DNA from: a virus
Reading direction: 5' to 3' (one strand)
DNA: 29,550 nucleotides
Virus record (IMG/VR): IMGVR_UViG_3300017989_004200
Coordinates: 1-29,550 of that record
Shown: positions 1 through 29,550 of the stretch, one piece after another
Layout of the letters: each line of letters opens with the position of its first letter
How positions within the stretch are numbered: position 1 is the stretch's first letter
The notes under the pieces: generated by a model
Database searches by the model: none
What the model was told of the DNA's origin: nothing
Seen by the model: only the letters and a program-made list of their open reading frames with translations
Made by a program: the position numbers and the translations under genes

Positions 1-51
1 GACCTGCTGATTGCGAACGGGATCCCGAATCCGGCGGAACGCGACAAATAG
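1..51 (+). CDS. 3' end of an unidentified gene
   Basis: The first 51 bases read as 16 codons (DLLIANGIPNPAERDK) and a TAG stop, in a frame open to the window edge. The fragment is too short to assign a family. Its place at the lysogeny end, outside a repressor and convergent with an OLD nuclease, is where an integrase or a host gene next to the attachment site would be expected, but nothing in the sequence proves either. Confidence 0.4.
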   Translation, partial: DLLIANGIPNPAERDK

Positions 52-281
52 CGATGTCTTCGATTCTTACGGCCGGACCGCGCCAAGCGGCCCCGACCTG
101 CAAACGCTTTCGGCGACCCGGCGCCGATCGCGGTAACAGCAGCACTTACATCGCGCCGCCCAAATCCGGCCGCCGGCGGCGGCGGTAGATTACCGTCAAG
201 CGTGTTCGCAGCAAGGCGATGTCTCGCCGGCACGCCGGTGGCGGACCGGCGGGGCATGGCTCCTGTCCCAGAACCTCGAAA
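52..281. other. Convergent intergenic gap, no gene seen
   Basis: This stretch separates the tail of the + strand gene from the stop of the minus-strand OLD gene. It holds a GC-rich self-complementary run near 170-186 (CCGCCGGCGG type) but no T-tract that would make a clear terminator. No convincing open frame or tRNA-like structure was seen. It is a possible place for a phage attachment site, but the opposite end is not in the window, so no core repeat can be compared. Confidence 0.3.
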
Positions 282-2300
282 TCAATCGTCGCGCTCTTCT
301 TCCGTGGCCACCGGTGGCGAAGGACGGAGAGCCGATACGCGCTCGATGATCTGCTCCAACTCCGGCACTGTACGGCCTTGCTTGGCTCCTTGCTCTAGCA
401 AGCTCTTGAAGAACAGGGGCGACTTGCGGCAGCTATCATCGTCGGGATAGCCGTAGGTTGCCTTGAAGGCATCTGCTGTTGCCCTAAAGATGTCGTCGCC
501 GATCGCAGCTCGGATGGCCGACTCAAGCTCATCTTCGAATACGGCGTAATGCGCTCCGACCTCTGTCGGCGGGAAGTCCTGGGGGTCCTCCACTCCCAGA
601 AGTCTCTGCAGCCTCCTGTTGGCTCCGGGTTCTGTCCCGCTGTCGGCATCGCCATCCCAGACGACATACGTCGGGATGTGCAGACCCGAAAAGATGAGGT
701 AGATGCGATCGATGTTGTTCTTTCCGGCACAGGGGATTACGGCTATTCCCTCACTGTCCAGCGTCCGGCCCATGCGCAAAGCGGCGCCGGCGATTGCGCT
801 ATAGTCATCCGCCCCTTCGACCAGGACCACGACATCCCCAAAGAAGCCCTCATTGACCCACGGCGTCAAGAGGGTCGCCAACCGGGCACTGATGGATTCG
901 GCGGTGAATGGAGTTCGGGGTGGCGTGTCTTGCGCTTTTTCCAGCTTCCCAGCCACAGCCTCAAGGCTATTTGCTGCGACTCTTGTGATCAGAGGAGGCC
1001 TATCAGTATCATCGTCGGCAACGGGACCCAGCTCGGGGTCCGGAACCTTGGTGAGCCGGCGCACACAGTGAAAACGCACAAGGTCTACAAGCAGCGGAGA
1101 ATGAGTGCAGTAGATGACCTGCGTGCTGGCGGCGACTCCTTGGATCCTGCCTTCGGCGAGTTGCCAGAGAACGCGAGTCAGATGACGCTGTCGGTTCGGA
1201 TGCTGATACAGCTCGGGCTCTTCGATTCCGAGGATCAAATGCGGCAGACGTTCCGGAAGCGCCCCGGCTGCCGCCTCCCCATCCGGAGATTCTTCCGTCT
1301 CCACGGGCTGCTCTGCCTGGGCTGCGGCCAGTTGCTGCAGCAGGGAGAGAATGAAGGCCCTTTGCAGCCCGTGCCCAGCCCGATCGACCGTGGTCCGGAA
1401 TCCGTCCTCCTCGAGCCATGTGCTTGCCCTCGGCATCGGGATCGTCAGGTCGTCAGCCTCGAGCCAGCGGAGTAGGACCGCCGCTGCAGGCACGTAATCC
1501 CGGAGGATTCTCGTCAGATCCTTGCCCAACTGACCGAGTTGCGGCAGAACTTTGGGATCGATGAGGCCGTCGTATTCCGCCTGCGTTCGACTCTTGAAAC
1601 TGGTGAAGTCTTCATTCCGGGCCAGGACGCTACGGACAACGAGCTCCATGATCTCATGGATCGCGCTACCCCTGGCGTCGGCGGCGTCGTTGGACGCTTC
1701 ACGGACCGCAGGGACAAAGACGTACCTGGTGTGTCTCTCCAGACGGGCTTGCCCCACTTGGCGGAACCCGAAGAACTGGCCATCGTCGGGCCGCATCTGA
1801 CAGCGCTCAGGATGCTCGTTTTCCCAGGCCTGCAGGGCCCGGTCGGCGGCGTCCGCACTGCTGGCCGTTGGCAGTTCGCCGTACTCGGGCCGGCCTCGTA
1901 ACTCTGCATATGCGCTTCTGCGATCACGTTTCCCGGCATGGCGTCTTACTCCCTCGAAGTCAGGATTCTGTAGCCGGGTGCCATGATACTTGACCTCGGA
2001 ACCGCGGATGATCTTCGTGACCGTCAGGGTCTCATGGTCCAAATACGGTCGGTAGAGCTCGTTTTCCTCCTCGGTCAGGGCGTCAAAAGTGACAGCTATC
2101 TCGATTGCCGCATCGTTATCCCGGTTGTAGTAGTCCTCCTGCGACACGGAAAGCGTGGTATCGTAGAAGACCCGGATCGCTCGGAGGAACGCGGATTTGC
2201 CGGCCCCGTTGGGACCGACCAACACCGTCAGCTTCTCGAAGTCGATTCCTTCATCCAGAATGCAGCGGAAATTCTTGACGTGAACTCGCTTTATCCGCAT
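282..2300 (-). CDS. old: OLD-family ATPase/TOPRIM endonuclease
   Basis: The 672-residue protein has an N-terminal SMC/ABC-type ATPase and a C-terminal TOPRIM nuclease domain, the layout of the OLD (overcoming lysogenization defect) family. Visible motifs are Walker A GPNGAGKS (29-36), a signature-like GHGLQRAFIL (309-318), Walker B LILGIEEPE (355-363), an H-loop YCTHSP (397-402), and TOPRIM motifs VVLVEG (491-496) and VVWDGDAD (546-553). All key acidic residues are present, so it is probably active. P2 OLD excludes other phages, and related proteins act in Gabija-type systems. No helicase partner gene is beside it, so a stand-alone class 1 OLD is the better reading. It starts at ATG 2300 with AGGGGG upstream. 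Its GC content looks lower than that of the late genes, which suggests separate acquisition. It lies next to the repressor on the same strand, as expected of a gene expressed in the lysogen. Confidence 0.9.
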   Translation of the reverse strand: MRIKRVHVKNFRCILDEGIDFEKLTVLVGPNGAGKSAFLRAIRVFYDTTLSVSQEDYYNRDNDAAIEIAVTFDALTEEENELYRPYLDHETLTVTKIIRGSEVKYHGTRLQNPDFEGVRRHAGKRDRRSAYAELRGRPEYGELPTASSADAADRALQAWENEHPERCQMRPDDGQFFGFRQVGQARLERHTRYVFVPAVREASNDAADARGSAIHEIMELVVRSVLARNEDFTSFKSRTQAEYDGLIDPKVLPQLGQLGKDLTRILRDYVPAAAVLLRWLEADDLTIPMPRASTWLEEDGFRTTVDRAGHGLQRAFILSLLQQLAAAQAEQPVETEESPDGEAAAGALPERLPHLILGIEEPELYQHPNRQRHLTRVLWQLAEGRIQGVAASTQVIYCTHSPLLVDLVRFHCVRRLTKVPDPELGPVADDDTDRPPLITRVAANSLEAVAGKLEKAQDTPPRTPFTAESISARLATLLTPWVNEGFFGDVVVLVEGADDYSAIAGAALRMGRTLDSEGIAVIPCAGKNNIDRIYLIFSGLHIPTYVVWDGDADSGTEPGANRRLQRLLGVEDPQDFPPTEVGAHYAVFEDELESAIRAAIGDDIFRATADAFKATYGYPDDDSCRKSPLFFKSLLEQGAKQGRTVPELEQIIERVSALRPSPPVATEEERDD

Positions 2301-2386
2301 TTGATTTGCCCCCTATTCTGCCCGCTGAGGGCTCGTTACCTGGAGACCTTGCAGGGCCGCCATGGCAGCCCCGATCAGAATGGGCC

Positions 2387-2415
2387 TTGACACGCCCACG
2401 GCGTTTCGTTAAGCT
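2387..2415 (+). promoter_or_regulatory. Sigma70-type promoter before the small 2469 gene
   Basis: A perfect -35 TTGACA (2387-2392) is followed after exactly 17 bases by TAAGCT (2410-2415), three of six matches to the -10 consensus. It reads rightward and ends 53 bases before the ATG at 2469. A consensus -35 in GC-rich sequence and its placement favour a real promoter. The weak -10 keeps confidence moderate. Confidence 0.5.
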
Positions 2416-2468
2416 CCTGTTCAGACGCCACGGGGGCTGGGATCCCGGGGCCCGGTGAAGGGGCGGCC

Positions 2469-2690
2469 ATGCAGACGACGATCCTTGCCCTGGCCGATCA
2501 GGCCGACGACGCCACGCGCCGAGATCTCATCCTGGAGACCTGCCGCTACCTCGCGGCCATGCCAGCCGAGGACCTCACGGTCCTGAAGGAGGTTCTGTCC
2601 CGTCATTACCGCCCCGCTGCAATAGACGACGCTCCAAGTCAGCGGCCATCGCCGCCCCGCGCGACGATCCACCTGCCGCCAGGCCCCTGA
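2469..2690 (+). CDS. Small hypothetical protein overlapping the repressor gene
   Basis: This 73-residue frame starts at an ATG preceded by GTGAAGGGG and by a plausible promoter at 2387-2415. The first 50 residues look protein-like (helical, with charged and hydrophobic residues alternating, LILETCRYLAAMPAEDLTVL). The last 20 are Pro- and Arg-rich, low-complexity and lie over the 3' end of the repressor gene. It runs convergently with the XRE repressor and overlaps it by 116 bases. I do not recognise a family. It may be a small lysogeny regulator, or its transcript may act antisense to the repressor mRNA. It could also be spurious apart from the promoter. Confidence 0.4.
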   Translation: MQTTILALADQADDATRRDLILETCRYLAAMPAEDLTVLKEVLSRHYRPAAIDDAPSQRPSPPRATIHLPPGP

Positions 2691-3051
2691 GGTATCCCAA
2701 CAGCTCCCGCTGCTGGGCCGGCGCTAGTTGCCGGAAACCGGCCAGGAGCTCGCGCTCCTCATCCGTCAAGTCGCCGGCGATGCCGGCCTTCGTCAGCGCT
2801 CCGCGGACCAACTCCACCGCCTGGCCTTCCTCGCTCGCCGGCGGTGGCCAGTCGGCCTCGTCATCAGCCAACCACTCCGCGGGCACACCTAATGCCCTCG
2901 CCAAGCGCATCCCGAGGTCAAAGCCAGGCCGGGATGCTTCGGCTTCGATCTTGCGGATGTTCCCTGGCGAGCAGCCAACTTCCCTAGCGACGTCTGCGTA
3001 GGACCTGCCCGCCCGGACCCGCCTCAGCTTCTCCGCCAGTTCCACAGCCAC
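2575..3051 (-). CDS. XRE-family phage repressor (CI-like)
   Basis: The protein has 158 residues. Residues 7-61 form an XRE/Cro-CI helix-turn-helix (SYADVAREVGCSPGNIRKIE, then an ALGVPAEWLADD end typical of this fold). The C-terminal part is helical (LTDEERELLAGFRQLAPAQQRELLGYLRGL), resembling the tail of many short phage repressors that lack a LexA-like peptidase. It would bind operators in the adjoining divergent region and hold the early genes silent. The start is GTG at 3051 with GGAG six bases upstream. That ribosome site lies inside the palindrome at 3054-3067, so repressor binding or mRNA folding could control its own synthesis. The absence of a Ser/Lys autocleavage domain suggests induction by another route, such as an antirepressor or proteolysis. 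Confidence 0.85.
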   Translation of the reverse strand: MAVELAEKLRRVRAGRSYADVAREVGCSPGNIRKIEAEASRPGFDLGMRLARALGVPAEWLADDEADWPPPASEEGQAVELVRGALTKAGIAGDLTDEERELLAGFRQLAPAQQRELLGYLRGLAAGGSSRGAAMAADLERRLLQRGGNDGTEPPSGP

Positions 3052-3053
3052 AG

Positions 3054-3067
3054 GTTACTCCGGTAAC
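3054..3067. promoter_or_regulatory. Palindromic operator candidate over the repressor start
   Basis: GTTAC-TCCG-GTAAC is a perfect 5-bp inverted repeat with a 4-base centre, three bases upstream of the repressor's GTG codon. On the repressor strand its centre and right arm read CCGGAGTAAC, which supplies the Shine-Dalgarno GGAG. A related sequence, GGTTACGGAGAACC, lies at 3173-3186 before the Cro-like gene. It may be a protein-binding site, an mRNA element, or both. Confidence 0.5.
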
Positions 3068-3077
3068 GGCTGCCCGG

Positions 3078-3149
3078 AAAAAAATCGCAAAAAAGTGGAA
3101 AGGAATGCTTGACGGCATCACCACAGATACGCTATTCGTGCCTGTGGTG
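3078..3149 (+). promoter_or_regulatory. Rightward early promoter with phased A-tracts and operator half-sites
   Basis: Two A-tracts, A7 at 3078-3084 and A6 at 3089-3094, have centres about 10.5 bp apart, the spacing that bends DNA. They lie just upstream of a -35-like TTGACG (3109-3114), where an UP element would lie. An 18-base spacer leads to TATTCG (3133-3138), a weak -10. An 8-bp inverted repeat, CACCACAG (3119-3126) and CTGTGGTG (3142-3149), brackets the -10, and a further near copy CTGTAGTG lies at 3163-3170. The layout fits the early promoter of a lysogenic phage covered by repressor operators. Confidence 0.5.
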
Positions 3150-3188
3150 ACCACGAAGGGCACTGTAGTGACGGTTACGGAGAACCTG

Positions 3189-3422
3189 ATGACGGGTTTC
3201 GACTACGACCCCGATCCCCTGGTTCGGGCCATGAACCGGAGGAAGCTGGAAGGCAAGCCCAGCGGGGTCGCCTGGGCGGCAAGGGCAACGGGCCTGTCCG
3301 CGGCGACGGTCAGTCGCGTCCTGAATCGGAACGGCGCCAGCCTGGCGGCAGTCGGCAAGGTGTGCAAGGCCCTCGGCGTGGATCCGTCCGAGGTCCAGCC
3401 AGCGGCGGAGCCAACGGCATGA
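3189..3422 (+). CDS. Cro-like helix-turn-helix protein
   Basis: This is a 77-residue DNA-binding protein, divergent from the repressor. Its helix-turn-helix reads AWAARATGLSAATVSRVLNR, followed by SLAAVGKVCKALGVDPSEV, the pattern of small XRE/Cro-type regulators. I prefer the ATG at 3189, which has GGAG six bases upstream. The frame is also open from an ATG at 3105, but that one falls inside the predicted promoter and would add a 28-residue extension encoded by the operator region. It would be the first gene of the rightward transcript, probably the early regulator opposing the repressor. It overlaps the next gene by four bases (ATGA), implying translational coupling. Confidence 0.75.
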   Translation: MTGFDYDPDPLVRAMNRRKLEGKPSGVAWAARATGLSAATVSRVLNRNGASLAAVGKVCKALGVDPSEVQPAAEPTA

Positions 3423-3757
3423 CGGCGGCGACGAAAGAGCATCCCGCCGGCCCCCGGCCGAGGGCGTCGGAGATGCCGATGCCCCGGCGGCTGCTGAAAC
3501 CGGCCCCGCCGAAGGCCGACCGGGAGCCGCCGAAGGAGCGGACGTTCGGCCGGCGGCCCAAGCTGATCGTGTTCCCCGCGGGCCAGCGGCCGATCGTGGT
3601 CCGCTGCTCGCCCTGGTGCCTGCGGTGCGAGCGGCTGAGCCGCCACGCGGGCAACTGCCCGGGGCTGGCCGGCGGGGACTCGGACATCGAGCCCCTCTGC
3701 TGGATCGACGCGGCGACGGGGCGGGAACGCTTCCCGATCGCCTGGAGCGCGGCGTGA
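3419..3757 (+). CDS. Small Cys-rich hypothetical early protein
   Basis: The 112-residue protein starts at ATG 3419, whose ATGA overlaps the stop of the Cro-like gene. The N-terminal half is basic and Pro-rich (PRRLLKPAPPKADREPPKERTFGRRPK), probably unstructured. The C-terminal half is compact, with cysteines in CSPWCLRCERLSRHAGNC, which could bind zinc. I recognise no family. The codon pattern and coupling to a regulator support a real early gene. It ends just before a CACAGAG-type hairpin repeat that precedes the next gene. Confidence 0.6.
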   Translation: MTAATKEHPAGPRPRASEMPMPRRLLKPAPPKADREPPKERTFGRRPKLIVFPAGQRPIVVRCSPWCLRCERLSRHAGNCPGLAGGDSDIEPLCWIDAATGRERFPIAWSAA

Positions 3758-3776
3758 GCGGCAGAGACGGCAGATT

Positions 3777-3870
3777 CGACACAGAGGCGCAGAGAGACAG
3801 AGGAAGAACAGAGAATGCGTAGTCTGGCGGAACAACTCAGCCCCTCTGAGTCCTCTGCGGCCCTGTGTCG
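3777..3870. repeat. CACAGAG-family hairpin repeat (full element)
   Basis: The left arm at 3777-3794 (CGACACAGAGGCGCAGAG) and the right arm at 3853-3870 are complementary at 16 of 18 positions. Further CAGAG and CTCTG units lie between them. The same terminal sequence CGACACAG/CTGTGTCG ends the element at 27738-27812. The element covers the start codon and about the first 18 codons of the gene at 3815. Confidence 0.7.
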
Positions 3871-4255
3871 CGCCCGGCGGCTGGTGGGAGAGATGCTGGC
3901 CGCCCCGAACCGGCCGGCCGACGCGGTCAACCCCTGGTGCCGGCTCTGCCGCGACTGGATCGGCAACGTCGCCGGCGGGGGGGACGGGGAGGGCGACCCG
4001 GACGGCTGCCACGGCTTCGGCGGGGCGGCGCGGCCGCAGTGCTGGCGGATGGCCGCCGCCGGCGGCGGCGACACGGATCCCGAGACGGGGGAGCTGGTCG
4101 ATGCGCCGAGCGAGCTGAGCGACGCGGAGCACCCGGCGGCCGCGGGTTTCCCCCGGCCCGCGACGCCGGGCCACGAGGCGGACCCCGCGGTCTCCCCCCG
4201 CCGCGGGGCCGCCGTTGACGACGACGCGATGGGCGATCCGGTCCATCGCTCCTGA
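3815..4255 (+). CDS. Hypothetical protein whose N-terminus is encoded by a repeat
   Basis: The 146-residue frame starts at ATG 3815, inside a CACAGAG hairpin element. Residues 1 to about 18 (RSLAEQLSPSESSAAL) are translated from the repeat. Native sequence seems to begin near ARRLVGEML. A zinc-knuckle-like WCRLCRDW follows at about 41-48, with further Cys residues at GCHGF and CWRM. The C-terminal third is acidic and Pro-rich and looks disordered. I recognise no family. The gene sits in the early operon between two other small Cys-containing proteins. Confidence 0.6.
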   Translation: MRSLAEQLSPSESSAALCRARRLVGEMLAAPNRPADAVNPWCRLCRDWIGNVAGGGDGEGDPDGCHGFGGAARPQCWRMAAAGGGDTDPETGELVDAPSELSDAEHPAAAGFPRPATPGHEADPAVSPRRGAAVDDDAMGDPVHRS

Positions 4256-4350
4256 GTGTCCCGGAAACGTGCGAACCGACAACGGTGAATCACGGACGAG
4301 TTTTAACCCCCCTGGCGGCAGGGACGCGGCGCGGGCGGCGGGCGAGTTTT

Positions 4351-4379
4351 TTTCACCCCCGATGGCCAGGGGGGTGAAA
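4351..4379 (+). promoter_or_regulatory. Hairpin next to the ribosome site of the 4390 gene
   Basis: TTTCACCCCC (4351-4360) pairs perfectly with GGGGGTGAAA (4370-4379) across a 9-base loop. The right arm ends ten bases before the GTG at 4390 and overlaps the purine-rich AAAGGG that would serve as its ribosome site. The element is preceded, not followed, by a T-run, so it is not an ordinary rightward terminator. A translational control hairpin is the best guess. Confidence 0.5.
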
Positions 4380-4389
4380 GGGCCCGCTC

Positions 4390-4659
4390 GTGCCCATCGG
4401 ACGGACCGGCTGGAGCTGCCAGGAGGTCGCCGACGCCCGCGGCGTGGCGGTGACCAAGGCCACCACGACCCTGCGGCGATTCGACCGCCAGGCCCGGACC
4501 TTCCTCGCCGCCGCCCGGAGGCTTCAGCCGGACGTCCGGGCCGACCGCCTCGCCGAGCAGTTCGTCGCCATGCTGACCACCGGCGGGGCGCTGTCCCGGC
4601 TGGACCGCCGCCGGCTGCTGGATCACGTCCGGCGGCTGGCCGCCGGGGCGGACCCCTGA
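4390..4659 (+). CDS. Small HTH protein resembling sigma region 4
   Basis: The 89-residue protein starts at GTG 4390 with AAAGGG seven bases upstream. Residues 7-40 (GWSCQEVADARGVAVTKATT, then LRRFDRQARTFL) resemble the helix-turn-helix of sigma factor region 4 or a similar small phage regulator. The rest is helical (LAEQFVAMLTTGGALSRLDRRRLLDHVRRLAAG). No core-binding region 2 is present, so it is not a full sigma factor. It may be an early regulator or a DNA-binding accessory protein. The family assignment is by fold resemblance only. Confidence 0.6.
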   Translation: MPIGRTGWSCQEVADARGVAVTKATTTLRRFDRQARTFLAAARRLQPDVRADRLAEQFVAMLTTGGALSRLDRRRLLDHVRRLAAGADP

Positions 4660-4804
4660 AACCGACCCTCCCTCCGGCCGGCCCGGCCGCGGGGCATTTG
4701 GCCATGACGCAAGTCCTGCTTGTCCATCGACGCCGGGGCGTTCCCGGCGGATCTCTCCCGGATGTCCGCATGGCCGGGCCGGCCGGGCGGAGGGCAGCCA
4801 AGCC
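4660..4804. repeat. Long inverted repeat in a non-coding gap
   Basis: CCGGCCGGCCCGG at 4674-4686 has an exact reverse complement at 4774-4786. With flanking CCTCC/GGAGG the match extends to about 20 bp with a two-base internal mismatch. The 87-base interior contains a smaller ACGCC/GGCGT hairpin and no credible gene. It may form a large cruciform or RNA stem before the DUF1580-like gene. GGCCGGCC-based hairpins also precede the genes at 25918 and 27152. Confidence 0.55.
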
Positions 4805-5230
4805 ATGACGCAGGCGAAGGCACAGGACGAGGCCGCGGCCGGCCAGCCGGACCGGCTGGTGAGCGAGCAGATCATCCGGCTGAACGACGTGGCCGACTGG
4901 CTGCCGCGGCGGGCGCCGGGGCGGAAGGTCTCCCAGGTCACCCTCTGGCGGTGGGCGACCAAGGGCGTCCGCGGCGTCGACGGCCGGCGGGTCCGCCTGG
5001 AGACGATCAAGCTCGGCGGGCGGCGGTACACGTCGGTGGAGGCCGTCGAGCGCTTCGCCGCGGCCCTGGACGGCCGGGCGTGGAGGCGGAGGCGGGCGAA
5101 GCACACCGCCGGCCGGCGGCGGAGCGAGGCGGCCGCCGCGCGGGACCTGCGCCAGGCCGAGGAGGTCCTCGCCGAGGCCGGCTTCTACGACGATGACGAC
5201 GACCCCGCGGAGGATGCCGCGGGCGTGTGA
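4805..5230 (+). CDS. DUF1580-like DNA-binding protein (excisionase-like)
   Basis: This 141-residue protein resembles the DUF1580 family, small winged-HTH/MerR-like proteins known mainly from planctomycetes. The core is at about 24-86: IRLNDVADWLPRR, then VSQVTLWRWATKGVRG, then RLETIKLGGRRYTSVEAVERF, that is a helix-turn-helix followed by a strand and a helix as in excisionases. The C-terminus is basic and then acidic (YDDDDDPAEDAAGV). The start at ATG 4805 has GGAGGG about 11 bases upstream. A role in excision or early transcription would fit the context but is inference. This gene is the main pointer to the host group. Confidence 0.7.
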   Translation: MTQAKAQDEAAAGQPDRLVSEQIIRLNDVADWLPRRAPGRKVSQVTLWRWATKGVRGVDGRRVRLETIKLGGRRYTSVEAVERFAAALDGRAWRRRRAKHTAGRRRSEAAAARDLRQAEEVLAEAGFYDDDDDPAEDAAGV

Positions 5231-5266
5231 CGGACCACGGCCCGCCCGCGGCGGGCCTGCAAAGGG

Positions 5267-5282
5267 AAAGGAGTCCGACATG
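5267..5282 (+). promoter_or_regulatory. Recurrent translation-start cassette
   Basis: AAAGGAGTCCGACATG is a strong Shine-Dalgarno five bases ahead of the ATG at 5280. The identical 16 bases occur at 9144-9159 before the large ParB-domain gene, and near copies precede the genes at 8564, 16439, 27152, 27859 and 28791. It decides the start at 5280 over an in-frame upstream ATG at 5193. Confidence 0.65.
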
Positions 5283-5966
5283 GCACGGAAACGGAAGTCC
5301 GACAAGGGGGCCTGCCGGGTGCCCGGCTGCGATCGCCCGGCGGCCAGCCGGGGGATCTGCAAGGCCCACGGGGTGGCCCTCTACACCAAACCCGACAGCC
5401 CCAGGGGCAAGGAGGCCGCCTTCCACGCCCTGCCGTCCACGCGGCGGGCGGGCAAGGCCGCGGCCGGGTTTGGCCGGGCCCGCGCCAACCGGGCCGGCCG
5501 GACCGGCCGCCGGGGCCGGGGCGGCGACGGCGAGCGAGCCCCCGCCGCCCGCCGCCCGGAGGAGACCTGCGCCGAGGACGCCGCCGAGGCCGCCGAGGCC
5601 GCCCTGCTGGACGGCGTTGACGACGATCTGCTGGCCGGGGCGACGGAGTTGGGCGCCGCCGCCGGCTGCGTCCGCCTCCGCGTGCCCGAGGGCCTGGCCT
5701 TCGTCAGCCCGGCCACCGGCAGGGTCGCCGTGCTGACGGCCTCGGGGAGCATCATTCCCGGCCGGCTCGCCCTCGCCGACGGCGACGCCGACGCCCCGCC
5801 GCGGCCGTCGGTGACCGAGGCCCTGTGCGAGCTGGCCCGGCGGCTGGGCGGCCGGGCCGCCGACGTCGAGGCCGGCTGGCTGATCGCCGTGGGCGAGCAC
5901 CTGCTGGCCCTGGACCGCGCCGGGCGGATCGGCCCGGCCCGGATCCACCTGGAGAGCGCGCCGTGA
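5280..5966 (+). CDS. Hypothetical protein with N-terminal zinc finger
   Basis: The 228-residue protein starts at ATG 5280, set by AAAGGAG five bases upstream. Residues 9-33 form a CRVPGCDRPAASRGICKAHG finger, the C-x4-C-x9-C-x2-H pattern found in phage and HNH-linked small proteins. A basic Gly/Arg-rich segment follows (GRTGRRGRGGDGER). The C-terminal half is compact and acidic (ALLDGVDDDLLAGATELG, then LCELARRLGGRAADVEAGWLIAVGEHLLALDRAGRI), so it may be a separate helical domain. Function is unknown. It overlaps the next gene by four bases (GTGA). Confidence 0.65.
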   Translation: MARKRKSDKGACRVPGCDRPAASRGICKAHGVALYTKPDSPRGKEAAFHALPSTRRAGKAAAGFGRARANRAGRTGRRGRGGDGERAPAARRPEETCAEDAAEAAEAALLDGVDDDLLAGATELGAAAGCVRLRVPEGLAFVSPATGRVAVLTASGSIIPGRLALADGDADAPPRPSVTEALCELARRLGGRAADVEAGWLIAVGEHLLALDRAGRIGPARIHLESAP

Positions 5967-6145
5967 GCCCCATACGGGTCTGCCCGGAGTGCGGGCTGCG
6001 CTTCGACAGCGACGAGCTGGTGGTGACCGTCGACGCCGACGGCATCGTGGGCATCGCCTGCCCCAACGGCTGCCACCTGGGCCACGTCGGCCTATCGGCC
6101 CTGCTGGCGATCGCCGACGTGGAGCTGGAAACCGTCGCGGGCTGA
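5963..6145 (+). CDS. Small zinc-ribbon protein
   Basis: The 60-residue protein starts at GTG 5963, overlapping the upstream stop (GTGA). It has a four-cysteine zinc-ribbon arrangement, CPECG near the N-terminus and CPNGC about 25 residues later, with a beta-rich centre (ELVVTVDADGIVGIAC). The C-terminus is a short helix (LSALLAIADVELETV). Such proteins are common in phage early regions and often bind nucleic acid. No specific role can be given. Confidence 0.65.
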   Translation: MSPIRVCPECGLRFDSDELVVTVDADGIVGIACPNGCHLGHVGLSALLAIADVELETVAG

Positions 6146-6181
6146 GCGGCCCGGGCGGCAACGGAGTCCGAACGGTGCGGC

Positions 6182-6628
6182 ATGGAAGGATGCAGACAAC
6201 GCGCCGGGCCGCTGTTCGACGCCGCCGCGGTCGGCGCCCCCGCCCGCCGGCGGCAGGCCCACCAGGCCGCCGGGGCGGCGGTCGCCGACCGGCGGGTCAG
6301 CCGGCAGATCGCCGCCGTCCTGCGGGCCCTGGCCGAGCTGGGGCCGCTCACCCGCGAAGAGCTCGCCCGCCACACGGGGATCAAGGAGTCCAGCCTGTGC
6401 GGGCGGCTGCATCGGGCGGAATATCCCAACGCCGGCCGGCCGGCGTGGAAGCCCCGACTGGCCGCCCTGATCGACGGGACCGCCGAGGCGATCGCCGCCA
6501 GCGGGTGCAGGGTCAAACGGTACGCCATCACCGCCGCCGGCTACGCGGCCCGGCGGACCGGCCGCTGGCCCATCACAGAGGCCGCAGAGGAACAGAGGAC
6601 CAGAGATCGGGAGTCGAAGGATGAATGA
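6182..6628 (+). CDS. Winged-helix DNA-binding protein
   Basis: This is a 148-residue protein with a winged-helix/MarR-like core at about 43-120: ISRQ-type lead helix, then LGPLTREELARHTGIKESSL as the helix-turn-helix, a C-terminal helix (AALIDGTAEAIAASG) and a wing-like VKRYAITAAGY. It is probably a regulator or DNA-binding accessory protein. The last 18 residues (TEAAEEQRTRDRESKDE) are translated from a CACAGAG repeat. They look like an acquired tail rather than native sequence. The Shine-Dalgarno GGAG lies about 15 bases before ATG 6182, longer than usual. The gene overlaps the next by eight bases. Confidence 0.6.
   Translation: MEGCRQRAGPLFDAAAVGAPARRRQAHQAAGAAVADRRVSRQIAAVLRALAELGPLTREELARHTGIKESSLCGRLHRAEYPNAGRPAWKPRLAALIDGTAEAIAASGCRVKRYAITAAGYAARRTGRWPITEAAEEQRTRDRESKDE
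6574..6606 (+). repeat. CACAGAG-family half element (left arm)
   Basis: CACAGAG and CAGAG units recur through this stretch (CACAGAGGCCGCAGAGG, then AACAGAGG and ACCAGAG). A reverse-complement partner lies downstream at 6962-6979, so the two halves bracket the gene at 6621. The stretch is translated as the C-terminus of the winged-helix protein. Confidence 0.6.
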
Positions 6629-6959
6629 AGAGGACGTGGCCGATGCCGGCTTGGAGACGTGGGCCATCCTGGAGATCATGGGCCGCCATCGCGTGGCGGG
6701 GAAGATCTCCGAAGCCGTAATCGCCGGGGTCAAGCTGCTCCGGGTCGACGTGCCGGCCGTGGACGGCGACCCGGCCATGACGCAGTTCTACGGTGCCCAG
6801 GCGATCTACTGCCTGACGCCCGTCAGCGAGGAGCTCGGCCGCCGCGCCGCGGGGACGCTGCGGCCGTGCCCGATCCGTTACGTGGAGCTCCGGCACTTTC
6901 CCCAGCCCGCCCAGCCGGAGCTGTTCGACGACGCCGCCGAAACGGCAGAGGCCCTTTGA
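6621..6959 (+). CDS. Conserved phage protein of unknown function
   Basis: The 112-residue protein matches a widespread phage family I recognise by its pattern: ETWAILEIMGRHRVAGKISE near the N-terminus, then AGVKLLRVDVP, TQFYGAQAIYCLTPVSEE and a Pro-rich end. Members often carry a doubtful acetyltransferase label, and no function is established. It starts at ATG 6621, overlapping the winged-helix gene by eight bases. Most of it lies between the two inverted halves of a CACAGAG element (6574-6606 and 6962-6979). Confidence 0.7.
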   Translation: MNEEDVADAGLETWAILEIMGRHRVAGKISEAVIAGVKLLRVDVPAVDGDPAMTQFYGAQAIYCLTPVSEELGRRAAGTLRPCPIRYVELRHFPQPAQPELFDDAAETAEAL

Positions 6960-6961
6960 AT

Positions 6962-6979
6962 CTCTGGGGCTCTGTGTCG
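6962..6979. repeat. CACAGAG-family half element (right arm)
   Basis: CTCTGGGGCTCTGTGTCG is the right-arm form of the element and ends with the same CTGTGTCG as the full elements. It starts three bases after the stop of the gene at 6621. A further CTCTGGG unit lies at 6991-6997. Confidence 0.6.
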
Positions 6980-7013
6980 AATCGCTGTTTCTCTGGGATC
7001 GAAGGAGCGACCG

Positions 7014-7610
7014 ATGGACTCAGGGACGAGACGCGACGAAACGCCGCCGATCGTGACCGGACCCGGGGGTGAATACCGGCGGGGCTTCTGGCCGAAGCCG
7101 ACCGCGGCGAACGGAGACCCCAACCGCCGCCGGCGGTTCGGTCAACTCTGCCACGCCGTGATCGGTGCCGTTCTTGTGGGCCTGATCCTCTGCTGGCCAC
7201 GAGGCCCCAAGCCCAACCCCACCCTCACGCCCGGGCCCGTGACGCACGGCGTGGTCCTTCCGTTCGAGGAGCAAACTGCCAGGCAAGAAACCACGTCCGT
7301 AAGCAGCCGAGAGACGAGCGCCGCCGTGGACGCCACGGCCCGCGGCGGCAGGGACGTTGCAGCGCCCGTCCGGCCGGACGGTCCGGCCGCGGGCCCGGGC
7401 GCGGGCGTTCATATCGGCCGGGAGACAGCCATGAGATTCGAGATCTACCGGGACGCCGCCCGCGAATGGCGCTGGCGGCTGCGGGCGGGCAACGGCCGGA
7501 TCATCGCCGACTCCGGCGAGGGCTACGCCGACAAGGCCGGCTGCTCCGACGCGATCGACCTGGTCAAGGCCGGCAGCGGCGGGGCGGAGGTCGTCGAGCT
7601 ACCGGAGTAG
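7014..7610 (+). CDS. DUF1508 (YegP-like) domain with a membrane-anchored N-terminus
   Basis: The 198-residue frame starts at ATG 7014 with GAAGGAG five bases upstream. Residues 43-61 (FGQLCHAVIGAVLVGLILC) form a transmembrane helix. Residues 62-139 are Pro/Thr/Ala-rich and look disordered. Residues 140-198 are a DUF1508 domain (FEIYRDAAREWRWRLRAGNG, then IIADSGEGYADKAGC). An internal in-frame ATG at 7431 has GGGAGA upstream and would produce the DUF1508 domain alone. Two products from one frame are therefore possible. The function of DUF1508 is unknown. Confidence 0.6.
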   Translation: MDSGTRRDETPPIVTGPGGEYRRGFWPKPTAANGDPNRRRRFGQLCHAVIGAVLVGLILCWPRGPKPNPTLTPGPVTHGVVLPFEEQTARQETTSVSSRETSAAVDATARGGRDVAAPVRPDGPAAGPGAGVHIGRETAMRFEIYRDAAREWRWRLRAGNGRIIADSGEGYADKAGCSDAIDLVKAGSGGAEVVELPE

Positions 7611-7638
7611 TCCGCGGACGCAGAAGAAGAAACACCGT

Positions 7639-7724
7639 AGTCCACGGATCACACAAATTACACGAACGAGAACAGAAACGGATGTCACTGCTGTAATTCG
7701 TGCAATCCGTGTAATTCGTGGACT
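7639..7724. repeat. AATTACACGAA-family hairpin repeat (full element)
   Basis: A 28-base left arm (7639-7666) beginning AGTCCACG and a 28-base right arm (7697-7724) ending CGTGGACT are complementary at 23 of 28 positions. Each arm is built from ACACGAATTA-like units. The loop is 30 bases. It fills the gap between the DUF1508 gene and the metallopeptidase gene. Single-arm relatives lie at 8488-8517 and 9067-9084. Confidence 0.7.
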
Positions 7725-7736
7725 GAAAGGCCAACC

Positions 7737-8489
7737 ATGACACGCAAGAGCAAGGCGCGAACGAAGGTGCAGACCCCCAACGTCCTGGCCCTGGACGGCG
7801 CCGACTACGACGACGGCAAGCGGAGCCTGGCCGTCGCCCCGGCGGAGATGCGGCGGACGGCCCAGCAGATCATCGACGCGACCGACGAGCACCGGCACCT
7901 GAAGATGGGCGGGGCGTGCATCCTGCTCATGGTCGAGCGGGCCGCCGGCGTGGCCGGGAAGCTCACCGCCGGCGAGCGGGTGAGCATCGGCAAGGCGTGG
8001 AAGGCGCGGCCGCGGGACAAGGTCCTGGCCGGCCTGGCGGGCAAGGACGCCGCGCGGGTCGATTTCCTGATCAAGCTCTCCGGCGACTGGCTGGCCCTCG
8101 TCGCCGAGGCCGAGGGCGCCGAGGGCGCCCTGGGCAAGCTGGCGGCCCTGATCGACCACGAGCTCTGCCACTGCGGCGCGAAGGTCGCCGGGGAGTTCCT
8201 CGAGCCCGAGAAGGTCCCCGAGCGGCGCAGGGCCCTGGGCGAGGACCTGATCGAGGTCCGCGACGACTTCCGCGACGCCGAGCACCGCTGCCTCATCCGC
8301 TACTACGCCCGCACGAAGGACGGCGAGCTCACCTGGAAGCTCCGCAAGCACGACGTGGAGGAGTTCCACGGCGTGATCGCCCGCCGCGGGGCGTGGTGCA
8401 CGCCGCTATCAAAGCTGGTGGACGTGCTGCACAGCGGCCCGGCCGAGCCGCTGTTTGAGACCGCGGCCGAGGGCGAGGAAGCGGCCTGA
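7737..8489 (+). CDS. Putative phage metallopeptidase
   Basis: The 250-residue protein carries a zinc-metallopeptidase motif HELCH (141-145) in the context LIDHELCHC. The C-terminal block ELTWKLRKHDVEEFHGVIARRGAW is the hallmark of the phage putative-metallopeptidase family (PF18894 type). The residues between contribute a helical core. Substrate is unknown, and related proteins lie in early or accessory regions of many siphoviruses. The start is ATG 7737, with GAAAGG about 7 bases upstream. The active-site His/Glu/His are all present, so activity is plausible. Confidence 0.8.
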   Translation: MTRKSKARTKVQTPNVLALDGADYDDGKRSLAVAPAEMRRTAQQIIDATDEHRHLKMGGACILLMVERAAGVAGKLTAGERVSIGKAWKARPRDKVLAGLAGKDAARVDFLIKLSGDWLALVAEAEGAEGALGKLAALIDHELCHCGAKVAGEFLEPEKVPERRRALGEDLIEVRDDFRDAEHRCLIRYYARTKDGELTWKLRKHDVEEFHGVIARRGAWCTPLSKLVDVLHSGPAEPLFETAAEGEEAA

Positions 8490-8517
8490 TCCACGAATGA
8501 CACGAATTACACGGGTT
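8488..8517 (+). repeat. AATTACACGAA-family half element
   Basis: Three units of about 10 bases (ATCCACGAATG, ACACGAATT, ACACGGGTTG) start at the stop codon of the metallopeptidase gene. The orientation matches the left arm of the full element at 7639-7724. No clear right arm follows. Confidence 0.6.
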
Positions 8518-8563
8518 GCATGAATGGTCCGCACGATAAATGAGCACGTTCTAAGGGGCCGAC

Positions 8564-8836
8564 ATGGAACACGACGCGGAAAGGGACAACAAACGCCACT
8601 GGCTTCGCTGGCGACGTCCGGGCAGGTCGGGCCTAAGCCTCTGGCACTGGACCGAGACCGGCGGCGGGTGGACGCACTGCGGGAAGGAACTCTACGCGGG
8701 CGATACCATCACCTGCGGCCATCAATACACGCCGCCGGTCGACCACTTCCCCCCCGAGGCGTTCTGCCGGGTCTGCCTCCGCGCCTGGCAGGGCTGGGAG
8801 GCGATCGCCAGGTCGCGGGGGAGCAAGCGGGCATGA
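8564..8836 (+). CDS. Small zinc-binding hypothetical protein
   Basis: The 90-residue protein starts at ATG 8564 after AAGGGGCCGAC, a variant of the recurrent start cassette. It contains WTHCGKELYAGDTITCGH and, 20 residues on, FCRVCLRAW, giving two cysteine pairs that could bind one zinc. It is rich in Trp. I recognise no family. It is coupled to the following gene by an ATGA overlap. Confidence 0.55.
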   Translation: MEHDAERDNKRHWLRWRRPGRSGLSLWHWTETGGGWTHCGKELYAGDTITCGHQYTPPVDHFPPEAFCRVCLRAWQGWEAIARSRGSKRA

Positions 8837-9066
8837 GCCAGCAGGACGCGACAGGCCCGTTGATCGCCTGCCTCCTGCGGCAGGACTACACGGTTCGCGT
8901 GCAAGCGTTCCACGGCGGCCTCGGCGTCGGCTGGCAGTATGTCTGCAAGCTGTTCCACAAGCGTAAATGTATCCACCACGCCAGCGCCGCCAGCGTGCAG
9001 GCGGCGGTATTGGCCGCGGCCACGGGGGCCGCCGCAGACGGCTGGCACCTCGACTGGGGCCGCTAG
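8833..9066 (+). CDS. Small hypothetical protein
   Basis: The 77-residue protein starts at ATG 8833, whose ATGA overlaps the upstream stop. It has a beta-rich N-terminal half (LIACLLRQDYTVRVQAFHGGLGVGW) and a helical C-terminal half (ASAASVQAAVLAAATGAAAD) ending GWHLDWGR. I recognise no family. The frame is open further upstream, but coupling to the neighbouring gene supports the 8833 start. Confidence 0.55.
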   Translation: MSQQDATGPLIACLLRQDYTVRVQAFHGGLGVGWQYVCKLFHKRKCIHHASAASVQAAVLAAATGAAADGWHLDWGR

Positions 9067-9084
9067 CACGAATTACACGAATTA
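9067..9084 (+). repeat. AATTACACGAA-family half element
   Basis: CACGAATTACACGAATTA begins at the TAG stop of the preceding gene. It is followed 16 bases later by a CACAGAG-family right arm, so both repeat families lie side by side in this gap. Confidence 0.6.
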
Positions 9085-9100
9085 AATGGAAACTCAGAAG

Positions 9101-9118
9101 CTCTGCGACTCTGTGTCG
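9101..9118. repeat. CACAGAG-family half element (right arm)
   Basis: CTCTGCGACTCTGTGTCG matches the right arms at 3853-3870 and 6962-6979. It stands upstream of the AAAGGAGTCCGAC start cassette of the ParB-domain gene at 9157. Confidence 0.6.
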
Positions 9119-9156
9119 AATCCGAATCCCTGGATCTCTGCGAAAAGGAGTCCGAC

Positions 9157-11604
9157 ATGACGACGGCAACAGCGACGAAGAAACGCCGGAGGAAAAAGCC
9201 GGCAGGCACGAAGCTGAAATGGCAGAAGTCCGGGCGGGCGCAGGTCGCCGACAGCATGGCCCAGATCGGCGACCTCGCTCCGGGGGCCTTGCGCTGGTGC
9301 ATCTCGCCCGTCAAACCAGGCAACCTGCACAGCGTCCACCTCAGCAGCGAGGAGCTGTTGGAGGAGGGCCGCGACCAGCTCTCCAATCAGTATGGACGAC
9401 TGCAGCCCTTTGCCACGCTGACCGACGCCAAGGCCGCCTGCCAGCGCGTGGAGGACGCCCTGCTGGCCGAGGCGGAGCGACAGAGCGCCGAGCTGCCTGG
9501 CCGGCAGGCAGGCACAGAGACGCAGAGCGACGGAGGGGTTGCCGGTTCTTGTTGGCGCCGGCCCTCCGCCAAGACCATGCTGGTCAAGATCGACGACATC
9601 GCCGTCGTCGCCGGCGCCAACGCCCGGACCGACTTCGCCGAGGCGCCCCTCCTGCAGTTGGCCGGCTCGATCAAGCGCGACGGGCTGCTCCAGCCGGTGG
9701 TGATCAACAAGACCCCGGCGGGCCTGGAGCTGATCGCCGGCGAGCGGCGGCTCCGCGCCGCCCGCGAGGCCGGGGAAAGCCACGTCGAGGCCCGCGTCTA
9801 CGATGGGCTCGACGCCGCGACGGCGGCGCGGATGCGATTGAGCGAGAACCTCAACCGCCGGGACCTCAACCACGTCGAGACCGCCCGGGCCCTGCGGGCC
9901 CTGGCCGACGCCGGGATGACCGTCGCGGAGATCGCCGCGGAGGTCCGAAAGAGCGACGACTACGTGCGGAAGCACCTGGACCTGACCCGGCTGGCGCCGG
10001 AGGTCGCCGATCTCCTCGCCGACGGCCGGCTGCCGGTCAAGCACGCCGAATTGATCTGCCGCGTGGGCGACCCGGCCCGGCAGCGCGAGCTGGCCGAGGA
10101 CGCGACCCGGCTGAGCTGGGACGCGAAGAAGAAGGCCTGGCGCGGCGTCAAGCGCGACTGGATGGGCCGGACCAATCGGAGGACCGACGAGCCCGCCCTG
10201 GACGATGGCGACTTCGTGCTGCCCATGGAGGACCTCCGCGACCGCGTCGAGGCGGTGATGCTCTCCCTGAGCAAGCACGGCTGGCCCAAGGGGGAGCCCT
10301 ACGCCGGCAGGCGGGCCTGCGAGGGCTGCCCGGACAACACGGCCACCTATGCCGATCAGCCGACGCTGTTCGCCGGGCTCGCCCCGCGCGGCTCGGCGAA
10401 GCGGGGCCACTGCACCAACGAGGCCTGCTACCGGGCCAAGGAGAAGGCCTGGGAGAAGGTCAAGGCGAAGCGCAAGGCCGCCGCCGAGGCCAAGCAGGCC
10501 GAGCGGATCAAGAAGGCCCGCAAGGCCGGCCTGGACGTCTGCGCCGCCTGCGGCAAGGTCGCCGACGCGGATGAGAGCTTCGACGACAGCAAGGACCGCA
10601 AGCTGTGCCCACAGTGCCTCAAGCGCTATCGGAAGGCCAGCGAGCGCTCGGGCGCCGGCCACGGCTACGACGCCGCGCAGAAGCGGATGAAGGAGATGCA
10701 GCGGAAGTGGCCCTGGACGGCCGAGCAGCGCTTCGCCGTGGCCCTGTACGACTACGGCGTGGCGGTCGGCCGGCGGCTGCACGACTGGGCGTTGCAGGTC
10801 CCCCACCTGCCCGACGACGCCGCCGACGTGGCCCTGTACCTGGTGGCCCGGTGGGACGACTGGACGGAGATCGGCGCCCGCGACCTGCCCGACCCGGCCG
10901 TCTTTCTGCAAGGCGGCTGGGAGGCGGCGGACCTCCGGCGCTGCCTCTGCCGGATCCTCGAATGCAGTTGCATGAACGACGCCGACCAGCCGGGCGTCTC
11001 GAACTGGCAGCCCGCAATCGCGAACGTCCCCCTGTCCGACGTGGCCCTGGCCGACATCGCCCTCCTGGAGGCCCTGGCGGGCCACTGGGGCGTCGAGCTG
11101 CCCGCCCGGCCCACGGCCGAGGGCGTCCAGGCCGAACAGGGGGTCGCCGAGCTGGCCCAGCGGATCGGGGCGATCGCCAAGAAGCCCGACGGGCCGGCGA
11201 AGCTGACCGAGCTGCTGGACGGGCTGGGCGACCACGCCCCGCTGGACGCGGTCCTGGCCGACCCGAAGCTGGCGAAATGGAAGCGGGCGGTGATCTCCGA
11301 ACACCGCACGCGGGCGGCGGGCGACCCGCGGGCGGCGGCCGCGGAACCCGCCGCCGCCGGCGAAGCCGACTCGGCGGCGCAGGGCGTGCCCCCCGGCAAG
11401 CGGACGCTGTACGAGCAGCAGGCGGCCCTGGTCCGCGGCGGCCGGCGGAGGGACGCCGTGCCGGTCATCGAGGCCTGCGAGGACCTCGAGCTGCTTCAAG
11501 AGGCCCTCGGCGCCGGCCTCACCGGCGACTGGCGGCGGGCGGCCGTGCGGAAGCGGATCGCCGCCCTGGGCGGAGAACCGGAAGCGGACCAGGCCGGCCA
11601 ATGA
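9157..11604 (+). CDS. Large ParB-domain protein with zinc-binding segment
   Basis: The 815-residue protein appears to be a composite. Residues 1-125 are a small module (TKLKWQKSGRAQVADSMAQI, ending in a helix) of a type otherwise seen as separate phage proteins. Residues 126-140 are encoded by a CACAGAG repeat. From about 141 a ParB/Spo0J region follows: MLVKIDDIAV, ELIAGERRLRAAREAG (the ParB nuclease/CTPase box), RLSENLNRRDLNHVETA, and an HTH, MTVAEIAAEVRKSDDYVRKH. Cysteines at CEGCPDN, CTNEACY, CAACGK and CPQCLKRY suggest one or two zinc sites near 385-490. The C-terminal 300 residues are helical. No ParA is nearby, so a role in phage DNA replication or transcription is as likely as partitioning. 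An internal ATG at 9577 could start a ParB-only product. Confidence 0.8.
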   Translation: MTTATATKKRRRKKPAGTKLKWQKSGRAQVADSMAQIGDLAPGALRWCISPVKPGNLHSVHLSSEELLEEGRDQLSNQYGRLQPFATLTDAKAACQRVEDALLAEAERQSAELPGRQAGTETQSDGGVAGSCWRRPSAKTMLVKIDDIAVVAGANARTDFAEAPLLQLAGSIKRDGLLQPVVINKTPAGLELIAGERRLRAAREAGESHVEARVYDGLDAATAARMRLSENLNRRDLNHVETARALRALADAGMTVAEIAAEVRKSDDYVRKHLDLTRLAPEVADLLADGRLPVKHAELICRVGDPARQRELAEDATRLSWDAKKKAWRGVKRDWMGRTNRRTDEPALDDGDFVLPMEDLRDRVEAVMLSLSKHGWPKGEPYAGRRACEGCPDNTATYADQPTLFAGLAPRGSAKRGHCTNEACYRAKEKAWEKVKAKRKAAAEAKQAERIKKARKAGLDVCAACGKVADADESFDDSKDRKLCPQCLKRYRKASERSGAGHGYDAAQKRMKEMQRKWPWTAEQRFAVALYDYGVAVGRRLHDWALQVPHLPDDAADVALYLVARWDDWTEIGARDLPDPAVFLQGGWEAADLRRCLCRILECSCMNDADQPGVSNWQPAIANVPLSDVALADIALLEALAGHWGVELPARPTAEGVQAEQGVAELAQRIGAIAKKPDGPAKLTELLDGLGDHAPLDAVLADPKLAKWKRAVISEHRTRAAGDPRAAAAEPAAAGEADSAAQGVPPGKRTLYEQQAALVRGGRRRDAVPVIEACEDLELLQEALGAGLTGDWRRAAVRKRIAALGGEPEADQAGQ
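9513..9527 (+). repeat. CACAGAG-family unit inside the ParB-domain gene
   Basis: CACAGAGACGCAGAG lies within the coding sequence at the junction between the N-terminal module and the ParB domain. It is preceded by a TGCCTG/CAGGCA hairpin at 9494-9510. It is read in frame as TETQS and neighbours. Confidence 0.6.
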
Positions 11605-11622
11605 CCCCCGCTCGAGCCAGGG

Positions 11623-13179
11623 ATGGCGAGACGGAAAACCAAATCCCGGCCGGCGCGGGGCGCGGCGGCAAAGGAGCCCCCGCCAAGGCGCTACGTCTGG
11701 CGGATCCGCCACTGGCGGCTGCACGAGCCGGACGCGAAGTTCCTCAGCGGGCGGCGGCCGACGCCGCTGGCCTACGTGCGGGAGTGGATCAACACGGACC
11801 CCACCGACAGGAGACTGACGACGCGGCATGAGATCGAAGGCATCCGGCTGGCCATCCTCCGTGCCGGCGGCGCGAAGCTGTACGGCATCTGGCGGCTGCT
11901 CGTCTGCTACGCCGCCGACCGGGCGGAGGGCCGCGGGTATCTGGTGGACCATCGCGGGCTGCCGGCGAGCCCCAGGCAAATCGCCGAGCTGACCGGGCTG
12001 ACCCCCGCCGAGGTCGGCTGGGCCAGGCGGCTGCTGGCGGGGCCACAACTGGGCCTGCTGGAGCGCGTCCCCTGGACCCCCGACCTGGCGGCAAAGACCG
12101 CTCCTGGCGGCCCTCAGGCCCCTCCAACGGGCCATCCGGGGGGTCACCCGCACCACCGTCCCGACCGGGACGAGGCTTCCGACCACCGGACTCACGGCCA
12201 GGGCCAGGCGGCCGAGGATACACCCCGGCCCCCCGAGGCCCGGGCCGGACCGCCGCCGGCGGGGGGCGCGGCGGCCGGGGCCGGCGAGGCGGTCGCCGCC
12301 AACACCAACGGGAACGGCAACGCCGCTTGCCTGGCGGCAAGCGGCCAACCTGCGCAACGGAAAAACGGCGGCAACGGCCACGCGAACGGCGCGCGCCGAA
12401 CCGGGCACACCCACGGCAACGCACGCGCCCACGCGGACGCCCACGGGGACGCCGACGCCAAGCCCGCGGCCGCGCCCCGGCAACCGCCCGGGCCGCCCGC
12501 GGCGGACGGCGCCGCGGCGGGCCGCCCCCCGACCGAGGCGGCCCCGGCGGAGGCGGGGCGGCGGGCCTGCCCCCCCAGCCCCGACCGACCGGATGATCGG
12601 GGGGAAGGCCGGGGGGAGCCGGCCGCCGCCGCCGGCGAGGGGGACGGGGGAGAGGCGGGCAGCAGGCAGACCCCGACCGAGGCGGCCCCGGCGGAGGCGG
12701 GCGGCGATGGCCGACCCCCCTCCCCGGGCCGCCCGGATGTCGCCGTGGAGTGCGAGCGGGACGGGGCGCTGTGGGCGCAGCTCGCGGGCGTGACGACCTG
12801 GGAGCGGATCGCCGACGACGACAGCGGGGCGGAGTTCGGCAAGGCGGTGTACTACGCCCTGGGCCTGCCCATGGGGCGGGTCAGCGCCCGGGCCGTCCGC
12901 CGGGAGGTCGGGTCGTTCCGGGCGGTGTGGGGGGCGGCGGCCAAGGTCCTGCCGGGCGGCTATCTGCTGGACCTGGCCGAGCGATCGCTGAGGCACGCGA
13001 TGCACCTGGCCGCAGACCCGCCGGCCCCCGACCCGGCCAAGCCGGGCGCCCGGGGGAGCAAGGCGGCGGTCTGGGTGTCGGAGTTCCACCGCCGGGCAAC
13101 GCGGGCGGTGGAGGCGTGGACCAAGGCCCGCGGGGCAGGCTCGGAAGGCGGTCCGGGTCCTCCGGGCCCCACCCCCTGA
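11623..13179 (+). CDS. Replisome-organizer-like protein with long disordered linker
   Basis: The 518-residue protein has three parts. Residues 20 to about 145 look like a phage replication-initiation winged helix (VWRIRHWRLHEPDAKFLSGR, LYGIWRLLVCYAADRAEGRG, ASPRQIAELTGLTPAEVGWA). Residues 150-365 are a Pro/Ala/Gly/His/Asn-rich disordered linker with an HTHGNARAHADAHGDADA stretch and a repeated PTEAAPAEAG. Residues 370-500 are a compact C-terminal domain (LWAQLAGVTTWERI, GKAVYYALGLPMGR), possibly a helicase-loader or partner-binding domain. This arrangement is common in DnaD-like and lambda-O-like replisome organizers. The ribosome site before ATG 11623 is weak, and translation may be coupled to the ParB-domain gene ending 18 bases upstream. 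Confidence 0.65.
   Translation: MARRKTKSRPARGAAAKEPPPRRYVWRIRHWRLHEPDAKFLSGRRPTPLAYVREWINTDPTDRRLTTRHEIEGIRLAILRAGGAKLYGIWRLLVCYAADRAEGRGYLVDHRGLPASPRQIAELTGLTPAEVGWARRLLAGPQLGLLERVPWTPDLAAKTAPGGPQAPPTGHPGGHPHHRPDRDEASDHRTHGQGQAAEDTPRPPEARAGPPPAGGAAAGAGEAVAANTNGNGNAACLAASGQPAQRKNGGNGHANGARRTGHTHGNARAHADAHGDADAKPAAAPRQPPGPPAADGAAAGRPPTEAAPAEAGRRACPPSPDRPDDRGEGRGEPAAAAGEGDGGEAGSRQTPTEAAPAEAGGDGRPPSPGRPDVAVECERDGALWAQLAGVTTWERIADDDSGAEFGKAVYYALGLPMGRVSARAVRREVGSFRAVWGAAAKVLPGGYLLDLAERSLRHAMHLAADPPAPDPAKPGARGSKAAVWVSEFHRRATRAVEAWTKARGAGSEGGPGPPGPTP
12529..12701 (+). repeat. In-frame 29-bp direct repeat in the linker
   Basis: The same 29 bases occur at 12529-12557 and 12673-12701, offset by 144 bases (48 codons). 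Both copies encode PTEAAPAEAG. The exact match across third codon positions suggests a recent duplication within the linker. Confidence 0.8.
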
Positions 13180-13336
13180 TGCGGGTACGGGGCTAGCCCA
13201 ATTTTCGAGCGAAAATGGAGTCTGAAAAATCAGTCGCGCACGGGCGCAACGTGAAACGCCGAAATGGGTTGCGAAAACGGAACAGCCCGCAGGGGCCGCC
13301 CTGAGGCCCCTGGCAGGCGACAGGAGCGAGCGGTGA
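13180..13336. other. Hairpin cluster before the terminase genes, cos/pac candidate
   Basis: This gap holds a 16-base palindrome ATTTTCG-AG-CGAAAAT (13201-13216), a CTGA-AAAA-TCAG element near 13219-13230, and an 8-bp hairpin CAGGGGCC/GGCCCCTG (13290-13297 and 13305-13312). Related TTGCGAAAACGG and GAGCGAAAATGG words recur. The first half is AT-richer than its surroundings. In lambda-like phages the cos site lies just before the small terminase gene. No T-tract follows the GC hairpin, so it is not an obvious terminator. Confidence 0.4.
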
Positions 13337-13954
13337 ATGGCGCGTGGAACCCGTCCCATCCTGGCCAGGTCGATTCGATCCCTGGCCCGCCAGGTCCATC
13401 GGGCGGAGTCGACGGTGCGCAAATGGATCGCCCGCGACGACTGGCCGTTCGCCCTCGCCCCGCCGTGGGAGGTCGAGAAGGTTCGGGCCTGGGCGGAGAT
13501 CCAGCTCAAGCCCGACCCCGCCGCCGCCTACCGGAAGAAGGCCGCGGCCGCCGAGGCCGGGACGGGCGAGTTCAGCCGGCTGGGGCCCTACGGCAAGGCC
13601 CGCGTGCAGTACCTCATCGAGCGGTCGCTGTCGGTCCGGCAGCGCCGGCTCCGCGACGCGGGCAAGCTCATCGACGCCGAGGAGGCCCGCCAGCACCGGC
13701 TCCGGCAGATCCACGCGGTCAAGGCCGCGCTGCTGGCCCTGCCGCGGTCGGTCGCCAACGCCTTGGCCGGCCAGGACCGCTCCGGCATCGAGCGGATCCT
13801 CGCCGAGCGGGTCCGGGCCATCCTCCAGGAGTTCGCCGCCGGTGAACGCATCGACGACGACAAGACGACGGCCGCCGACACCGCGAAACCGCGGGCCAGG
13901 CGGACGCGGCGGAAGGCCGCCCGCGGCCGACGGGCCCGGCACAAGGCCCGCTGA
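13337..13954 (+). CDS. Terminase small subunit, Nu1-like
   Basis: The 205-residue protein has an N-terminal helix-turn-helix (SIRSLARQVHRAESTVRKWI, about 12-31), followed by a helical body (YLIERSLSVRQRRLRDAGKL, LLALPRSVANALAGQDRSGI, ILAERVRAILQEFAAGE) as in Nu1-type small terminases. The C-terminus is highly basic (ARRTRRKAARGRRARHKAR). It would recognise the packaging site on phage DNA and assemble with the GpA-like large subunit encoded next. The start is ATG 13337, with GGAG about ten bases upstream and an alternative in-frame start unlikely. It overlaps the large-subunit gene. Confidence 0.75.
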   Translation: MARGTRPILARSIRSLARQVHRAESTVRKWIARDDWPFALAPPWEVEKVRAWAEIQLKPDPAAAYRKKAAAAEAGTGEFSRLGPYGKARVQYLIERSLSVRQRRLRDAGKLIDAEEARQHRLRQIHAVKAALLALPRSVANALAGQDRSGIERILAERVRAILQEFAAGERIDDDKTTAADTAKPRARRTRRKAARGRRARHKAR

Positions 13955-16115
13955 GCCGACGTGGACGGCCGAGGAGCGGGAGGCCTGGGCGGAGCCGGAG
14001 CCCCTGCGGCCGAGTGAGTGGGCGGAGCGCCACCGGTACCTGCAGCACAGCAACATCCCGGGCCCCTACCGCAACGAGAACGCCCCCTACGCCCGCGGGC
14101 TCATGGACATCCCCAACGCCCCCGGCTGCGTGCAGGCCAACCTGATGAAGGCCGGGCAGATCGGCGGCTCGGAGGCCCTCCGCTGCCTGCTGGCCTACTG
14201 GGCCGCCCGCGACCCCGACCCGGTCGGGCTGACGCTGCCGAGCCGCGACAAGGGCCGGCAGATCGTCAAGCACGACGTGCTGCCGCTGTTCCGGCGGACG
14301 GCGGCCCTGCGGCGGCTGCTGGGGCATCCGGCGCGCGAGGCCCTGATCGAGTCGATCTCGCTGCTGAACGGGTTCCAGCTCGACCTGATGTGGTCCGGCT
14401 CGGCGACCTCCATGGCCTCCAACCCGTACCGGCGGGTGGTCAACGACGAGGTCGACAAGTTCGAGCCCTGGAGCGGGGAGGAGGCCGACGCGATCGCGGC
14501 GACGGAGGTCCGGCTGACGACCTACGGCGACCGCCGGTGCCAGGTCAACCTCAGCACGCCCACGACGCAGGCGGGGAAGATCTACCGGCTGTGGCTGGCG
14601 GCGACGGTCAAGCTGTTCTTCCACGTCCCCTGTCCCCATTGCGGGCACCGGCAGCGGCTCCGCTGGCCGCAGCTCAAATGGGCCGGCCTGGACACGGTGG
14701 AGAAGTGGCTGGCGGCGGCGCGGAAGGCCGTCAAGGCCGGCCGGACGTGGTATCGGACGGACAAGTGGACCACGCGGCTGCCGACGCCGGCGGCGCTGGC
14801 CGATCACGTCGCCTGGCTGACCGACGTGCGGGGGCGGCTCACCGCTGCCGAGGGCCGGGCCGACCTGGCCGACGTGCTGACTTCCGAGCGGGAGCGGCTG
14901 ATCTGGTATGAATGCGAGGCCTGCGGCGGGCGGATCGCCGATGAGCAGAAGGTCGCCATGATCCGCCGCGGGCGGTGGACCACGGCGGAGGGCTTTGTCA
15001 CCGGCGCCGACGGCCGCCGGCACGCCGACGCCGCCGACGTGAAGGCCTGGCCGCCGGAGACGCGGATCGGCTTGCAGATCTCCGCCCTGTACTGCCTGTG
15101 GATCCACTGGGGCCAGCTCGTGGGGGAGTGGCTGCGGAGCCAGGACGATCGCGAGGCCCTGTTCTTCTTCACGACCAACCGGCTGGGCGAGGCCTTCGAG
15201 TTCCGCCTGAAGCGCTCCAAGCCGGACCTGTACGCGGCCAAGAGCCGCCGGGCGAAGCTGAAGGCCGAGGTCGCCCCGGACTGGGCGTGGGTGCTGCTGG
15301 CGACCATCGACACCCAGGCCGACGGCTTCTACGCCGTGGTCCGGGCCTGGGGCGGGGCGATGATGTCCCAGCGCATCTGGCACGGGCGGCTGCGGACCTT
15401 CGACGAGCTGGACCGGCTGATCGGGGCGACGGCCTGGCCGGTCGCCGGCAACGCCTTCGCGCCGATGAAGGTCGCCCTGGCCCTGATCGACTCGGGGGGC
15501 ACGACCGACCGGCTGCTGGACGTGTCGCGCACGCACCAGGTCTATAAGTGGGCCATCCCGCGCCAGCCGCTGGTGCGGGCGATCAAGGGCGCCAACCGGC
15601 CCGGGCCGGGGCTGTTCTGGCCGATGAAAGATCCGCTCGGCACCCCGCAACGCCGGCGGCGGGCGGCGGCGCGGGGCCTGAATGCCCGGGCCCTGCAGGC
15701 CTGGCTGGTGGACACGCACCGCTGCAACGACCTGCTGGCCGACCTGATCGCCAGCGGGATCAAGCCCGCCGCCGGCGACGATCGGCCCGACGGCCGGCCG
15801 GCGGAGCCGGAGCGGTGGCTGCTGAACCGGCGGAACGACCCCGAGTACAACGCGCACATGGCCAACGTCCAGAAGACCATCAACCCGAAGACCAAAGAGG
15901 AGATCTGGACGCCGGCGCGGACCGGCGTCCGCCACGACTACCGCGACTGCGAGGCCTACCAGGTCGCCGCGGCCTACATGGCCAACGTCCACCTGCTGCC
16001 GGGCAGCGACCAGGTGATGGCCTGGAAGCGCCAGGCGGCCGAGGGCCCGCCGGCGGCGGCGGGCGCCGCCGAGGGCCCCGACTGGATCGGGAAGCGGGAC
16101 GGAGAGTGGCTGTAG
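13842..16115 (+). CDS. Terminase large subunit, GpA family
   Basis: This is a lambda gpA-type packaging motor (PF05876 type). The conserved part starts at WAERHRYLQHSNIPGPYRNE. The ATPase P-loop region is KAGQIGGSEA (around 103-112) and Walker B is VVNDEVDKFEPW. A zinc knuckle CPHCGHRQRLRW follows. The nuclease half shows LLATIDTQADGF, LALIDSGGTTDR and HDYRDCEAYQVAAAY, with acidic residues expected for two-metal catalysis. The start is uncertain. I chose GTG 13842, with AGGAG ten bases upstream, giving 757 residues and a 113-base overlap with the small subunit. No ATG lies in frame between there and the conserved core. The length fits the family, usually around 600-700 residues. Confidence 0.9.
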   Translation: MNASTTTRRRPPTPRNRGPGGRGGRPPAADGPGTRPAEPTWTAEEREAWAEPEPLRPSEWAERHRYLQHSNIPGPYRNENAPYARGLMDIPNAPGCVQANLMKAGQIGGSEALRCLLAYWAARDPDPVGLTLPSRDKGRQIVKHDVLPLFRRTAALRRLLGHPAREALIESISLLNGFQLDLMWSGSATSMASNPYRRVVNDEVDKFEPWSGEEADAIAATEVRLTTYGDRRCQVNLSTPTTQAGKIYRLWLAATVKLFFHVPCPHCGHRQRLRWPQLKWAGLDTVEKWLAAARKAVKAGRTWYRTDKWTTRLPTPAALADHVAWLTDVRGRLTAAEGRADLADVLTSERERLIWYECEACGGRIADEQKVAMIRRGRWTTAEGFVTGADGRRHADAADVKAWPPETRIGLQISALYCLWIHWGQLVGEWLRSQDDREALFFFTTNRLGEAFEFRLKRSKPDLYAAKSRRAKLKAEVAPDWAWVLLATIDTQADGFYAVVRAWGGAMMSQRIWHGRLRTFDELDRLIGATAWPVAGNAFAPMKVALALIDSGGTTDRLLDVSRTHQVYKWAIPRQPLVRAIKGANRPGPGLFWPMKDPLGTPQRRRRAAARGLNARALQAWLVDTHRCNDLLADLIASGIKPAAGDDRPDGRPAEPERWLLNRRNDPEYNAHMANVQKTINPKTKEEIWTPARTGVRHDYRDCEAYQVAAAYMANVHLLPGSDQVMAWKRQAAEGPPAAAGAAEGPDWIGKRDGEWL

Positions 16116-16136
16116 GCCCGAGCAAGGGAGTGCACG

Positions 16137-16406
16137 ATGGGAAAGACGACGAAAAGAGACCGGATCGACACAGAGGCCGCAGAGGCCCAGAGAGGTCAGA
16201 AGAAGCGGCCGAAGAAGAAACGGCGGGCCCGGGACGAGGCGGCCGGCCGCGGGCGGCTGGCGAAGGCCGAGCTGCAGCGGGCGATCGCGGAGAAGTACTG
16301 CCGGCGGTGCAAGAGCCTGGGCCGGTTCGCCATCACCGGCACCAAGGGCCGCGTGCGGCACCTGCGGTGCCTGGTCTGCGGCCAGGCCGAGCAGATCGCC
16401 GTCTGA
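16137..16406 (+). CDS. Small zinc-ribbon protein with repeat-encoded N-terminus
   Basis: The 89-residue protein has a C-terminal zinc ribbon, YCRRCKSLGRF then LRCLVCGQAEQI, about 25 residues apart. The first 30 residues are basic and charged. Residues 9-20 (DRIDTEAAEAQR) are translated from a CACAGAG repeat at 16166-16194. It is coupled to the terminase gene by a short gap with AAGGGAG upstream of ATG 16137. It may bind nucleic acid, but no family is recognised. Confidence 0.6.
   Translation: MGKTTKRDRIDTEAAEAQRGQKKRPKKKRRARDEAAGRGRLAKAELQRAIAEKYCRRCKSLGRFAITGTKGRVRHLRCLVCGQAEQIAV
16166..16194 (+). repeat. CACAGAG-family half element in coding sequence
   Basis: CGACACAGAG begins the element, followed by GCCGCAGAGG and CCCAGAGAGG. 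It has the same left-arm orientation as 3777-3794 and lies within the zinc-ribbon gene at 16137. Confidence 0.6.
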
Positions 16407-16407
16407 C

Positions 16408-16424
16408 CACAGAGGGCGCAGAGG
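16408..16424 (+). repeat. CACAGAG-family half element
   Basis: CACAGAGGGCGCAGAGG begins two bases after the stop of the zinc-ribbon gene. It is followed by AACGGAGATTTGAC, a form of the start cassette, and then ATG 16439. Confidence 0.6.
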
Positions 16425-16438
16425 AACGGAGATTTGAC

Positions 16439-16537
16439 ATGGGCAACAGGCGGCCGGGCGCGGCCGGAGACAGTCGCACAACCGGCAGCGCCGCCGATGC
16501 GGGCACATCGGCGGTATTTTGCACGCCCGGCCCGTAA
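16439..16537 (+). CDS. Possible 32-residue small protein
   Basis: ATG 16439 is preceded by GGAGATTTGAC, a good ribosome site at the usual spacing of the recurrent cassette. The 32-residue product (MGNRRPGAAGDSRTTGSAAD, ending SAVFCTPGP) is low in complexity and has no recognisable family. It may be a leader peptide or a degraded gene. A degenerate copy of its central DNA overlaps the next gene's start. Confidence 0.3.
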   Translation: MGNRRPGAAGDSRTTGSAADAGTSAVFCTPGP

Positions 16538-16593
16538 CGGAGATTCAGCAGTGACAGTCGCAGAACCCGGATGTCCCGATGGCACATCGGCGG
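16469..16593 (+). repeat. Degenerate ~80-bp tandem duplication
   Basis: GACAGTCGCA occurs at 16469-16478 and 16553-16562, and GGCACATCGGCGG at 16502-16514 and 16581-16593. The order and orientation are the same and the offsets are 84 and 79 bases, so a diverged duplication with a small indel explains it. The second copy covers the start of the ParB-domain gene at 16579. Confidence 0.6.
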
Positions 16594-17232
16594 AAGGCCG
16601 CGGCGGGCTTGAGGCGCATCAGCCCGGCCCTGCGGCCCCTGGCCGTCCCGATCCGCCAGCTCCACCCCGACCCGGGCAACGTCCGCCGGCACGACGAGCG
16701 GAACCTGGAGGCGATCGCGGCCAGCCTCACTGCCTACGGCCAGCAGGCCCCCGTGGTCTTCACCCGCCGCGGGCGGCGGAAGGTCGTCACCAAGGGGAAC
16801 GGCGTCCTGGCCGCGGCCAAGCGTCTCGGCTGGACGCACCTGGCGGCGGTTCCCAGCGAGCTGACCGGGCGGGCGGCCAGGGCCTTCGCGATCGCCGACA
16901 ACCGCGCCAGCGACCTGAGCGAGTTCGACCCCGAGCTGCTGGCGGCGCAGCTCGCCGAGCTGGCCGACGGGGACGCCGGGGAGCTGGCCGCCCTGGGCTT
17001 CGACGCCGAGGAGATCGCCGAGCTGCTGGCCGCCCCGGCGGGGCGGCAGTCGGCCGAGACGCCGGCGACGGTGCGGGAGTTCTTCGCCGACCGGCCGCCG
17101 AGCTGGACGTGGGTGCTGATCGGCGTGGAGACCGTCCGCTTCCACGAGGTCCAGTCCGCCGTGGAGCGGGCGGCGGGCGTCGACGGCGCGGTCGTGAGGA
17201 CCTCGGTGACCGATGACCCGGCAGACCGATAA
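16579..17232 (+). CDS. ParB N-terminal-domain protein, upstream of a methyltransferase-like gene
   Basis: The 217-residue protein begins with a ParB-like nuclease/CTPase fold (VPIRQLHPDPGNVRRHDERN, AIAASLTAYGQQAPVVFTRR, VVTKGNGVLAAAKRLGW, RAFAIADNRASDLSEFD). This short form is frequent in phages, often next to or fused with DNA methyltransferases. The middle is helical and acidic (LLAAQLAELADGDAGELAAL, EEIAELLAAP). The C-terminal 50 residues form a small beta-rich domain. It overlaps the methyltransferase-like gene by 20 bases. The ATG at 16579 has a poor ribosome site, while an out-of-frame GTG at 16551 has a good one, so the true start is uncertain. Confidence 0.75.
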   Translation: MAHRRKAAAGLRRISPALRPLAVPIRQLHPDPGNVRRHDERNLEAIAASLTAYGQQAPVVFTRRGRRKVVTKGNGVLAAAKRLGWTHLAAVPSELTGRAARAFAIADNRASDLSEFDPELLAAQLAELADGDAGELAALGFDAEEIAELLAAPAGRQSAETPATVREFFADRPPSWTWVLIGVETVRFHEVQSAVERAAGVDGAVVRTSVTDDPADR

Positions 17233-17800
17233 TCAGTTCCTCTCGGCCAAGCTGGCCGTCCGCCGGCACATGCTGGCGAGGTTCCACCGCCCGAAGGGGG
17301 CGGGCCGGCGGCGGCCCATCGTCCTGGACGCCTGCCAGGGCGCCGGGGTCATCTGGTCGGTCCTGCGGCGGGAGTTCGACGTGGCCTACCAGGGCGCCGA
17401 CGTCCGGCCGCGGGCGGTCGGGGTCAAGGTCGACTCGGCCCGGCTGCTGGCGATCCCCGGCTGGCGGTTCGACGTGGTGGACATCGATACCTACGGGGAG
17501 CCCTGGCGGCAGTGGGAGGCCCTCTGCCGCACCGCCCGCCGGCCCGTGACGGTCTTCCTGACGATCGGCCTGATCCGCCCCGGCGGCGGCAACGTCTCGG
17601 CCTACGTCCGCCGGGCCCTGGGCACCCCGCCGGGGACGCCCCGGGCGATCCTCACCGGCCTCGCCGTGGAGATGCTGCCGCGGCTGCTGCACCACCCGCT
17701 GCCGGCGGGGATGGAGATCAGCTACGCCGTGGAGGGCTTCCCCCACCGGACGGCGAGGTACCTGGGCGTCCGGCTGGGGCCGGCTGGGCGGGGCGGCTGA
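17213..17800 (+). CDS. Class I SAM methyltransferase-like protein
   Basis: The 195-residue protein has a Rossmann-type motif I, IVLDACQGAG (36-45), a following acidic position in YQGADVRPRAVGVKVD, and DVVDIDTYGEPW in place of the catalytic motif. It resembles phage proteins of methyltransferase fold that carry a D-x-D-x-YG signature. A standard NPPY/DPPY amino-methyltransferase motif is missing, so target and activity are unclear. Coupling to the ParB-domain protein suggests that they act together, perhaps in DNA modification. The start at ATG 17213 is fixed by the overlap with the upstream gene. Confidence 0.6.
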   Translation: MTRQTDNQFLSAKLAVRRHMLARFHRPKGAGRRRPIVLDACQGAGVIWSVLRREFDVAYQGADVRPRAVGVKVDSARLLAIPGWRFDVVDIDTYGEPWRQWEALCRTARRPVTVFLTIGLIRPGGGNVSAYVRRALGTPPGTPRAILTGLAVEMLPRLLHHPLPAGMEISYAVEGFPHRTARYLGVRLGPAGRGG

Positions 17801-18090
17801 GGGGATTTCCGGGGAAATCTCGCCCATCGCGGTAAAGCCCGTCCCCGGGCCCGTCTACGGCGGGGAAAAATGCGGGTTTCCGGCGGTTTTGACTCGGCGG
17901 AAGTGCTTATAACGGCTATACTTGTAGCAGATGCAGGGATGGGCATGACAACCGATCTGGGTGCGATTGAGGCCCGCCGGCGTCGGCGGGCAAATGCCAG
18001 AGGCGGGGCCCGGGTGCCGTCGGGGATGACAGCCCGGACCCCGCTCCGACATCAGGTGCGTGGATTGTACCACGCGGGAAGGAGAGAGCC
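17801..18090 (+). promoter_or_regulatory. Structured non-coding region with AT-rich promoter-like island
   Basis: No credible gene was found here. The island at 17886-17930 stands out in GC-rich DNA and holds TTGACT (17889-17894), TATAAC (17908-17913) and TATACT (17917-17922), but the spacings of 13 and 22 bases do not make a normal sigma70 promoter. Downstream, GCCCGCCG (17972-17979) and CGGCGGGC (17984-17991) form a perfect 8-bp stem with a GCGT loop, and GTCGG/CCGAC words flank a further GC-rich stem near 18017-18050. It ends in GGAAGGAGAG before ATG 18091. It may be a 5' leader or a small RNA. Confidence 0.4.
17804..17819. repeat. Small palindrome after the methyltransferase-like gene
   Basis: GATTTCC-GG-GGAAATC lies three bases after the stop codon at 17800. 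No T-tract follows, so if it terminates transcription it would not be by the standard intrinsic mechanism. Confidence 0.4.
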
Positions 18091-18903
18091 ATGCAACTGT
18101 TCGAGAAATACCGCCCGGCGACCCTGGATGGGATCGTCGGCCAGGAGGCCGCGGTCGGGCTGATCCGCCGGATCATCGGCCGGAGCGGCTGGGACCGGGA
18201 CGCCCTGTGGATCGAGGGCGACACGGGCACGGGCAAGACCTCCACCGCCCAGGCCCTCGCGCGGGAGCTGGACTGCCCGCCGGGGAGCTGGGGGTACGAG
18301 GAGATCGACGGCGACAAGTGCACGGTGGACGAGGTCCGCCGGCTGGACGAGACGGTCGCCCGCTGCGGCCTGTTCGCCGAGGAGTGGCGGGTCGTCATCG
18401 TCAACGAGGCCCACGCCATGACGGCCCGGGCCATCCAGGCCTGGCTGACGTTCCTGGAGAAGCTCCCCGCCCGCTGGCTGATCGTGTTCACCACGACCGA
18501 GTCGCTGAGGGACCTGTTCGGCAACTTCAATCACGCCTTCGCCGGGCGGGTCAAGGAGATCCGCCTGACGAAGTTCGGGCTGGGCGAGGCCTTCGGGAAG
18601 CGGCTGCGGGAGATCGCCAGGGCCGAGGGCCTCGACGGCCGGCGGCCGGCGGACTACGTCCGGCTGGTGCAGGCCAACCGCGGGGACTTCCGCCGCTGCC
18701 TGCAGCTCGTGGAGATGGGCGAGATGGTCCGCCCCAGCCGGCTGACGGAGGCCCAGCAGAAGGCCGTCAAGAACCTCGTGCGGCGGACCAAGGCCCGCAA
18801 GCGGCGGAAGGCCGCCGGCGGCGGCAAGAAGGCCAAGGCCGGGACGAAGGCGAAGGCGACGAAGGCCCGCAAGGGCGCGAAGGCAGGGAGGCCGAAGAAA
18901 TGA
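18091..18903 (+). CDS. Clamp-loader-like AAA+ ATPase with histone-H1-like tail
   Basis: The 270-residue protein resembles DnaX/RFC small-subunit ATPases. It opens with the clamp-loader signature LFEKYRPATLDGIVGQE. Walker A is GDTGTGKT (43-50). The Walker B position reads VVIVNEAHAM (101-110), with Asn for the usual Asp. IVFTTTE (131-137) is the sensor 1 region, and the helical lid contains NRGDFRRCLQLVEMGEM. The last 50 residues are a Lys/Ala tail (KKAKAGTKAKATKARKGAKA) resembling histone H1 and probably DNA-binding. It is shorter than bacterial DnaX and has no collar partner beside it. It could load the host sliding clamp or remodel DNA. Ribosome site GGAAGGAGAG and a long structured leader precede ATG 18091. 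It overlaps the radical SAM gene by four bases. Confidence 0.8.
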   Translation: MQLFEKYRPATLDGIVGQEAAVGLIRRIIGRSGWDRDALWIEGDTGTGKTSTAQALARELDCPPGSWGYEEIDGDKCTVDEVRRLDETVARCGLFAEEWRVVIVNEAHAMTARAIQAWLTFLEKLPARWLIVFTTTESLRDLFGNFNHAFAGRVKEIRLTKFGLGEAFGKRLREIARAEGLDGRRPADYVRLVQANRGDFRRCLQLVEMGEMVRPSRLTEAQQKAVKNLVRRTKARKRRKAAGGGKKAKAGTKAKATKARKGAKAGRPKK

Positions 18904-19679
18904 AGATCAGCAGGGCGATCTACGAGCCGCGCGGGGCCGCCGCGGAGTACTCCCCCCTGGCGGTGAACCTCTACCGCGGCTGCGGGCACGGCTGCGGGTA
19001 CTGCTACGCCCCGGCCTGCCTGCGGACGGAGCGGGCGAGCTTCCACGGCTCGCCCGCACCGCGGACGGGGATCCTCGACGCCCTGCGGCGCGACGCGGGG
19101 CGGCTCCGCGGGGATCCCCGCCCGGTGCTGCTGTGCTTCACCTGCGACCCCTACCAGCCCCTGGAGGCCGAGGTCGGCCTGACCCGCCGGGCGGTGGAGG
19201 TCCTCGCCGCCGCCGGGGCGGCCGTCCGCATCCTGACCAAGAACGCCCCCCTGGCGATCGCCCGCGACGTGGACGCGCTGACCGCGGCCGGCGTCGACTT
19301 CGGCCAGACGATCATCTTCACGTCCGAGGCCGACCGCCGGCGGTGGGAGCCGCACGCCGCGCCGATCGCGGAGCGGATCGGGGCGATGGAGGCGGCCCGG
19401 GCGGCGGGCCTGCGGACCTGGCTGAGCCTCGAGCCGGTGATCGACCCCGCCCAGGCCCTGGACGTGATCGACCGGCTCGCCCCGACCACCGACCGGATCA
19501 TGGTCGGCAAGCTCAATCACGACCCCCGGCGGGAGCGGGCCGTGGACTGGCGGGCCTTCCTGGCCGAGGCCCTCCGGCGCCTGACCCGCCACGGCTGCGG
19601 CTACACCATCAAGGACGCCCTGTGGCGGTACGCCGACGCGGAGATCCGCGGGGCGTGGCCGCGGACGGCCGGCGGGTAG
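18900..19679 (+). CDS. Radical SAM enzyme, SplB/Rv2578c-like
   Basis: The 259-residue protein has a radical SAM cluster motif C28-GHG-C32-GY-C35, in the context YRGCGHGCGYCYAP. LLCFTCDPYQPLE and AAVRILTKN are characteristic of SplB/Rv2578c-type proteins. TWLSLEPVIDP, IMVGKLNHDP and GCGYTIKDALW follow. Its closest functional model is spore photoproduct lyase, a DNA repair enzyme, but the actual substrate is unknown. It is translationally coupled (ATGA) to the clamp-loader-like ATPase, suggesting joint action on phage DNA, perhaps repair or a base modification step. That link is inference. Confidence 0.8.
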   Translation: MKISRAIYEPRGAAAEYSPLAVNLYRGCGHGCGYCYAPACLRTERASFHGSPAPRTGILDALRRDAGRLRGDPRPVLLCFTCDPYQPLEAEVGLTRRAVEVLAAAGAAVRILTKNAPLAIARDVDALTAAGVDFGQTIIFTSEADRRRWEPHAAPIAERIGAMEAARAAGLRTWLSLEPVIDPAQALDVIDRLAPTTDRIMVGKLNHDPRRERAVDWRAFLAEALRRLTRHGCGYTIKDALWRYADAEIRGAWPRTAGG

Positions 19680-19735
19680 AAACTTGAGCCTGCATGTAAC
19701 GGCCAAGTCTGAGAAGCCCTCTTACCCAATCGGGC

Positions 19736-19764
19736 TTGACAGATTAGGCGAAGAGTGGTAAAAT
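19736..19764 (+). promoter_or_regulatory. Near-consensus sigma70 promoter for the moron genes
   Basis: TTGACA (19736-19741), a 17-base spacer and TAAAAT (19759-19764) give a -35 with six and a -10 with five of six consensus bases. It is the best promoter in the window and reads toward the genes at 19914 and 20368. It should work in the lysogen, independently of phage regulation. Confidence 0.85.
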
Positions 19765-19795
19765 ATTTCACACTGGAGGACAAGCGTCGGGGCAA

Positions 19796-19872
19796 GGAGG
19801 CCCGAAACGTCCCGGATTCCGGGCATCATTAGACCGGAGGCCCGATCAAATTTTTTTACACAGGGCCTTTCT
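19796..19872 (+). promoter_or_regulatory. Leader with repeats and terminator-like attenuator
   Basis: GGAGGCCCGA occurs at 19796-19805 and again at 19836-19845, 40 bases apart. A small hairpin CCCGG-ATT-CCGGG lies between them. After the second copy come ATCAAA and a T7 run, and AGGCCC can also pair with GGGCCT near 19865-19870, followed by TTCTTTT. Alternative pairings of this kind suggest attenuation between promoter and first gene. Confidence 0.4.
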
Positions 19873-19913
19873 TTTCCTGGCCGATTACGCAGAATGAGAA
19901 GGCAAGGTCACCC

Positions 19914-20384
19914 GTGACCAACGTCGCCGCCAAGCCCGAGCCTGTCCGCCTGGACTACTATGGTGGTCCGCGCGATGTCCTCGTTACGCCTCAAGACGAG
20001 GACCGCTTCATGATGAACGTGGAACATGCGGCCTTGGCATGCAGCATTGGGCAGAAGTTCATCCTCCCCTTCCGGAAGCAATTCGAGGAACGGCTCCTGC
20101 CGCTGCTGGCCGCTTGGTTACAGGAACGGCAGGAAGCATTCTGTGACGCTTATGTTACCTTGCGTGAAGGCTGTCTCCTTTTCTTGGTCGTTCGCGCTTC
20201 GGTTCCATACGACCGCAAGTTCGAGGAAGCGCTGGTCGACCTGAGCATGCGCGTCGCCCGCGACGAGGATCTGGACCGAATTGAGCTCCAGACGCTAGCG
20301 CTGCCAAAGGTGCACCAACGCGTTGTGGAGTCTTTTCTAGATTCCCGGATGGCGCTGCAATTCCAGCGTGCCAAACGTACGTGA
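19914..20384 (+). CDS. Moron protein 1, unknown function
   Basis: The 156-residue protein starts at GTG 19914, with GAAGGCAAGG upstream. It appears to be a soluble alpha/beta protein: a long helix (ILPFRKQFEERLLPLLAAWL), strands (AYVTLREGCLLFLVVRASVP), a helix and acidic turn (VDLSMRVARDEDLDRIEL), and a C-terminal helix (VHQRVVESFLDSRMAL). I recognise no family with confidence. The gene has its own promoter, lower GC than its neighbours, and a 17-base overlap with the HEPN-like gene. It is a plausible antitoxin, sensor or partner, but this rests on context only. Confidence 0.7.
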   Translation: MTNVAAKPEPVRLDYYGGPRDVLVTPQDEDRFMMNVEHAALACSIGQKFILPFRKQFEERLLPLLAAWLQERQEAFCDAYVTLREGCLLFLVVRASVPYDRKFEEALVDLSMRVARDEDLDRIELQTLALPKVHQRVVESFLDSRMALQFQRAKRT

Positions 20385-20805
20385 CCATTACGGGCAGGCA
20401 AACCGCAATCAGGGGGTCATCGATCACCTGCTGATTAAGGACCCTCCGTCGCCCGAATGGGTGGCGACGGTAGCTTTCTACAAGGCCCTCCATCTTGTCG
20501 ACGCCGTTTTGGCAATGGCCAAGATACACCCTGCCGATCACGCGAGTCGAGAACGTCACCTTAAATCTGATCGTCGATATAAGCACATTTGCAAACACTA
20601 TCTTCTGCTGCTCAACGTCTCGGTCATCGCCCGTTACTTGTCGGACAGGGGCGGCCGGGCATATCGGACGTTCACAGATTACATGGACTTGGCGGCGGTC
20701 AAAGATCAGGTGCTGAGTCACCTTCTGCACCAGGTCGAAGTCTCGGCGAAGAAGTTCACTGCTCCAGCGCCGCGCCCGGGGAAGCGCCCTAGGAAGAAGA
20801 GCTGA
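20368..20805 (+). CDS. Moron protein 2, HEPN-like helical protein
   Basis: The 145-residue protein starts at GTG 20368. The N-terminal part SPEWVATVAFYKALHLVDAV (28-47), followed by HPADHASRERH, resembles a family of HEPN-fold proteins with FYAALHxVDA and Hxx(S)R signatures. R70 and H77 in RRYKHICKH could form an R-x6-H pair like the HEPN RNase motif, which is suggestive rather than diagnostic. The rest is helical and the C-terminus is basic (PAPRPGKRPRKKS). HEPN proteins are frequent RNases in toxin-antitoxin and abortive-infection systems. Together with the gene at 19914 it forms a self-contained operon that ends before the terminator at 21164-21215. Confidence 0.7.
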   Translation: MPNVRDHYGQANRNQGVIDHLLIKDPPSPEWVATVAFYKALHLVDAVLAMAKIHPADHASRERHLKSDRRYKHICKHYLLLLNVSVIARYLSDRGGRAYRTFTDYMDLAAVKDQVLSHLLHQVEVSAKKFTAPAPRPGKRPRKKS

Positions 20806-20984
20806 GGTCGAGGATTCCCCGCGTCCTGTAGCACTCAAATCGCTTGGTGAAGTGGAGGTCACAGTCTGCATTCCCAATGGTGCCCTCCATTCGCCTCAGA
20901 GCCGCCTGCAAATAGGCCATCCGGTGCCTCCTGGAAGGGGGCACAGGGCTCAAGACCGCCTGTCCGGCCCGGGAATCCCTGCCC

Positions 20985-21011
20985 CTCTGGGGCCCCTGCG
21001 GCTCTGTATCG
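20985..21011. repeat. CACAGAG-family half element (right arm)
   Basis: CTCTGGGGCCCCTGCGG followed by CTCTGTATCG matches the right-arm pattern with one change in the terminal CTGTGTCG. No matching left arm was found close by. Confidence 0.5.
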
Positions 21012-21052
21012 CAGAAAAACCGCCCCGCAAGCCCCGGCCGCCGCTGGGCTTA

Positions 21053-21079
21053 GAAAAAACAGTCCACGCCGTGGACTGT
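21053..21079 (-). terminator. Leftward terminator-like palindrome
   Basis: ACAGTCCACG (21059-21068) and CGTGGACTGT (21070-21079) are perfect inverted repeats around one base. Six A's at 21054-21059 become a T-run after the stem on the minus strand, so it would end leftward transcription. No minus-strand gene to the right is apparent. The AGTCCACG/CGTGGACT ends match the termini of the AATTACACGAA-family element at 7639-7724, so it may be a collapsed copy of that element. Confidence 0.5.
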
Positions 21080-21163
21080 ACCCCCTGGTCAACGCCGCCG
21101 CCGGCGGCCGACACTGAGGGCGTCAACTGAGTGCCGCGCCGGGCCGGGACGCGGCAGAGCTTT

Positions 21164-21215
21164 GCGAGGCACGCCGGGCAGGGCTGCCCCCCTGACGGCG
21201 TGCCTCGCCTTTTTT
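21164..21215 (+). terminator. Strong intrinsic terminator
   Basis: GCGAGGCACGCCG (21164-21176) pairs perfectly with CGGCGTGCCTCGC (21196-21208), a 13-bp stem with a 19-base loop that may itself fold. CTTTTTT (21209-21215) follows at once. It closes the transcripts coming from the moron promoter and from the packaging region, twelve bases before the start of the structural gene at 21227. Confidence 0.9.
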
Positions 21216-21226
21216 GGGAGCCGGGC

Positions 21227-21487
21227 GTGACGACGCCGACGCCGACGGAAGTGGACGCCCTCGACGACTACTCCTACGCCCAGATGGCCAAGCTGTGCCG
21301 GCGGGCGATCGTCACCCTCACCGCATCCCCCGACCAGACCGTCAAGCTCCCCGACGGGAGAGAGTTCACCGTCCAGGACCTCGACCGCCTCCGGCGGGCC
21401 GAGCAGACCTACCGGCGCCTGGCGGCCGAGGCCGCCGAGACGACCCGCCGGGCGGGGGTCGCCGAATTCGGAGCGCCGACCGCATGA
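21227..21487 (+). CDS. gpW-like head-tail connector protein
   Basis: The 86-residue protein starts at GTG 21227, with GGGAG seven bases upstream. It resembles lambda gpW: a helix (YSYAQMAKLCRRAIVTLTAS), a short beta hairpin (QTVKLPDGREFT) and a second helix (VQDLDRLRRAEQTYRRLAAE). Its position right before the portal gene is that of gpW in lambda-like phages. The frame is open back to 21131, but that region encodes the terminator hairpin and is very unlikely to be translated. It overlaps the portal gene by four bases (ATGA). Confidence 0.75.
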   Translation: MTTPTPTEVDALDDYSYAQMAKLCRRAIVTLTASPDQTVKLPDGREFTVQDLDRLRRAEQTYRRLAAEAAETTRRAGVAEFGAPTA

Positions 21488-23163
21488 GCCACTGGCTGGA
21501 CAGCGCGATCGCCGCGGTCGCCCCGCAGTGGGCCGCCCGCCGGGCCCAGGCCCGGCTGGCCCTGGCCGCGGCGACGGCGCGGGCGACGGCGCTTCAGCAG
21601 CTCGCCGCCGCCGGCGGACTCCATCCGGAGAGTCGCTACTTCGACGCCTCCCGACAGGACCGCACCAGCAAGGACTGGGGCAAGATCGACACGTCGGCCG
21701 ACGGGTCGATCCTCGGGGAGATGACCCTGGCCAACGCCCGGGCGCGGGCCGCCGTGGTCAACGACTGGGCGGCGCGCGGGATCGTCAGCGCCTTCCGCCG
21801 GCACGTCGTGGGGATCGGGATCACGCCGCGGTCGGCCGCGCGCGACCCGGAGACCGGCGAGGAAACGGAGGCCTTCGCCGCCTTCAACAAGCGGATCGAC
21901 TGGCTGTACTACCGATGGGCCCGCCGGCCGGAGCTGTGCGACACCGAACGGCGCAAGAACATCCCCGAGATCGACGGGCTGGCGGTCAGCGAGCTGTGGA
22001 CCGTCGGCCAGGCCCTCTGCGTCCTGAACTTCACCCCCCGCCGCGGCCAGGTCGGCCTGCACGTCCAGATGTTCGAGCCCGAGCAGCTCGACGGGCTGCT
22101 GACGAAGAACGACGACACCGGATACGAGATCCGAAACGGCATCGAGATCGACGAGGCCGGGGCGGCCGTGGCCTATTGGGTGCACACCGGCAAGCACCCC
22201 GCGGAGGCCTACGGCAGCAGCGCCGAGCGGATCCCCGCCCGCCGCGTCCTGCACGTCATGCGCCAGGAGCGGGTCCGGCAGACCCACGGCTGGACGCAGC
22301 TCTGCGCGGCCCTGGAGGACATCTACCAGCTCAAGGGCTACAAGCAGGCCGAGGCCGTCGCCAAGCGGATCGAGGCCTGCATCGGCCTGCGCCTGCGGCA
22401 CGAGCAGTGGTACAGCGGCGAGGGCGAGGCCACGATGCCCGGCCTGGGCGCCGCCCCCCCGACCGGGGGCAGCAGCACCGACGCCCGCGGCAACACCAAG
22501 GCCCGCCTGGAGCCGGGGATGATCCTGGACGCCGGGCCGGGCCGCTACTGGGACTCCCTCGCCCCCCAGCGCCCGGGCGCCCAGTACGAGCAGTACACCG
22601 ACCGGCAGGTCCAGCAGATCGCCGCCGCCGCCGGCAGCGACTCGGCGCACGTGCAACGCAACTTCGCCAAGGGCAACTTCTCCTCGCAACGCCAGGGGGC
22701 GCTGGAGCACCGGCGGGAGACGGACCCGGTCCAGATGAATCTGCTGGTGGACCTGTGGGCCCGCCCGCGGCGGGAGCGGTTCAAGGTCCTCGCCGTCCTG
22801 CAGGGGCTCGTGGAGGCCCCGGGGTTCTTCGAGGACCCGATCCTCATGGCCGCCTACCTGGAGGACGACTGGCAGGGGCCGCCCGTGCCGTGGGTGGACC
22901 CGAAGAACCAGGCGACGGCCACCGACCAGGCCCTGCGCGACGGGCTGACCACGCTGCGGAGCCAGGCGAACCTGCTGGGGGGCGACTGGCGCGAGCTGAT
23001 CGACCAGCGGGCCCGCGAGGCCGAGTACGCCCGCCGGCGCGGGGTGAGCCTGAGCTGGATCAGCGGGGCCGCGGAGGCGCCGGGCGAGACGGAGGAAGAA
23101 GACGCGGCGGAAGAACGCGACACAGAGGAACAGAGGGACGAAGAGGAGCTCGTCCATGCCTGA
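21484..23163 (+). CDS. Portal protein, lambda gpB family
   Basis: The 559-residue protein forms the dodecameric portal at the capsid vertex through which DNA is packaged. Family features include the N-terminal YFDASRQDRTSKDWGKIDTS, ANARARAAVVNDWAARGIVS, a FNKRIDWLYYRWARRPELCD stem region, LAVSELWTVGQALCVLNFTP, VLHVMRQERVRQTHGWTQLC (clip/wing) and YEQYTDRQVQQIAAAAGSDS. Length is typical. The C-terminus ends in an acidic tail (EEEDAAEERDTEEQRDEEE) partly encoded by a CACAGAG repeat at 23118-23136. The start at ATG 21484 is coupled to the gpW-like gene. It overlaps the protease gene by eight bases. Confidence 0.9.
   Translation: MSHWLDSAIAAVAPQWAARRAQARLALAAATARATALQQLAAAGGLHPESRYFDASRQDRTSKDWGKIDTSADGSILGEMTLANARARAAVVNDWAARGIVSAFRRHVVGIGITPRSAARDPETGEETEAFAAFNKRIDWLYYRWARRPELCDTERRKNIPEIDGLAVSELWTVGQALCVLNFTPRRGQVGLHVQMFEPEQLDGLLTKNDDTGYEIRNGIEIDEAGAAVAYWVHTGKHPAEAYGSSAERIPARRVLHVMRQERVRQTHGWTQLCAALEDIYQLKGYKQAEAVAKRIEACIGLRLRHEQWYSGEGEATMPGLGAAPPTGGSSTDARGNTKARLEPGMILDAGPGRYWDSLAPQRPGAQYEQYTDRQVQQIAAAAGSDSAHVQRNFAKGNFSSQRQGALEHRRETDPVQMNLLVDLWARPRRERFKVLAVLQGLVEAPGFFEDPILMAAYLEDDWQGPPVPWVDPKNQATATDQALRDGLTTLRSQANLLGGDWRELIDQRAREAEYARRRGVSLSWISGAAEAPGETEEEDAAEERDTEEQRDEEELVHA
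23118..23136 (+). repeat. CACAGAG-family half element at the portal 3' end
   Basis: CGACACAGAGGAACAGAGG lies inside the last codons of the portal gene and is read as RDTEEQR. It is in left-arm orientation. Confidence 0.6.
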
Positions 23164-24121
23164 GCGGGCGACAGGGCGAGGCGCGACGGGCGCCGCGGCC
23201 GTGCTGGCGGGCGAGGCGGTGGCGGTGTGGCCGCCGGGGCTGGCGGCGGCGGCGCGGCGGCTGGGGCAGGCCCGCGAGGCCGCCATCGAGGTCGAGGCCC
23301 GGATCGATCGGGCCGGCGGCACGCCCCGACCGGCCGTCCGCCGCGGCGTGGCGGTGATCGACGTCGCCGGGCCGCTCTCCAAGACCGAGACGATCTACAA
23401 CTGGTGGTTCGGCACGCTGACCTACCCCCAGCTCGTCGAGCAGATCAACGCGGCCCTGGCCGACCGGCGGGTCAAGGCTGTCCTCCTGCGGGCCGACACG
23501 CCGGGGGGGACCGTCGCCGGCGTCAGCGACCTGGCCGACGCGATCGCGGCGGCGCGGCGGAGCAAGCCCGTGGTCGCCTACGTCAGCGACATGGCCGCCT
23601 CGGCGGGCTACTACGCCGCCAGCCAGGCCGACCGGATCGTCGGCGACGCCGACGCCCTGGTGGGGTCGATCGGGACGATCCTGATCGTGGACGACTTCTC
23701 CAAGGCGTTCGAGCAGATGGGGATCGAGACGAAGGTCTACTCCTCCGGCGGCGACCCGTACCACGCCGAGGGCACCGTGGGGACGGAGATCACCGCCGAG
23801 CAGGGGAAGGACTTCCAGCGCGTCGTGGATGAGCTGGGGGAGATCTTCATCCAGGCGGTCCACCGCGGCCGGCCGTCCCTGAAGGGCAGCACGCTGAAGC
23901 TGCCCGACGGGCGGGTCTACGTCGGCCAGAAGGCCGTGGAGCTGGGGCTCATGGACGCGGTCGCGGGGTTCGACGAGGTCCTGGCCGCGATGCAGGAGGG
24001 CGACCTGACGGCGACGCGGGCCGGCCGGGGCGCGGAATCGACGGCCGCCGGCCGCTGGCAGTGGAACGAGGCGGAACACCGATACCAGGCCCGGCAGGGA
24101 CGCCGGGGCCGAAGCAAATGA
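23156..24121 (+). CDS. S49 (SppA/gpC-like) head maturation protease
   Basis: The 321-residue protein has the S49 ClpP/crotonase fold: VAVIDVAGPLSK, AVLLRADTPGGTVAGVSDLA and DMAASAGYYAASQADRIVGD, with nucleophile Ser149. LVGSIGTILIVDD follows. In the S49 family a catalytic Lys is expected in a Y-K-(A)EG context about 54 residues on. Here that position reads YHAEG, with His203, so the general base may be replaced or the protein may be inactive as a protease. The C-terminal 50 residues (VDAVAGF, then DEVLAAMQEGDL) continue to a basic tail. Its role would be cleavage of scaffold or capsid during head maturation. It starts at ATG 23156 inside the end of the portal gene. Confidence 0.85.
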   Translation: MPERATGRGATGAAAVLAGEAVAVWPPGLAAAARRLGQAREAAIEVEARIDRAGGTPRPAVRRGVAVIDVAGPLSKTETIYNWWFGTLTYPQLVEQINAALADRRVKAVLLRADTPGGTVAGVSDLADAIAAARRSKPVVAYVSDMAASAGYYAASQADRIVGDADALVGSIGTILIVDDFSKAFEQMGIETKVYSSGGDPYHAEGTVGTEITAEQGKDFQRVVDELGEIFIQAVHRGRPSLKGSTLKLPDGRVYVGQKAVELGLMDAVAGFDEVLAAMQEGDLTATRAGRGAESTAAGRWQWNEAEHRYQARQGRRGRSK

Positions 24122-24132
24122 AGGAGCGAGCG

Positions 24133-25767
24133 ATGAAACTGAACGAGGCGCAGATCAAGTACCTCCGGAGCCTGGGCCTGGACGCCGAGGCCGAGGAGGC
24201 GGAGACCACCGAGTTCGTCGAGGGGCTCAACGACGACCAGCGGGCGTTCCTGAAGTCCCTGGCCCAGGCGCCGGAGACGCCGGAGCCGAGCGAGACCCCG
24301 CCGCCGGCGGACGGGCCGGAGGCCGAGGGCGAGCGGGAGACGCCGCCGGCGGCCCCGACGGCCGAGCAGGTCGCCGAGACCGTCCGGGCCGCCGCCAAGG
24401 CCGAGCGGCAGCGGGTCGCCCAGATCCGCTCCATCGCCGGGACGATGGGGCTGGGGGAGGAGTGGATCGCCCGGCAGATCGGCGGGGACTTCACGATCGA
24501 CCAGGTCCGCGAGGCGGCGATCAGCCAGGCGGCGGCCAACGGCCGGCCGATCCCCATCGGGGCCGGCAGCCGCGCCGAGGTCGGCGCCGACCGCGGCCAG
24601 GTCGCCACGGCCGCCGCGATCATGGACGCCATCCTGATCCGCGGGAACCACCCGCTGCTGGAGACCGACGAGCTCACCGGCCTGCCCGTCGCCGAGAGGC
24701 CGCGCAAGCCGCACGAGCTGGCCGGGCGCTGGCGGGGCAAGGCCCTGTTCCAGATGGCCGAGATGTTCCTGCAGATGGCCGGGCGGGACACGACCGGCAT
24801 GAGCCGGCCGCAGATCGCCCAGGCCGCCTTCATCGGCGGCCCGCGGATCCAGTTCCGCGACCAGGCGGGGATGCTCACCACCAGCGACTTCCCGTACCTG
24901 CTGGCCAGCGCCCAGGGCAAGGCCATGCAGGCGCGGTACGTCATGTACCCGGCGCAGTGGCGGGCCTTCTGCGACGTGGTCACCGCCCCGGACTTCAAGA
25001 CGCAGAAGCTCATCCGCCTGGGCGACTTCCCGACCCTGCCGGAGATCAAGGAGGCCGGGGAGTACGGCTACGTCAAGCTGTCCGAGGAGCAGGAGACCTG
25101 GGCCCTGGCCAAGCGGGGGCACATCTTCCCGCTGAGCTGGGAGGCGATCGTCAACGACGACCTGGGGGCCTTCGGCCGACTGCTGGTGGCCCAGGGCCGG
25201 GCGGCGGCCATGACCGACGACGTGGTCGCCTTCGCCATCGTCACCGGCAACCCGGCGATGGGCGACGGGAACAACCTGTTCGACGCGGCGAACCACTCCA
25301 ACCTCGCCCAGGGCGGGGACATCGGCGCCCCGTCGATCGCGACGTACAACGCGATGGAGCTGGCCATGCTCAGCCAGCAGGGCGTGGGCAGCAACGACTA
25401 CATCATGGCCATCCCGGCCGTGATCCTCGCGGCCGTGGCCCTGAAGGGGACGGTGAGCACGCTGAATCAGTCCCAGGACGACCCGACCGCCAGCAGCGAC
25501 GTGCGGCGGGCGGCCAACATCTGGCGCGACCGGCTGAACCCGGTCCACCACCCGCTGCTGGACGCCAGCAGCTCGACGGCCTGGTACGTCTGCACCGACC
25601 CGGCCGTGCAGCCGGCGGCGGTCCTGGGAAGGCTGGAGGGCTACGTCGGCCCGCAGCTCGCCCAGGAGACCGGCTTCGACGCGGACGTCCGGCGGTACAA
25701 GGTCACCCACGTCGTGGCCGCCAAGGCCACCGACTGGCGGCTCTGGTACAAGAACGCCGGCGCGTAA
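24133..25767 (+). CDS. Major capsid protein with N-terminal scaffold-like region
   Basis: The 544-residue protein has a helical charged N-terminal region (residues 1 to about 150; MKLNEAQIKYLRSLGLDAEA, acidic/Pro linker, AAKAERQRVAQIRSIAGTMG), typical of a delta/scaffold domain removed or retained after assembly. An HK97-fold capsid domain of the Mu-gpT/large-MCP kind follows: GGPRIQFRDQAGMLTTSDFP, YPAQWRAFCDVVTAPDFKTQ, GHIFPLSWEAIVNDDLGAFG, NPVHHPLLDASSSTAWYVCT and YKVTHVVAAKATDWRLWYKN. The start is ATG 24133, with GAAGGAG seven bases upstream, rather than the earlier in-frame ATG codons at 24061 or 24118. Gene order and size support the call. Confidence 0.85.
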   Translation: MKLNEAQIKYLRSLGLDAEAEEAETTEFVEGLNDDQRAFLKSLAQAPETPEPSETPPPADGPEAEGERETPPAAPTAEQVAETVRAAAKAERQRVAQIRSIAGTMGLGEEWIARQIGGDFTIDQVREAAISQAAANGRPIPIGAGSRAEVGADRGQVATAAAIMDAILIRGNHPLLETDELTGLPVAERPRKPHELAGRWRGKALFQMAEMFLQMAGRDTTGMSRPQIAQAAFIGGPRIQFRDQAGMLTTSDFPYLLASAQGKAMQARYVMYPAQWRAFCDVVTAPDFKTQKLIRLGDFPTLPEIKEAGEYGYVKLSEEQETWALAKRGHIFPLSWEAIVNDDLGAFGRLLVAQGRAAAMTDDVVAFAIVTGNPAMGDGNNLFDAANHSNLAQGGDIGAPSIATYNAMELAMLSQQGVGSNDYIMAIPAVILAAVALKGTVSTLNQSQDDPTASSDVRRAANIWRDRLNPVHHPLLDASSSTAWYVCTDPAVQPAAVLGRLEGYVGPQLAQETGFDADVRRYKVTHVVAAKATDWRLWYKNAGA

Positions 25768-25768
25768 C

Positions 25769-25800
25769 GCAGAGGTCTCAGAGAATCAGAGGAACAGAGG
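25769..25800 (+). repeat. CACAGAG-family half element
   Basis: CGCAGAGG, TCTCAGAGA, ATCAGAGG and AACAGAGG follow one another at a period of about eight to nine bases, directly after the capsid gene stop. They are in left-arm orientation and are followed by CTGAT-ATG, a start-cassette-like ending. Confidence 0.6.
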
Positions 25801-25871
25801 CTGATATGACCGGACCCGCCGCCGGACCGGCGGGCGCGACGGCCGACAGCGTGAGGCCGGCCCCAAACGGC

Positions 25872-25895
25872 CCGGCCCCGACGGACCGGGGCCGG
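25872..25895 (+). promoter_or_regulatory. GC hairpin before the decoration protein gene
   Basis: CCGGCCCCG (25872-25880) pairs with CGGGGCCGG (25887-25895) across a six-base loop. It ends 22 bases before ATG 25918 and has no T-tract. It is one of several GGCC-rich hairpins upstream of genes in this window. Confidence 0.5.
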
Positions 25896-25917
25896 ACACG
25901 GATCAAGGACGATCGAC

Positions 25918-27042
25918 ATGGGAACCACGTACAAGGGCAAGGGCGACATCCTCGAGTGGACCAACGGCACCGGCAGCGACGTGTCGGCCGACGAAGTGAT
26001 CGTGCTGGCGGGCTACCTGGTGGCCGTGGCCCTGGCGGACATCGCCAACGGCGCCTCCGGCAGCGTCAGCATCATGGGCAAGCACGAGCTGAGCGCCACC
26101 GCCGCGGAGGCCTGGGGCCAGGGCACGCAGCTCTACTGGAACACCTCCACGAGCAAGCTGACGGCCGACGAGACGGCGGGCTACCCCCGGGCCGGGATCG
26201 CCGCGGCGGCCAAGGCCGCCAGCGCGACCACCGCCGTCGTCCGCCTCGGCGTGCACGCCGCCGGCGGCGGGGCGGCGGCCGGCGGGGCGGCCGACTGGCA
26301 GGAGTCCGTCGCCGACAGCCTGGACTTCAGCGCCGCCGAGCCGGCGGCGCCGTCGGTCGGCGACCGGTACATGAACACCGGCAGCGGCGCCAGCAGCGAG
26401 ACCGCCCAGACGGTCGCGGCCAATGAGCTGCTGGTCTGGAACGGGACGGACTGGACCCGGATCACCCCCACCGAGGGGATGATGGTCCTGACCGAGGACG
26501 ACGGGGTCCTGTACGGCTTCAACGGGGCGAGCTGGGTCGCCCTGGGGACCCTGGCCAACATCAAGGACCTGACCGACGGCGGCAACGCCGACGCCCTCCA
26601 CGTCCACGACACGCCGGGCATCACCGACTACGCCGTCGGCAAGGCCAAGCTCGCCGAGCAGGCGGCGGACGGCGACGGCAGCGTGTTCGTGCCGTTCACC
26701 CTGGAGTTCGACGTGGACGCCTCCGAGGGCAACATGGAGTCGGCCGCCGTGCCGGCGGGCATCGTCATGGTCGTGCTGCACGCCCACGGCTACAAGAAGA
26801 CGGCCAACGGCGCGCACGGCGACGATCAGATCGCCCTGCAGGACGGCGACGGCAACCAGATCTGCATCGCCGAGCTGAACGGGGTCAACGACACCGTTCA
26901 CTTCGACTTCGCCGGCCCCCCGGACGCCACGCACCGGGAGATCCCCGCCACCAAGAAGCTCACGGTCGTTCCCGGCGAGAACGGGGCCGGCCAGGGCGAC
27001 GCGAAGATCCTGGTGGAATGCGCCTGGAAGACCGCGCCGTAA
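25918..27042 (+). CDS. Decoration/cement protein fused to DUF2793-like module
   Basis: The 374-residue protein begins with a DUF2190-like capsid-cement domain (residues 1 to about 112; VSADEVIVLAGYLVAVALAD, NGASGSVSIMGKHELSATAA, GAQLYWNT-type end). After a Gly/Ala linker a DUF2793-like module (DWQESVADSLDFSAAEPAAP, NELLVWNGTDWTRITPTEGM, VLYGFNGASWVAL) follows at about 127-225. The last 150 residues are a beta-rich domain (FTLEFDVDASEGNMESAAVP, DTVHFDFAGPP) of unknown kind. DUF2190 proteins typically stabilise capsids and average around 110 residues, so this is an extended form, perhaps displaying a receptor-binding domain on the head. The start at ATG 25918 has GGACGATCGAC upstream, a weak form of the start cassette. 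Confidence 0.7.
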   Translation: MGTTYKGKGDILEWTNGTGSDVSADEVIVLAGYLVAVALADIANGASGSVSIMGKHELSATAAEAWGQGTQLYWNTSTSKLTADETAGYPRAGIAAAAKAASATTAVVRLGVHAAGGGAAAGGAADWQESVADSLDFSAAEPAAPSVGDRYMNTGSGASSETAQTVAANELLVWNGTDWTRITPTEGMMVLTEDDGVLYGFNGASWVALGTLANIKDLTDGGNADALHVHDTPGITDYAVGKAKLAEQAADGDGSVFVPFTLEFDVDASEGNMESAAVPAGIVMVVLHAHGYKKTANGAHGDDQIALQDGDGNQICIAELNGVNDTVHFDFAGPPDATHREIPATKKLTVVPGENGAGQGDAKILVECAWKTAP

Positions 27043-27056
27043 GCCTGAGTCGAACC

Positions 27057-27120
27057 GCCGCCGTCACGGACGGAACCCGGCCGGCCGGGAGAACGGACTC
27101 GCCCGGCCGGCCGCGGCGGC
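27057..27120 (+). promoter_or_regulatory. Large GC hairpin before the lipoprotein gene
   Basis: An inner perfect 11-bp stem, GGCCGGCCGGG (27079-27089) with CCCGGCCGGCC (27102-27112), carries a 12-base loop. An outer 7-bp stem, GCCGCCG (27057-27063) with CGGCGGC (27114-27120), encloses it. There is no T-tract. It fills the gap after the decoration gene and could stabilise or process the mRNA, or reduce read-through. Confidence 0.55.
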
Positions 27121-27151
27121 TGGCACACCCGAGTCCGGAAAGGAGTCTGCG

Positions 27152-27712
27152 ATGCGAAGTCTCATGTGGATCCTGGGGGCGGCGCTGCTGGCGATCGGCC
27201 TGGTTCTTTGCAGCACCGGCTGCAGCCACAACCTGCTCAAGACGGACGGCGGGGAGGTCCTCCAGCGGACCTCCGACGCCTCCGTCGCGGTCCTGGACGT
27301 GGACGGCAACCAGTCGGCCGCCTACCACGGCGTCGGGCCGACCCTGGTCAAGCAGGACAACGAGGGCACGTGGGCGACGCAGCCGGGGCCGCTGACGATC
27401 CTGACCTTTCCGGTGCCCACCGGCGGCCTGGCGTACATCATCAGCCCCAACGACACGGTGATGAAGGACGTCCAGTACACGCCGGCGCCGGCCGCCGGCG
27501 AGCCCGCCTTCAGCGCCGCGGAGATCTCCACGCTGGTCTCCGAGCCCCTCAAGCAGCACGTGCAGGCGGTGACCGTGGCCCTGGCGGCCCTGGAAGGCAT
27601 GACGAAGGCGGAGGCGGAGGCGACGGTGAGGAAATGGGAGGAGGCCGGGAAGGTCTCCGCCGGCGTCCTGGAGCTGCTGCGGGCGGTCCTGCCGCTGCTC
27701 TTCGCGCCGTAG
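27152..27712 (+). CDS. Phage-encoded lipoprotein, unknown function
   Basis: The 186-residue protein has an N-terminal signal (MRSLMWILGAALLAIGLVLC, residues 1-20) and a lipobox-like STGC, Cys24. After cleavage it would be lipidated and held in the envelope. The mature part contains ASVAVLDVDGNQSAAYHGVG, LTILTFPVPTGGLAYIISPN and a helical C-terminus (AEISTLVSEPLKQHVQAVTV, ending VLELLRAVLPLLFAP). I recognise no family. Prophage lipoproteins often block superinfection, while lysis operons use lipoproteins as outer spanins, but this one is long for an Rz1-type spanin. The start at ATG 27152 has AAAGGAGTCTGCG upstream. Confidence 0.65.
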   Translation: MRSLMWILGAALLAIGLVLCSTGCSHNLLKTDGGEVLQRTSDASVAVLDVDGNQSAAYHGVGPTLVKQDNEGTWATQPGPLTILTFPVPTGGLAYIISPNDTVMKDVQYTPAPAAGEPAFSAAEISTLVSEPLKQHVQAVTVALAALEGMTKAEAEATVRKWEEAGKVSAGVLELLRAVLPLLFAP

Positions 27713-27737
27713 GGCGACAGAGGACAGAAACAGCGTG

Positions 27738-27812
27738 CGACACAGAGACTCAGAGATTCAGAGTTGTTGTTTCAAGAAAAAGAAAGCTCTGCGCCTCTGC
27801 GCCTCTGTGTCG
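27738..27812. repeat. CACAGAG-family hairpin repeat (full element)
   Basis: The 26-base left arm (27738-27763) and right arm (27787-27812) pair at 20 of 26 positions. All six mismatches lie in the three-base spacers between CTCTG/CAGAG units. The ends are CGACACAGAG and CTCTGTGTCG. It stands between the lipoprotein and holin genes and is followed by a CTCTGCATCC tail and the start cassette of the holin. Confidence 0.75.
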
Positions 27813-27858
27813 AACGCCGCTTTTTCTCCGCTTCTCTGCATCCTGAAAGGACTCTGAC

Positions 27859-28146
27859 ATGGAGATCGACCCGACAACACTGGCCTGGCTGGTGCCGCTG
27901 GTGGCGGTGCTGACCCAGGTGGTCAAGTCGGCCTTGCGGCCCGCGGACCGCTTCGTCCCGCTGCTGGCCGTGGGCGTCGGCCTGGCGCTCGCCGCCGTCG
28001 GCGCGGCCACCGCCGGCAGCGGTCCCGCCGGGATCCGCCTGGCCTCCGCCGCCATCCACGGGATCGTCGCCGGCCTGAGCGCCTGCGGCCTGTACGACGC
28101 CGCCGGCAAGCCGGCCATCGAGGCGGTCAAGCGGCTGAAGGAGTGA
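27859..28146 (+). CDS. Holin-like membrane protein
   Basis: The 95-residue protein has two or three hydrophobic helices: LAWLVPLVAVLTQVVKSAL (8-26), FVPLLAVGVGLALAAVGAAT (33-52) and a weaker IHGIVAGLSACGLYDAAG (67-84), then a short charged C-terminus (KPAIEAVKRLKE). Size, topology and coupling to another small membrane protein fit a phage holin, which permeabilises the inner membrane for lysis. Sequence does not prove it. No endolysin is seen nearby. Start at ATG 27859 with AAAGGACTCTGAC upstream. It overlaps the next gene by four bases (GTGA). Confidence 0.7.
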   Translation: MEIDPTTLAWLVPLVAVLTQVVKSALRPADRFVPLLAVGVGLALAAVGAATAGSGPAGIRLASAAIHGIVAGLSACGLYDAAGKPAIEAVKRLKE

Positions 28147-28406
28147 GCCCCGTGGGCCCCCGGGAACGCACGCCGCCGGAGCTGACCGGCGAGACGCCGG
28201 TCGAGGTCCCCCTGGCCGATTGGGTCCGCGACCTGGTCAAGCGGACGGCCAAGGAGGTCGCCTGCGAGGCCGTGCAGGCCCAGGCGAGCCATTGCGGCAT
28301 CCGCCGGCTGTGGCGGCGCGTCGACTTCCTGACCCTCGGCCTGGTGGTCGTCGGCCTCCTCGGCGGCGGCGACCTGGCCGTCCGGCTGATCGAGCTGCTG
28401 AAGTAG
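28143..28406 (+). CDS. Small membrane protein coupled to the holin
   Basis: The 87-residue protein starts at GTG 28143, overlapping the holin stop. It has a charged amphipathic region (VRDLVKRTAKEVACEAVQAQ, about 29-48) and one C-terminal transmembrane helix (FLTLGLVVVGLLGGGDLAV). This resembles XhlA-type or antiholin partners. Topology suggests N-terminus in the cytoplasm with a membrane anchor at the end. Function is inferred from context. Confidence 0.6.
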   Translation: MSPVGPRERTPPELTGETPVEVPLADWVRDLVKRTAKEVACEAVQAQASHCGIRRLWRRVDFLTLGLVVVGLLGGGDLAVRLIELLK

Positions 28407-28422
28407 TCCGCGAATTGCACCA
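28405..28422 (+). repeat. AATTACACGAA-family remnant
   Basis: AGTCCGCGAATTGCACCA is a diverged single copy of the left-arm pattern AGTCCACGAATTACACGA, at the stop codon of the holin partner and before the next gene. It is too short to be certain. Confidence 0.35.
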
Positions 28423-28436
28423 ACGGAGTTGCCGCC

Positions 28437-28769
28437 ATGCTGGAAGCGGCGAGGCGACATCTGGCGGCGATGACCGACCGCGGGCTGACCGAGGAAGTGA
28501 TCTACCGGCCCGACGGCGGCGACCCCCGGACCATCGACGCGATCGTCGAGCGGCCCGGGCGCGAGACCTTCGGCACGAACGCCCCGGCGCCGCGGTTCCG
28601 CGTCCGGGCGGTCAACTCGGCCACCGACGGGATCGCGGCGACGGAAGTGGACACCGGAAAGGACCGGATCGACGTGGCCGAGCGGATCGGCGGCGAGGCG
28701 ACGAGCCGACAGATCACCCGGCTGAGCGAGCTGGACGACCCCGGCTTCACCTGCGTGGAAGTCCACTGA
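28437..28769 (+). CDS. Head-completion/attachment-like protein
   Basis: The 110-residue protein resembles small phage head-tail attachment proteins of the gpFII/Phage_attach kind: EEVIYRPDGGDPRTIDAIVE, FRVRAVNSATDGIAATEVDT, GKDRIDVAERIGG and a final beta strand DPGFTCVEVH. Such proteins close the portal channel and join the tail. It starts at ATG 28437 with CGGAG ahead. It is unusual that lysis-like genes separate it from the other head genes. The assignment is moderate because the family is short and divergent. Confidence 0.6.
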   Translation: MLEAARRHLAAMTDRGLTEEVIYRPDGGDPRTIDAIVERPGRETFGTNAPAPRFRVRAVNSATDGIAATEVDTGKDRIDVAERIGGEATSRQITRLSELDDPGFTCVEVH

Positions 28770-28790
28770 GCCCGGGGCAAGGAGCCTGAT

Positions 28791-29285
28791 ATGGCGGACA
28801 AGAAGGTCAACATCGCGGGCGTCGACCTGCACGTCAACGAAGAGAACCGGGCCCGGATGTGCATCGCCCTGGAGGCCCTGGCGGCCCTGATCGATAGCGG
28901 CGCGCTGAAGGTCAGCCAGCAGGGCAACATCACCGCCGACATCATCGACGCGGACATCGAATCGCTCATGGACGCGGCCCTGCCCTCCGGCAGCGACGAC
29001 CCCCAGGCGGCCGTGACCGCCGGGGCGGCGTGGGCGGACATCGAGATCCCCGCCAACGCGCAGATCGCCGTCGTCCGCCTCAAAAGCTACGACTGCTACC
29101 TCGTCGCCCAGGCCGCCCGCTCGGCCGCCAATGGCGGGTCGGACCCGGCGGAGGACGGCGTGGAATTCATGGTCAACAAGGAGCACTACCTCTCCGTTCG
29201 TGGCAAGGCCGGCGGCGGCCTCTGCTACAAGAAAGTCGCCGCCGGGGCGGCCGACGTGACGCTGACCTTCCTGCTGAGTCAGTGA
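28791..29285 (+). CDS. Hypothetical structural-region protein
   Basis: The 164-residue protein starts at ATG 28791 with AAGGAGCCTGAT upstream. The N-terminal half is helical (ARMCIALEALAALIDSGALK). The C-terminal half is beta-rich (AWADIEIPANAQIAVVRLKS, CYLVAQAARS, EHYLSVRGKAGGGLCYKKVA, VTLTFLLSQ). I recognise no family. Its place between a head-completion protein and a beta-rich tail or fibre protein suggests a virion component, and the beta-rich end would suit a neck or baseplate protein. No catalytic motif is visible. Confidence 0.6.
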   Translation: MADKKVNIAGVDLHVNEENRARMCIALEALAALIDSGALKVSQQGNITADIIDADIESLMDAALPSGSDDPQAAVTAGAAWADIEIPANAQIAVVRLKSYDCYLVAQAARSAANGGSDPAEDGVEFMVNKEHYLSVRGKAGGGLCYKKVAAGAADVTLTFLLSQ

Positions 29286-29286
29286 C

Positions 29287-29550
29287 ATGGCCCTGACCAC
29301 CGCACAAGCCACCGGCGACTGGGACGTCGCCGGGACGTGGGACAACGGCGTCCCCGACGGGACGAAGGATGCGCAGGTCCCGGACGGCTACGTCGTCACG
29401 GTGCAGAACGGGGTGACCGCGCAGTGCCTCTCCCTGTCGGTCGCGTCCGTCGCCGGCAGCGTGGTCGTGGCGTCGGGCGGCAGCCTCGACATCGGGACGG
29501 GCGGGCTGCAAGTCATTTCCGGGTGCACGCTCACGCTGAACGACTCCTGC
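29287..29550 (+). CDS. Beta-rich tail/fibre protein, cut by the window edge
   Basis: ATG 29287 opens a frame that runs to the last base (88 codons, no stop). The sequence begins TTAQATGDWDVAGTWDNGVP and continues in short beta strands with Gly turns (GYVVTVQNGVTAQCLSLSVA, SGGSLDIGTGGLQVISGCTL). The W-x-x-x-x-W-x-x-G-x-P opening and strand pattern resemble repetitive beta-helix or adhesin-like phage proteins. Complete length and function cannot be judged. Confidence 0.6.
   Translation, partial: MALTTAQATGDWDVAGTWDNGVPDGTKDAQVPDGYVVTVQNGVTAQCLSLSVASVAGSVVVASGGSLDIGTGGLQVISGCTLTLNDSC

Follow-up and report, generated by a model that had tools for sequence, protein, structure and literature searches.

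Short-period CACAGAG arrays at the gene junctions of a virus genome, and their counterparts in other phages and bacterial chromosomes

The closest described counterparts of the repeats considered here are the STRR sequences of filamentous cyanobacteria, usually built of 7 bp repeats, which form hairpins between genes; their function is unknown, and it has been suggested that they may stabilise transcripts or couple translation (PMC2670836). The heptamers GGGAATC of Xanthomonas and GGGGA(T/C)T of Nostoc are intergenic, lie close to ORFs and are in some cases inverted; they were not found on plasmids, and phages go unmentioned in the text of the paper that describes them (PMC4692102). The TAACTGA direct repeats of Beggiatoaceae form heptamer arrays near start codons and are scattered over phyla (PMC4679880), while REPINs are interspersed, extragenic inverted pairs that form hairpins (PMC3116915). 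Among phage repeats, the SAS/ESAS sequences and stoperators of mycobacteriophages are single conserved, oriented motifs, with the positions of ESAS kept per gene family (PMC3203893, PMC9283540). Repeats of the STRR type have no established function or copying mechanism, and in environmental phages such sequences can lead assembly, motif discovery and the search for operators astray.

The DNA analysed here in its entire length, hereafter the window, is a 29.55 kb virus record with a G+C content of 71%, which codes for a lambda-type terminase gpA, a portal, an S49 head protease, a capsid, a cement protein, ParB-like proteins and a DUF1580 protein. An initial annotation, in which the dispersed CAGAG-unit loci of the window were noticed, had called it a prophage; given that this is a virus record and that no integrase was found among the proteins scanned, we do not retain the term. 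At its left edge (282-2300, minus strand) lies a gene for an OLD-like ATPase with a TOPRIM domain (Pfam AAA_15, OLD-like_TOPRIM), possibly a defence gene. A divergent pair of helix-turn-helix genes (2575-3051, minus strand; 3105-3422, plus strand) is laid out in a manner resembling a phage repressor/Cro switch, and at 18091-19679 the gene for a clamp-loader-like ATPase precedes that for a radical SAM / photolyase-like protein.

CACAGAG occurs 10 times in the window against 2.8 expected, a count reached in none of 100 shuffles, and CGACACAG occurs 8 times against 1.0 expected. CAGAG units at a spacing of 6-12 nt form 12 clusters with a total of 33 units, where 200 dinucleotide shuffles give 0.55 (maximum 3). 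As the total number of CAGAG words (65) is about the shuffle mean (62.9), the signal resides in the regular spacing and not in the word. The pitch is 8, in 15 of the 21 short spacings, or 9; the unit of the arrays is an 8-letter DNA unit, CAGAG plus spacer, situated at gene joints. Eight clusters are forward and four reverse, most of them between codirectional genes, and by a hand-made gene list 9 of the 11 CACAGAG loci are no more than 50 nt away from the start or stop of a gene, where 2.65 would be expected (p ~1.5e-4).

Ten of the eleven loci listed in the initial annotation coincide with such clusters; the exception, at 20985-21011 (minus strand), is a weak, degenerate copy with two CTCTG 17 nt apart and the end CTGTATCG. 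The two full hairpins that it had recognized are both real, and they are the only complete ones of the CACAGAG family in the window. The hairpin at 3777-3870 (no strand assigned), with CAGAG at 3782, 3790, 3798 and 3809, CTCTG at 3844 and 3853, and the ends CGACACAG/CTGTGTCG, begins 20 nt past the stop at 3757 and overlaps with what may be the start of ORF 3815-4255. The hairpin at 27738-27812 (no strand assigned) has three units per arm and lies between 27712 and 27859; no intrinsic terminator pattern was found at it. Most other copies are single arms without a partner. Beyond gene ends, these are the two units at 6962-6979 (minus strand), 3 nt past the stop at 6959; the two at 9101-9118 (minus strand), between 9066 and 9157; the two at 16408-16424 (plus strand), 2 nt past the stop at 16406; and the four at 25769-25800 (plus strand), 2 nt past the stop of the capsid gene at 25767. 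Within ORFs, all on the plus strand, are a four-unit array devoid of structure at 6574-6606, in the 3' end of ORF 6182-6628 and 15 nt before the next start at 6621; two units at 9513-9527 in ORF 9157-11604, upstream of its ParB domain; three units at 16166-16194, which encode RIDTEAAEAQRG at the N-terminus of a small Zn-ribbon gene (16137-16406); and two units at 23118-23136 in the 3' end of the portal gene (21484-23163). The in-ORF arrays at 6574, 9513, 16166 and 23118, together with one in the portal 3' end of another phage (L021), share in five of five cases the frame ACA GAG, coding for Thr-Glu, an agreement noticed post hoc whose chance is 1 in 81.

CACAGAG is one of several families of 7-10 nt units with a like layout, a point that had escaped the initial annotation, and a second family of the same class resides in the window itself. 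It comprises a CACGGAT/ACACGAATT hairpin of period 9 at 7643-7727 (no strand assigned; fold z -4.7), between 7610 and 7737, and two ACACGAATT-type arrays on the plus strand, at 8492-8520 immediately past the stop at 8489 and at 9067-9086 past the stop at 9066, the latter stacked with the CAGAG arm at 9101.

When folded as RNA and compared with shuffles, the hairpins at 27738-27812 and 3777-3870 gave z values of -5.0 and -2.9, and two single arms, at +0.4 and -2.0, showed little or no structure. In the 27738 hairpin every mismatch falls in the spacers and none in the units, from which selection on the paired units had been deduced. We compared the arms of 42 host hairpins, out of 61 collected, from five genome groups and with a pitch of 8 throughout: spacers matched between own arms at 172 of 252 positions, against 180.2 for arms shuffled within group (p for at least the observed value, 0.99). 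Since own arms match no better than shuffled ones, the spacer mismatches give no support for selection on pairing, and conservation of the CAGAG core was excluded as evidence because the hairpins had been collected by that very core. With most window copies being single arms as well, the deduction is not supported, and we reject an RNA selected through covariation. We also reject a known structured RNA, as a search of Rfam gave no match. At the CSMAG loci L064-L160, own-arm spacers are less alike than shuffled ones (30 versus 38.7 matching positions of 66), a deficit that might reflect avoidance of perfect palindromes or their loss in assembly.

CACAGAG arrays are also present in other contigs with clear head or tail genes (L017, L021, L256, L269 and L288). 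In L021 the array lies in the 3' end of the portal gene, as in the window, despite only distant similarity between the two portal proteins. The closest phages by terminase, L008 (66% identity), L009 and L010 (both 59%), have no CAGAG clusters in their 22 kb each, and the orthologues of the Zn-ribbon gene, which follows the terminase, lack the RIDTEAAEAQRG stretch in all three; based on these comparisons, the arrays were gained in the lineage of the window or lost in the others. Searches of INPHARED (known phages) and PLSDB (plasmids) yielded no meaningful match, a terminase search of genome contigs found nothing, and the array strings were not found in the literature searched.

A 20-letter array pattern was matched by 110 chromosomal stretches in genome assemblies, where by our estimate ~0.5 are expected by chance; these are mostly from Phycisphaerae and other Planctomycetota, with further matches in a gammaproteobacterial MAG, Cloacimonadota, Ramlibacter, Verrucomicrobia and Chloroflexi. 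Within the class around a Phycisphaerales MAG, a three-unit pattern occurs in 62 of 298 genomes and its reversed control in 6; the distribution is patchy, with up to 126 copies in a single genome. The host copies are commonly inward-facing inverted pairs, mostly 40-200 bp long, whose outer ends are defined as CGACACAG or ACCACAG. By a looser two-unit pattern the window holds 0.34 per kb against 0.13 in G004, the densest host genome searched, a comparison biased by the choice of the window for its arrays. Of 150 genomes of the class, 18 also contain a heptamer of the TTGGTC type, but this census proves little because the reversed control occurs in a comparable number. Terminase relatives, of up to 47% identity, are encoded by 19 genomes out of 397 from the same class, so that the window phage has a likely, if not proven, host of the Phycisphaerae type. 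The initial annotation had envisaged a mobile or functional element class, either host-derived or a phage-only RNA signal. Many copies in host-type chromosomes and none in the closest terminase relatives favor the former, and the host copies exclude the latter. Of the two outcomes that it had named as adverse, an absence of further copies in hosts or relatives is contradicted by those in chromosomes and other phages, and an absence of covariation in the arms is what we found for their spacers. We likewise reject a sequence-specific or conserved phage signal, as close relatives are without arrays and hosts carry them.

In genome G006 the hairpin sits in a 300-400 bp non-coding repeat found at at least 10 unrelated places with ~91% identity; this repeat (L168-L177) consists of several consecutive arrays of short period, namely CGTACCAAAG, GGGACAACC and a CACAGAG hairpin. 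A clean empty site with target duplication was sought in a comparison of presence and absence among hosts and none was seen; the best such site lies in diverged intergenic DNA and offers no precise junction. In one orthologous host pair both arms have a pitch of 8 in one species and of 9 in the other; either the entire element could have been replaced, or one arm could have been corrected by its partner.

We then compared a group of related phages (L288/L293, L263, L278, L242 and L238) that are mostly 84-88% identical over their aligned parts. A motif-free scan recovered 13-15 arrays of period 7-10 in L288 and L263 and none in shuffles. Their units, some of them of 7 bp, include CACAGAG, GGTAATTT, TTGGTCN, GAGAACT, CTTGTTA, TTTGTAA and CGCAGATCAG. 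At six orthologous junctions (J1, J2, J3, J5, J6 and J7) different 7-10 nt unit families, mostly as hairpins, occupy the same slot. J1 holds an CGCAGATC palindrome in L242, a CACAGAG hairpin in L288 and L238 and a GAGAAC array in L278; J2 holds the CGCAGATC palindrome in L242, a GGTAATT hairpin in L288 and L238 and a TTTGTAA hairpin in L278; J3 holds a CACAGAG hairpin in L242 and L278 and a GGTAATT hairpin in L288; and J5, J6 and J7 show more swaps, with TTGGTC hairpins. An automatic count gave 16 pairs with different arrays, but as this repeats the same junctions and includes a false case, J4, we restrict the claim to the six junctions checked by eye. The CACAGAG family is retained between phages at two further sites (D and E), and at two others (B and C) the phages differ in presence or absence. 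The arrays thus lie at gene junctions and ends, come and go between related phages and are replaceable at one junction by another family, and their exact sequence does not seem to matter. The portal of L288 has only weak matches, in Planctomycetota. A tandem repeat whose step is ~61 bp distinguishes the near-identical contigs L293 (~991-1480) and L288 (6604-8083).

Based on these observations we propose, with a probability of about 0.55, that the CACAGAG loci represent intergenic arrays of the STRR kind with a short period of 8-9 nt, turning over at junctions and common to hosts and phages. These loci, which often come as inverted pairs folding into hairpins, would belong to a large set of arrays with different 7-10 nt units that bacterial chromosomes, here of the Phycisphaerae-type class, share with phages. 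New arrays may arise in junctions as copies of ones located elsewhere in the gene pool of host or phage, with slippage and recombination altering unit number and pitch and deletion removing old arrays, and purifying selection against coding damage would restrict them to junctions and tolerant protein ends. Their exact letters probably have no phage-specific role, and any benefit would be one generic to an intergenic hairpin, such as partial termination, protection of RNA or separation of the translation of neighbours. Conserved arrays, namely those at sites D and E and at the portal end in the window and L021, could count against this proposal if they mean function, and the failure to see a clean empty site with a target duplication also weighs against it. 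The swaps constitute a natural experiment: hairpins kept while their letters change would place function in the fold, and mere coming and going would mark tolerated clutter.

Under a rival account, in our judgement rather unlikely, the phage junction hairpins are selected as RNA structures for mRNA processing, protection or partial termination, with the unit families as interchangeable raw material. Full hairpins do fold much more strongly than shuffled sequence, in most cases with z -5 to -7, and each of the six junctions bears an array, mostly a hairpin, in every phage compared; yet in L288 arrays stand at ~13 places within 14 kb and 14 ORFs, a density that might itself suggest such a role but makes arrays so common that their co-occurrence at a junction is uninformative. 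Most window loci, moreover, are single arms, the two folded having little structure, the arm spacers lack covariation, presence varies at sites B and C, and the terminator pattern is absent at 27738. The related and equally tentative idea that position and fold are selected at hairpin slots in some phage genomes, with sequences exchanged among families of a host-shared pool, would, if true, render these slots a modular, sequence-independent punctuation of phage operons.

More doubtful still is a REPIN- or MITE-like non-autonomous transposon, mobilized by a transposase in trans and carried along from host to phage. Such an element would fit the defined outer ends of the inverted pairs, the many copies at unrelated places and the patchy distribution, but the arms are degenerate arrays and not a conserved 16-mer, no target duplication was seen and the layout is common to many unrelated unit families. 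As for the transposase-like partner that the initial annotation had named, the REP-associated Y1 transposase (PF01797) has no match in the array-bearing G033 and G063, assemblies that may be incomplete, and Y1-rich genomes are often free of arrays. No relation between the two was seen, as judged from listed per-genome counts and not by a formal correlation; the evidence does not call for a Y1 transposase. We consider it highly improbable that the loci are sequence-specific sites for a phage or host regulator, be it at operators or stoperators or an RNA-binding protein: the conserved core, the regular 8 nt pitch and positions close to gene starts and stops would suit such sites, but the arrays take both orientations between codirectional genes, close relatives are without them, orthologous junctions hold other sequences and the same arrays occur in unrelated chromosomes.

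Returning to the described systems, the SAS/ESAS sequences and stoperators resemble the present arrays as dispersed repeats at phage gene junctions. However, the window arrays are not, as stoperators are, asymmetric 13-mers oriented with transcription, their clusters being 8 forward and 4 reverse; nor are they, as SAS/ESAS are, a conserved motif just upstream of starts that is kept with the gene family, given that L008-L010 are without arrays and that families swap at orthologous junctions. A conserved REP core and a RAYT partner characterize REPINs, and for the arrays neither was found; in place of a conserved palindromic core in both arms there are degenerate arms with variable spacers and a pitch that differs between orthologues. 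The TAACTGA repeats stand mostly in one orientation upstream of starts, with a single inverted case, whereas the window arrays occur in both orientations and as hairpins. The Xanthomonas and Nostoc heptamers are alike in being intergenic short units near ORFs, some of them inverted, and differ in their unit. The STRR sequences come closest: like them, the window arrays consist of short tandem units that are mainly intergenic, and they form hairpins between genes (in the window at two loci of the CACAGAG family and one of the ACACGAATT family, with others in further phages and in hosts). They differ in that the CACAGAG pitch is 8 or 9 and not 7 bp, families of 7 and 10 nt being found in related phages, and in that they reside in Phycisphaerae-type chromosomes and in phages, are often inverted pairs and exchange families at orthologous junctions. 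As their unit departs from the usual 7 bp, we assign the arrays to a variant of the STRR and not to its members.

Follow-up and report, generated by a model that had tools for sequence, protein, structure and literature searches.

Among the two-gene systems built around a HEPN protein, the MNT-HEPN dyads carry the antitoxin gene upstream as a rule. Phage-encoded HEPN proteins have been described as well: Tha, a HEPN RNase encoded by a Staphylococcus prophage, protects lysogens (PMC11087260), and the HEPN protein of Thermus phage Tsatsa was proposed by its authors to be a phage-defence effector (PMC11437467). The Rx4-6H motif is usual, not universal, in the HEPN superfamily. In AF0298-type proteins and AbiV, the motif histidine is missing, the basic residue is kept, and a second conserved histidine lies upstream, pointing to a possible alternative active site (Anantharaman et al. 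2013, PMC3710099). For inactive HEPN proteins of the MtlR type, a role as a repressor or signal sensor has been proposed.

Here we describe a two-gene cassette (19736-21215) carried by a planctomycete-type phage. The analyzed DNA, hereafter called the window, comprises 29,550 bases of the IMG/VR virus record IMGVR_UViG_3300017989_004200. We think it rather probable that the two genes, A and B, form a phage-borne (moron) module that is type II toxin-antitoxin-like (abortive-infection) and guards the lysogen.

The cassette has its own promoter, terminator, and base composition

The cassette opens with a sigma-70-type promoter on the plus strand, TTGACA-17-TAAAAT (19736-19764), in which a TG precedes the -10 element. 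As first read from the sequence, it agrees with the consensus at six of six positions in the -35 element and five of six in the -10 element. When both strands of the window were scanned, it was the sole match of at least 11/12, and when the whole window was simulated 100 times with a first-order Markov model, no promoter of this quality appeared. The leader that follows, of approximately 140 nt (19771-19913, plus strand), has no match in Rfam; no structured RNA was found in it, and its sequence is not common to the other loci, the leaders of which are not conserved.

Gene A (19914-20384) and gene B (20368-20805), both on the plus strand with a GTG start, encode an α/β protein of 156 residues, predicted to be an antitoxin or sensor, and a HEPN-fold protein of 145 residues, predicted to be a toxin, respectively. 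The overlap and the lower GC content attributed to these genes in the original prediction were confirmed: they share 17 nt, and their GC contents are 58.8% and 56.8% versus 70.9% for the window. The lowest-GC 890-nt segments of the record all start at approximately 19650-20070, in the cassette (56–58% versus 71%).

An intrinsic terminator on the plus strand (21164-21215) closes the unit. Its stem is the 13-bp one expected, a perfect inverted repeat (21164-21176/21196-21208) followed by TTTTTT, with an RNA folding energy of −42.7 kcal/mol and a z-score of −2.9; a simple terminator scanner passed over it solely owing to its 19-nt loop. Judged by frame and context, the adaptor gene downstream probably starts at 21227 and the portal gene at 21484, and the terminator would therefore be intergenic. 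The approximately 350 bases from the stop of B to the terminator (20806-21163) are non-coding in appearance, have no match in Rfam, and contain a hairpin-forming near-palindrome, ACAGTCCACGGCGTGGACTGT (21059-21079).

On its 5′ side, the cassette is flanked by the genes for the terminase large subunit, a ParB-like protein, and a radical-SAM protein, and on its 3′ side by genes for a head-tail adaptor (a weak match), the portal, a protease, and the capsid. Placed between these phage modules, with its own promoter, its own terminator, and an atypical GC content, it has the features of a phage moron, the layout that had been proposed for it. No direct repeats flanking the cassette were found as a trace of insertion. 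The radical-SAM protein (18060-19679; Pfam 2e-5, PHROG 13321 1e-23) is encoded immediately 5′ of the cassette, within the terminase-portal interval, and two ParB-like genes (9157-11604 and 16579-17232) bracket the terminase large subunit gene.

Single-protein searches of viral contigs returned no close relatives of the window proteins, nor was a close relative found for the phage. Eight distant prophages have a related portal, the majority of them a related terminase as well, and A and B are missing near the portal in all eight. In the planctomycete prophages L089–L096, the terminase-portal stretch carries differing extra genes, as would suit a slot for variable cargo; L095, for example, has a methylase-like ORF there. 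Because no integrase was recognized among the window genes searched, lysogeny is an assumption here.

B is predicted to be a HEPN protein of the AF_0298 branch

Neither A nor B has a family in Pfam, PHROGs, PADLOC, or NCBIfam, and direct profile searches with both proteins against these libraries and PDB sequences returned nothing significant. B of the window has no match to the Pfam HEPN family PF05168, and a profile comparison with a small, poor PF05168 alignment gave a probability of 0.6. The AlphaFold2 model of B, built on a five-sequence alignment, has a pLDDT of 91.3. Its top match in VIA-align is AF_0298 (PDB 2hsb), with a Z score of 15.8 and 2.4 Å over 119 residues, and further matches include the sacsin HEPN domain (Z 13.7), TT1696 (12.9), ST0689 (12.7), TM0613 (11.2), and HepT entries (10.7). 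The top score exceeds the level at which VIA-align warns about helical bundles, and rows 1–13 are all HEPN proteins, one of which, PDB 3mfn, is annotated only as "unknown function". Foldseek gave weak E-values, but HEPN proteins took the four leading places in its list. These models indicate that B has the four-helix HEPN fold suspected at the outset and, by prediction, belongs to the AF_0298/PF05168-like branch. A chain of sequence matches also connects B with the Pfam family, leading from the window B to the B of phage contig L015, from there to the annotated HEPN protein of phage Tsatsa (gene 33; 7e-4), and from the latter to the Pfam HEPN profile, for which it passes the gathering cut-off (22.5 bits versus 22).

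The R-x6-H pair put forward as the active site of B, R70 and H77, exists in the protein but does not hold as a motif. An Rx4-6H pair arises in 94% of shuffles of the R/H-rich B, and of the 31 B-family sequences, 7 retain R70 and 8 retain H77; the pair is at chance level and unconserved, and we rejected it. A canonical Rx4-6H is absent at the motif position of B and is not conserved among the 31 sequences. The family has instead a signature composed of W31, FY37-38, H58-x2-R61, and ARY88-90. H58 (codon at 20539-20541, plus strand) and R61 (20548-20550, plus strand) are each found in 30 of the 31 sequences and R89-Y90 (20632-20637, plus strand) in all 31, with W31, F37, and Y38 likewise conserved. 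When B is aligned with members of PF05168 and with relatives of solved structure, S85-x4-Y90 occupies the motif position; R89-Y90 aligns with the RY of RYPD proteins, and the position reads R-x2-ADY or RYPD in PF05168 relatives. B therefore carries both sequence features of the AF0298/AbiV type, an upstream histidine (H58, 30/31) and a basic residue in the motif (R89, 31/31). On these sequence grounds, we propose H58, the predicted alternative catalytic histidine, together with R89 and also R61, as a candidate alternative RNase site, a reading that is the most economical because the best structural match of B is AF_0298 itself. For mutagenesis of B, H58, R61, and R89 should supersede R70 and H77 as the residues of interest.

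Since the canonical catalytic motif is absent, B could bind RNA without being catalytic. A catalytically dead HEPN protein that binds RNA or nucleotides would make A-B a regulatory pair, acting as a repressor or signal sensor rather than a toxin-antitoxin. The missing and unconserved Rx4-6H speaks for this, as does the view that HEPN domains devoid of the motif are likely non-catalytic RNA binders (Anantharaman et al., PMC3710099). However, B has kept H58, R61, and R89 as nearly invariant polar residues, unlike HEPN domains described as having lost every conserved polar residue, HEPN proteins with no such motif reportedly also emerged as toxins in a genome-scale screen (PMC3710099), and the solitary, patchy, and mobile two-gene layout described below is typical for toxin-antitoxin modules. 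We consider a dead HEPN protein in a regulatory pair unlikely.

The partner protein A

An MNT-like fold was suspected for A before the structure search, because its elements follow the order expected of MNT: a helix, two strands, a helix, and a strand. The AlphaFold2 model of A, built on a three-sequence alignment, is an α/β structure with a pLDDT of 83.7. Rank 1 in its VIA list is the nucleotidyltransferase 1ylq (Z 6.2, 83 of 93 residues, 2.8 Å) and rank 3 the nucleotidyltransferase HI0073 (Z 5.9), and MntA/MNT antitoxin entries turn up repeatedly in both structure-match lists; the viral structure library gave no informative match. Taken with the order of elements, these matches would agree with a divergent HEPN/MNT system, in which A would be an antitoxin of the nucleotidyltransferase fold, either active or dead only recently, and would modify B, perhaps at Y90. 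We regard this as quite improbable, since the MNT signature GSx8-12DxD (GSx10DxD) occurs in 0 of 29 A sequences, hhalign of A against planctomycete MNT proteins gave a probability of 0.1, and unrelated folds, namely KH, ferredoxin-like, and ligase domains, score within one Z unit of the MNT matches. With the signature absent and the profile comparison negative, A was rejected as a canonical MNT, and its relationship to MNT, drawn from a model, is a lead rather than a result. The structure search once suggested for both proteins has thus given a HEPN fold for B, whereas for A its matches are tied with unrelated folds.

From its gene position, A is presumably the antitoxin of the pair. What weighs against the toxin-antitoxin reading is that A has no recognized antitoxin fold and that the structural matches of its model are middling and common to the unrelated domains named above. 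It is conceivable, but doubtful, that B is a HEPN toxin with a rearranged site (H58 with R89/R61) and A an antitoxin that is derived from a nucleotidyltransferase, no longer has the catalytic residues, and neutralizes by binding. If true, this would show an AMPylating HEPN/MNT system turning into a plain protein-protein antitoxin.

A and B are near-constant partners

A single genome scan returned one relative of B, in the Planctomycetota contig L002, and the gene 5′ of it is homologous to A (29% identity, 3e-22). A two-sequence A profile found A in 6 of 294 Planctomycetota genomes, with B directly downstream in all six, and a seven-sequence A profile, run on 398 genomes of one class, found it in 31; at 29 of the 30 loci that this search gave, a B-like ORF comes after A. 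The module thereby occurs in approximately 2% of the sampled Planctomycetota genomes and 8% of those of one class; the sampling covered this single phylum and class. The gap between A and B ranges from −41 to +18 nt across 16 pairs. The identity matrices of A and B are correlated (Mantel r 0.60, 0/2000 permutations), a value that includes the shared ancestry of the carrying genomes. These comparisons support the view that A and B co-diverge as near-constant partners. The partner of B, unrecognized at first, still lacks a database name but is no longer an orphan, being a defined family co-inherited with B.

Diverged B genes were found at seven loci in six further planctomycete genomes, and in six of the seven an ORF of approximately 130 to 290 amino acids ends at or near the start of B and has an A-like C-terminal pattern by eye. 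In the Planctomycetota genomes L042 (1405-2628), L043, and L044, a diverged B belongs to a three-gene operon. Its first gene encodes a DUF6941 protein (PF22091, 6e-19 in L042, with ORFs resembling it by eye in L043 and L044), its second a partner of approximately 130 amino acids with a pattern VxVxxxDDPxxLxDxIFxAExEM, and its last the HEPN-like protein; the operon is possibly a related three-component system. In L002 (7015-9673), the A-B pair lies between two minus-strand ORFs with a common C-terminal sequence (PYSHGATDDFGYQAVDQIATIYDLHATMLHL...), which suggests that it came in with a partial gene duplication.

A profile search of viral contigs with B returned four relatives. In the phage contig L012, an A-B pair has a portal-like gene on one side and, on the other, the genes preceding a capsid-like gene (by eye), a position that differs from that of the window pair, and TTGACA-16-TAGAAT (11/12) stands 5′ of this copy. 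The low-GC phage contigs L013, L014, and L015 encode B with a diverged partner in the same general pattern by eye. Thermus phage Tsatsa likewise carries a diverged version, and a pair on a cyanobacterial (Dolichospermum) plasmid is a weaker match. Sequence comparison thus indicates that the pair or diverged versions of it occur in unrelated replicons. Sinorhizobium plasmid hits obtained for the B of L009 were discarded as chance matches to other genes.

In the window phage and in L012 alike, the pair is located among the head genes, which would suit a late or assembly accessory pair that aids phage growth and is unrelated to defence. This seems very unlikely to us, as the cassette has a promoter, a terminator, and a GC content of its own, the majority of homologues stand alone on chromosomes, away from recognized phage genes, and the distant prophages with related portal and mostly related terminase do without A and B near the portal. 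No defence island was recognized by eye around the pair in the inspected host genomes, where it stands alone, and PADLOC gave only two isolated weak hits for the 31 B homologues. The pair is undescribed in the open-access literature searched, within the limits of that library. A-B is a small conserved family, unnamed in the protein-family or defence databases searched.

Proposed function

We read A-B as a type II toxin-antitoxin-like module because its two small adjacent genes, mostly overlapping, with the presumed antitoxin A first, their constant pairing, and their solitary scatter match the type II layout. A toxin-antitoxin or anti-phage role, for which the cassette was originally singled out, is the best current reading. 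The dedicated, constitutive-type promoter would drive A first and B second, with translation probably coupled through the overlap, and the strong terminator would shield the structural genes from the cassette. We infer that B is toxic and that A neutralizes it by binding it directly and holding it silent. Infection by another phage may be the trigger: A would be lost or titrated, B released, and the cell halted, to the benefit of the lysogen population, which would be protected. Freed B might cleave RNA, or bind and block it, via a site that H58 forms with R89, and with R61, in the cleft of the HEPN fold. In a lysogen, the pair would then act in abortive infection or addiction, comparable to Tha and to the proposal made for Tsatsa.

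A-B defines a conserved, phage-carried HEPN-plus-partner module and suggests that planctomycete phages carry toxin-antitoxin or defence functions. H58, R61, and R89 are specific residues for testing what was proposed in 2013 for HEPN proteins of the AF0298 type, namely that an alternative site preserves their RNase activity.

Comparison with known systems

The AF_0298/PF05168 branch (AF_0298, TT1696, ST0689, and TM0613) resembles B in its predicted fold and, like B, lacks Rx4-6H and has a conserved upstream histidine and a basic residue-tyrosine pair at the motif position. B differs from this branch in having no PF05168 match, a signature of its own, and a partner devoid of the MNT signature. 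The HEPN/MNT systems (HepT/MntA) share with A-B two small overlapping genes, a partner 5′ of the HEPN gene, and a partner fold that is weakly MNT-like in A, whereas A lacks GSx10DxD and B lacks Rx4H(xY). AbiV, an Abi protein with a HEPN fold, has a histidine outside the motif as in AF0298, comparable to H58 of B; its structural match to the model of B is weak (Z 7.3). Tha, a prophage-encoded HEPN RNase, resembles the cassette in having its own control (PMC11087260), but it is a single protein of 301 amino acids with an Rx4H motif and a tail-protein trigger, and it has no A-type partner. Genes 34/33 of Thermus phage Tsatsa are also phage-borne, with a small overlapping gene preceding a HEPN protein homologous to B, although that upstream partner has no recognizable sequence homology to A. 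A-B is thus neither a canonical HEPN/MNT system nor a PADLOC-listed system.
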